Below are positions 1-64,000 of a stretch of 64,000 nucleotides of DNA, piece after piece. The notes beneath the pieces are model-generated. The model made no database searches, had not been told where the DNA came from, and was given only the letters and a program-made list of their open reading frames with translations. Both the position numbers and the translations under genes were made by a program. The stretch comes from Cavenderia fasciculata. Lineage: Eukaryota; Evosea; Eumycetozoa; Acytosteliales; Cavenderiaceae. How positions within the stretch are numbered: position 1 is the first letter of the stretch; each line of letters starts with the position of its first letter. The stretch is from positions 372,001-436,000 of the forward strand of contig NW_004457735.1 in NCBI RefSeq assembly GCF_000203815.1, given 5' to 3'.

Positions 1-3000
1 CATTACCAAAGTCGAGTGTACCATTCAATACAGTAGGAGTATATCCAATTTTGATAGTGATAGTCTTGGTACCTGTTGGACGTGGACTGACGGTACATTT
101 GAGATTGGTACTGTTAAAGCTGACAAGTGGACATGCAGTGGATTGATTGCCACCAACCCAAACTGAAACCAATGATGAATTAGCTCCAAAGAACCCATTG
201 GCGGAGATGGTTTGGTTACCATCAAATGACAGACTTGTCAAATTGTAAGGGTGATATGCTAAAAATTAAATTATAATAATAAATAATAATAATTAATAAA
301 TAATAATAAATAATAAATAATAAATAATTATTTTTGTACATACTAATATTGACAGTTGAATATAGAGTGTTATATTCATTTCTATAGACGATAGTATACG
401 TATCGGTTGGTAAAAGCTGAGTTGGAAGCTGACAATCGACATGTGAAGAGCTGACAAAAGTGATAGCGCACTGATAGGTGGATGTGTTGCGTGAGATGTA
501 GACGGATGTGTAATAGGTGTTTTCAGAGTCGACGAGAACACCAATGATTCTAATTGAGTTTAGATTGCTGTTGTAGGTGACACTATGGATTGAATAGACA
601 ATTTTGTTAAAGTAGAGTGTACCACTCAAAACAGCGTTACTGATTCTGATGCTGACAGTCTTGTTGCCCGATGTATTACCCTGCGTTCCGCCAAAAGTAC
701 ATCTGATAACGGAACTATTGAAACTGACGAGTTTACATGGAGTGTATTGTTCAACCCAAACTGAAACCAATGATGAATCATTTCCAAAGTATCCACGAGC
801 AATTATTTCATTGTTATTTTGTGACAGACTATGAATATCGTAATCTGGTATTGGTAAAGATGCTAATTTAAATTAAATAAATGGGAGTTGGGAATATTAG
901 TGAATGGAACTCCATGTTTAAACCACGATATTATTATTATTATTATTATTATTAATACATACTAATATTAACAGTAGAGTATAAAATGTAATAGGGTGAT
1001 TGAAGGGAGAGATCATAGACACCAATTGGTAAACGATCGTTTAATTGACAATTGATGAATCCAGTACCTAAAGAAGTGATGTTTAATCTTATCCATTGAG
1101 TACCGTTTTGGATCGTGACAGCGGTGTTGGTGTCTCGAAGATTACCGGTGATTCTGATTGTGTTTAGAGTGCTATTATAGGTAACACTCTGGATTGAATA
1201 ATTGGTTGGACCATTATCAAAGTCGAGTGTACCATTCAATACAGTAGGAGTATATCCAATTTTGATAGTGACAGTCCTGGTACCTGTTGGACGTGGACTG
1301 ATGGTACATCTGAGTTGGGTACTGTTGAAACTGACGAGTTTGCATGGAGTGTATTGTTCAACCAAAACTGAAACCAATGATGAATTATGTCCAAAGTATC
1401 CAGTAGCAGTGATGGTTTGGTTATAGTCAAATGAAAGACTTGTCAAATTGTAAGGTTGATATGCTACATTATTAAATAATTAAATAATAATTTAATTAAT
1501 AAATAATTAATAAATAATATAATAAATATTTATAATTTATACATACTAATATTCACAGTTGAATATATAGAGGTAAATTCATTTCTATAGACGACAGTAT
1601 ACGTATCAATTGGTACACGCTCATTCAATTGACAATAGACAAGTGAAGAGCTTACAAAGGTGACAGTGCACAAAAACCAAGCGTAGTTGTCGCGTGTGAT
1701 GTGGACGGATGTGTCATAGGTAACAGCGGTGTCGTTGAAAACACCAAGGATTACGATTGAGTTTAGAGTGCTGTTGTAGGTGACTCGGGAGATTGAATAA
1801 ACATTGTTAAAGTAGACTGTACCTGTCAAAACAGTGGCGTTACCGATTCTGATATTGACAGTCTTGTTGCCCGATGTATTACCCATGGTATTGTTGATAG
1901 TACATCTGAGAACAGAACTATTAAAACTGACGAGGTGACATGGAGTGTCCTCATTACTACTAATCCAAACTGAAACCAATGATGAATTATCTCCAAAATA
2001 TCCACTTGCAATTATTTCATTATTATCTTGTGACAGACTTGAAAGAGTGTAGTTTTGTTGGGGTTGTGGTGGAGATACTAAAATTTAATTAAATAAAAAA
2101 GGAAATTGATTAGTGAATGAATGAATAAATAATAATAATAAATAATTAGTGATGATGATGATGTATTTTTTAATATTTGAATATATATACATACGGATAT
2201 AGACAGTAGGGTATAAAATAGTATATCCATTTCTAAAGAGGAAGGTATACGTATCGGTTGGGAACCGCCTATTCAATTGACAATTGACAAGTGATGAGCT
2301 TACAAAGGTGATAGTGCAAACGCTAGAGTTAAAATAGACGTCAGAGTCATAGATACCGCCAGTGTTGCTGAGATTACCATAGATTGAGATGGTGTTGGCA
2401 GTACCGTTGTAGGTTACATGAGAGACAACGGGAACTTGGTAAAAGACGAGTGAGCCATTCAAAGCAGTAGTATAGCCGATAAAGATAGTGACTGTCTTGT
2501 TACTCGATACATTAATTGCAGGGATACCTTCAAAGGTACATGTGAGACTGGTACTGTTGAAACTGATGATTGGACATTCAGTGTATCGATCAATCCAAAC
2601 TGAAACAACCACCGATGATGATGAGTTGTCTCCAAAATATCCAAGAGCAATGATTTTGAAGTCATTTTGTGATAGACTTGAAAGAGTGTATGATGGTGCT
2701 AATTTAATGAATGAATTTAGTTAATGAACTATAGTTTTAATTTAATATTAATAATAATAATAATATAGTATGTACATACGAATAGTGTCAAAGAAGAGTG
2801 TACTATTCAAAAAGGTGTCACCTATTTTAATGCTAACAGTCTTGTTACCAAATACAAGTGATTTAACTGTACAGTTGAGACTGTAACTTGTGAATTGTGT
2901 CAGTTGACACGCATGCGTGTATTCATCAATCCATACAGATACAACTGATAAATCATCACCAAAGTATCCAGTTGCTGTAATACTACTACTACTCTTGTTG

Positions 3001-3232
3001 TTACTATTCAATGTTAGATTCGAAAGTGTGTACGAGGTAGCTACAAAAATAAAATAAAATAAAATAAAATATAAATAAATAAAAATGATCACGAGGATTA
3101 TTATCATCTCGAACGAGCAAACATACATTGAGCTTCAACCCGACCAATATAACTACTACTACTACTACTACAGAATAACAACAAATAGACAGCAGCAGCC
3201 AATACTAAAATATTAAACTGTTTGTTGTGCAT
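1..3232 (-). CDS. Secreted/surface protein with tandem IPT/TIG-like repeats (5' part)
   Basis: The gene runs off the left edge. Seven exons are visible: 3127-3232, 2780-3040, 2195-2698, 1547-2077, 963-1463, 344-862 and 1-258 (open). The start at 3232 gives a hydrophobic signal peptide (MHNKQFNILVLAAAVYLLLF) ending near VEAQ. Exon 2 encodes one repeat; each following exon of about 500 nt encodes two beta-rich repeats. A typical repeat has an aromatic-Gly turn (ATGYFG), VSVW, a Cys pair (TPCxLVSFNS...LRCT) and N-glycosylation sites. Introns begin GTATGT and share one phase, so exons can be added or lost without a frame break. Established knowledge: dictyostelid IPT/TIG surface proteins include the Tgr adhesion and allorecognition family. 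Assignment to Tgr itself is not shown, because the C-terminus and any TM segment lie outside the window. Confidence 0.8.
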
Positions 3233-3856
3233 TCTAATCTCTATCTATTCTTTGTTCAATAATAGGCAAATAGTAGGTAGTCTTGTTAACACGACTTTTT
3301 GCTCTTTTCTTCTAGACGGGACGGACCCTCCCTTATTGATACTACGTCGGCACATGGCACAAAAACTTTCAAGTGAGGCCAGGGACACACCATAAATCTT
3401 AGCGAAGATGTTGATCTTTTGTTTCGCTTGGTACATATATATTATATTTAATTTATATATGCCTTAATCTTCACTTACATTGAGCATTTACAATACAATG
3501 ATTACAGTTGAATAACAGAGACAACAAAGAATAATATAAATTTCAAACTTTTGTTGTACATCCTTACTATCTTTATAAAAAGCTATATATAATTATCTAT
3601 ATCTATCTTTTCAGACTCTTGTATCAATTGAAAAAGCCGAACGAGTGTTATTAATTGTCTTTTTAATTTTTTTTGATTTCCGCTTTGGGACTTATGCCTC
3701 TAGTCCAAATCCGGTCGTAGTCATCCATCATTTTTTCATTGATACAAGATACAGTGTTATTGGGTTTGGGGTGACCCTATGAGAAAAATCAATTTTCTTG
3801 AAATATTAAAATAAATAAGAATTGATTTTTTTTTTATTTTAATATTTTTTATTTAT
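3233..3856. other. Intergenic region upstream of the TIG gene
   Basis: No convincing gene is visible. The stretch separates the start of the TIG-repeat gene from the 3' end of the F-box/LRR-like gene, so it should hold the TIG gene promoter. It contains an imperfect inverted repeat (3618-3635 with 3732-3747) and a second AT-rich inverted pair near 3784-3830, just past the stop of the upstream gene. A 63-codon minus-strand ORF at 3245-3436 has no recognisable features. Confidence 0.6.
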
Positions 3857-5278
3857 TTAAATAGTATACATATAGGTACCTTTTTTATTCCAAACTTTAA
3901 CCAAACAAGTTCTGTTTGGTATGAGGGTGATTTGTTTGACTAGATCTTTGTCACGCTTTGAATTTAAATCCATGTCTAATAGTTTGAGTGTCCGATTTTG
4001 AGAAAGTGTCTTGTAGAGCAATTTGCAATGCTTTTCCTTTAGTTGTCTCCATTTTTCATAGGGCAAGGTGAGAGTCTCCAAAGTAGTGTTGGAGGCAAGC
4101 GACTCAAAGAAACGTTCGTCTAAAAAGTGTACATAGTCTAGCATGAGATGTTTCAATGTTTGGTTTTTTTGCAACAAAATTGCTAGACCGTCGGTCCAAA
4201 CCGTGTCAATCGTGTCTTGGAGGTCACCGTCGCTGTCGTTGACACTAAAGTCACTCCATAGAGACAGATTGGTGAGTGTCGTGTTGGTGTGTAATCGGTC
4301 TACAAACTCTTGGAGTTTTGAAACGACCGATTCGTCGTCTTGAGCATCCTGGTATTTAAACCGTATATCTGTCTCAAGACTAGTGAGTGTTTTTGATTGT
4401 AGCGCTATAATCAAGTCAGAGTATGTGGTGTAGGCATAGTCAAGGACAACTTCTTTAAGCCCGGTAATGTTAAAGAGGTCAGTGCAACGAAGCGAGATTT
4501 CTAGACTGACCTGATCATCACCATCAAGGTCATCATCTAAAACACACATAACCTCGACCTTTGATGCACGCATCCATGTCGCAACCTTGCAATTAGCCGA
4601 TATCTGTCGATTGCCACATATAAAGATAGCAGTCACTTCTTTAAAGGGGTAGCATGTTTCAGCCGCCATCACCTCGTCAAACGATTCATCCACATCGTTG
4701 ATAGTCAGCTTACCAACCAATTTAATATCATTACCATGATCATTGTATTGGTGGAAATAGGCGTTGATCGAGTCGGTCACCTGTTGAAACCCATTGTCCA
4801 ATCGGTCAATGTCCGCATACACCTCGACACACTCTAACGACTTCATCGACCTAACCACCTCGCCCAATAGGTCATGATCAATTGGCAAGTCACCAACCAG
4901 TGCAAGTGACCGAATGTGCTCCAAAGATATTACAGACCATTCAGGATAGCATACCGTCGTCGACACACCATCTGACTCGTTGTCATCTGACAAGTTGTCA
5001 TTATCAAAATCGTATAGATCAACCATTCTTTCTATGACTTGTAGAGGTATACTTTTTACATTTGATTGCGACAAGATGACTCTCAGACTTTGAAACCAAT
5101 GTTTGCATACCATCATCACACTTGATAGATTATAGAATGAGCATTCACCAGATTGATCATCAACATGTACAACCTTTAAAGGATCTTCAGATTCTTTGTC
5201 ATACTGTGCATTGTATTTCTGTAATATATAACTTTGTAAATATAATGGCAGTGGTGGTGGTTGTTGTTGTTGTAACAT
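3857..5278 (-). CDS. F-box-like/LRR-like protein
   Basis: Single-exon ORF of 473 aa starting with a Gln/Pro-rich stretch. Residues about 10-65 (LPLYLQSYILQKY ... LSSVMMVCKHWFQSL) follow the dictyostelid F-box-like pattern, in which the VCKxWF segment is the usual hallmark. The rest contains irregular leucine-rich repeats, for example LTSLETDIRFKY, TLTNLSLWSDF, TLKHLMLDYVHF and TLETLTLPYEKW. Acidic runs (DNDNLSDDNESD, DDDLDGDD) separate parts of the protein. F-box/LRR proteins usually act as substrate adaptors for SCF ubiquitin ligases; here that role is inferred from the fold only. The gene is divergent from the CudA-like gene across about 1.37 kb. Confidence 0.75.
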   Translation of the reverse strand: MLQQQQPPPLPLYLQSYILQKYNAQYDKESEDPLKVVHVDDQSGECSFYNLSSVMMVCKHWFQSLRVILSQSNVKSIPLQVIERMVDLYDFDNDNLSDDNESDGVSTTVCYPEWSVISLEHIRSLALVGDLPIDHDLLGEVVRSMKSLECVEVYADIDRLDNGFQQVTDSINAYFHQYNDHGNDIKLVGKLTINDVDESFDEVMAAETCYPFKEVTAIFICGNRQISANCKVATWMRASKVEVMCVLDDDLDGDDQVSLEISLRCTDLFNITGLKEVVLDYAYTTYSDLIIALQSKTLTSLETDIRFKYQDAQDDESVVSKLQEFVDRLHTNTTLTNLSLWSDFSVNDSDGDLQDTIDTVWTDGLAILLQKNQTLKHLMLDYVHFLDERFFESLASNTTLETLTLPYEKWRQLKEKHCKLLYKTLSQNRTLKLLDMDLNSKRDKDLVKQITLIPNRTCLVKVWNKKGTYMYTI

Positions 5279-5531
5279 ATAATAATATTATCTCTTTAAT
5301 GATCCGCACAGCGAGAGGCAAAGAAAAGTAAATAAAATTAAAAAAAAAAAAAAACAAAGAAGATCAAAGTGTAGTGAGCTAACAAGAAAATAGAGATAGA
5401 TTCTTTTGGTTGCTTTTAACTAGATATTAATAATATATATATATATATATAAGAGAAAACGATCAGAATAGATAAGGACAAGTATTGTATATTATCTACA
5501 TTCTAATCAGGAAGAATGACAAGAATTTGTA

Positions 5532-5573
5532 GAGTAGAGAAATCGACATCGACGGATGTCCGAGATTCTACTC
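5532..5573. repeat. Two-stem hairpin candidate
   Basis: The outer arms GAGTAGA (5532-5538) and TCTACTC (5567-5573) pair perfectly. The inner arms GACATC (5545-5550) and GATGTC (5555-5560) pair around a GACG loop. A symmetric 6+6 nt internal loop separates the two stems. This ordered layout is less typical of random AT-rich DNA. Whether it is transcribed is unknown. Confidence 0.5.
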
Positions 5574-5737
5574 AAAGATAATACATGTTAGCGAACGTTC
5601 ATATTATCAATGACAATGCGCACAATTTGTTAATAGTTAAAATAGTAATTTACTATTAGAGAAATACTATGAACTTAACCATCCAGAGGCAAGCCATCAA
5701 AGGTTGACCACCAACACCCTAATCAGGTGTTGTATGT

Positions 5738-5823
5738 ATTTTAAATTTATTGAATTGACTATCAAGATGTATATGACATGTTGTAAACCCTAATCTACAT
5801 AATCAATTCAATAAATTTAAAAT
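5738..5823. repeat. Perfect 21-bp inverted repeat
   Basis: The arms at 5738-5758 and 5803-5823 are exact reverse complements (21 bp), separated by 44 nt. They are AT-rich but perfect. A 7-bp stem (CAACACC/GGTGTTG, 5712-5732) lies just to the left, and a TACTGTAC/GTACAGTA stem (5833-5855) just to the right. The set could be a miniature inverted-repeat element or a structured transcript. Confidence 0.6.
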
Positions 5824-6472
5824 GGTCTGTAGTACTGTACAGATACAGTACAGTATAGTAGACTCGAATTTCAAGGTACGCGACAATCACAATAATTATA
5901 AATATTAATATTAATTTATTATATTGTTTTTTTCTATTCTTGACATTATAAGTCTAACAACAAAGACCAAAGACTATAAAAAAACCATTGTTGGTGTCTC
6001 CACTTTTTTGTTTCTTGTTTATGATTTGTATCTCTCTCTTATCTCTGCAACTTGTATGTCATACAAAAAAAAAAAAAAAGGGCATTATTATATTTATATT
6101 ATTATTATTATTATTATATATATTACGATTACTTATTATTAATATTTATATTTATTTTTAGTATTTATAAATAAATAATCCGAATTAGTTATGAAGTTCA
6201 GTAATTAGATTTATTCCATCGAAATTTAACCGTCCGAGGAGCACCAAAAAATTACTCCTTTTTGGAGCCCAAAAGAGACAAGGGAAACCCCCCTCCCTTT
6301 TTGTTTTCGCTGAAATTTATTCTTTGGGTACCCTTTCAAACATGACAGGTTTTGCGAGAACTTTGAGGGTCTCCACCACAATAATGCAATGCAGCTCGGA
6401 GATTTATATATATTGAGTTTAGGCTCAAAAATTTAAAAATTTAGTGACAATCATCATAAAAAAATTAGATTT

Positions 6473-6589
6473 GATGAGATTGGTGTATTTATTTTTGTTT
6501 GTGTGAAACATAAAAAGCCATCAACTTGATGTTCATTGTGTACTATCGAAACATCACAAACATAAATAAATACATACATCAATCTCATC
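6473..6589. repeat. Long imperfect hairpin upstream of the CudA-like gene
   Basis: Arm 6473-6503 (starting GATGAGATTGGTGTATTTAT) is nearly the reverse complement of 6555-6589 (ending CATCAATCTCATC). The stem is about 31-35 bp with one or two small bulges. The loop of about 51 nt contains its own palindrome CATCAACTTGATG. It ends about 58 nt before the first candidate start at 6647, so it could lie in the 5' UTR or promoter, or be an independent small-RNA precursor. Confidence 0.6.
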
Positions 6590-6646
6590 TTTAACATTAT
6601 CACTTTGATTATTAATATATTATTATTATCATCCTAAAATTAAAAA

Positions 6647-8084
6647 ATGTTTAATAATTTTAATAATATCGATGCTAGTCATCTACCTCAACAACAACAA
6701 CAACAACATTTTCAGTTCCTACAACAACAAATACAGCTCCTAGAACAACAATTACAGCTCCCTCAACAACAACAACAACAACAACAACAACCAATAACAA
6801 ATGTTTTGACACATGACCAACAACAATCGATCTCCCATTGTCTACTCAACAATCAACCAAACTGCTTTCAGTCTAAGAAACAGCGGTCTAATTAATCAAT
6901 CAACATCTTCTCTTCCTCCACAACAACAACAACAACAACAACAACAAAAGTTTGATGTCGATCAACAATTTCCAAGTTCAGCAGATAATAATCTTGCTCA
7001 AATGGACTTTAGCTTTTCTGTGGATTTTGGGTCTTGGTCGCCATCGTCAGCCCAGTCTTCTCCTGGGGGCTCTTCCTCATCATCAGTCGCTTCCACGTCT
7101 CAAATGGTTGGTGCACCCCAAGCCGTTGTTGGCAGAAAGAGCAAGGATGTAACAAAAAAGGTTGTCTCTCCAAAGAAACTTCAACAACAACAAAAGAAAC
7201 AAAAGAAACAACTTGCTGGTGCTGGTGCTGGTGCTGGTGTTGGTGTTGGTACCGCCACGGCTTCTTCTGCTTCTGCCTTTTCTGCCTCTGATGCTCTAAC
7301 CCCTGGGATGAATATGGTACTGACATTAACCTCCGATTGTGTAGTAGAGAAAGGAATAACGGGTCCTTGGGGACTACAGTTGTCTGGTCATTTTGTTCGT
7401 GCCGATGATTCAATCACCAAGCGCCAACATATTGTTGTCATTGCATCGGTGCACTCTGAAGATAACGAGACTTACAACCTTGAAAACTATACCGGCAATT
7501 GTTTGGATGACGGTACTGTCTGCCTCAAAGGTATCAGAGTGACTAAGACCAAAGATAGTGACTCTACAGGAACTTTCAAGTTGCGCTTTATCGCCTATGA
7601 CAAGTTCATTCATCCAAATGGAGAACTAGTTCCCATTCCCAACTGTAACGTTGAGTCTAATTTCATTACCTACTTGTCCGGCACCAAATGTATGTCGCCT
7701 GCTACCATCCTCAATGTCGAGAGAGTCGCTGCCGACCAGTTGCCAAGCGGTTTTATCACTGATGACTCTATCACTTACAAGCTTACAGGTGATAGATTCA
7801 AGTCTGGCAAATCCTACAACAGTATGTTTGGATACCAACATCCAAAAACCTTCGAGATTGTCTATTACGTCACAGAGACCGTTAAAACTCGCCTCGCTTT
7901 TTCCTTGAACAAAAAGGTATCTTGCTTTCTCTCTGTTCCAAATGAATACAAAGACTTTAACTTGGTTACTGGTTTTTATCATAATGAAAAACGTGCTAAA
8001 AATGTTCAGGGTCTTTATACTAAAGAGGATAAAAAGAATATAGCCTTCGTTTGGTCCACCAGTTCCTTTCAAATTCAAAAATAA
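6647..8084 (+). CDS. Probable CudA-like transcription factor
   Basis: The main ORF is 6813-8084 (423 aa). It has a polyQ/Ser-rich N-terminus, a Lys-rich basic segment (KSKDVTKKVVSPKK...QQQKKQKKQ), a Gly-Ala/Gly-Val repeat, and a compact C-terminal domain from about residue 165 (TLTSDCVVEKGITGPWGLQL ... QHIVVIASVH ... KLRFIAYDKF) to the end. The long single domain after a Q-rich start suggests the dictyostelid CudA/CudA-like regulators, whose core is described as STAT-related. This identification rests on memory of the family style, not a search. A second frame, 6647-6895, starts with ATG and encodes an N/Q-rich peptide. A TGA at 6807-6809 blocks simple extension of the main ORF, so either 6813 is the start or a 1-nt shift near 6815-6895 joins the two frames. 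Confidence 0.55.
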
Positions 8085-8117
8085 TAATAATTAATAAATT
8101 TCAACAAACAAACAAAC

Positions 8118-8149
<32 letters not shown>

Positions 8150-8159
8150 AATTAATTAA

Positions 8160-8216
<57 letters not shown>

Positions 8217-8636
8217 CATTCTATTTATCTTAAACTTTTATTTTAAATTATTTCAATATTTTTAATTGAATAGTCTATCTATCGATCGATCGATCGATCG
8301 ATTTGGTTTGTTAAAATTGAACATCGTAGTACCCTGAATAGATATCTTTTTAATAAGATATCTATTCGAATCTGTGTCTTGAATGCTCTATTAATTACAT
8401 TATCATTATTATCATTATCATTATTACTATTAATACTATTATTATCTGTTTGTTTGGATGGAAAACTTTGTGAAGCTGTCTTATCTTTTATAATTATTTC
8501 CATAAAGGGGGTTGTATTCTAGGATTGGATCTATGTGTAAGAGGTTTTAAATTCGCCACATTCTAGCCTTTATGAACTATCCAATCAGTAGTAATTACTT
8601 AGCTGTTACTTGTTAATCCATTGTAGGATTATTTAA
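8085..8636. other. Convergent intergenic region with simple repeats
   Basis: This stretch lies between the 3' ends of the CudA-like gene (+) and the MRH-like gene (-). It contains (AAAT)n-type repeats, a (TA)n tract of about 45 bp (about 8165-8210), a (TCGA)n block (about 8281-8301) and a perfect 13-bp hairpin with a 6-nt loop (8336-8348 with 8355-8367). A minus-strand ORF of 74 codons at 8279-8503 is mostly Asn/Asp-rich and not recognised. Confidence 0.6.
8336..8367. repeat. Perfect 13-bp hairpin
   Basis: GAATAGATATCTT (8336-8348) and AAGATATCTATTC (8355-8367) are exact reverse complements around a TTTAAT loop. The hairpin lies between converging genes, so it could mark a 3' end or a small insertion scar. 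No function can be assigned. Confidence 0.6.
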
Positions 8637-9101
8637 TTAACAGATAAAGTGTAAAGCTATTCCAAGCCAAAGTCCCAAGCCAATGGCAACCCCTATTATT
8701 ACAATTCCTGATGGTGTTTTCCATTTATCATTATTATCAGCACCGGTGTCATCGCTGTTGTTGTTATCGCTGCTGCTGTGGCTGCCTGGACAAAACAAGG
8801 AAGAGGCAATTTCAAATGTTGTCTTTGTTGCGCAATAACCATACTGTGGCCATTGGGCTGCTTGATATGCAGCTCTTATATATGATTTTGCCTATAATAA
8901 TAGACAATATGTATAAGACTTACATTTGGCTCACAATGTAAATAGATTTCAGAATAAGCCTCTTCACCTGCGCAGGTCCCACCTCCAAATCGGATGGTAA
9001 ATTGCGAACCACCGGATGGATCCATGGGCGTAGCCTCTGTGTATGTACCTACTGGCTCCATTGTATTATAGTCGTCCAGGCTACAAGCAGAAAGGTCTGA
9101 C
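8637..9101 (-). CDS. Small MRH-like (M6P-receptor-homology-like) membrane protein, 5' end unresolved
   Basis: Two exons are supported: about 9101-8924 and 8891-8637, joined by a 32-nt intron (GTAAGT...TATAG, 8892-8923). The product reads ACSLDDYNTMEPVGTY..., then GSQFTIRFGGGTCAGEEAYS with EIYLHCEP, YGYCATKTTFEIASSLFC, a Ser/Asn/Asp-rich linker, and a hydrophobic C-terminus (GIVIIGVAIGLGLWLGIALH) before TAA. The regularly spaced cysteines and the C-terminal TM segment resemble MRH/Atg27-like proteins that sort in the secretory and lysosomal system. A signal peptide should lie upstream (9102-9235), but no splice solution there was convincing; an in-frame stop lies at 9110-9112 just before the proposed acceptor. 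The 5' end may be broken or contain an unrecognised exon. Confidence 0.55.
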
Positions 9102-9377
9102 CTTCTCGATTATGATAGATACAATCACTGTTGTACTGTCCATGACAAATGCATACTACATAAACCAAACAACATATCAAAATAGTAATAATCTGTTTAT
9201 TATTACTCTCTTGCAATCAATCGCTACCATCATTGATTGATTCTATAGAGGTAGGTATGTTGTATATATCTTGTTTGTTTATCTTTATCTCTTTGCTATT
9301 GATGCTATGAAAAAATAATTAAGTATAATTTCAAACCCCAAGTGATGATGTTTATCCATCATTATTATTTATTATTA

Positions 9378-9413
9378 TTATTTAAAAAATGAAGTTATAT
9401 AATTTACAAATTG

Positions 9414-9456
<43 letters not shown>

Positions 9457-10840
9457 GAATTAGTACATATAATATCTCTTAGATAATTAAAATGATCAAC
9501 TCTTTTATAGATTGTTGCCAATTCAATTGCATTATTGATCATTTGATTGGTTAATATTAAACTACCGAAAGTGACGGTGACGGCGGCGGTGGTGGTGGTA
9601 TCACTTTCAATTGATCTCCTACTACTATTATTTACAATGTATTTAGTTAATTCTAAATGATTAAATATGACAGACATGTAGAACCCAGTTTCACTCCAAT
9701 TTAGTTGATACACCTTTTGTAAGTGTTGGATGATATCTATTGATCCTGCAACACAACAATCATCGACCATCTTGGAATCGATGAAATGATATTCTAACAT
9801 GTATCTATTGGGTTGTCGTTCTTTACCAAATACCTTTAGAAACATATCGAGGTTGGTATTGTTGCGATTGAATATTCCACTTTCAAATGTCTGTTGAAAG
9901 AATGTAATGTTTGGATACCCATGTATCCTTCTATACTCGACCATTGGATAGAGGGTAGGATGAGAACACCAAACCGAGGCAAAAGATGTTGACAATTTAA
10001 TTGATCTTAATCCCAGCATCTGATGTATCTCTCCTACCATTCTAAATATTTTCATTGCAATCATCTTGTATTTAAATACATTATTAATTACATTATTATT
10101 GTTACGGTTATTATTACAGTTATTATTAGAATTATTAATAATAGGATATTTGATAGCATTTAAATTAATCTTTTGTAATAGATGATGTGGAATATTTGAA
10201 ATATTGTAACCAAGAGTACGATTATAAGATGATGCTAATCGTCTTGCTATCAATTGTCTAGTATTTGTGTCACAGTGATCTTTATACATTTCAAAGTATG
10301 AGTGGTATCCTAATATACCAAAGGTATTACTCACACGATCCGATGCGTCCTTTGTAGTCACAACTCTCTTGTTGGAGAGACGAGGATCACAATGCGTACC
10401 AACCACAATAACCAGTCGATGTGGGTCAATACAAAGTCTATCAATCTGCTTTCTCCATGTTTTAATATTATCGTATGTACTTTGATCAGTAACATTGTAC
10501 ACCAAAAAGAATACATTTGATAAGAATGTTGAATATGATGACATTGTTCTAACTATTGTCTAAATTTAAATATATAATTAAATAAATTATTATGATTAGG
10601 TCAAGTAAGAAGAAGAAGATACAATCATCTTTAGTTATATAAAGTAACGAGAATACTTACAACAGTTGCATTTAATTCATCAAGATAACATTCTGGTATA
10701 TTTAATATCTTTGTTTGAATATTATCATTATCATTGTCCAACAGGTCAAATGGAGACGGACTAAAGAATGTCTCTACAAACGTTCTCTTGCCCACTTTTG
10801 AATCACCAAGTACGATTATTCTAAACTTATCCATCTTCAA
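9378..10840 (-). CDS. Degenerate Ras-like GTPase fused to an ankyrin-family module
   Basis: Exon 1 is 10661-10840 and exon 2 is 9378-10559, with a 101-nt phase-0 intron. The N-terminus (MDKFRIIVLGDSKVGKRTF) is a Ras-type P-loop, but the residue after the invariant Lys is Arg instead of Ser/Thr. Switch II lacks a DxxG motif. The segment NVFFLVYNVTDQSTYDNIKTW matches the Rab/Ras beta-5 region, and the base-recognition motif is VVGTHCD instead of NKxD. Binding or hydrolysis of GTP is therefore doubtful. After about residue 180 comes an Asn-rich linker and a module (KMIAMKIFRMVGEIHQMLGL, then AGSIDIIQHLQKVYQL and HLELTKYIV) like that of the ankyrin array genes at 19-51 kb. A polyasparagine tract lies near the C-terminus. 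Confidence 0.75.
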
Positions 10841-11054
10841 AGAGAGAAAGAGAGACGGAGAAGTTATTCATTCTTTAATAATGAATATTTCGAAGCACAC
10901 CAAAACAAAGTATCAAATTTAAAAAAAATCAAAAAATAAATAAATTAAAAAAAGAAAGAAAGAAAAGAAAAAGTAGCACAACATGTTTTAATTTACATAA
11001 TTTACATAAATATAAATATTTGTATTTATTTATTTATTATTTATTATTTATTTA

Positions 11055-14000
11055 TTATTTATTATTTGTAAAGATTGTTGATTTCATTTTAGATTCAAGA
11101 ATCTTTTCGCGACGAATACAATAATATCTATTACTTTTAATGATAAAGAAAAGGACGATGGCAAGACATAAACCACCGACCACTCCAACCACGATACCAA
11201 CAATCATCTTCCAATTATCATTTTTGGTATTGGAATCACAATAGCTTTTAGGATTAACCAACAGAGCACTGAAATCAGGATCCAATATAGATTGTTGTGA
11301 TTGTGGTAGACTAATACCAATAGTTGCAATAGACTCTTCGGCATCCTTTTTAGTGACGTTTAATACCTGTGTCTTTGAATAGGTCCTTCTTCCATCAGAG
11401 ACACTGTAATCCAAGAATCGTCCAAAGAATTGTGTTGTGTTTTTGACGACTCTGAGGTACTGCAACGAATCACCATTGGCAAAGTTTTCAAATGGATTGA
11501 TACTGTTGGCCGAATCATCACACCCAATAATATTTTGTTGGTCGGTGTTGATAATGGTTGAAAATACCACTCTCAGGTGTGTCAGTACCGATACGAATGG
11601 CCAGTTTGTGATATTAACCGATATCTTGATCGACCCACTTGCCAGCTGAATATCCTGTCCACCAAATGAAACTGACCTTGATTGATTTGAAAATTCAAAG
11701 TATGTGGTAACATTGGTATTGAGGAAATCAGTTGCATTAACAGTAACCGATTGATTTTGGTGTGATGTCAATACATACACAATCGAAGAGTATGTCGAAT
11801 ACACAGATTCACTAGAATTCCAAGAGTTTGTATTTAATTCTCTAATCACTACATCATCCAAATCCAATTCTTGAATCGATAATATATTAAATGAAAATGA
11901 ATAATCTTTAAATGAAAATGATGGACTTGATCTATTTGTTTCAACTATAATATTTGGATCTAAAAACAATATAATAATATAATATAAGTATAAATATTTA
12001 ATTATTATTAATATATTAATATAAATAAATAATAATTAATTATTAATATATTAATATATTATTATTATTATATTAGTTTTTGTTTACAACATACCAGTTT
12101 GAAATTTACAATCATCATAATAACCTTGGTCACATACACATTGACCATTTATACATTGACCATGTCCATTACAATTATTTGTTCTATTTACACAATTATC
12201 ATTTGGTGGTAGTGGATAGGGGATATAGACAAGACTATCTGATGTAAAGTTCCCATTATAAACGACTACACCCAGTGACATTTGTCCAGATGGTGGTTGT
12301 GATGTTAAGGTACATTCAATAATACTACTTTCAAATCTAGTAATATTACAAAGATAGTCTGTCTGATTTGATCTAATATACACATAATCTTGTGGTAGTT
12401 TTAAATTCCCAAAAAATCCATGTAGTTTTAAACTAGTTGGAGGGTATATAATTGGTTGTAATTCTACAGCTGTTACAAATGTATCTATAAATAATTAAAT
12501 TAATAAATATTTAAATAAATATTTGTTTTTCTTTTCTTTTTTCTTTTTTTTTTACATACATTTAGTAAAAGATGATTTTGTTGAAAAGAATGAATTTGAA
12601 GCATAAATCATATTGGATGAATTTGGTAGGATAGTGGCAACACAATTAATTGTATTGTCAGAGTAAATTTGTTTCACTATGCATGGAGAAGTATCAACTA
12701 GGAGTGATGGTGTAATTTCAGGGTCTGTAATCGTTCCATCACTAAAGGTAACATTCAATTCAACAGAATTTGCATTTTGACTGATAGTAGTTCTAGTTCC
12801 AAATGTAAAAGTAGTTTCCTTGACTGAGAATACATAATTTGGAAGTGATTGTATCAATGAAATGGAAAAAGTTTGTTGGTATCCTAATGTAAGGTTCATA
12901 AAAAATCTAAAAAGAAAGAATAAAAATAAATAAACTTTAGAAAAAAAGAGAGAAGAAGAAGATATATATATAGTTACGATAAAAGTTTGTTTGGTATAGT
13001 ATATGTGGTGCTGGGAGTAGGGGTTGTGATACCCTTTGCCCAACCTAGTAAACTACCAGTAATATTAAATACACCAAAATAAGAGTACAAATTAAAACTG
13101 TCGATACGTGGTACTAAAAATAGATAGATAGATAGATAGATAGATAAAAAATATATTTAGTTTTTAAATACATATATTTGTTTGTTTGTTTGTCTATCTA
13201 TTACTACTTACTACATTGAATATTTGAAGGTTTGGTTAAAGTCGTGTCAATCATACCTGGATAACACCAAAAACAATCGGGAATGGTTGTAATGGATGTA
13301 TTCAATATCGATAAGAAATTGACACTGCAATACGATTCTGTAATGGGACCTACTAGATTCTGATTACCAGAAAATGATATACCAGCCTTTGTCGGTACAT
13401 TGTCTAAAAGGTTTGGAGGTAGTGTTCCAATTAACCCATTCTTGATCATAAAGGTTGTTATTAGTTTTGGTATAGGTATATTTGGAATAGTAGAAATATG
13501 TGATGGATCAATATTACTAAATTTAATATATTAAAAGTATAAGTTTAAGTATAACATCTAACTCTCTCTCTCTCTCTCCCTCTCACTTTACAGTGTAAAA
13601 AGATTTTTTGGATAACTTGTCAAAGGAAATGATGTTATTTGAGACCCGAAAATATGTCTAGACATTCGAATCAAAAAGGAAGAATAAGTAAGTAAAAGTT
13701 GGTGAAATTTAATAAATATTAATCCACCACAAACTAAACATACAATGATTTAAGATTTGTAAAAAGAGACATGTTGGGAGTGTTATATTGGGCCAAGTAA
13801 CCTCCAAATGTATAGTATTCTACTTTTTCGGGATACAATAAATTTGTTTTAATGTAACCCATTGTCGAAGGTGAGGTTGGTTGATTCATAGTACCCACCG
13901 ATCTCATCGGCATCAATATATCAACAATTACATTTTTGTTGCATATTGTACTTGAAATATATCTATAGATATATATATATATATAATTAACAACCCAAGG

Positions 14001-15042
14001 TTATTTGTTAGTTTTAAAGGGAAATGTTATAATATTTATAGATACATACAAATCTAAAAGAGCAGGGAATGAAGTATTGGTAATCACCCAATTTAGAGGA
14101 TTGTCACATTGAATGGCAATCGTAAGAGTTTGTAATTTTGGATAATAAAACGATGTATCCAAAACAAGACTATTAATCTTACTCACAACAATATCTATAA
14201 CTTCAATATTAGATCCATTAAATAGATTTGATGCTGACTCTAAATTTACTGATGCAATATATCTAAATTTAATCATTTAATTAAATTAATTAATTAATTA
14301 AATAATCCTATGGGGGTACTTAATTTAGAGTTATTTATGTGACATACATTTTGTTTAGGATAGGTTTATCAATCATGAAATCATTTGGAATGGTTGTAAA
14401 AGTGGTGTCATGAATAAATTGGGCTGTTTGTAAGAGTGGCATATTCTTTAATTTGCTCATAATATCGAGTGATGGATCAGTGACAACACTAGTGAATGGT
14501 TGAAGTACGATTGATGTTACTTGTGACAGATCAAGTGATACCAACGTGTTTGATGGTGTACCTGATGGCAGTAATGATCTAGGTTGTACATTACTTTATA
14601 GATAGAAAGTTAGATAGAGAATTAGTACATAGTGTATTGTTTATCTTTGATAAGTGTATACATACACTGCTAACAAGTGAAATGCTCCGTCAGTACCAGT
14701 ACCACATTTAAAAAAGGAACTAATACAAATAGAGTTTGAGTCTTGTGCTACAGACAGTTGGTATTGTTGAACGATCCATTGTGCCGAGCTTACTAAATTA
14801 AGATACAGTGTACAAAATAAATGGTCAAGTAAGAGAAGATGATCATGTGATGATGATGATGATCAAGCTACTATAGCTAGCTAGTCATACATACACTCTG
14901 ATGAAGATAATACTTGAGAGTTTACATGTTGAATGTCATGGTTGTTGGTAATACAAATACAAATAAATAATAATAATACAATGTTGAAAACAAATCTACT
15001 TAGGTTTAACACTCCTGATCGAGGTGAGGGTAGAATGATCAT
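11055..15042 (-). CDS. LRR-IPT/TIG-EGF single-pass receptor-like protein (copy A)
   Basis: Eleven exons: 14895-15042, 14666-14792, 14348-14593, 14050-14262, 13744-13962, 13592-13657, 13212-13516, 12978-13113, 12560-12906, 12095-12484, 11055-11959. They sum to 3102 nt (1033 aa) with consistent phases. A signal anchor (NIVLLLFICICI) is at about residues 19-30. Leucine-rich repeats fill about 90-440 and end in a Cys cap (ITTIPDCFWCYPG). A TIG-like pair spans about 450-690. One EGF-like motif (CNGHGQCINGQCVCDQGY) is near 705-730. A conserved dictyostelid ectodomain follows, then a TM helix (MIVGIVVGVVGGLCLAIVLF) near 980-1003 and a basic tail of about 30 residues. The layout matches the ComC/Tgr-like dictyostelid surface receptor superfamily. 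The ligand is unknown. The gene is divergent from copy B. Confidence 0.85.
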
Positions 15043-15410
15043 TTTAAACCCCCTCTATTTATTTACACCCTTTATCTCTATCTCTATCTATTTACTACAA
15101 ACTGTTCTATTTCTATTAGGAGACTTTTCAAACCCTAAAGGAATGTCGGAATAAAGATCAAGATCTTCAAGATCAACCCAAAATATCTTAATCCAAAGGT
15201 TTCTCTGTCTTGGCAAAGAAAAACTTCGAACGTTTTTACCTCGTTTTTAGAGCTTCGTAGAAGGTTGGTGGTTGGGCACCCATGCATATGATCAATTGTT
15301 TTGCGTATGCATTTAAACTTCATAGACATTTCTCATATCTTAATATTATTATTATTATTACTTATATATATTTATTTATTTATTTATTTATTTTTACACA
15401 CAGAGATAAA
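15043..15410. promoter_or_regulatory. Shared bidirectional promoter region of receptor copies A and B
   Basis: These 368 bp separate the two start codons of the head-to-head receptor paralogues, so both promoters must be here and may be co-regulated. The sequence includes a more mixed-composition core (about 15130-15310) flanked by T-rich tracts, including a (TTTA)n run at about 15369-15395 just before copy B. No specific factor site is claimed. Confidence 0.5.
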
Positions 15411-18400
15411 ATGATGATGATGGACAGATCACCCCATCATCGTTTCATTTTCATTGTGGGTATCATTTTGTTTATATTTTCAATTAATACAATTAGTATT
15501 ACAGAGGCACAACAACAACAATTACCAATAGATCAACGTAGGTTAAAACTTAACCAAGATGAGAGATGGAATAGAAGAGAGGAGAAGAAAGAAAGATTTA
15601 ACATTGGTTGTTTCCCATATTGTACATTTATATTATAATATAGTCAACAGTTGTATATATTTAATTAGATATTATGGGTCTACTATACCTCAAGATGTAG
15701 CATCGATATGTAGTAGTGGTCAATTCACTTGTGGATCTCCTTTTGGTTCTGGTGGTTCATATCATGTTTTAGCAATGTATGTGTATTTAATAATAGTAGT
15801 ATGTATTACTGTGGTGTAACATTGGTATTCTAATCAATTTGTTTTTTTTGTTTTTGTAGAAATATGTCACCTGTTGGATATACCAATGTAGGAGCACTTC
15901 CTTCTATTTCAACATTTTCCTTTCCAGAGTTGGTAACACTCTCCATTTCTTCATCTGGGTCTACTTGGGGTGACGGAGGAACCATCCCAATGTTTCAAGA
16001 CTTACCTAAACTCACTTCATTTACAATGCAAACCGATAGCATTATAACAAATATTCCTTTAAATTTTTCAGTTGGTAAACCTCTTTTATCATCAGTGTAG
16101 GAATATGATAATAATAATAATAATAATCAATCAATCAATCATTATTTATTTATTATTTATTTATTTCATTTAATTTAGAGTATTTTCAGGATTACCATCA
16201 TTGACAACACTGAATTTTGAATCATTTTCAAATAGTGCAATCCGAGACATTCTCATTTCCTCTAGTAAAATACAAACAATTTTAGGTACGGATACTGCTA
16301 TTCTGCCAAAATTATTCTCCATGCAAATCATGCTCGAATGCAATGTAGCACAAACTATTACATTGAACGCCTTGAATTTCCCAATCTTGCAAGATGTCAT
16401 TATGATTGGCACTAAAGGATCACAGGCTATTAAACTCATTTTAAATAGTCCTCAATTGCAGTATGTGACTTCCCTAATGGTCGATTCCGTTGCAACTGGA
16501 TCAATCAATCCAACATTTATCTATCCACAAAGAATTGTTAGTTTGTATGTAGAAAATATTAAAAGCTCCCCCATTTTACTTTTTAATATTAATCATTTTT
16601 ATTTATTTATTTTGTAGGGGATTAGGAGGTATTAATTATGCTTTTGAACCAACTGATTTATCAATATATACTTCAATGAAATCACTGTAAGTCTAAAAAA
16701 AAAAGAAATATGAAAGAAGGAAAGACAATTAATTTAATTTAATTTTTTTTTTAAAATATTTTAGTATCATTTCAAATACAATGGAACCACAATATCCTTA
16801 TAGTTTTTATCCACCATTATTAGAGAATATTAGATATTCTTACTCTAAATTACAATCTTTTCCAAGTATTCCATTACCAAATAGAATTGTAACAGCGTAT
16901 GTACATTCATTCAAATAATGTTTATTTCCTTTTTTTTTTCAAAGATTCATTACTAATTTGTATTTATTACTATTTAGTGACTTTAAAGGAAATTTGATTG
17001 CAGGTACTATTCCAGTTTCAATGTTATCAAACAAACCACCTCAATTAAATCTAGATGTCAGTTACAACCAAAATCTTGGAGGCGTGTTGCCAGAAGAATT
17101 TTGTGGTATAGCAAGTTTAACAATCATAAACACCAGTATCTCTGCCATCCCATCATGTTATTGGTGTTTTGCTTCCAATTCAGCAAGATTGATCACAAAC
17201 CTTCTCCCTCCAGCTAATTTTCAATGTAATGTGACACTTGACAGTACCAATGTCTATTCAACTCAAGGATTATTTACAATCACGGGAAATAATTTAGGGT
17301 GGGGGGAAAATGTTAAAAATTTTGTTAGAGCTATTGAACCAAACAAACAATTAATGTATGTGAAATTAAAATTAATTAACTTTAAAAATAATATTAATAA
17401 TTAATTTATATTTTTTTTATTTAGATTTAAAATGCAAGTAAATTTAGGACCACAACAAAATTTAACAATTAATCTTGTTGAGCCACCAAAACCAGGTTAT
17501 TCTATTAAAGTAACAGTGTCTGAAAAGTCATTCCTTTTGACTTCATTTGGTGGTGGTGAATCAGAACTTGGAGTATACAAATTCCAAGTAGCTTTTGAAT
17601 ATTGGGCCTTGGATTATTTCCCAACAGTTGATTTAAATTTTGGTCAAGTACCTTGCACATTGACTAATATCAATTACAACACCAAAACAATTACTTGTTT
17701 TATCAATGATCCTCCACTTGGTATTCAAAATTTAACCATTTATAATCAATATACAAATTATTCAATGCCAATATCAATTGTTAAAAGTATGTTAAAAAAT
17801 ATAATATAATAATAGTAAATGTAATGAAAATTAATTAATTTATTTATTTTAGATATATTTATTTCATCATATTTATTGGAACCACCAACTTATCCACCAA
17901 CACATGCACATTTATATGGATATTTTGGTAATTTTTCAATGACCGATCCAAAGAGTTATGTTATTGTCACTACCTCGGCTGGTATGATGTTTTGCAATTT
18001 TACTATTGCCAACCAAACCTATGTCAAGTGTAAATTTGAAAGACAACCTGCATCGGGACGTGGATCGATTGCTATTATGGTGCCGTTGGGGTCAGGTTCT
18101 TTTGATTTGTATTACCCCTTCCCACCTCCCACCAACGCCGAATGCCAATTGAAAACAAATAATTGCACTGGTCATGGAGAATGTGTAAATGGTCAATGCG
18201 TATGCGATACTGGGTACTTGGATTTTGATTGTAAATTAAAATCAGAAGGACCAGGCGTCGACTTTGTGGTTGACAAGGATCCGTCGGCTACCTTTAAGTT
18301 TTTAGACTACTCTTTCTCGTTTACCATGATGTCCATTCAAGAGGTTGATGTCAATGACAATGTAATCAAAGAATTACCGACAAATAATTGGACAACCATT

Positions 18401-19210
18401 CAACGTAAAAAGGATGACGTTGTGTCAGTCGATTATCACCTAACTAGCCACCAATATTCAAAAAATGCAACCGATTATTTCCAACTCAATGTTACATCGA
18501 CCATTGAATTTTCAAATAATTCTAGAACCATTCAATTTGGTGGCGATGACTATAAATTGGCAAATGGGTCGATCAAGATATCGGTCAATGTAACAAAGTG
18601 GCCGTTTGATTCGGTATTCTCTTCTCTCCGTTTGGTTTTCATCACAACCATCAATAATGAACAGATCCTGGTTGGATGTGACGATTCCAAGACAGAGATT
18701 GAATCAATCGAGAATTTTGTTGGTGGAGATTCCATCCAATACCTCAGAGTTGTCAAAAACACTACACAATTCTTTGGACGATTTTTGGATTACAGTGTGA
18801 CCGATGGCAGAAAGACCTATTCAAAGACACAAGTTATGAATGTCACTAAAAAGGATGCCGAGGAATCCTATGTCATGATTGGTGTCAATCTTCCCAATTG
18901 CAAAGAGTGTTTGATGGACCCAGACTTTTCTGCTCTTCTCATCAATCCAACTAGTAATTGTCCAGGTCAGAAAACCAACGACAGCTGGAAAATGATTGTT
19001 GGTATTGTCATTGGAGTAGTTGGTGCCATAACTCTTTCTATTATTTTAATTTATATTATTAAAAAGAATAGGTATGTTCAAAAAAACAAATAGAGAGATA
19101 TAATTATATTAATTTCTTTATATTTTAGATTCTATTTTATTATAAAAAGAGTTGGAACTATGAAAGAAACTTTTAAATTAAAGACGATGAGGGATAAATC
19201 AATGTCTTAA
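15411..19210 (+). CDS. LRR-IPT/TIG-EGF single-pass receptor-like protein (copy B)
   Basis: Ten exons: 15411-15537, 15644-15776, 15860-16096, 16179-16544, 16618-16686, 16765-16896, 16978-17355, 17425-17786, 17853-19071, 19129-19210. The total is 3105 nt (about 1034 aa). The start at MMMMDRSP gives a signal peptide (FIFIVGIILFIFSI). The exon 1 donor was chosen by phase and by alignment with copy A; GTTAAA at 15542 with acceptor 15668 is an alternative. Domain order equals copy A: LRR with Cys cap (ISAIPSCYWC), TIG-like region, EGF-like motif (CTGHGECVNGQCVCDTGY, about 700-728), conserved ectodomain, TM near 983-1004. Exons 7 and 9 each correspond to two exons in copy A. A last exon adds a basic cytoplasmic tail (FYFIIKRVGTMKETFKLKTM); reading through its intron gives a shorter tail. 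Confidence 0.85.
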
Positions 19211-19212
19211 AT

Positions 19213-19245
<33 letters not shown>

Positions 19246-19303
19246 TTTTATACAATTCACACAAGAGGCAACTCCTATTGATATATACTTTATATTTATT
19301 TAT

Positions 19304-21715
19304 TTATTCACAGATAGGTAACAACAACCCATGACTAAATAATTTATTTTGGTTGGCATGCTTTTTCAAATTAAAATGTTTGAAATTAATAAATTGGTTT
19401 ACTTGATTGTCTTTTTTATACTTTGTAAGCAAGTAGCAAAGTGATAGAGGTTTAATTCTTTCTCTTTTGGTGTCAAAGTCCAATTCAAGTGGCTTCATTT
19501 GATATTGTTCTTTTTCGGGACCATTATAAAACTTGCCATAATGGGTGATGATTCGATCGATAGTATCAGTGATATAGTTTCGTCTAGACTCTCCAAGATA
19601 ATGTGGTGATGGGTACCTAAGAACACTAGAGACAATCAAAGAGTTTGTAGTCCAAGGTTTGAATAGATTCCACATTGTTTCAAATTCTTGGCCGTTTGTA
19701 ATATAGTAAAATGATTGAATCCATCCAGCACTTGTCACATCGTCAACCAATGTCGAAGAGATAGATTGTGAAAAAGATTGTGCAATAGTGTAGGCTATTT
19801 GATGGTGATTATGTTCAAGAGCATAGTGAAGTGGAAAATATCCATAGACCCAACTGTTTTTGACGAATTCTCCAACCAAACATGTGGCCACCTGAACAAA
19901 GCCTTTGGTGCAAACATTGTCGAAAATTTGTCTTCTTGTATCGACTATTGCATCAAAGCAAAAGTGATCCTTTGTAATTGGATGTACAACATACGATAAA
20001 TTGTCACGTAACAATTCAATGTTGGAGTCTGATTGTGCAAGAGATGTTAGTAGGATTAAAGAAGGAATGCTCTGAATAGATTGGTATTTGGTAATCAGTT
20101 GAACAATATCTATTGAAAGAATAGCTGCACACCAATCTAGTCCCATTGTGTAGTTTCCAGGTAGCATCACTTTATGATCCTTTGATAGAAAACACTCGAG
20201 TGCAGTAACAGAGATGAGAGGTACGTTTTGGAATGGTATTCTAATGGTTATACTACTATTGATGAATGATTGTAGTATATATTCTAAAATCTTTTCATTG
20301 GATACACAGAGTGCAGAAACAATGATATCATTTACATTGAGATGACCAATGAGCTTTGATGGGCCACCATTTTGGGCTTCAATTGTAAAAAGATAAACTA
20401 GTGTCTCTAATTGGTTGGCTTTTATGATAGACTCTACCAATGGTTGGTATTCAATGCAAATGTATGGGTTTTCAACCAATTGTTTAACAAGGTCCAATGA
20501 TATGATTGAAATATCTATGTCTCCATCTAGTCTATGGCTGCATCGACCAACTCCTTGTTTTGTTTTTAAAACATTATTGAAAAAGTATGCACATTGCAAA
20601 TGGCCTTGCTTTAACGATGCATTTAAATGAGATGGTTCAAAATCATTGTAACCTAACGAATCACAAAGATATAGTAGGTAATCTAAATTACCTTTTCTTG
20701 CAGCTACTGTTGATACTTTACTGTCATTTGATGGCAACTGATAGTCTATCATTTTCAATGTATCGGTGGTAGCCCATTGTTGAATGGAACGATAGGAGTG
20801 ATGATGGAAATCAACAAACTCTTGTGGGTTTTTGAAACTGTCCTTGATCCATTTTAATACCTCTTGATTGTTTGAGCACTCCAAAGCAGCAATCAACAAT
20901 TCGTGTCTTAGATCCAGACCAGATTCCAATGATCTTGTGACCATATGGAAAATGATTTGATATCTTGATCCCTCTTTGAATTCCTTGACCAATTGTGTAT
21001 TGACTAGGAAATCTTGTTGATCAAACTTAGAGGGAGGTTGTGATTTACTTCGATTATAGTACACTGGTCGGAGGACATCATCACATACTCGATCAAACAT
21101 TTCTACATCACCATGAGTGACGCACAAATAAACCAGTGATTGAATGAATCTGTGATCTAAAATGGTGAGGTCTTCTTGTTTGTTAACCTTATTCACTAGA
21201 TGATAGTTATTGTCAAATAGTATTTGTAACATTTCTTTTGAAAGTTTTTCAAAACCGATTCCCACCAAGGCTACTTTGATCGTTGTATAATCAAACACTC
21301 CTATTCTTTGCAGAATAAATCTAAATGCAACACTATTACTCCTTTTGAATATACTTGTTAATATATCTTTAAATATAGTATTCTATGATTGAGTGTGTTT
21401 GTTAGTAAATTGATTGATAGTAAGCTTTATACAAATATAGCTTACCGAAAAAGTATCTGATAATGATTTCATGTTCTGATATGCTTGATCAAAGTGTTTG
21501 ATGAATAGATCTGTACGATGCAATAGAATGCATTCATTCAATGATATCATCTGATGTGACTTTAGTATCAACGAGTGACGACTAGCAATCATTCTATGTA
21601 TACCCTCTACATGTTTAAATATCTTTGTACGGATATAATAATTGTTTATAATACTTTTAAAGTATCTATCTTTATCACTACTACTATTATTACTATTATT
21701 ATTACTATTATTCAT
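19304..21715 (-). CDS. Ankyrin-repeat-like family protein (array copy C, subfamily 1)
   Basis: Exon 1 is 21446-21715 (MNNSNNNSNN...; 90 codons) and exon 2 is 19304-21382, phase 0; 782 aa. Exon 1 carries the family module (YIRTKIFKHVEGIHRMI, LILKSHQMISLNECILLHRT, DLFIKHFDQ), which sits where dictyostelid ankyrin families often have an F-box-like helix. Exon 2 holds degenerate ankyrin-like units such as TRSLESGLDLRHELLIAALE, GNLDYLLYLCDSLGY, SLDLVKQLVEN and HNHHQIAYTIAQS. It ends in the family tail (DTIDRIITHYGKFYNGPEKE ... PLSLCYLLTKY). No catalytic motif is visible, so the role is probably protein-protein interaction. The gene is converging with receptor copy B, 93 bp away. Confidence 0.85.
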
Positions 21716-21870
21716 TGTTAGACAGATCTAAATGAAAAAAAAACATAAATAAAACTATTTTGAAGAGAGAAAGTTTTGAAAATATCTTTAAAATTATTTT
21801 TTTGTCCAAAAGGGATAAAGATCAAGATCCACACAAGTAACAACTACTGTTTATCCAACTTTATATTTAT

Positions 21871-24342
21871 TTATTCACAGATAGGTAACAACAACCCATG
21901 ACTAAATAATTTATTTTGGTTTGCATGTTTTTTCAAATTAAAATGTTTGAAATTAATAAATTGGTTTACTTGATTGTCTTTTTTATACTTTGTAAGCAAG
22001 TAGCAAAGTGATAGAGGTTTAATTCTTTCTCTTTTGGTTTCACAGTCCAATTCAAGTGGTTTCATTTGATATTGATCTTTTTCGGGACCATTATAAAATT
22101 TGCCATAATGGGTAATGATTCGATCGATAGTATCAGTGATATAGTTTCGTCGAGACTCTCCAAGATAATGTGGTGATGGGTACTTAAGAACTTTAGAGAC
22201 AATCAAAAAGTTTGTTGTCCCAGGTTTGAATAGATTCCACATTGTTTCAAATTCTTGGTCGTCTTTAATAAAGTAAAATGATTGAATCCATTCTGCACTA
22301 TCGTCAATATCTACCTTGGAAGAGATGATTGAGGGTGAAAAAGATTGTGCAATAGTATAGGCTATTTGAAAGTGATTGTGTTCTAGAGCATAGTGAAGTG
22401 GAAAACATCCATAGATCCAATTGTTGTTTTTGATGAATTCTCCAACCAAACATGTGGCCACCTGAACAAAGCCTTTGTTGATAGACTGTTCGAGAATTTG
22501 TCTTCTTGTATCGACTATTGTATCATAGTACAAGTGATCCTTTGCAATTGGATGTACAACATACGATAAATTGTCACGTAACAATTCAATGTTGGAGTCT
22601 GATTGTGCAAGAGATGTTAGTAGGATTAAAGAAGGAATGCTCTGAATCGATTGGTATTTGGTAATCAGTTGAACAATATCCATTGAAAGAATAGCTGCAC
22701 ACCAATCTAGTCCCATTGTGTAGTTTCCAGGTAGCATCACTTTATGATCCTTTGATAGAAAACACTCGAGTGCAGTAACAGAGATGAGAGGTACGTTTTG
22801 GAATGGTATTCTAATGGTTATACTACTATTGATGAATGATTGTAGTATATATTCTAAAATCTTTTCATTGGATACACAGAGTGCAGAAACGATGATATCA
22901 TTTACATTGAGATGACCAATGAGCTTTGATGAACCACCATCTTGGGCTTCAATTGTAAAAAGATAAACTAGTGTCTCTAATTGGTTGGCTTTTATGATAG
23001 ACTCTACCAATGGTTGGTATTCAATACAAATGTATCGGTTTTCGACCAATTTTTTGACAAGGTCCAATGATATGATTGAAATATCTATGTCTCCATCTAG
23101 TCTATGGCTGTATAATTGAAGACCAAATCCTTGTGTTGTGCCTAAAGCACTCATTAAAAAGTATGCACATTGCAAATGGCTTTGCTTTAACGATGCATTT
23201 AAATGAGATGGTTCAAAATCATTGTAACCTAACGAATCATAAAGATATAGTAGGTAACCCAAATTACCATTTCTTGCAGCTACTGTTGATACTTCTTCGC
23301 TGTCATTTGATGGCAACTGATAGTCTATCATTTTCAATGTATCGGTGGTAGCCCATTGTTGAATGGAACGATAGGATTGATGATGGAATTCAACAAAATC
23401 TTGTGGGTCTGTGAAACTGTCCTTGATCCATTCTACTATCTCTTGATCGTTTGAACATTCCAAAGCAGCAATCAACAATTCGTGTCTTAGATCCAGACCA
23501 CATTCCAATGATCTTGTGACCATATGGAAAATGATTTGATACCTTGATGATCCCTCATCGACACAATCAACTCCGTACAATAGTTTCTTGACTAGGCTGG
23601 TAAATATACCTGGTCGATCGTACATCATAGATGGGGGTTGTGCTTTACCCGTTTGACCATTGTACAAAGGCCAGAGGACATCATCACATACTCGATCAAA
23701 CATTTCCACATCACCATGAGTGATACACCAATAAACGAGTGATTGAATGAATCTGTGGTCCAAATATGTGAGATGGTCTTGACTGTTTACCTTATTCACT
23801 ATATGATAGTTATTGTCAAACAGTATTTGTAGCATTTCTTTTGAAGGTGTTTCAAAAACGACTCCTAGCAATGCAGATCTTATCGTTGTATATTCAAACG
23901 AAGGTCCTATTCTATGTATCATAAATTTAAGTGCATCTATATTATTCCTTTTGAATATACTTGCTAATATATCTTTAAATATATCATTCTATAACGATAG
24001 TATTAAATTCTGTTAGTAAATTGATCCGTTAATTCATACCTCTAGAGGAATCCTCTTTTATATTTAGCTTACCGAAAAAGTATCTGATAATGATTTCATT
24101 GTCTGATAAACTTGATCAAAGTGTTTGATGAATAGATCTGTACGATGCAATAGAATGAATTCATTCAATGATATCATCTGATGTGACTTTAGTATCAACG
24201 AGTGACGACTAGCAATCATTCTATGTATACCCTCTACATGTTTAAATATCTTTGTACGGATATAATAATTGTTTATAATACTTTTAAAGTATCTATCTTT
24301 ATCACTACTACTATTATTACTATTATTATTACTATTATTCAT
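21871..24342 (-). CDS. Ankyrin-repeat-like family protein (array copy D, subfamily 1)
   Basis: Exon 1 is 24073-24342 and exon 2 is 21871-23988, phase 0; 795 aa. It is a recent tandem duplicate of copy C: exon 1 differs at only a few residues, and the C-terminal 140 residues and a central block are almost identical. The N-terminal part of exon 2 (region of SLVKKLLYGVDCVDEGSSRY) and the IDDSAEWIQSFYFIKDDQ region are more divergent, including a small length difference. The intervening 155 bp hold only AT-rich sequence. Function is unknown beyond ankyrin-type interaction. Confidence 0.85.
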
Positions 24343-24465
24343 TGTTTTAACCTCAAATGAAAAAAAAAGATAATAAAACTATTTTCAAGTTAGAGAAAGT
24401 TTTAGCTTTTTGGAGTTGAATTATTATTTTTATTTTAATTTAGTTGGTACTTGGGAATTATTTAT

Positions 24466-26840
24466 TTATTTCTTTGTGAATGGGATTATACCATCAGTTT
24501 GAATGTAATATTGATCTATATTGAAATCAGTGAAATCAATGACTGGACAATCTCTGTAATAATTAAATAGATGATGGATATTCAGTGGATCAATTTCCAA
24601 CTCGTTGTTGAGAGCAAGTGGTGTCATATTATATTGATCTTTCTCTGGACCATTATAATATCGAGTATAGTGTTTGATGATTCTATCGATTGTGTTGGTG
24701 ACTCGGTGTCTTTGTGAAAATGCGAAATTGGCACTTGATGAAATAGCCTTTGTTACAAATAAAGAGGGACTAGTCCAAGGTTGTATTACATCCCACATCA
24801 TTTCAAAGTCTTGATCATTATCTATAAAGTAGAATGAGGCCAAGATTTGTGGTTTGAGATCATCCATTTTTTTGAATTGGGTGGCGATCATTTGACCAAT
24901 GAATAGTGCCAGTTGAATATGTTTGTGTTGTAATGCTGTTCCAAAAAGTCTAACTCCACATTCCAAAAACAAGCCTTCAATACTTTCAAAACACTCTACC
25001 ACTTGAACCAAACCTTTCTTGCATAATTCTGGTAATATGTCATATCGCAGTATACGTTTGAATAAACCTAAATCTTGTCGGTGGTGTTGATTGATGACTG
25101 ATATTGTATCACGCAACAGCTTTGTGTTTTTAAAGTCTGGATGTTTTACCGATGAAAGGATTACCCAAGGTTGAATATTTCCACTTTCAATCGATAGACG
25201 ATCGATTAATAATTGAATGGTTTGTGGTGAGGTTGGAATTTGATATCTTTTGGTTCTAACATTGGTTAGAGAATTGAATGGAGATATTTCAATAGTGTGA
25301 CCTTTGTTGAAAAGTAAAAGTAGCGGACCATAACATATATTGTCGTCATTATAATCTACTATAAATGTTTGAGGTGGTCGACCCTCCGAGGAAGAGAAGA
25401 ACTTGTCCAACAACATTTCAGTGATGATTGGGTTATTCACTCCAAGAGACATGGTCACAAACTTTTTGTAAATTGCATGTGTGTCTGTAACGCGTTGCAA
25501 CAAGATAAACTCCAAAGTTTCAGGTTGATTTAATTTAATAGCCGATTCAATCAATCCATCAAAATCAGTAATTTTACATTGACTATCAACCAACCGTTTG
25601 ACAAGATCCAGTGACATGATTAATGGATCTATCATTCTATATAGTAGTGGTACACCACCTTGTTTGGTAACCGTGATTAAAAAGTTGGCACATTCCAAAT
25701 GTCCTCCTAGCAATGAGACCTGGAGTTGTGCACAGCTATCATGTTGAAATAGAGGTTTGAATTCTTTAATGTCATACATGTATGTTAGAAAATCCAAGTT
25801 TCCATGTAGAGATGCTCTATTTGACAATAATATTGGTGAATTAAGTAGTTGTAGTTTGAAATCTATTAATTCAAGTGTACTGGTTGTTGCATATCTTTCA
25901 ATTGATTGAAAAACATTAGATTCTTGACATAGTTTTTTAAAACCTTCTTTTGAATCATCAAAACTATCTCTGATCCATTTTATAATCTCTTGATTATTAT
26001 CACATTCCAATGCACCAATAAATAAGTTTGATCTTAAATCTAAACAACCAAATAGTATCAACTTTGATACCATTTCAAATATTATTTCATATTTTGATTC
26101 ATTACTATTATTTTCATTATTATTTGTTGAATGTTGTTGTTGAGTAGTTAATTTGTTGATTAAATTTCCAAATGATTCCCATTGACTATAAAAACCACAT
26201 TTGTTACTGATATCATCCAGATGATCTTTACAAATTCTATCAAACATCTCCAAATCACCATTCAAGACTACGTGTCTTGTAAGAATACCAACAAATGAAT
26301 TGTGATCATTATTAGTATCTTCATCATCAACATCTTCATTTTCATCTAGTAAATGATAGTTGTGCTGAATTAAAATTCTACACAAACCAATAGGTGGTTT
26401 GATAGAGCTAGCTCCAAGCATCATTGAACCAAGCATGGTCTTATCAAATATTCCAACCCTTTTCAACATATATTCAAATGCAATATATCCATCGTATTGA
26501 ATGATTGTTGTCAATATCTGCTTGATTGTGTGACTCTACATAGATTTGTTAATATACTTTACACTTTCATAAATAACAAATATTAACTTACTTGATCTTT
26601 AGAAACTGATTGATATACACTATCAAAGTGTTTAATGAATAGATCATTTCTATATACTTTGATGCATTCACATAGTGTAACTATCTGATTTGATTTGAGT
26701 GATCGTATGTGATGATTCTTGTAACTATCATTGATACTCTGATGTATGATCTCTACATGATTGAATATCTTTTTTCTGATATAACTACTTTGTAATAAAC
26801 TTTTAAATAGATTATTTATATTTACTTCTTTGTTGTTCAT
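24466..26840 (-). CDS. Ankyrin-repeat-like family protein (array copy E, subfamily 2)
   Basis: Exon 1 is 26592-26840 (MNNKEVNINNLFKSLLQSSY...; 83 codons) and exon 2 is 24466-26535; 772 aa. The ORF extends upstream to 26900, but paralogues start at MNNK, so 26840 is preferred. Ankyrin-like units include GNLDFLTYMYDIKEF, GGHLECANFLITV, SLDLVKRLVDSQC and NQPETLEFILLQ. The tail reads NTIDRIIKHYTRYYNGPEKD and then YRDCPVIDFTDFNIDQYYIQ. An Asn/Gln-rich linker near residue 220 varies in length between paralogues. It is the same subfamily as copies F, G and O. Confidence 0.85.
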
Positions 26841-26937
26841 TTGATACTTTGATTTAAATGAGTGAGGTGAGAGATACAAAGAAAACAAATATGAAGACAC
26901 CTCTTGGGAAGTTCAAAATTTCATTTTTTGGATTTAT

Positions 26938-29284
26938 TTATTTGTTGAATGGGATGACACCTAGTTCATTGTTTTGAATGTAATATTTGTCTACATTGAA
27001 ATCAGAGAAGTCAATGACTGGACAATCTCTGTAATTGGTGTATAGATGATGGATATTAAATGGATCAAATGATTGATCTCTGTTGGTAATTCTAATTGGT
27101 GTCATTTTGAATTGATCTTTCTCTGGACTATTATAATATCGAGTATAATGTTTGATGAATCTATCTATTGTTTTGGTCTTTGAGGATCTTTTTGAAAATT
27201 TAAAGCGTGAGTATGTGATAGCTCTTGAGACATATGAAGAGTTACTCGTGAGAGGTTGTAATACATCCCAAATCATTTCAAAGTCTTGATCATCATCGAT
27301 AAAGTAAAAATAATTCAAAATCAATTCTAGTCGGTTGGTATCCATTTCTTTGAAATGAGTGGTGATTGCTTGTCCCAAGAATAGTGCCATTTGAGTTTGT
27401 TTGTATTCCATTGCCGTTCTAAAAAGTGAGTCTCCAAATTTCCAAGCCCAGTCTCCAAAACATTCAACCACTTTAACCAACCCCATTCTACATGCTTCAT
27501 TCAATACATCGTGTTGTAATTCTTGCATATCTTCTTCGGGGTATTGGTTGATGAGTGATAGTGTATCTTTCAACAACTTGTAGTCACCTTGGTCATTAAA
27601 ATCTGGATGATTGACAGATACAAGTATCACCCATGGTGGTACTCTTTCAATCGATAGATGTTCAAGACATAATTGAACCACTTTTTGTGATACTATTGAT
27701 GGATTAGAAGTATAATATTCCAATGGATTAAATTCGATAGAATGACCTTTGTTGAAAAGTGATAATAGTGGAGCATAACATATTTTTTTGTCAATGTATT
27801 CAACTGTAAATGTTTTGGGTGGTCGATCCTCGGAAGAGAAGAACCTGTCCAACAACATTTCAGTGATGACTGGGTCATCCAATGCAAGCGACATGATAAC
27901 AAACTTTTCGTCGCTGTCAAAAAACTCCATATTTTCATCTTTCAACAGTGACAAGATAAACTCTAAAGTTTCAGGTTGATTTGATTTGATCGCTGATTCA
28001 ATCAATCCACTAAAACTCATCATCTGGCATTGAATTTCGACCAATCGTTTGACAAGATCCAATGACATGATTGATGGATCAATAGACCAACATTGTAATT
28101 TTGTATAACCTTCTTTGACTGCTATTGTCATTAAAAAGTTGGCGCATTCCAAATGTGGACCTGACAGTGAATCATGAAGTTGTGTTTTTTCAAATAGATA
28201 TTGGTATTGTTTCATGTCATACATGTATGATAGAAAATCCAAGTTTCCAAATTGAGCTGCTCTCGTTGACAATCGATTCGATGATGATACTAGTTGGTTG
28301 AATTCTATTAACTTAAGTGTATTGGTTGTTGCATATTTTTCAATTGGAAATAAAAGATAGTGTTGAAATAGTTGGTTAAAATCTTCTACTGTCCCATTAC
28401 CTTGTTCTTTTGAATCAAAACTATCTCTGATCCATTTAATAATCTCTTGATTATTATCACATTCCAATGCATCAATAAATAATAGTGATCTTAGATCTAC
28501 ACCAAAACTTAATAGTTTCTTGACCATATAAAATATTACATAATACTTTGATTGATTATTATTATCACCATTATTATTATTATTGTTGTTGTTATTTGTT
28601 GTATGTTGTTGATTATTTAATTTGTTGATTAAACCTTTGAATGATCGCTTGTCGACATAAAAACTAAATTTGTCACTGTTATGATCAAAATAATCATTAA
28701 AAATTCTATCAAACATCTCCAATTCACCGTTAAAGACTGCCAGTCTTGTCAGAACGTCAACAAATATCGCATGATCAGTTTCATTATCATTCTTTTCAGG
28801 TAAATGATAATTGTGCTGAATGAGTAGTCTAAATACATTGATAGGTGGTTTGATAAAACCATCTCTAAGGACTGTCATTTTGATTCTTCCAAACCTTTGC
28901 AACAAATAATCTAATTCAACATGTCCATCATATTGAAATATAGTATTTAATATCTGTTTGAATGTTTTATTCTACATAGATAATGTTATTAGGAATCACT
29001 TTATTTCTTTATAATATTAAACATACATTAAAACTAAACTCCTTTTCATTAGAGTATGACAACATTGATTGATATACACTATCAAAGTGTTTGATGAATA
29101 GATCGCTTCTATTTACTTTGATACATTCACATAATGAAACTATCTGATTTGATTTTAGTACTAATAAGTCACTACTAATGATACGCTGATGAATAATCTC
29201 TACATGATTGAATATCTTTGTTCTAATATAACTACTATGTAATAAACTTTTAAATAGATTATTTATATCTGCTTTGTTGTTCAT
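26938..29284 (-). CDS. Ankyrin-repeat-like family protein (array copy F, subfamily 2)
   Basis: Exon 1 is 29027-29284 (86 codons, ends FSFN before GTATGT) and exon 2 is 26938-28971; 763 aa. It has the family module IRTKIFNHVEIIHQRI, a polyasparagine linker (TTNNNNNNNNNGDNNNQ) and ankyrin-like units (GNLDFLSYMYDMKQY, PHLECANFLMTIA, NQPETLEFILSLL). It ends with the subfamily tail (YRDCPVIDFSDFNVDKYYIQ). No interruption is visible, so it is probably functional. Confidence 0.85.
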
Positions 29285-29420
29285 TTGTTTAAAGTGAGGT
29301 GAGAGATAAAGATAAAGATAAAGATAACTAACAAACTTTGAAGATAATACAAAAATGATAGTAGTTCAATCTTGGGGGTTTTTTCTTTTTCTGAATTATT
29401 TTCATCTTTTTTTTATTTAT

Positions 29421-31767
29421 TTAATTGTTGAATGGGATGATACCTAGTTCAATATTTTGAATGTAATATTGATCTATATTGAAATCAGAGAAGTCAATGA
29501 CTGGACAATCTCTGTAATTGGTGTATAGATGATTGATATTAAATGGATCTAATGGTAACCTCAAATTGCTGTAAATTTTAATTGGTATCATTTCAAATTC
29601 ATCTTTCTCTGGACCATTATAATATCGAGTATAGTGTTTGATGATTCTATCGATTGTGTTGGTGATTCGGTGTCTTTGTGAGTTTTTATACGCTTTATAA
29701 TTATATGTGGCGATAGAGACATGTGAAGCGTTACTTGTTATCGGTTTTAAGAGATTCCAAAACATTTCAAAGTCTTGTTCACCATGGATAAAGTGCAAAG
29801 AAGGCAATAGATCCATTAATGTCATATCATCGCAATGAGTAGCGATTGATTGCCCAATATAATATGCCAATTGAATATGTTTGTACTCCAATGCAGTTCT
29901 AAAGAGTGACACACCAAATTGCCAAACCCAGTCTCCAAGACACTCGACCACTTTAATCAACCCAATTCTGCATGTCAGGTTCATTATTTGTTGGTACATA
30001 ATCAAATCTTCTTGAGTGTGTGGGTGGATGATTGAAATTGTATGTTTCAACAACTTGTAGTCACTTTGGTCATTAAAATCTGGATGATTGACAGATGCAA
30101 GTATCACCCATGGTGGTACTCTTTCAAGCGATAGACGATCGATTAATAATTGAACAACTTTTGGTAAAAATAAAAAACAGAGTATCAATGCTGTTTGTTT
30201 GGGTTGTTTAATTTCAATAGAATGACCTTTGTTGAAAAGTGATAAAAGTGGTGCATAACATATTTTGTTGTCATTGAATTGAATTTTAAATGTTTGAGGT
30301 TGTTGATCCTCGGAAGAGAAGAACTTGTCCAACAGCATTTCAGTGATTGTTTGATTATCTACTTTCAGAGACACCAATACAAATCTTGTACCAAGTTCCT
30401 TCAACTCTTGACTAGAGACCTCTTTTAGCAATGACAAGATAAACTCCAAAGTTTCAGGTTGATTTGATTTAATAGCTGATTCAATCAATCCAGTAAAATC
30501 CATCATTTGACATTGACTATCAACCAATCTTTTAACAAGATCCAAAGACATGATTGATGGATGAATAGTCCAAAATATATGGGTATAAGAATGTTCACTT
30601 TCTTTAACTTCTTTAGCTTTAATTTTCATTAAAAAATTAGCACATTCTAAATGTCCGTCAGATAATGACGCCGCCAGTTGAGCTCTATCAAATAGATACT
30701 TGTACTCTTTCATGTCATACATGTGCGATAGAAAGTCCAAGTTTCCAAATTTAGCTGCTACAGTTGACATGACTGGTGGTGATTGTAGTTTGAATTCTAT
30801 TAATTCAAGTGTATGGGTTGTTGCATACATTTCAATTGAACTAATAACTCTTTTGTGTTGTTGACATAGTTTAATAAAATCATCTTTTGAATCATAACTA
30901 TATCTGATCCATTTTATAATCTCTTGATTATTCTTATCACATTCCATTGCAATAATAAATAATTCTGATCTTAAATCTACTAAACTATATCCTATTAATT
31001 TCTTGACCATATAGAATAGTATATCATACTTTGATTGATTATTATTGAATAAATCTTTGCATGATCCCCATGAGTGCCAGTCATCATCCATTGTTCGCTC
31101 AAAATTTATATTGTTTTTGTTGTTGGTATGATCTAAATAATCATGACAAATTCTATCAAACAACTCCAAATCACCATTCATTACTACTTGTTTTGTAAGA
31201 ATACCAACAAAGGCATAGTGATCATTATCATCATTTTCATCTAAATGATAGTTTTGTTGAATTAAAAGTCTACACACACCAATAGATATATAGTTCATAA
31301 ATGTAGCTCCGAGAAATCTATGATTGAGAAGGACGGTCTTTTCAATTCTTTCAAACCTTTTCATCATATATTCTAATTCAATATGTCCATCGTATTGAAA
31401 TATAGCTTTCAATATCTGTTGGAATTGTTGACTCTATACATAATTGTTGTTAGCTTTTAAACCCTCATGATTCATGTTGCTGTTAACATACATTTAAACT
31501 AAATTCCTTTTCATGAGATGACGACAACATTGATTGATATACACTATCAAAGTGTTTGATGAATAGATCACTTCTATGTACTTTGATACATTCACATAGT
31601 GTCATTATCTGATTTGATTTGAGTGCTAGTTTATCGTAACTGTAAATGATTCTCTGATGTATAATCTCTACATGATTGAATATCTTTTTTCTAATATAAC
31701 TATTATGTAATAAACTTTTAAATAGATTATTTATATCTAGATTTATATCTACTACTTTGGTGTTCAT
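29421..31767 (-). CDS. Ankyrin-repeat-like family protein (array copy G, subfamily 2)
   Basis: Exon 1 is 31492-31767 (92 codons) and exon 2 is 29421-31433; 762 aa. It follows the same plan as copies E, F and O: family module in exon 1, ankyrin-like units in exon 2 (GNLDFLSHMYDMKEY, DGHLECANFLMKI, SLDLVKRLVDSQC) and the NTIDRIIKHYTRYYNGPEKD tail. It lacks the long polyN linker found in F. One spot near TALILCFLFLPKVVQLLIDR looks locally divergent from paralogues (which have VTPQAVQLLIDR there), possibly a small replacement. The gene is otherwise intact. Confidence 0.85.
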
Positions 31768-31871
31768 TTGTATGATGATGCTTTGATTTAAATGAAATTA
31801 CTTTACATATTTTTTTTATCTTTATCGAAAAAGAAAAACAACCTTTTATTTAAATTAATTTTAAAAATATA

Positions 31872-31980
31872 TTATTTGCTGTTGAATGGGATGACACCAT
31901 CATTCTTATCATTTCCAATGAAATCTTTTTCTTGGTGAGTTTGAATGTAATATTGATCTACATTGAAATCAGTGAAACAG
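31872..31980 (-). pseudogene. C-terminal remnant of an ankyrin array gene (subfamily 2)
   Basis: On the minus strand this encodes FTDFNVDQYYIQTHQEKDFI and then a GVIPFNSK-stop ending, matching the last ~35 residues of copies E, F, G and O. Homology stops abruptly near 31978 and is followed at once by the acceptor site of a hAT transposase exon on the plus strand. The rest of this copy has been deleted or displaced. Confidence 0.8.
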
Positions 31981-32015
31981 GCTATAATATTAACCAAAAA
32001 TTAAATTAAATCTAG

Positions 32016-32485
32016 CATTTAAACTCAAATACTATGAATCAAAATGGGAACAAGAATATATCGATCTTGCAAGAACTTTTATTGAAGAATCATACGAAGA
32101 GTATAAATCTTTAATTTCAGATAAACCAGATGAACCAATCAAGAAAAAGCAATCATTAATTGATATGTCTGATTTATTAATGTTTTGTGCTGGTACACCA
32201 CCACAAGAAGAAGACGAACTTTCCAAGTATTTAAGAGAGGACATAATATTGAACCTGGATATCTCACCGCTCCAATGGTGGAGGGAGAGAGAACAAACCT
32301 ATCCTGCTCTCTCGAAGATGGCCAGAGATATTCTCTCCATTCCAACAAGCTCTGTACAGATGGAAAGAATTTTCACAAGTGGTCCCGATATAGTAGTTGC
32401 AAAACGATCATCTTTGAAAAGAGAAACAATCAGAAAGCTATTTTGCTTGAAGAGTTGGATGGACTTTGATTTCGAAACAAATTAA
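32016..32485 (+). mobile_element. hAT-family transposase C-terminal exon (remnant)
   Basis: This open stretch of about 155 codons is preceded by a splice-acceptor-like TCTAG and ends in TAA. It reads YLREDIILNLDISPLQWWRE, then QTYPALSKMARDILSIPTSS, VQMERIFTSGPDIVVAKRSS and TIRKLFCLKSW. This is the classic hAT dimerisation region (PLxWW, LARDxLSIPxSS, ExxFS, RxxL, LxCLKSW). The N-terminal catalytic part (DDE residues, BED finger) is missing, because the upstream 35 bp already belong to the breakpoint with the ankyrin remnant. The exon has no stop or frameshift, so the loss is recent or the segment is retained. Confidence 0.85.
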
Positions 32486-32544
32486 TTCATAAATAAAGAT
32501 AAAAAGTTTTATTATTTAATATATATTTGTTGGAAATACTTGTG

Positions 32545-32830
32545 GCATGTCCCAAGGTATTGGAGCTAAAGAATGTGAGGGCTGACTAGGGCCGAGGCTG
32601 AGCAGCCTCAATTTGGAGGACACCCTAAAAGATGTCAGCCTCAGATTGGGTCTCAGACCCTGTCTGAGACCTCAGCTTGGAGCCTTAACTTCATCCATCC
32701 ACTCAATAATCAATCGGATATAGATTCATTCTTCACGTCAAAAGGGGTCGATGATCGCTACTGAGGCCTGTTGCTGCAGTCTGAGATCTCACTCAGATCT
32801 TAGTTCATCAAGATATTTTATTTTATTTTA
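32545..32830. repeat. GC-rich palindrome cluster, possible hAT 3' end
   Basis: This is a markedly GC-richer block in AT-rich DNA. It contains a perfect 10-bp stem with 3-nt loop (GGTCTCAGAC/GTCTGAGACC, 32649-32671), GAGGCT-GAGC-AGCCTC (32594-32609), AGATCT-CACTC-AGATCT (about 32785-32801) and many scattered copies of CTGAG/CTCAG and GAGGC/GCCTC words. Repeated short words in both orientations next to a transposase exon resemble the subterminal motifs of hAT elements. No target-site duplication could be assigned. Confidence 0.5.
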
Positions 32831-33015
32831 TTTATTTAATATTGTGCCTTGTGTTGCTCTCTTCTCTTTGGTTATAATCATTATTAATAAACTATTCAAT
32901 AATGATCATAGCACAAACGAGTGAGAGATCGGCAGATCGTCAGATCAACCCATTTGTAGTGTTTTATTTATTTTTTATTCTCAATACTCAATCTGAATAT
33001 TTATTCTTTTAAATC

Positions 33016-33979
33016 ATGAAAGTTTCAAACCTATTATTTATATTAATAAGTTGTTATTTATAAATAAAATGCCAAGATGGAACCTATTGCAATGGAACAA
33101 AATGTGTAAATGTAGTACCAGAGAATGGAGAATGTTGGGGAAACGAATTTGCAGCAGTTGAATGTGGATTCTTGGCTTGTTTGAAAATAGATGGTTTGTA
33201 TCTTTCCCTTTTGACAAAAAAAAAAAGATTTAAAAACCAATTCCCTAACTTTATTATTATTTTTTCTTTGTTTGTTTTATTTTAATTTATTTCATAAAGT
33301 GTCAAAGGTTCATATGCACAATTAGGTGAATCATTTATGGGTGTGCCACTGGATCAAGAGTTTCAATTCAAAATGTCAACCATTTTTCAGTCTTGGTGAA
33401 GGCGAACGTTGTGACCGTTATACTGGTGCTGGTGACTATTTACAAACCTTTGATTTGTGTGATCAAGGCGCTGGTTTGTTCTGTTACAACTTTACCTGTC
33501 AAAAACAACCAGAAGCTACCCCAAAAACAATCAATTGCACCATTGGGGGCATTGTAACCCTATAGAGGATTGTTTTTGCACAACTACATCTAATGGAACC
33601 TGTATCAACCTAGAATTCAATACTGAGCAACCAAGTGTCCTGATGCTGTCAAGAACTTAGCCAAGTGTATGCTCGATGGTCAGTGCCACTTTACTGATTT
33701 TGATACACATACACCAACCTTTAAACCACTTGGGGAACTTGTCAACATAGAAAGTGTGCCATGGAAACATGTATTGCCGATGCTGCTTGTGAATTTCCTA
33801 TCGACCATCCATTCAGTTATCCAGAAGTGTGTTCAATCAGATGGAAAAATGAATTTTGTCCAGGTTTCACATCAGGTATACCATCCATCTTCCCATCATC
33901 CATGTCAAAGTCATCTGTTCCATCTGGTTTATTTGCTTTCATTGTCATGGTATTAATATTGTTTATTATTAATCTTTAA
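33016..33979 (+). pseudogene. Cys-rich surface-protein pseudogene
   Basis: An ATG at 33016 opens a signal-peptide-like stretch (MKVSNLLFILISCYL) that runs straight into an in-frame TAA (33061-33063). After the stop the same frame continues as a Cys-rich domain (CQDGTYCNGTKCVNVVPENG, ECWGNEFAAVECGFLAC). A second exon (from about 33300) is readable only by switching frames more than once: GESFMGVPLDQEF, then GEGERCDRYTGAGDYLQTFD, then CIADAACEFPID. It ends with a Ser-rich, hydrophobic C-terminus (SSVPSGLFAFIVMVLILFII) typical of GPI-anchored proteins. Family: dictyostelid Cys-rich secreted proteins, exact member unknown. The stop and several frameshifts indicate a dead gene. Its end overlaps the end of array copy H by 4 bp, tail to tail. 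Confidence 0.75.
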
Positions 33980-36469
33980 AAAGGAAATAAATAATTTTGA
34001 ATACGTCCTCTAAAATAATTGTTGGTGTTAAAATTCTTAAAATCCACAACCTTTTTTACATTTTCATCGTGTCTATATCGTTTGACAATATAGCAAACAT
34101 TAAATGGGTGTTGGTCTCGATTTGTTTCCAATAGTAATGTTTTCATTTGATATTGATCTCTTTCAGGACCATTATAAAATCTTGAATAGTTTTGAATAAT
34201 TCTATCAATCGTTAAGGTATTACGGTGTCGATGAGTTTGAGGTAATGGTGACGAACACATTATTTGAGAGACGATATCTGAGTTTGTTGTGAGTGGTTTA
34301 AAATCATTCCAAAATGATGCAAATCGTTGGTCATCGTCAATTTTAAAGAAAAATAACGATAATAGTTGAACCCTGGCTCGAGTAGCCCGATTATCAGTAA
34401 TAGTAATAAAGAGTGCAATATGTTCTTTGATTAAATACTCTACAACATTGATTTGATGGTATTTCAATGCCGCAGTGAATGAATCCACAAAACTGTCAAA
34501 ATCAGTGACCAAACATTTCAAGACATTGACCAATCCATTTTTACTTGCTGTTATTATTGTTTCTTTGACTGGACTTTCCCAACCATCCCAAGACAACCGT
34601 GGTAACACATCTGTTAACACTTGAATGTTGCTATCAAAATATCCAAATCGTGAAAGGATCACGCAAGGTTCGATAGTATTGATTGGTTGGCGACTGACAA
34701 TCAACTCGAGTATTTGACTAAATGATAGAGGTATATCAATTGGTTGTTTTTTTGTTGTAGTTGTGATTAAAGTATGTTGAGTTGGGGGTACTTTAATATC
34801 GAGTGAATGAGTCTTTGAATATAAATATTCAAGTGATTGAGGAACCATTTTGTAAAGATTGTCTGTTGTCACTTGGAATGTTATTGAACCACTGCTGTTT
34901 GGGTATAATCTATTTAATAGATACTCTATGATACTTGTATTATCAACATACAAAGCACCAACAACAAAACTACTCTTGTCTTGATCTTTTAATATTACAT
35001 CTTGTCCATTGCAAGATAGAATATGATTGAGAGTGTCTAATTGTTTGGCAGAGATTGCTGAAAGTGCCAATGCTTTAACTGTCAATCTTAAAAATGGATT
35101 AGCACCCAATAGTTTGACAAGATCCAATGACATGATTGATGGATGTATGCTATCAATGTAAAACAGATCGATACGACAGTATCCTTTATCGCCCAATTTA
35201 TCGAATTTAAGAATAGCATCATTTAACAAATACACGCATTCCAATTGACCTTCCTTTAATGCTGTTTCTATTTGAGGATAGTGATACACATACTTGTAAT
35301 TATGGGTGATTATGTATGAGATGAAACCTTTGTTACCATACATCGCAGCAGTTGTTGACATTGGGTAGAAAATTGGTGGAAATTCTAATAGTTTCAATGT
35401 CTCCAATGATGCATATCTTTCAATAATAGGAATAAGCACATAATTGCGTTTAAAGAAATCAAAGTTATCAATTGATTTACCACCAAAACTATCTTTTATC
35501 CATTTTATAATATCTTGATTATTATCACATTCCAATGCATCCACAAATAAATTAACTCTTAAATCCATTCCATATTCCAATAATTTCTTTACCATATAAT
35601 ATATTATTTGATATTTTGATTCATCATCATTATTATTATTGTCTTGTGGTTGTTGTTGTTGATTTAATTTGTTGATTAAATTCTTGAATTTGAGGTGATG
35701 ACAATTGGCATAATATCGTTCTTTGTTGTCTGTACTATTATTTAGAATATCTTTACATATTCTATCAAACAATTCCAAATCACCACAAGAGATGGTATCC
35801 AAAAGAAAGAATGCAACGTTGTAAGCCAACCCTTTGCCCTTTATATGGGGAAGAAGAATTGACACAAACTTTTTGGTTGGGTCTCATTTCATCGGCTCAC
35901 CACGTAGAATACTATATTCCATCGGCTTCCATTCATTACTAAGAAATTGAATAAAGTCGAGTGGCAGTCCACCTAATCTATCAACAACAAAATCAAATGC
36001 GACTCGATTTTCATTTCTTAAAATAATAAATAACAATGTATTAAAGTTTCTCTATAAATTAAAGTAATTGATAAAGTTAAAAGTATATATTAATATTAAT
36101 ACTTTGCAGAGAATAAGTATTTTTAAATGTGATAATGAATGAATGAATGAATGAATGTTGATGTCATCATACTCTGAAAAAAGGGTCTGCAGCAGGCGTT
36201 GGATGATCAATACACATCATTTGATAGACACTATCAAACTTTTGAATGAATAGATTGGTATGATTCAACAGAATACATTCATTCAATGATATGATATGAT
36301 GATTAAAATGAGGGCAATGATGATGTGTTTCTCTCATTATCATTGTTCGTAGGTACTTGTTGTTGAATATACTTTTAAAGATTTCACTCTTTCTTTCATC
36401 TTGTTTGTTGTTGTTGCTATCGCTAACATTATCATTATTATCATTATTATTACTAGTTATACTATTCAT
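33976..36469 (-). pseudogene. Ankyrin-repeat-like family gene with a nonsense codon (copy H, subfamily 3)
   Basis: Exon 1 is 36173-36469 (99 codons) and exon 2 is 33976-36051; together 791 codons in one frame. A TGA at 35884-35886 interrupts exon 2 about 55 codons after its start. Copy I has Trp at the equivalent place (EPIKWEPTKK against EPMK-stop-DPTKK), so a single G-to-A change explains it. Everything else is intact, including ankyrin-like units (GNKGFISYIITHNY, GQLECVYLLNDAI) and the family tail (LTIDRIIQNYSRFYNGPERD). A sequencing error is an alternative, as is translation of the last 629 residues from a downstream Met. Confidence 0.75.
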
Positions 36470-36588
36470 TCTACTCTTGATATTTAATTAAATAATGACA
36501 ACAACAAATGAAGCATAGCAATATGATCATCGCACTTTATTTTTATTTTTTTAATTTCCTTTTTTTTTTTTTTGAATGTATGTTGTAA

Positions 36589-38233
36589 TTAATAATCACT
36601 AAAGTATTTGGCCAGTGATGATGTATCATTAAGTTGTTTTTTAATTGATGGTGCAAAGATTGAAGGGGATACTTTAACAAGTTGATGATTCTTTAAAGAT
36701 AAATATTCGAGTGACTGAGGTGAAATGTTGTCAAAATTGTCAGATGACACTTGGAATGTTACCGGACTTGTACTACTACTGTTTGGGTAGAATCTATTCA
36801 ATAGATACTCTATAATAGCTGTATTATCTGCAACATACAAAGCACCAACAACTAAATTATTCTTGTCTTGATCGCTTAATACACATTGACTTGTATTGCA
36901 CTGTGATAGAATTTGATCGAGAGTGTCTAATTGTTTGGCAGAGATTGCTGAAAGTGCCAATGCTTGAACTGTCAATTTTAAAAATGGATTAGCACCCAAT
37001 AGTTTGACAAGATCCAATGACATGATTGATGGATGTATACTGTCAATCAAGAATAGATCGATACGACAGTACCCTTTTTCACCCAATTCATCGAATTTAA
37101 GAATAGCATCATTTAACAAATACACGCAATCCAAATGTCCTTCTTTTAATGCTGTTTCTATTTGTGCATATTGATACAAGTACTTGTAGTTTTTGGTAGC
37201 CATGTATGATAGGAAATCTTTGTTACCATATTTAGCAGCATTGGTTGACATTGGAAAGAAGTTTGGTGGGAATTCTAACAGTTTCAATGTCTCCAATGAT
37301 GCATATCTTTCAACGATAGGTGCCAAAAACAAATAATCACGGTCATAGAAATCAAACTTGTCAATCGAATTACCACCAAAACTATCTTTAATCCATTTCA
37401 GAATCTCTTGATTATTTTGACGGCTGCATTCCAATGCGTCAACAAATAAATTTCTTCTTAAATCCATATCATAATCATTTTTTAATTTGTTGACTATATA
37501 ATATATTATTTCATATTTTGATTGATTATTATTATTATTATTATTATTTGGATTATTATTATTATTTTGATTATTATTATTATTTGTTGTATCGTTGTTG
37601 TAGATTAAATCTTTAAATGTAATATGATTTGAATTATAATAAAATCTTTCTTTTTGGTTTAGGTCTAGAATATCTTTACAAATTTGATTAAATAATTCTA
37701 AATCACCACAAGAGACAGGTACTAATAGGAATAGTACAGAGTATAGCATTGCAGATTTACATCCCTTAACATGAGGTAAAAGTATGGTTACACTCTTTTT
37801 GGTTGGTTCCCATTTAATCGGTTCAACACCAGGATGAATACCAAACCCAAATCCCATTGGTTTCCATTGATTACTAACAAACTGAACAAAATCGTGTGCT
37901 AGTCCACGTAATCTACCAACTACAAACTCAAATGCAACTTGATTCTCATATTTGAGAATATTAAATAACAATTGATTAAAGTTACTCTAAAACAAGGAGA
38001 TGAGAGAAATGAAAAGTAGAGATTAATATATTATTGATTGATTGATTGAATAATTCTACTCTATAGTTTCATACTTTGAAGAAAGGGTTTTCATTCGTTG
38101 TATCAATACGCATGAATTGTTGAATGAATAGATCGGTTTGATTCAATACAATATATTCATTCAATGATTTTAAACTTGTTTGATCTTGCAAGTTGTTGTC
38201 ATTAATACTAGTAATAGTTTCACTACTTATCAT
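36589..38233 (-). pseudogene. Ankyrin-repeat-like family gene truncated at both ends (copy I, subfamily 3)
   Basis: Exon 1 is 38075-38233 (53 codons) and exon 2 is 36589-37986; 518 aa. Exon 1 lacks the conserved segment around YLRTKIFNHV, going directly from an N-rich start to SLKSLNEYIVLNQTDLFIQQ. Exon 2 matches copy H up to about residue 450 and then ends early (LAKYFSDY-stop), losing the last ~230 residues including the conserved NYSRFYNGPERD tail. The frame is open, so a shortened protein could still be made. It is called a pseudogene because both conserved ends are missing. Confidence 0.65.
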
Positions 38234-38372
38234 TCTCTTTAATGATTATTATTATACAATTATATAATTGTATTTATGATGAGCAGTACTTGTTAAGACA
38301 AGTAGAAAAGATAAAAATTAAATAAATATCTTAAAAAGATTTTAATTTTGGCGCGGGTAATAATGCTGTTGT

Positions 38373-40091
38373 TTATTTATTCTTTTTAATTGTATTATCA
38401 AATGGGATTAATCCAATTGATTGATTGTTGATGTAAAATTGATTGTTGATGTAAAATTGATTGATATCAAAATCATTAAAATTGATTATTTGATTGAATT
38501 GTGGATCATGTCTATATTTAGAGATGATATAGTAGGTGACAAATGTATTGTAGCTGGACAATCGCAAAGGTTCCATTTGATATTGATCTCTTTCAGGACC
38601 ATTATAGAATCTTGAATAGTTTAGTATGATTCTATCAATTACACGAGATACATGACAACGATAATATCCTGTATCAAATGGTGGCTGTGTAAATAGTTGG
38701 GATACCAACTTTGAATTGGTCGTAGAGAATGATTTAAAATCATTCCAAAAAGATTCGAATGTTTGGTCGTCGGTAATATAGTAAAATGATGATAATATCT
38801 TGGCTTGATCTCTTTCCCATATCTCTTTATCAGATGGTTGACACATAAAGTCAAAGTCGTATGGGTCTGGTTCCACTTTTTCCTTTTCGTGAAACTGAAC
38901 AAGAGACATGCATTCATTGGTCAAATACTTTGCAACTTTGAATTGTTTGTATTTAATTGCTGTTGTGAATGAATCTATAAAACTGTCAATATTCGATACC
39001 AAACATGCCACAGTTTTAACCAATCCATTCTTACTTGCTTTAATTAATGTTTTTTTAATCTTTTCATAAAATTGAAGAGATTTTAATGTTGGTAATACAT
39101 CTTTTAAAAGATGAATATCATCATCACAATATCCAAATCGTTTGAGTATTACCCAAGGATGAATAGTGTTGATTGGTTGATACTTTATAATCAATTGAAG
39201 GATTTCAAGTGATGGTTCTTTTGGTACTTGTTTGATATGGTATGATATAGGGGATGGAGATATGCTAATCTCTAGTGAACAATGACCAAGTGAATATAAA
39301 TATTCAAGTGGTTGATATTCCATATCACAAATATTGTCAGTTGTCACTTGAATGGATGATATAGTTGGTTCTTCCTCATCTTCGTTGTAGTATGTATTCA
39401 ATAGATACTCTATCATAGTAGTATCCTCAATACATAATGCACCAACAATTAAACTGCCATAGTCTGTGAACCCTTGAGCCACAAGAGGAGAGAGTATGTG
39501 TTGTAAAATATCCAATTGATTAGTCTTGATGGTTGTAAGAGCCAGTTTGACTGAAAGGCGTATATATGGATTGAGGGCCAATTGCTCCACAAGATCCAAT
39601 GATATGATTGATGGGTTGACCTTTAGGATGATAAGAGGGCGAACAATTATTCCTCTTGTTTCCTCTAGATACAACCCAGCATTTTGTATTTCTTTTAATA
39701 ATATTTTAGAGTATTCCAAATGACCCTTGTCCAAAGCAATATGAAGTTGGTCTCCAAAATAATGGAAACCATTTTCAACAAAAGGGATTATATAATTGAG
39801 GAAATCTATGTTTCCATGTTCTGGTGAATCGATATTGCTAATTCTATCTTTTGAGTGTTGAAATTCAATCAACTCCAAAGTTTCAGTTGATGCATATCTT
39901 TGGATTTGCTCAAAATATCTACCACTGAAACCAAGAAACTCTTGTATTGTACCAAAACTATCTTTAATCCATTTTATAATCTCTTGATTATTATCACATT
40001 CCAATGCATCCATAAATAAATTACCTCTTAAATCTAATCCATGTCCTATTAATTTGTTGACCATATAATATATTATTTCATATTTTGATTG

Positions 40092-40148
<57 letters not shown>

Positions 40149-40937
40149 TTGATTATTATGATTATTATTATTGCCTTGTTGTTGATTATTTAATTTGTTG
40201 ATTAGATTTTTAAATGATAATTTGACCTGCAGATCATATCTATATCGAATACTTTTTTGAGCTGGTTCTAGAATATCTTTACAAATTTGATCAAACATTT
40301 CCAAATCACCTGTTGTTAATGGACAATAGAGAAGCTCCATAGCAAACCCAGTTGATTGTTTAAATAGTGTGATGTGGTTCATGAGAATAGAAAGACTATT
40401 TTTTGTTGGTTGCCATATTTGAGAATACTGCCAAATGAAATCAGAAAATCCTCCCAATCTATCTACCATCATATCAAATGCTGTTTTGTTTTCATATTTC
40501 AACGCTGTGAATAATAATTCATTGAATTTACTAAACTGTAAGATTGAATTAATAACTGCATATTCTATATTTATCTCTCTCTCTGTCTCTCTCTTCTTTT
40601 TTTTATTGCAACATACAAAATAATCAGATTTTACATCTACACCAATCTTTTCATGAAAAGATTCAATTGATTGATATATTTGATCAAAATGTTTGATGAA
40701 TAGATCAGTACGATGTACAATGATGCATTCTTTTAAACTAATGATCTCATGTGACTTTAATCTGTAGATCATCGGTTGACCAACATGTTGGTGTAACTTG
40801 TGATGAATGATCCCTACATGATTGAATATCTTTGTTCTTAGATACTTGTTGTTGAGTATACTTTTAAAGTACTCACTCTTTGTATTATCTGTGTTACTAT
40901 CTAATATATTATTATTATTATTACTATCTCTATTCAT
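38373..40937 (-). CDS. Ankyrin-repeat-like family protein (copy J, subfamily 4)
   Basis: The ORF is continuous for 854 codons. By comparison with paralogues an 81-nt intron (GTATGT...TTACAG, 40536-40616) should be removed, giving exons 40617-40937 and 38373-40535 (827 aa). The intron is a multiple of three without stops, so retention would insert 27 basic residues (CCNKKKKRETERE region). Exon 1 holds YLRTKIFNHVGIIHHKL and HEIISLKECIIVHRTDLFIK. Exon 2 holds a polyN tract of about 20 Asn, ankyrin-like units (GNIDFLNYIIPF, KGHLEYSKILLKEI, NGLVKTVACLVS) and the tail RVIDRIILNYSRFYNGPERD. A duplicated segment (DINQFYINNQFYINNQ) lies at the C-terminus. Confidence 0.85.
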
Positions 40938-41025
40938 TCTCTAACACAAACAAAATGACCACAACCCTGTTTTTTGTTTTTTTTTATTGAGTACTTGCAA
41001 AAAAAACAAAATATATTATAATAAT

Positions 41026-42760
41026 TTATTTATTAAAGATAAATGGAATTAATCCAATTGATTGATTGTTGATGTAAAATTGATTGATATCAAAATCATT
41101 AAAATTGATGATTTGATTGAATTGTGGATCATGTCTGTATTTAGAGATGATGTGGTAGGTGACAAATGCATTTCGATTGTAACTAGACAATTGTAATGGT
41201 TGCATTTGATATTGGTCTCTTTCAGGACCATTATAGAATCTTGAATAGTTTAGTATGATCCGATCAATTAAATTTGATACATAGCGACGATAATATCCTG
41301 TATCAAATGGTGACTCTGCTAATAGTTCAGATACCATTGATGAGTTGGTTGTAGAGTATGATTTACAATCATTCCAAAATGATTTAAATAGTTGGTCGTC
41401 TTCAATATAGTAAAATGATGATAATATCTTGATATGTTCTCTTTCCCAAATCTTTTTATCAGATGGACCTCTGCGGACCGAATAGTCGTAAAATAGGCTG
41501 GGTCTAACCCGAGGAGAAATGTTTTCCTCTTCCTCTTCATTGTTTAAATGAACAAGTGATATGCATTCATTGATCAAATACTCGGCAACTTTGATTTGAT
41601 TGTGTATGATTGCCGTCTTGAATGAATCTGCAAAACGATTAATATCCATGACCAAACATTCAACAGTTTTAATCAATCCATTCTTACTTGCTTTGATTAA
41701 TGTATCTTGAATCTTGGATGATCGTTGGGTAGAGGGTACCAATCTTAGAGTTGATATTAAAAGATCGATACCTTCGTCACAATATCCAAATCGAGCAAGT
41801 ATTACCCAAGGATGAATAGGTTGTTGAGTGTTGATTGGTTGATACTTTATAATCAATTCAAGTATTTCAAGTGATGGTTCTTTTGTTTGTTTGATTTGGT
41901 GCCAATTTGGAGATGGTGGTAATTTAATGTCGAGTGAATGACCAAGTGAATATAAATATTCAAGTGGTTGATGCATCATATCACCAATTATGTTTGTTTT
42001 CACTTGGAATGATGTTGTAGTCGTTCTGTCATCATCATCATCGTTGTTGTAGTATGTATTCAATAAATACTCTATTATAGTTGTATCATCAATACATAAT
42101 GCACCAACGATGAGACTATTAGTGTTTAAATATTGTTGGTTTGTATATGGACTGAGTAAGTGTTGTAAACTATCCAATTGTTTGGCCTTGATGGCTGTAA
42201 GAGCAATATCCTCGACTAAAACTTTAATATATGGGTGTTGAGACAATCTTTGGACGAGATCCAATGACATGATCGATTCATGTACACTATTGACATAAAT
42301 TTGTAAACGACCATATAATTCTTCATTTCTTTTCATGCCTTGGTCGTGTATTACTTGTAATACAATAAGTGAATACTCCAAATGACCATTATCCAAAGCT
42401 GTTTGGAGAGTATTGAAATCATATAAACTATTTGCCATAATGGGGAGTGTATAATTGAGGAAATCTATGTTTCCATAATCTGATGAAGTACAATTTTCAT
42501 AGGATACACGTACATCTACTGGATTTAATTGAATCAACTTTAAAGTTTCAGTTGATGCATATTGTTTGATATGATAAATAAAATTGATTTGATTATAGAA
42601 ACCAATAAACTCTGGCATTGAACCAAAACTATCTTTTATCCATTTAATAATCTCTTGATTATTATCACATTTCAATGCATCCATAAATAAATTACCTCTT
42701 AAATCCATATCATATTCCTTTAATTTGTTGACCATATAATATATTATTTCATATTTTGAT

Positions 42761-42822
<62 letters not shown>

Positions 42823-43595
42823 GTCTTGTTGTTGTTGTTGTGTTGTGGTTGTTGATTTAATTTGTTGATTAGATATTTAAATGCAAATTTAAGGGGTTTA
42901 TAAGAACCGTATAAATCATTTGTACCGTATGTAATATTCTTGATTCTGTCAGATTGAGTTGGTTCAAGAATATCTTTACATATTTGATCAAACATTTCCA
43001 AATCACCTGTTGATATTGGATGACAGAGAAGTAACCCAACATATTGCACTGGTTGCTGCTGATAGTGAGTGATGTGATTCATGAGAATAGAAAGACTATT
43101 TTTTGTTGGTCTCCATATATTGGAGTATCGATTAAGGAAATTATTGGGTAATTTACCTCCCAATCTATCTACCATCATATCAAATGCTGTTTTGTTTTCA
43201 TATTTCAACGCTGTGTATAATAAATCATCAAATATACTAAACTATAAGGCGATTATTTATTGTTAAATATTTAAGTTAACTTTATAATAGTATCAATACT
43301 ATGTTTTGCTTTTCTTTTCTAGATTACATACATCTCTGATAACTGATTTAAAAACTTGATCAAAATGTTTGATGAATAGATCAGTACGATGTACAATGAT
43401 ACATTCTTTCAAACTAATGATCTCGTGTGACTTGAATCTGTAGATCATCGGTTGACCTTGACCACCATCACCATACAACTTGTAGTGAATGATCCCTACA
43501 TCTTTGAATATCTTTGTTCTTAGATACTTGCTATTGAGTATACTTTTAAAGTATTCTCTCTTTGTATCTGTATTACTACTATCTTCTCTATTCAT
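41026..43595 (-). pseudogene. Ankyrin-repeat-like family gene with a frameshift in a CAA/AAT tract (copy K, subfamily 4)
   Basis: Exon 1 is 43332-43595 (88 codons). Exon 2 runs 43241-41026 but is split between two frames. The upstream frame reads FKYLINKLNQQPQHNNNN and then a false poly-Ile ending at 42744. The downstream frame resumes as ESKYEIIYYMVNKLKEYDMD and continues to the normal C-terminus at 41026. A 1-nt slip around 42825-42865, inside the CAA/AAT repeats, explains it. Either the gene is dead or the repeat length was miscalled. Otherwise it matches copy J across the whole length, including FYNGPERDQYQMQPLQL. Confidence 0.7.
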
Positions 43596-43734
43596 TCCCT
43601 AACACAAACAAAACGATCATCAACTCTTTGTTTTTTTTTAGAGAGTCAAAGGCAAAAAAAACAAAAATTAACAATAACAAATTTTATATTATTTAATTAC
43701 ATTTATCTTTGAATAAATTTGTTGATAAAATAAT

Positions 43735-44389
43735 TTAATTGAATGGAATTAATCCAATTGATTGATTTTTGTTGTAAAATTGATTGATATCAAAATCATT
43801 AAAATTGATTATTTGATTGAATTGTGGATCATGTCTATATTTAGATATGATATAATAAGTGACAAATGTATTGTAGCTGGACAATCGCAAAGGTTCCATT
43901 TGATATTGATCTCTTTCAGGACCATTATATGTTAGATCTAGATTGTTTAAAATCAATGATATCTCATTGAACTCAATATACTCAATCCTGGTTAGGACAA
44001 GTCAAAAATGTAAACTATTTTGGATAAAATACTAAAGACTAACCATCGTCAGTTAGTCGTGGATCAACAATTATAAAAAGGATTAGAATAATCCAATAAA
44101 GAGACATTCTATATTATATATTCTATATTCATTATTCATTATTACTATAATATTATTCATTCTATTTAATCATCTTTTATTATTATAATTAAATAATCAT
44201 TTACAATCTAATCTAAAGACATTATCACTATCTATATATTCATATATCTATATATTATTATATACCTCTCAAACTAATTATATATTTACCAAGTATCTAT
44301 ATAGTTATTACATTAGGTACTTGCTATTGAGTATAAACTTAAAGTATTCACTTCTTCTTTTATCTGTATCTTTATTACTATTATTCATT
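43735..44389 (-). pseudogene. Chimeric remnant: ankyrin gene ends around a foreign signal-peptide exon (copy L)
   Basis: 43735-43930 encodes the last ~65 residues of subfamily 4 (YNGPERDQYQMEPLRL ... SIGLIPFN). 44316-44389 encodes the first ~24 residues of exon 1 (MNNSNKDTDKRRSEYFKFIL). Between them the ankyrin body is absent. Instead, 44044-44107 reads as a signal-peptide-like exon (MSLYWIILILFIIVDPRLTD) followed by a GT donor, and a possible acceptor near 43988 leads into an LRR-like phrase (EYIEFNEISLILNNLDLTYN) that merges with the ankyrin tail. The phases of these two pieces do not join in frame. Confidence 0.6.
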
Positions 44390-44479
44390 GTCTGAAAGAA
44401 CAAAATGATCATTTGTTTTTTTTTGATGAAGATCATGACCGACAATTATAATATTTATTTTATTAAATTCTTTTTTATT

Positions 44480-46941
44480 TTATAATGGGATAATACCAAT
44501 TAAAAGATTATTATTTTTAATATAAAATTGATTGATATCAAAATCATTAAAATTGATTATTTGATTGAATTGTGGATCATGTCTATATTTAGAGATGATA
44601 TAGTAGGTGTTGAATGGATGTGATGGATTGGGCAATTGTAATGGTTGCATTTGATATTGATCTCTTTCAGGACCATTATAAAATCTTGAATAGTTTAGTA
44701 TGATCCGATCAATTGTATTGGATATTTGACGACGATAATATCTTGTATCAAATGGCGACTCTTCTAATAATTTAGAGACCACCGATGAGTTGGTTGTAGA
44801 GAATGATTTAAAATCATTCCAAAATGATTCAAATGTTTCGTCGTCTCCAATATAGTAAAATGATGGTAATATCCTGGCATGAATAGTTTCCCATATCTCT
44901 TTATTGGATTGACCTGAACCACCCAAAAATTCAGAAAATAGGTTGTTGTAAACCTCTTCTTCTGCTTCTGGTGTAATGATTTCATCCTCTTCTTCTTCTT
45001 CTTCAATAAAATGAACAAGAGAAATGCATTCATTGGTTAAATACTTTGCAACTTTAATTTGTTTGTATTTGATTGCTGATGAGAATGAATCCTCAAAACT
45101 ATGAACATTCGATACCAAACATTCGACAGTTTTAACCAATCCATTCTTACTTGCTTTAATTAATGTGTCTCGTTTTATGTCATAGAATGCAATATCTGAT
45201 ACCAATGACAAAGCATCTTTTAAAAGATGAATATCATCATCACAATATCCAAATCTTGAGAGTATATCACTCGGATGAATAGTGGCGATTGGTTGATACT
45301 TTATAATCAATTGAAGTATTTCAAGTGATGGTACTTTTTTTTCTTGTTTTAATATTGCCAACACACTTTGAGATTGTTCCATTCTAATGTCTAGTGAATG
45401 ACCAAGTGAATATAAATATTCAAGTGGTTGAGGCATCATATCACAAATATTGTCAGTTGTCACTTGGAATGATTTGGATCTTGTAGTTGGTTCTGCATCA
45501 TCATCGTTGTTGTAATATCTATTCAATAGATACTCTATATTAGTTGTATCATCAATACACAATGCTCCAAAAATCAATCTATTCGTGTCCAAATATCCTT
45601 CTTGAGCCCTGTAAAGATTGAGTATGTGTTGTAAAATATCAAATTGTTTGGCCTTGATAGCTATCAGAGCCAATTCGGTGACTGAAACTTGTAGATATTG
45701 ATTCGCAAACAATCTAGTGACAAGATTGAATGTCATAATAGATGGGTTGACGCTTTCGACTTTGATACGACCATAATAATGAATTCCGATTACTATACGT
45801 TCAATGGTTTGTATTAAAATATTAAAATATTCCAAATGGCCCTTGTCCAAAGCTGTTTGGACCATTATAGAGAAAGAATATGATTCTTGCTCTAAAATAG
45901 GGAGCACAAAGTTGAGGAAATCAATGTTTCCATCAGCTGAAACTATTTTCTCTGTTAGGTTTGAATTCAATCAACTTTAAAGTTTCAGTTGATGCATATT
46001 TTTGAATTTGTTTTAAATGTTGATATCTACCATACAAACCAATAAACCCTTCTTTTTTTTCATAACTATCTTTTATCCATTTAATAATCTCTTGATTATT
46101 ATCACATTTCAATGCATCTACAAATAAATTACCTCTTATATCCATACCATATTCCTTTAATTTGTTGACCATATAATATATTATTTCATATTTTGATTCA
46201 TTATTATTATTATTATTAGTTGTATGTTGTTGGTGTTGATTTAATTTGTTGATTACATGTTTAAATGAAAATGGGAGATGGTCACAATAACCATATGAAG
46301 GAAAGATCAGAGTTCCATTGGGAACAGGATCAAGAACGAGTTGGCATATATGATCAAACATTTCCAAATCACCTGTTGTTACAGGTAACCAAAGAACAAG
46401 ATGAGCATAACCAGTTGGTTGAAAGTATGTGATGTGATTCATGAGAATAGAAAGACTACTTTTGGTTGGTCTCCATTGATTTCTTAAAATAGAATGGGGC
46501 AATTCTCCGGCTCTCTCTATCAACATATCAAATGCTGTTTTGTTTTCATACTTTAACGCTGTGATTAGTAAACTATTGAAGTTATCTTGCTATATTGATT
46601 AATTGAATATTAGCTAATTCACTTCAGTGTACGATATTGATGGGTGACTCTCTTTCTTTTAAAGTACATACATCTCTGTTAACTGATTTAAAAACTTGAT
46701 CAAAATGTTTGATGAATAGATCAGTACGATTTACAATGATACATTCTTTCAAACTAATGATCTCATGTGACTTTAATCTATAGATAATCGGTTGACCTTG
46801 ACGACAATACAACTTGTGATGAATGATCCCTACATCTTTGAATATCTTTGTTCTCAGGTACTTGCTATTGAGTATACTCTTAAAGTATTCACTTCTTCTT
46901 TGATCTGTATTACTACTATTATTATTACTATCTCTATTCAT
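44480..46941 (-). pseudogene. Ankyrin-repeat-like family gene with a 1-nt frameshift (copy M, subfamily 4)
   Basis: Exon 1 is 46672-46941 (90 codons). Exon 2 spans 46589-44480 but its length is 1 nt off frame. The upstream frame runs through KYASTETLKLIEFKPNRE and stops; the downstream frame continues from about 45965 as SADGNIDFLNFVLPILEQES to the usual tail. The two frames overlap at 45933-45970, so the indel lies there. An acidic insert (EEEEEDEIITPEAEEEV) distinguishes this copy. The rest is intact, so this is a recent lesion or a base-call error. Confidence 0.7.
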
Positions 46942-47046
46942 TCTCTAACACAAAATGATCATCACTTATTTTAATTTCAAAAGACTTTAACAGGTTGGGC
47001 AAAAAAAACAAAACAAAATAAACTAATAACAATATGCACTATTTAT

Positions 47047-47612
47047 TTATTCAAAGATAAATGGAATTAATCCAATTGATTGATTTTTGTTGTAAAATTG
47101 ATTGATATCAAAATCATTAAAATTGATTATTTGATTGAATTGTGGATCATGTCTATATTTAGAGATGATATAATAGGTGTTGAATGGATCTCGACTGGTG
47201 TGGATGTTGTTTGGATTGTACAATCGCAATGGTTGCATTTGATATTGATCTCTTTCAGGACCATTATAAAATCTTGAATAGTTTTGGATGACTCTATCAA
47301 TAGTATTGGATATTTGACTACGATTAGATGTTGGATAGAATGGTGGCTGTGTTAATAATTAAAAAGATTTAATTTAAGATCAGTACGATGTACAATGATA
47401 AATTCTTCTAAACTAATGATCTCATGTGACTTTAATCTGTAGATCATCGGTTGACCTTGACCACCATCACATGAGTACAACATGTCATGAATAATCTCAA
47501 CATCTTTAAATATCTTTGTTCTTGGATACTTATTGTTTAGTATACTTTTAAAGAATTCAGTTCTTCTTTTATCACTATGATTATTGATCTTATCACTATT
47601 ATTACTATACAT
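47047..47612 (-). pseudogene. Ankyrin-repeat-like gene with a large internal deletion (copy N, subfamily 4)
   Basis: Exon 1 sequence (47612 to about 47375; MYSNNSDKINNHSDKRRTEF ... EFIIVHRTDL) breaks off before the normal FIKHFDQ. About 20 nt later it continues with C-terminal sequence found ~2 kb further on in intact copies (LLTQPPFYPTSN, SNTIDRVIQNYSRFYNGPER, SIGLIPFIFE). The two parts are in different frames. The intron and the whole ankyrin body are gone, as expected from a single deletion. Confidence 0.8.
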
Positions 47613-47708
47613 TATTTAGAAATAAAAAGTGAATACGGTTTTTTTTTTTCATCTTGTGCCTCTTTGCTACACAAAAATTATTTAATTTATTATTATTATT
47701 ATTTTTAT

Positions 47709-50074
47709 TTAATTGTTTTTTGTGAATGGGAAGATACCTTCTTTATGATTATCTTCAAGATATGAGTCTACATTGAAATCAGTGAAATCAATGACTGGAC
47801 AATCTCTGTAATTGTTATAGAGATGGTTGAAATGAAGACATCCACCATGCTCATTGGTAATTTTGATTGGTGTCATTTTGAATTGACCTTTCTCTGCTGC
47901 TCCATTATAATATCGAGTATAATGTTTGATGACTCTATCGATTGTGTTGGTGACTCGGTGTCGTTGTGAATATACAAAATTGTTCACTGACATGATGGCA
48001 TGAATCACATGAGAAGAGCTGGTTGTAAAAGGTTTTAATGCATCCCAAATCATTTCAAAGTCTTGATCATTATCTATATCGAGTAAAGAGTATAAGATAC
48101 CTTCGTAATCATCAAGTTGTTGGAAGCGAGAACTGATTAATTGACTAATGTATAGTGCCATTTGAATTTGATTGTACTCCAATGCCGTTCTAAAAAGTGA
48201 GTCTCCAAATTCCCAAATCCAGTCTCCAAAACATTCAATAACTTTAATCAAACCATTTGAATATAAATATTGAAGTTTTTTATATTGGTACACCTCTTCT
48301 TCAGGGTATTGATTGATGAGTGATATTGTATCTTTCAACAACTTGTAGTCATTAAAATCTGGATGATGGATTGATGCAAGTATCACCCATGGTGGTACAC
48401 TTTCAATCGATAGACGATCGATTAATAATTGAACAGCTTGTGGTGTGACTTTTGATAGTCTTTTTTTCCTTGAAAGAGGAAGTATTTCTATAGAATGACC
48501 TTTGTTGAAAAGTGATAATAGTGGACCATAACATAGATCATTCCCTTTGGAATTTAAATGAAAGGTTTGAGGAGGTTGATCAGAGAATAACTTGTCCAAC
48601 AATATTTCAGTGATTTTTGGGTTATCTATTTTAAGAGACAACAAGACAAGTCTTGTATAAATAGAAAAATCTTCTCTCATCTGAGAGTCTACATTTTCCA
48701 ACTGTGAAAAGATAAACTCTAAAGTTTCAGGTTGATTTGATTCGATAGCTGATTCAATCAATCCATCAAAATCCAACATTTGACATTGACTATCAACCAA
48801 CCTTTTAACAAGATCCAATGACATGATTGATGGATGAATGTCTCCAAATTCTACTTCTGCACCTTCTTTGACTGCACATGTCACTAAAAAATTAGCACAT
48901 TCCAAGTGTCCTTCAGTCAATGATGCCTCAAGTTGTCCATTTCCAAATAGATAATTGTACTCTTTCATGTCATACATGTATGTTAGAAAGTCCAAGTTTC
49001 CAAATTGAGCTGCGTCTATTGACAATAGTCGTGGTGATTCAAGTTTGAATTCTATTAATTCAAGTGTATTGGTTGTTGCATATCTTTCAATTAGAGTAAG
49101 AACTTGAGATTGTTGAAATAGTTTCACAAAACTTTCTTTTTCATCAAAACTATCTTTTATCCATTTTATAATCTCTTGATTATTACCACCTTCCAAAGCA
49201 TCCACAAATAATGTTGATCTTAAATCTATACCGTATCCTATTAATTTGTTGACCATATAGAATATTTTAATATACTTTGATTGAATATTATTATTATCTT
49301 TGTTGTTGGTTGTGTGTAGTTGTTGTTGTTGATTATTTAATTTGTTGATTAAATCTTTGAATGATCCCCAATGGTGATAAAAAATAAGATTTTGGTTGAT
49401 GATGGTATGATCAAAATAATCGTTACAAATTCTATCAAACATCTCCAAATCACCATTCATCATAACATGTTTTGTAAGATTACCAACAAAGGTAAAGACA
49501 TCTTTATCATTCATATCGAGTTTTAAATGATAGTTTTGTTGAATTAAAAGCCGACACAAACCAATCGGTGGGATGACGAAACCAACTCGAAGCATCATCG
49601 ATCTGAGTTTGGTCATCTCTATTCCTCCAAACCTTTTCAACAAATATTCTAATTCAACATGTCCATCGTATTCAAATATAGTTTTCAATATCTTTTCAAA
49701 TACTTGACTCTACATATATAGACTTGTTGTTAGAATTGATTTATATTATGTATGATCATCATCATCATAAAATTACATACATTAAAACTAAACTCCTTTT
49801 CATTAGAGTATGACAACATTGATTGATATACACTATCAAAGTGTTTAATGAATAGATCACTTCTATTTACTTTGATACATTCACATAGTGTCATTATCTG
49901 ATTTGATTTGAGTGCTAGTTTGTAATGATTCTTATCATCGTTATTAATGATTCTGTGATGAATGATCTCTACATGATTGAATATCTTTGTTCTTAGATAC
50001 TTGTTGTTGAGTATACCTTTAAAGTACTCACTTCTTCTTTTATCACTATCACTATTATTACTATTACTATACAT
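47709..50074 (-). CDS. Ankyrin-repeat-like family protein (copy O, subfamily 2)
   Basis: Exon 1 is 49781-50074 (98 codons) and exon 2 is 47709-49709; 764 aa. Exon 1 starts like subfamily 4 (MYSNSNNSDSDKRRSEYFKG, ILNNKYLRTKIF) but then follows subfamily 2 (NHVEIIHHRI, LKSNQIMTLCECIKVNRSDL). Exon 2 is subfamily 2 throughout (GNLDFLTYMYDMKEY, EGHLECANFLVTC, YRDCPVIDFTDFNVD). The first part of exon 1 thus looks recombined between subfamilies. The copy is far from its relatives E-G, separated by subfamilies 3 and 4. No interruption is seen. Confidence 0.85.
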
Positions 50075-50223
50075 TATTTGTATAAATAAATAAAAGTGAA
50101 ATGAAGTGCACTTGTTTTTTTTTCATCATTATTTTGTCTCTTTGAAAAAAAAAAATATCTTCTTAAAACAAAAATTATTTAATTTATTAATTTATAAATC
50201 TATTTGTAAAACTAACTCATAGT

Positions 50224-51027
50224 TTAGTGGAGAGGAATCAAACCAAACCTAATATTATTAAAATAAAATTGATTGATATCAAAATCATTAAAATTGATTA
50301 TTTGATTGAATTGTGGATCATGTTTATATTTAGAGATGATATAGTAGGTGTTGAATGGATGTAGATAGTAGTCGGTGGTGTTGTCTGGATTGGACAATTG
50401 TAATGGTTGCATTTGATATTGATCTCTTTCAGGACCATCATAAAATCTTGAGTAGTTTTTAAGGGTCCAGTCAATCACATTGGATATTTGACAACGATTA
50501 AATGTTGAGTAGAATGGTGGCAGTGTTAATAATTGAGAGACCATCTTGGAGTTGGTTGTGAGTGCTTTAAAATCATTCCAATATGATTCAAATCGAGTTT
50601 CATCACTACTGACATAATACAATGCATTTAAAAGTTTAATTTTTTTGTCATCTTGAGCACCTTGAAGAATATTAGTATTCTTTGAAAAGCATTCTCTTGC
50701 CAAATAATCTGTCACTTTGAATTGATTGTTTTTGGCAGCTTCAGTGAATGAATCTACAAAACCGCCAAAATCAAATGATGGCAAACATTGCACAACCTTG
50801 ACCAATCCATTCTTACTTGCTGCCATTAATGTGTCTTTAATCTTGGTGATAGGGTATGATGGAAGATTTCTAATTGATCCCAACAAGTTATCGTTTAAAA
50901 GATGAATTTCATCTTCACAATATCCAAATCTTGAGAGTATGATCAAAGGATGAATAGGTTGTTGGGTGTTGAATAGTTGGTACTTGATAATCATTTGAAT
51001 GATTTCAAGTGATGGTACTTTTTTTTA
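50224..51027 (-). pseudogene. 5'-truncated ankyrin array gene (copy P, subfamily 4)
   Basis: Only the C-terminal third remains. The frame is open from a poly-A (KVPSLEIIQMIIKYQ) to LIPLH-stop and contains NGLVKVVQCLPS, NNQFKVTDYLA and NYSRFYDGPERDQYQM. Upstream homology ends at the poly-T/A run 51018-51025, where an unrelated gene on the opposite strand begins. Exon 1 and most of the ankyrin body are missing. Confidence 0.8.
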
Positions 51028-51594
51028 CAACAGATTCAGAGTATTATGCTCTCAACATATCGAGTGGAGATCTTATCAGCTCGCACCCCATCGATTTTTT
51101 CAATGGAGATTTGGTAGAATTGAATGGTGTTATTCAACCAACATCAACTAGTGATGAATTTCTACTGATTGGCGGTAATATTACAGATGTTGGTGAATCT
51201 TATATTCCAATCATTTGGTCGTATAATGTAGTCGTACGTATTATCATTATTGCCAACAACAATAATGATCAGAATAATAATAATACTCTCTCTATTTCTA
51301 TATCTCTTCCTTTTGTCACATGTTTAGACCAATACTCTTGTCCAAAAGTCATTCATTGATATCAAGTTTCAACAAATGTATTACCAATGGGATGTTCAGA
51401 TGGCAACATATGATTCAATCAACAATATAGTTTACTTGAATGCCGATTATAAAGGATATCCAGTATTGCTAAAATTTGATTATAATCAACAAAAAGAGTA
51501 ACTATTTCCATATATTTCAACTTTTGTTAATTATTGTCTGCTATTATGTATATCTATCTTGTTGTCCAGCGGAAGATTAGAAATCTAATGAATG

Positions 51595-51639
<45 letters not shown>

Positions 51640-52183
51640 TAGAGATGTAATAAGTTTACCAGGTACAGGATGGTATATACAATCATCGTACAATGAAACA
51701 ACCAATATGTTTTATCTTGGTGGTACAAGCCAAGTAGCAAATCAATTAAGTCAGATGGTAGTTGCCACCTACAACACGGTGACTGGAGATACATCGTCAC
51801 ACATCATTCAATTTGATATACCCAATACCTGTTACTACTCGATTGTGATGTATCAATACAACTCCAAGTTCTACGCTGGACTATATGCTGAAACTGGTTC
51901 TTGCCCATCATTTATATTTGAAGTAGATATTGTTGGAAACAATTCGACACTACTAGCCACCATCCCAAATGGCAACGCCGCTCCATTCGATGCCTATATA
52001 TATTTTGTAATCGATAATATCAATGGATATCTAGCCATGTTTTCAACGAGTGTTGAAGATTATAAACTCCTTGAAATTTGTATGGTCAATCTGAATACCT
52101 ATCAAGTTGAACAATATGCTATACCCAACGTACTTTACGAGATCAGTTCGAGTCTCCACGAGTTTTTAATGACTCTATCCTAA
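51026..52183 (+). pseudogene. 5'-truncated beta-propeller-like secreted protein gene
   Basis: Three exons are visible: about 51026-51233, 51328-51497 and 51643-52183, with matching phases and normal donors and acceptors. The protein reads DSEYYALNISSGDLISSHPI, then DSINNIVYLNADYKGYPVLL, NETTNMFYLGGTSQ and NINGYLAMFSTSVEDYK. These are repeated units of the kind '(D/N)xxxxxxY(L/V)...' followed by strand-forming residues, as in dictyostelid propeller or Kelch-like extracellular proteins. No specific family is recognised. The 5' end, with any signal peptide, is lost at the junction with copy P. A long (ATT)n tract lies in intron 2. Confidence 0.6.
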
Positions 52184-52462
52184 TTTAAATAATAAACCAG
52201 TTAAATAAATACATTCCATTATTTTTTAAAGATTAATTCATTAATCGTATTCCCCATCCATGAGAAATATAAATATCATGAAATAAAAAAGAGCAAAGAG
52301 AAACATGTTGATTATGTAATTACATATATATATATATACATATTTATTCGTTTATAGTTTATATTTTATATTTGTTGTTGGGTACCAAAATGATAATGTT
52401 ACTTTGCGTGTGTGTGGTTGGTGTGTATGTATGTATGTATTATTTATCTTTACAAGGAGTTA
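52184..52462. other. Convergent intergenic region
   Basis: This is AT-rich DNA between two 3' ends, with (TA)n near 52325-52340 and a (TATG)n run near 52425-52440. Nothing else is seen. Confidence 0.6.
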
Positions 52463-55400
52463 TTAATTTGATCTTAAAATGAGACAAGTATAGGAACGAG
52501 CTATAGCAGATACCAATTCACTATTATTATTATTATTATTGGATGACTTTACAACATTATGTAATGTTTTCAAAAGTGATGCTAAAATCGATCTATTTTC
52601 ATCTGTTATTTTAATAATCATTAATTTAATTGCATTTAATCTTTTATCTAATTCTTCAATTTCTGAAAAAGTAATAGAAAATAGAAATTAATAAATGAAT
52701 AAATGAATTAAATTATCCCAACATTTTAATATTATTAATGTTTACATACTTTCAGCTAATAACCATTCTTGATAAGCTTGTTTTGTAATAAATGGATCAT
52801 TTGATTCTCTAAAGAAATGTTTTAGCAATTCAGATGTCATGTAAACATCAACTTGATCTGCTTTCATTGCAGTTCCATTAACCTTTAATGAATCACTATA
52901 AAACTTTCCTTCAAATCCAGAGGCAATGTTTGCACTTTGAATCAAACCTTCTGCTGTCAACTCTGACAATGCATCCAAATAAGTGGCTGTCTTTGCCAAT
53001 ATAGGTGATGATGAACTACGTTGGCCAAATGGGAATAATACATCATACTTTTTAATCATTGTTTCCATTACCAATGATCCTTGTATTTGACCAGTATTTG
53101 AATTGTTGTCTGATGAAGAGGAAGAAGAAATATTCATATTTGATAATTGACTACGTTGTTTTGGTGATTGATCAATTGCTGATATTACAATAGGTGTTGG
53201 TGGTGCTTTTGATATAACTGGTGATGACTTGTTGTTATTACTATTACTATTAATATTATTGATTGATGGTGAATCTGGTTTAATTGATACTGGTTTAACC
53301 AATGGAGATGCTTGTTCGGGCTTCACAATCACATTGTTGTTATAATTGTTATAGTTGTCTTTTGGTGGAGATGGTTGATATTGGGTGTTGGTGTTGGTGT
53401 GTGGATTAGGTAGAGGTTTTGGAATTGATCCTGATCCTGATAATACTACCAGTCCAGTCTTGTACCCAGTTAGTGGTGGGGTATTGGTATTCATATTTGT
53501 CGGCTTGTTAACTGCTATACTTGTAAAACTATTGGGAGATGATTGATGCTGATGGTGCATGGATTGTTGTAGAGGAGATGATGCACGATCTCCACCACCA
53601 GTAGAGTTGGCCAAAATTGGAATTGGACTGGATGCTCTATGATGTTGAGTAACCGGACTCATTGGCTTGTTGTTGACCTGTTGTTGTTGTTGTTGTTCAC
53701 GTAGATTATGAGATGATCCAGATGAAGAACTACTTCCAATAGAATTTGTCTTTTTTTCAGAGGTTGCGTGGAGTTGGTTAAATAGCATGGGAGGTGAGTG
53801 TTGAGGAGATGAAGAGTAGGTAGGTTGGTGTTGATGTTGTAGTTGCTCTAGGTTCTGAATACTCGTGTTATTGATAGAGTTGAATGTTTTGACAGTCTGC
53901 TGGTCATGCAGGGCGTGGTAGAGCATATGTACTTGATGCTCAAGTCCACGCACACGTGCAACGTCGACCATACGCTCATCGGTGATGAGGTCGGTGCCAC
54001 ACTCGAGAATCTGTGAGATACCCGACACATAAATCTCCGATGCGATACGCGACGCCTCTCTTCTAGCCAACTCACGTACCAAATCTTGTTTGACCCCTGC
54101 GTGATCTTTAATACGCGCCGAACACGACTGGAACACTGGATGCAACTTAAAGTAATCGGAAAAGATTCCGTCTTTTACTTTAAGATAGATACGTTCCAAC
54201 TCTATATCCCATTTAGACAAGTCCCTTTCGATAGTGTTACAAGCTTCGTATAACCGTGTCACATCATTACACACCGATACGAAACGGTCTCTTAATTCAC
54301 GAACACTACGTTTTTCAATCTTGAGGAATGAGATGGCACTTTCAATTTGACGGTGTTGGCGATCTAGCTCCATTACACGACGCGACTTTTCAGCCTTGGT
54401 CTTGAACGATAGTTTCTTCTTGTGTGCTTCTTCCAACTGGCTCTCTACACCTTGTTTCTGACGCTCCAATTCATTCATAAAGTTGGTGACCGTTGTCTTG
54501 ATGGCATCGCAGTCTGCCACAATCGCTGCATTCTGACGCAGTTCGGCATTCACTTGACGCTTTGTCACACGACGTTCCAAGATCGAGTGTATTTCTGTCG
54601 ACAGACTATGCAACGAGCTCGTCAACAACACACGGTTCTTAAACTGTACCCTCTCTATTCGGTACTTGGCAGTATTCAGTACCTCGATAATCTTTGTATT
54701 AATGTCATCTGTAATCACACCAGTCTGAGCAGTTTGCAATAAATTATTAATTGATGAGTTGAGTTGACTATCTCTTTTAAGTGGTTGTGGTTGAGATTGT
54801 TGTTGTGATTGAGATAGTGATGGTTGTTGTTGCAAAGGTTGATGTAAATTATTGGTAGATGTTGATATTGAGTGTGACTTCATTCTTCCAATCACTGGAG
54901 ATATCTTTTTATCCAGTCCTTGTCCCTGACCAGCTGCTGTGGCAGCCGTATTAGCAGTCCTCTGGATCTGTTGTGGTTTAGTTGTTATAAACGTTTGTTG
55001 ATATTGATCAATATCAACTGGTGCACCAGTACCTCCACTTGCTCCACCTCCACCTGCACCGGCACCTTTAAGTAATTGAATCTTCTTTTTCTTTAATTCC
55101 AAGTCACCCTTGACTTCATTTAATTGGTTGTCCATCTCTTGAATATGCGATGAATGGTCTTTAAGATTATCCTTTGTCTTTTTATACTCTTTCATTAGAT
55201 TGATTAACTTTTCCTTTGTAATGGTTACTGTTGCCTCTGATGATGCAGATGCAGATGTAGTTGGTGTCGGCTTGGTTGGTGTAGAGATGATGGGTGCATT
55301 AGAAGCAGGCGAGGTAGATGAAATAGATTGATGGTCATGATGATCCAATGCAGCCAAATTATTTGCCAAATCTTCCAATAATGAATCATACACTATATCT

Positions 55401-56010
55401 TTGTTGTTGTTGTTGTTGTTGTAATGACTGCTACCATGTGCATCATCTACAATGTCAGCTGAAGATCCAGCATGAACACTATTCATCTTTTGTCTTTGTT
55501 GTTGTTGTTGTTGTTGTAATTGTAATTGTTGATGTCTTGATAATTTTGATAGTTTTTCTTGTTCTTCGGTAAAGTGAGTAAAGTCTTCAGAGGTCTCTAT
55601 CATCTCTCTTGACAACGGTCCAATGACAGATCTTCGCAAGACGTCCCTCAAATCGGATATCTCATCAATCAATTGTCCACTCTTCTTGTCGTTCTTGTGC
55701 AATGTATTTGTATTGATCGTTCCACCAAAATCCCATCCAGTATCATCGTTTCTCTCCTTTTCCTTGTCAAAATCTACTATATTATTTGTTTCTTTCAAGT
55801 ACTATAAAGTAAATTATAAATTATTTAAATAATATAATATAATAAATAAATAACAAGACAGGAATATAAGAAGAATTAATTGATCAGTTAATTAAATTTA
55901 ATTTCGATTTAAATGTGAATCTATCAATCTGTACATACCTTTTTCCCATTATTATTATTATCATCCTTTAGTGATGATGATGATGTATGTGATACCAACT
56001 TGGTTGCCAT
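52463..56010 (-). CDS. Coiled-coil protein with a C-terminal RhoGAP-like domain
   Basis: Three exons: 55939-56010 (MATKLVSHTSSSS...), 52750-55801 and 52463-52662. The total is 3324 nt (1107 aa) in one frame. Residues 1-350 are low-complexity (polyQ, Asn, Ser) with short coiled coils (KEKLINLMKEYKKTKDNLKD). About 385-700 is a long helical region rich in Arg/Lys/Glu. About 700-920 is Pro/Ser/Asn-rich. The last ~175 residues fit a RhoGAP fold: ALSELTAEGLIQSANIASGF, then ELLKHFFRESNDPFITKQ, EWLL, and the helix IKLMIIKITDENRSILASLL with VSAIARSYTCLIL. The position expected to hold the arginine finger (GIFRxSG) reads GLIQSAN, so GTPase activation is doubtful and a scaffold role is more likely. Start chosen at exon 1 ATG 56010. 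Confidence 0.8.
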
Positions 56011-57663
56011 CCTTTGGTATCTTGGTGTCTTTTGACTGAATAATTACTGTTGACTGTTGTTTAATAATTAAAAGAAATTAATTTACAAACAAACAAACAA
56101 ACAATCGATTGTATGTTTGATGTGTTGTATATGTTTGTATACAACCTAGGAGGTGGTAGCTAGAATAATAGAGTAGGTAGGTACTAATAATAATAATAAT
56201 AATATTAAAATAAATTAATATTTAATATTACTACTTCTTGAAATGGGTCGGGGAGTAAAGATGAGGGAGGGATAAGATAGAAATACTACTACTCTCTCTC
56301 TCTCTTTTATTATTCCTGTTCTCTTAATGATTGATTGATTGATTGATTGATATTTGTTGATATTTTGAACAAACAAATTTGAAAAAAGAGATAATTGATT
56401 TGATTGATTATGAGTTGATTGGACAGATAGGTAGGTAGGTAACTGCGCTATTCTATTCTTGTCTCTCTCTCTCTTTTAATGAATGAATGAACGAATGAAC
56501 GGATGGATAGATACAGATATACATTATATATATATTCAATAATAATAATAATAATACCCATCATTCGTTCTTTGCTAGCCTACCCCCCCCCCACCCTCCA
56601 TTATGTTCATCATCATGATTAAAGGAGAGGAGGGGGTGTGTCCGATATTTTTATAAAGGTGAGATGGAGTAGAGGGGTGTGTGTTGTGAAATTAAACATG
56701 TTTGTTTGTTTGTTTGTCTATATCATATATATATATACATATTTTATCTGTGTGTATATGTGCGCGTTCTTATATCTCTTTTTCTGTCTCTTTTTTTTAT
56801 TTTAATTTGTTTTTTATTTTTTTATTTATTTTTTTATAAATACTTTTAATTAAATATTATAAGATATCTAGTTATCTCTTCTCTTTTATCTATTTATTTA
56901 TTTGTTTGAATTTATCTCTTTTTTTTTTTTTTTCTGCGGGTATTGATTCTTTGTTATAATTATAATATTTACAATGACTGCTCTTTTGAAGAAGGATTGA
57001 TTTTGTGTCACACAAGATCAATTAAGTGATTAACTGTCGGCAAGAAACGGAAGGAGGACTCCTTGCCGAACGGTGCACTCAACCCTCACTCCTTCTCATT
57101 CCTCTTGCCTGACTCCTTAAACAACCGTATCCTCTGCCTCATCGGAAATATATTAAAGATGGCATTGTCTTGGAGTGAGGGTTACATTGTTTGTTGTTGT
57201 TTTGGCTCCGATACTGGGTTCTATCAATTATTGATACGCGCGTATCAAAAAGACCCCAGATATTTATGTTTTTAGGGATTGATCCAAACAACACCTTTGA
57301 ACAAAAAAGGTCAAAACAATCTCTCCCATCCCATCTATCTTGACATTAAATGAATGTGTCTCAAATAACATAAATAAAATAATAAAGAATACTTACTCCA
57401 TCATCCAATTATAGATCAGTATAGATCTATACTAACTAAACCCAATCAAATCAAATCATATCAAAACAAAATTCAATCATTTTCCCCCTACAATGATTTC
57501 ACCCCTTGGTCAAGCAAGCAAATAGATAAAGATTTACGCCGCACGCAAACCACCTGCTGTAGCTTACTCTACTTCCTTTAATATATCTCTCTCTGGTATT
57601 ATTTTATTTTTTATTTCAATTAAACTTTTTAGAACCGTCTTCTCTTCTTGAATACAAAATTTA
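56011..57663. other. Long intergenic region with simple repeats and a structured patch
   Basis: About 1.65 kb between the divergent RhoGAP-like gene (-) and the macro-gene paralogue (+). It is mostly T-rich tracts and simple repeats: (ACAA)n, (ATTG)n near 56327-56350, (CT)n, (GAAT)n and C-runs near 56583. The exception is 57010-57280, of mixed composition and with palindromes, listed separately. No convincing protein gene is seen. Confidence 0.6.
57010..57280. repeat. Structured mixed-composition element with palindromes
   Basis: Within AT-rich flanks this patch has a perfect 12-bp inverted repeat (AACCCTCACTCC 57081-57092 with GGAGTGAGGGTT 57172-57183), CGGCAAG/CTTGCCG arms around AAGGAG-GA-CTCCTT (about 57036-57067), and a perfect 18-bp palindrome TTGATACGCGCGTATCAA (57231-57248). 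It may be a mobile-element remnant or a non-coding RNA gene. The short ORF 57063-57275 inside it is probably chance. Confidence 0.5.
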
Positions 57664-60044
57664 ATGGAGACAAGCATTCGTGAGCAAGAATAGTAGTAGT
57701 AGTAATAGTAGTAATAATGGAGGTGTAGTATTATTGCAAGCATTACAACAACAACAACAACCAAATGTAGCACAAGCGACATCGTCGACGATATCAACAA
57801 CAACATCAACTACAGCTCAAACACAAAATGTTGTACAACCATTGATTCCTTTTCCTCCTCAACAACAACAACAACAACCACAAAATATGATGCAAATCCA
57901 AAGACATTTAGGATCATCAAAGATAAAGTTTATTTTTGAAAAGAGATTGGATAATATTAAAGAGTTGGAGAAATCATATGATGGTCTCAAAATTGAAGCA
58001 AAAGGTGAAAGATTAGACATTGACATCGATGTTGATAAAGATGTACAAACAAACTAAAAGTTACTCAACAGGTAGTTGGAATGGTTGCTGAATGGAGCTT
58101 TGAAACAATCAATCTATACGATGTTTATAGAGAGGTGGCATCGACCATATCTACTCGTTTAAAGGCTCGTAGTTTAACCGATAAATGTTACATTTACAGT
58201 ACATGTTGCAGATTCTATTGAATTTGAACATCTAAGAGATGTTACCATTCAATTCCACGGTATCACTCCTCATGTTAATAGGATCAAAGATCAAATCACT
58301 CGATCAATGGTACCTGTTAGTCACCCTCCTACTACAGCTACATACCAATCACTCTATGCATTGATATCATCTTCCCAAGGTGTCAAACTACACCAATCTA
58401 TTAAAAACTCCAATGCCTTTCTTCAAGATAGAGTTGATTCTTTTATACTACACGCTCTCAACCAAACTGGTTGGACTGAAGCTGATAATATTATCAATGC
58501 ATGGTTAAATGGAACAATTTCAATGACCTCTCCTATCCCCACCATCTCCATGACCACTTCCTCCATTTCTTCTTCCAATACTATCCGTTCTGTCTCCTTT
58601 GCTCCCCTTCCTTCCTCCATTTCCTCATCTGCTTCATCATCCTCTTCCTCTGTACCATCTTCTTCCACTTCTTCTACACTCTCTTCATCTTCTCCACCAT
58701 TTACTCCATCATCATTGGTGGGAGGAGTAGGGAAATCTGTGCCAGGTATATTGGTTCTGCCAAATACCAAACCTAGCTCTGTTTTTGTCCCACAGCAACA
58801 ACAATTACAACAACAAATACTACAAGAACAACAACAAAAACTACAAGAACAACAAAAACAACAACAACAAAAACAACAAAAGCAACAACAACAAAAGCAA
58901 CAACAACAAAAGGAAACTACTGGAAGAAAACAACAAGTCAAGGCTACATTTAACAAACAATATTTGCCATACCTCAAGTTTGAATTTTTTAATCAACAAA
59001 GGTTATGGGTAGATGCAAGAGACAAACAACAACTAAAGGGTCGATTTGAAAACCCCACGAAAGATGGTACTATCACCATTTCAGGAGAACATTGTAAAGA
59101 GATTAAAAAGATTATTCAAGACCATATCAATGTCATTCACTCTAAATGTGTTGAAATCAAACTTCCCTTTTCCTATTCAATGTATAAGGATCATCTTATG
59201 GTTCGTGCTAGATCTAAAAAGGTAAGAGATTAAACATACATACAATACTAAAATAAGGTAACTAATAATTAATTTATTAATTTGTTTATTTTTATTTAAT
59301 TATTTATTTAGATTCATGTTTGTTGGAATAATTTTTATAATCCACAAGAATGGAGAGGTGGAGATTATAATTTTTACCTACAACCTGATAAACAGAGACA
59401 AGGAGGTTTAACGAAAACTATATCTCAAAATATTGGTAGTGGTAGTGGTAGTAGTACAATCAAAGGAATGGATCAATACCAAAAACTTGATTTTTATATC
59501 ACAGGTACCAATCTAGAAGATATTCAAGATACTGCTAGATACCTCATTTATCTTTCAAAATGTAAAACTACAATACCTCTAAGTGAGCAAGAGAAGGTAT
59601 TTGTATTTACAGAATTTAAAAGTGATGAACATGTACTTTTGACGAGAACCAAGTCTGCAATCGTCATTGAAACATTAACTGAAAGTACTCTTAATGAAAT
59701 GGAATCTAAAATTAAAAGTTATTTAGCTTCATTGAAAAAAGTATGTAGAATTATTATTATTATTATTATTAGTAAAGTTTTGACTGGTTTTATATAATAA
59801 GAATAATAATTAATACCTTATTTATTTATTTAAGGTAATGGAAAAAGAGAGAGAATTGATTGCCCCAGACGCCGCTGGTCAACATCAACTAAATTTAAAG
59901 CCAGTTGAAGTTGAGAAGTCCACCCTTTTGACCAGAGACGACAAGTTTTCTGAAAGATCAGAGGACTCCTACACATACGCCACAACCAACAACCTAAAAC
60001 AAGATTACATCTCACATCCTCCTCCTCCCAACTTGGGAAGATGA
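57664..60044 (+). pseudogene. Disrupted, macro-less tandem duplicate of the PARP14-like gene
   Basis: Three exon blocks: 57664-59221, 59312-59740 and 59835-60044. They match the next gene over RHLGSSKIKFIFEKRLDNIK, NAFLQDRVDSFILHALNQTG, DGTITISGEHCKEIKKI and KLDFYITGTNLEDIQDTARY. Block 1 needs at least three frame changes. The only nearby ATG (57664) is out of frame. The frame stops after DVDKDVQTN (58057). A 2-nt deficit relative to the paralogue near 58185 (DKxVTF) shifts it again. The last block (VMEKERELIAPDAAG ... SHPPPPNLGR-stop) ends long before any macro domain. Gln- and Ser-rich insertions (about 58560-58920) differ from the paralogue. A shorter protein from 58307 onward cannot be excluded. 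Confidence 0.65.
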
Positions 60045-60483
60045 AGATGAGGAAGAGGAAAAGCCAATCTAATCACCATCACTTTAAAAAAAAAATATAT
60101 ATTATGATTTTCCATACTTTTTAAATCAATGTAATGCATATATTTATAATATAATATTTGTTCTATTGCAAAATGTTGCAAACATCTCGTAAAATATCTA
60201 GAGGATCGCAATTACACCTATCGATCCCCCCTCCACTGATCAAAAATTATTGGGGAAATCACACCACCAAATCAGGATCAAAAAAAAAAGACAACAACAG
60301 TCTGTCAATCTCCCTGCTTAAAAGAGAATGAAGACTCATTTTGAAGATGAACATTATCCCCCCCAAATTTATTTGTATACTTTTATCTATTTCTATCTAT
60401 CTATCTATATATCTTGTAAATATTATTATTATTATTATTATAACTTGTTAACATTAATTAAAAAAAAAAAAAAAGACAAAACT
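60045..60483. other. Intergenic region before the PARP14-like gene
   Basis: AT-rich, with poly-A runs, a C-rich patch near 60226-60235, a (CTAT)n run near 60387-60410 and an (ATT)n tract near 60421-60440 just upstream of the start at 60484. It should contain the promoter of the downstream gene; no specific sites are recognised. Confidence 0.5.
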
Positions 60484-63400
60484 ATGAGATCTGACGCTCC
60501 ACCTTTTCAACCAAACAATCAGAACAACAGAGATTTACCTCTTCCACAACAACAACAAAATGTTTCTCTTCAACAACATCTAGGATCATCAAAGATAAAG
60601 TTTATCTTTGAAAAAAGAATAGATAGTATTAAAGAGTTGGAGAGATCGTATGATGGTCTCAAAATTGAAGCAAAAGGGGAAAGATTAGACATTACAGTTG
60701 CAGTTGGTGAAGATGAGACTATCAAACAACAGGTCACTCAACAAGTAGTTGGACTAGTTAGTGATTGGGGTTCTGAAACAATCCATCTTTACGATGTATA
60801 CAAAGATGTGGCATTGGTCATAGCCAATCGTTTAGAGACTCGTAATGCTACCGATAAATATGTAACATTTATCGTAGAGGTTACCCATTCAATTGAATTT
60901 AATCAATTAAAGGATATCACCATCTCATTCCACGGTATCTCTTCTCACGTCACTAGAATCAAGGATCAAATCACTCGATCGATGGTACCTGTTAGTAACC
61001 CTCCTACAACATCGTACCAATCACTCTTGTCATTGATATCGTCTGGTGTAAAGGTTCAACAATCGATTGAAAACTCCAATGCCTTTCTTCAAGACAAAGT
61101 TAACTCTTTTACGCTCCATGCTCTAAACCAAACTGGTTGGACTGAAGCTGATAACATTATCACTGCATGGTTAAATGGTTCTCTATCTCCAGTACAGCCA
61201 TCGACCTCTACCACTTCCCCATCCTCCTCTACCACCTCCACTACCTCCACCAACCCTGTTCCATCCTCAACCAACTCTGTTCCATCTTCCTCTACCACCA
61301 CCCCTGCTCCATCTTCCTCTACCACCACCCCTGCTCCATCATCCTCTGTATCATCCCCCACCAACTCTGTTCAATCTTCCTCTAACACCTCCATCTCCAC
61401 ACCTCCATCATCCACAACCTCCACCAACCCTGTTCCATCCTCAACCAACTCTGTTCCATCATCCTCTACCGCCACCCCTGCCCCATCATCCTATGCTCCA
61501 ACAGTGGTAGGAGGAAAATCCCCAGACTCATTGGTTCAACAAAAGGCTGACCCCAGCAGTGTTGTTGAAGCCTCAAAACAAAAAAAGAAAAAAGAGAAAA
61601 AACAACAAGTAAAGATCAACTATAACAAGCAACTTTGGGGATACCTCAAGTTTGAATTTTTTGGGCAACAACAAAGATGGGCTGATGCAATGGCCCAACA
61701 ACAACTAAAGGGTCATATTGGAGAGCTTGTAAAAAAGGATGGTACTATCACCATTTCAGGAGAACATTGTAAAGAGATTAAAAAGATTGTTCAAGACCAT
61801 ATCAATACCATTCGCTCTGAATGTGTTGAAATCAAACTTCCATTCTCATCCGATCTTTATCGCGAACATATTATAACTCAAGCTAGATTCCACAAGGTAA
61901 GTAAGAGATGAGATTGATTATTATTATACTCATTACTTGTTTATTTATTTATTTATTTATTTTATTTATTTATTTTAGCTTCATGTTTGTTGGAATAGTT
62001 TTGATAATCCACATTGGAAAGGTGGAGATTATATTTATACTCAACAACAAAATGATAAAAAGAAATCAGATAATTTTGTTCAAAGTCCAATCAAAGAGGA
62101 ACAACCAAAAGATAAACTTGATTTTTATATCACAAGTACCAATCCAAAAGATATTCAAGCTATGGTTCAATACCTCCATTATCTTTCACAATGTAAAACT
62201 ACAGTACCTCTAAACGAAGATGAAAAGGGACCTGTCTTTACAGAATTTAAAAGTGACAAACAAGTTTACTTTCTGACTAGAACCAATGCTGCAATCATCA
62301 TTGAAGCAGTCAATCAAACGGCACTAGCCGAAATGGAATCCAAAATTAAAAATTTTATATTAAAGATTAAAACTGTATGTAATATATATATATATATTGA
62401 TATAAACTCTAATACAATCAAAGTTGTTGATTATTAATATTATTTATTATTTAATATTTAATAATTAGGTAATGAAAGAATATAAATTGGAACCATTTGA
62501 AGCAGACTATTTAAGTCAAAAGAAAATATTTGAAGATATTCAAATTAAATATCCAAGTATTAGAATGGAGCGTATTGCATCTGTGATAGACTCTGCGTCG
62601 ACTGTATCCATTCAAGGGACCTCTGAAAAGGTAAATGAGGTACACCAATATTTAGACCAAACACTGGAGAATTTCAAAGCTGTTCCAATTGTACTACAAG
62701 ATGATTTCAAGATAAAGGTGAAGTTGTTGGCTGCCAGAATCCAATCTATTATAAAGCGTATTGCTGATAATCAAGACTCGACTGTACAAGTATTACTCCA
62801 CTACAAAAAGTTTGAAGAGTTTAAAATCAATTTCAAGACACTGGTTGCCTATGGAAACAAAGATGATGCTACCAATCTTGCACAAGAAATCAAGTCTTAT
62901 AGTGACGCACTTGTTCAGATTGAATCAAGACCAGACAATATCAAGCAATTGACTAGAATGTTGATCATTGACAAGACAGGTTTAAAAGAACAAATTGAAC
63001 AAGATTTCAATGCCAACATTATCAGTGACGTCGACGTAATTAGAATCACTGCCGAGTCAATTGAAGATGCCAAGTCTGTTGAAAAACAACTTCAAGACTT
63101 ACTTTTAAATCAACCCAAGGATACAAAACGTATTGAATTTAAATGTATTATTTATAAAGTATGTAAAAACTAAATCAAAGTATAAAAAATGTAACAACTT
63201 TTAACATTTATAATCTATTTAGTTAATGGTAGCATCAAGAATTGTGTTTAGAGAAAGAGATGTTTCAGTCAAGTTTAATAATAATGATTATACAGCTACG
63301 GTGATGGGAGAGCCCAAAGGTGTGGCCAAGGTGTATCAAAGTATATTGGATGAAAAGAAAAAGATTGAAGCTTCAATGATATCAGAATCAATCACAATCG

Positions 63401-64000
63401 ATCAAAACGAACATGATATTCTCTTTGATACCACTCAAAGACACAACTCTAATTTACAAAAGAAATGTGAAGTATCTATTGAACTTGTTGACACCGACAC
63501 CATTACCAACCCCCAACAACAACAAGTCCGTGAAGCACCGATGAGTTTGACACTGTCAAACAAAAGAACACTTGTAATCAAATACGGACAAATTGAAAAA
63601 GAGCAAGTAGATGCTATTGTCAACCCTGCCAACTCTGATCTTCAACATGGTGGCGGTGCTGCAGCATCAATCGCAAAGGCTGCAGGTCCAGACCTAGAAT
63701 CTTATTGTAACAAATACGTCAGTCGCCATGGTCTGGTGCGGGTTGGATCATCAATCCTTACCTCGCCATACAATATCCCCACATGTAAACATATCATCCA
63801 TTGTGTAGGTCCAAACCTATCAATTCCAAGTGAAGCAGCCAAAAAAGAGTTGTTGCTAAAGAATACCATACATTCAGCCCTTCACCTAGCAGAGATGCAT
63901 AGGGTCGAATCTGTTGCATTACCAGCCATTAGCTCAGGTATCTTTGGATACAATATCAAAGATTCTGCACCAATAATGATTGCAATCGCAATCGAATTCC
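60484..64000 (+). CDS. PARP14-like protein with KH-like repeats and macro domain (partial)
   Basis: Four exons: 60484-61896, 61979-62374, 62469-63158 and 63223 to the edge, all phase 0. The start at MRSDAPPF follows an A-rich leader; the frame is also open further upstream. Exon 1 has a KH-like segment (HLGSSKIKFIFEKRIDSIKE), a second (IHLYDVYKDVALVIANRLET), a Ser/Thr/Pro-rich repeat linker (about 61190-61500; copies of NSVPSSST and PAPSSS), and a basic KKKEKKQQVK. Exons 2-3 add alpha/beta units of the KH/RRM type seen in PARP14 (LDFYITSTNPKDIQAM, VSIQGTSEKVNEV). Exon 4 ends in a macro domain: VDAIVNPANSDLQHGGGAAA and ESVALPAISSGIFGY, with the ADP-ribose-binding Asn and the GIFGY loop intact. 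In animals such proteins read or write ADP-ribosylation. A PARP domain, if any, lies beyond the window. Confidence 0.8.

Follow-up and report, generated by a model that had tools for sequence, protein, structure and literature searches.

What kind of gene family lies behind a run of related, partly broken two-exon genes in the genome of Cavenderia fasciculata, and what might its proteins do? The DNA considered here, hereafter the window, is the whole 64,000-nucleotide stretch from contig NW_004457735.1 (positions 372,001 to 436,000). From its letters, the original prediction described an ankyrin array in active birth-and-death and saw a resemblance to recognition or immune-type families. We asked which parts of this description hold at the level of the copies, the genome, the predicted proteins and the substitutions between them.

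Sixteen copies and fragments on one strand

Judging from reading frames, starts, donors and acceptors, the window contains 16 complete or fragmentary copies of a single two-exon family between 19304 and 51024, all on the minus strand (Table 1), in keeping with the at least 15 copies on one strand that had been predicted. When the window was searched with nine exon-2 and six exon-1 array queries (tblastn, E ≤ 1e-3), matches were confined to the minus strand (19307–51024), with zero family matches on the plus strand. Seven of the 16 are intact (A1, A2, B1, B2, B3, B4 and D1). The remaining nine are lesioned or partial (C1, C2, D2, D3, D4, the B-type tail, the D-type tail, the exon-1 fragment and the D5 piece), which agrees with the expectation that about half would be damaged in several ways: we found a nonsense codon in C1, frameshifts in D2 and D3, truncation in C2, a deletion chimera in D4, and fragments. 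These lesions were read from one assembly, and the single-base ones could partly be sequencing errors; that explanation hardly fits the deletions and fragments.

Table 1 Features of the array and of related loci (window positions unless a contig or locus is named)
Feature	Position	Strand	Exon 1	Exon 2	Remarks
Ras-domain gene with exon-1-like stretch after it	9378–10867				about 8 kb from array; Ras above Pfam cut-off
Copy A1, intact	19304–21715	-	21446–21715	19304–21382	
Copy A2, intact	21871–24342	-	24073–24342	21871–23988	mosaic with A1
Copy B1, intact	24466–26840	-	26592–26840	24466–26535	
Copy B2, intact	26938–29284	-	29027–29284	26938–28971	
Copy B3, intact	29421–31767	-	31492–31767	29421–31433	
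B-type tail fragment	31875–31976	-			adjoins hAT transposase fragment
Copy C1, broken	33976–36469	-			in-frame TGA at 35884–35886
Copy C2, broken	36589–38233	-			exon 1 without first half of module; exon 2 truncated
Copy D1, intact	38373–40937	-	40617–40937	38373–40535	
Copy D2, broken	41026–43595	-			frameshift adjoining N/Q tract, near 42744–42876
D-type tail fragment	43738–43968	-			97% identity to D1 tail over 169 bp
Exon-1 fragment	44314–44403	-			
Copy D3, broken	44480–46941	-			frameshift near 45931–45970
Copy D4, deletion chimera	47047–47612	-			exon 1 fused to tail, without ankyrin part
Copy B4, intact	47709–50074	-			exon 1 D-type (to about +100)/B-type chimera
993-bp inverted duplicate	50019–51011				reversed G000:C3:341184–342176; 993/993 bases identical
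D5, C-terminal piece	50224–51024	-			almost wholly inside breakpoint duplicate
Right half of gene apparently cut by inversion	51012–52183	+			left half at G000:C3:342177 onwards
Ras-domain gene with exon-1-like stretch after it	L040:1–1101				beside C3:334–342 kb copies; Ras and Ank_2 above Pfam cut-off

Ten exon 1s were tested and all have a phase-0 (in-frame) donor, its motif picked by eye; nine of the ten copies also have a listed open acceptor, the exception being D2. The D1 intron (40536–40616) is stop-free and a multiple of three in length, such that its retention would add 27 residues. A maximum-likelihood tree of exon 2 recovered groups A, B, C and D, confirming the four subfamilies initially proposed. 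Divergence within the array is considerable: 11 other exon-2 sequences are 30–61% identical to B4 exon 2, and A2 and A1 share 82% protein identity over exon 2.

Other features lie within and beside the array. A fragment of the C-terminal dimerisation region of a hAT transposase (31994–32485; Pfam E 2.2e-24) is located inside it, next to the B-type tail. Between this piece and C1 (33000–33950) are coding-looking fragments that seem, by eye, to be cysteine-rich, and the ORF at 33627–33953 had no Pfam match. To the left of the array are two head-to-head gene regions (11055–14595, minus strand; 15261–19093, plus strand), with ComC supersandwich domains in ORFs 11058–12035 and 17828–19090. At 52742–55801, a 1019-residue ORF has a terminal RhoGAP match below threshold (21.4 versus 24.5 bits).

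Exchange, an apparent inversion and the wider family

Two of the copies are chimeras, as had been noticed at the outset. One is D4 and the other is B4. Over the three blocks of B4 exon 1 that cover +10 to +99, the match to D1 is 77, 90 and 100% and that to the B copies 40–80%, whereas in the following blocks the B copies match at 60–100% and the D copies at 26–80%. B4 exon 1 is a D/B chimera with its switch near +100. Between A1 and A2, windows devoid of silent differences alternate with windows of pS 0.3–0.4, and the silently different codons, 42 of 781, are not evenly spread but form clusters (by permutation, p = 0.0003 on window variance and p = 0.023 on the longest run). As far as sequence comparison can tell, the chimeric and mosaic copies show exchange among copies. 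Duplication in tandem, pseudogenes and sequence exchange are all present, as birth-and-death evolution entails, and we regard the array as a real instance of this process in a lineage-specific, probably adaptor-like family.

The right end of the array coincides with a 993-bp duplicate whose two members are identical, inverted and ~81 kb apart. One side of the duplicate, from C3:342177 on, is flanked by the 5′ half of a gene that has, by eye, a signal-like start and is oriented toward the junction; on the other side, from 51012 on, the window carries the 3′ half of the same kind of gene. L040:8185–9461 belongs to the same signature. Searching with the 3′ half returned 11 matches, one of them the window itself, and five of the other loci were examined. 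The two halves are contiguous in four of these (L057–L060), compared with which the window join has 12 extra bases at the junction; no left half was found at L061, the fifth. Apparently, the ~81 kb of C3:342177–423011 were inverted, the staggered breaks being filled in as the inverted duplicate, and the event seems recent. An assembly error would need to have created both junctions, which is unlikely.

If the region was indeed inverted, then the copies on the plus strand at C3:334–342 kb and those on the minus strand in the window once belonged to one same-strand array, and a single longer array was apparently split into C3:334–342 kb (plus) and C3:391–422 kb (minus). The same reading makes D5 a by-product. 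As nearly all of it falls within the duplicated 993 bp, it was rejected as an independent copy, and the array stands at 16 copies and fragments with this one reassigned to the inversion breakpoint. Should the inversion be polymorphic, array turnover would be directly measurable between strains.

The local array is real, but genome searches show that the family extends far beyond it. The B4 exon-2 query gave 47 genome matches, and genes read by eye make up a close family of 31 copies and fragments: 16 in the window, three at C3:334–342 kb, one at C3:278 kb, six at C18:792–809 kb, one on C20, two on C21, one on C14 and one fragment on C12. Intact frames are found in 14 of them (seven in the window, four on C18 and one each at C3:278, C3:337 and C20) and 17 are incomplete. 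The exon-1 module occurs at no fewer than 75 places in the genome at E ≤ 1e-4 and at least 92 at E ≤ 0.01 (union of two queries with 78 and 76 matches); these counts of the best candidates scored are lower bounds, and the weakest matches may be due to chance. No relative of exon 1 was confirmed among 111 pattern matches on viral contigs or among 18 prokaryotic ones.

The exon-1 search also yielded a distant branch of eight members. Six of the seven that were read end in CILM, CNLM or CTLM, that is C-(I/T/N)-L-M (such ends are present at L046, L047, L048 and L050 and missing at L049), and we take these termini to resemble a CaaX box. In addition, the exon-1 profile matches the two near-array Ras-domain genes of Table 1 (E 5e-5 and 9e-5; weak matches in a small test set), only one of which, L040:1–1101, passes the Ank_2 cut-off. 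With its CaaX-ending relatives and the weak Ras-gene match, the exon-1 module suggests a large family of adaptors or signalling proteins. The same relatives and match would also suit a role in which the array proteins are adaptors linked to small-GTPase and membrane signalling, but a C-terminal CaaX is found in none of the seven intact array copies and the Ras match is as weak as stated, and we hold this role to be distinctly improbable.

Predicted fold, selection and likely role

Full frames of the window copies span 762–827 residues. Exon 1 contributes 83–107 residues with 14 invariant columns across ten copies, and in the seven intact copies exon 2 adds 666–720, including an N/Q linker of variable length. 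The tail is of the type Y-x-(R/K)-(F/Y)-Y-N-G-P-E-(R/K), with departures at one or two positions in B2 and B4. The conserved exon-1 module, the length-variable linker and the conserved tail were all part of the original prediction, and each was recovered.

The B4 exon-2 model is an alpha-solenoid (62% helix, pLDDT 78.5). Structural re-alignment of this fold placed ankyrin-type proteins on top, with FEM1 ankyrin receptors among the best matches (families missing from this list are not thereby excluded), and matches in a viral structure library were mostly ankyrin proteins. In a plain Foldseek search against the PDB, the first ankyrin-named row ranked 15th, after a designed repeat protein, PPR10 and other solenoids. 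No Pfam model of any kind scored above cut-off in ten exon-2 and two exon-1 array sequences; for the ankyrin models, the best Ank_2 score among the ten exon-2 proteins was 26.0 against a cut-off of 27.3 bits, which one relative outside the window did pass. Because all ten remain below cut-off, the initial wording ‘degenerate ankyrin-like’ is appropriate, and the proteins are not classed as ankyrin members by sequence. Overall, each appears to be an entirely helical solenoid of degenerate ankyrin-like units, flanked by the conserved exon-1 module on one side and the conserved tail on the other; the ankyrin-type fold itself is a prediction.

The FEM1 matches, together with a constant N-terminal helical module followed by a repeat domain, are in line with substrate receptors for ubiquitin ligases of the cullin type, in which exon 1 would dock as a degenerate F-box-like module; degenerate F-box sequences have been described in Dictyostelium (PMC9485057). 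Against this, there were zero F-box matches in three exon-1 and six exon-2 sequences at E ≤ 0.5 or in ten exon-2 sequences at E ≤ 1, scans that degenerate F-boxes can escape, and the exon-1 model has an unreadable fold (pLDDT 51.7). We consider such a function quite unlikely.

Selection was evaluated by dN/dS, which the original prediction had named as a check. Pairwise values were 0.34–0.59 in 14 of 14 pairs, and mean omega was 0.39–0.62 in three modelled groups (B, comprising the array B copies and the C20 relative, and C18 and C5, from outside the array). Locally, pN exceeded pS in some windows: pN/pS was below 1 in sliding windows of the multi-copy groups except for one D window (1.09), and pN was nominally greater than pS in seven of 25 A1–A2 windows, each with few silent differences. 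Comparison of M8 with M8a gave p = 8e-12 and 4e-11 in two groups without masking, and 3.5e-5 (B), 1.9e-6 (C18) and 2.6e-7 (C5) when positions near gaps and poorly aligned stretches were masked. Once double and triple changes were allowed, the values became 0.099 (B), 0.09 (C18) and 0.036 (C5). Positive selection was rejected as a firm conclusion, as the signal largely vanishes when multi-nucleotide substitutions are modelled. Since both multi-nucleotide events and gene conversion can mimic selection, the result should not be read as negative. The site list for the C18 group is meaningless, because the fitted M8 places 53% of codons at omega 1.2 after multi-nucleotide terms are added.

These results bear directly on the suggested recognition or immune-type role, under which the solenoids would bind microbial or non-self proteins and conflict would keep the array variable. 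The tandem arrangement, the chimeras and the many broken copies are compatible with it, as are the masked standard site models in all three groups and the A1–A2 windows. Mean omega below 1, the loss of signal with multi-nucleotide changes and the ability of conversion between copies to imitate selection argue otherwise, and no immune or defence model matched the array sequences scanned with Pfam and PADLOC (for the latter, four sequences at E ≤ 0.1). Local expansion and high turnover are upheld from the original pattern, and the immune-type label is not; we regard it as decidedly unlikely.

A mostly redundant expansion, in which duplication in an unstable region leaves little selected function per copy, is a somewhat better prospect, if still on the unlikely side. 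It would account for the 17 incomplete members of the close family and for the M1a fits of two groups, which assign 46% and 54% of codons to the class with omega = 1, and the inversion signature and hAT fragment indicate a lively region. Full open frames in 14 of 31 members, the uniformly low pairwise omega and the conservation of exon 1 and tail run counter to it.

We favour, as probable, a tandem array, specific to the lineage, that belongs to a large family whose proteins, built from the exon-1 module, the ankyrin-like solenoid, the N/Q linker and the tail, serve as adaptors. They would be cytosolic and, from the predicted fold, their most likely role would be protein binding, with constant ends docking to common partners and a solenoid that varies. 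We infer that copy number drifts while weak purifying selection acts on the intact copies. A bolder and unlikely extension is that the helical exon-1 module, with its 75 places, serves an adaptor system not yet described as its shared plug, carrying solenoids that are free (as in the array), apparently anchored in membranes by a CaaX end or behind a Ras-like GTPase, and that the array is its fast-changing target-binding part.

Comparison with known systems

A literature search, weak on subscription papers, found no description of this exon-1/ankyrin-like family, and the word ‘ankyrin’ is absent from the main text of PMC4931340. In a small space the locus displays the processes by which an amoeba gene family is remade: copies arise in tandem, exchange sequence and decay, and an apparent inversion has left a breakpoint duplicate that is still 100% identical.

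Among known systems, tandem recognition genes such as tgr of Dictyostelium are likewise lineage-specific and fast-changing, and TgrB1 and TgrC1 are polymorphic and bind sister cells (PMC12324515); in contrast to the polymorphic tgr genes, the array is known here from one genome. The F-box/FNIP proteins of Dictyostelium likewise come in families of many members that combine a repeat domain with an N-terminal module (PMC9485057), from which the array differs in that the sequences scanned had no F-box or FNIP match. Giant-virus ankyrin proteins, such as Mimivirus R840 and others, are the best matches to the predicted array fold in the viral structure library, but sequence identity is 8–15% among the 50 matches listed, and the viral side has no confirmed exon-1 relative. 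The ankyrin-repeat proteins (Pfam Ank and Ank_2 to Ank_4; FEM1, ankyrin-1) are the best re-aligned structural neighbours; they have the helix-pair solenoid that is predicted for the array and share a few GN/GH-L-(D/E) units with it. The array proteins depart from them in their degenerate repeats, which stay below the Pfam cut-off, and in carrying three additional parts: the N/Q linker, the exon-1 module and the tail.
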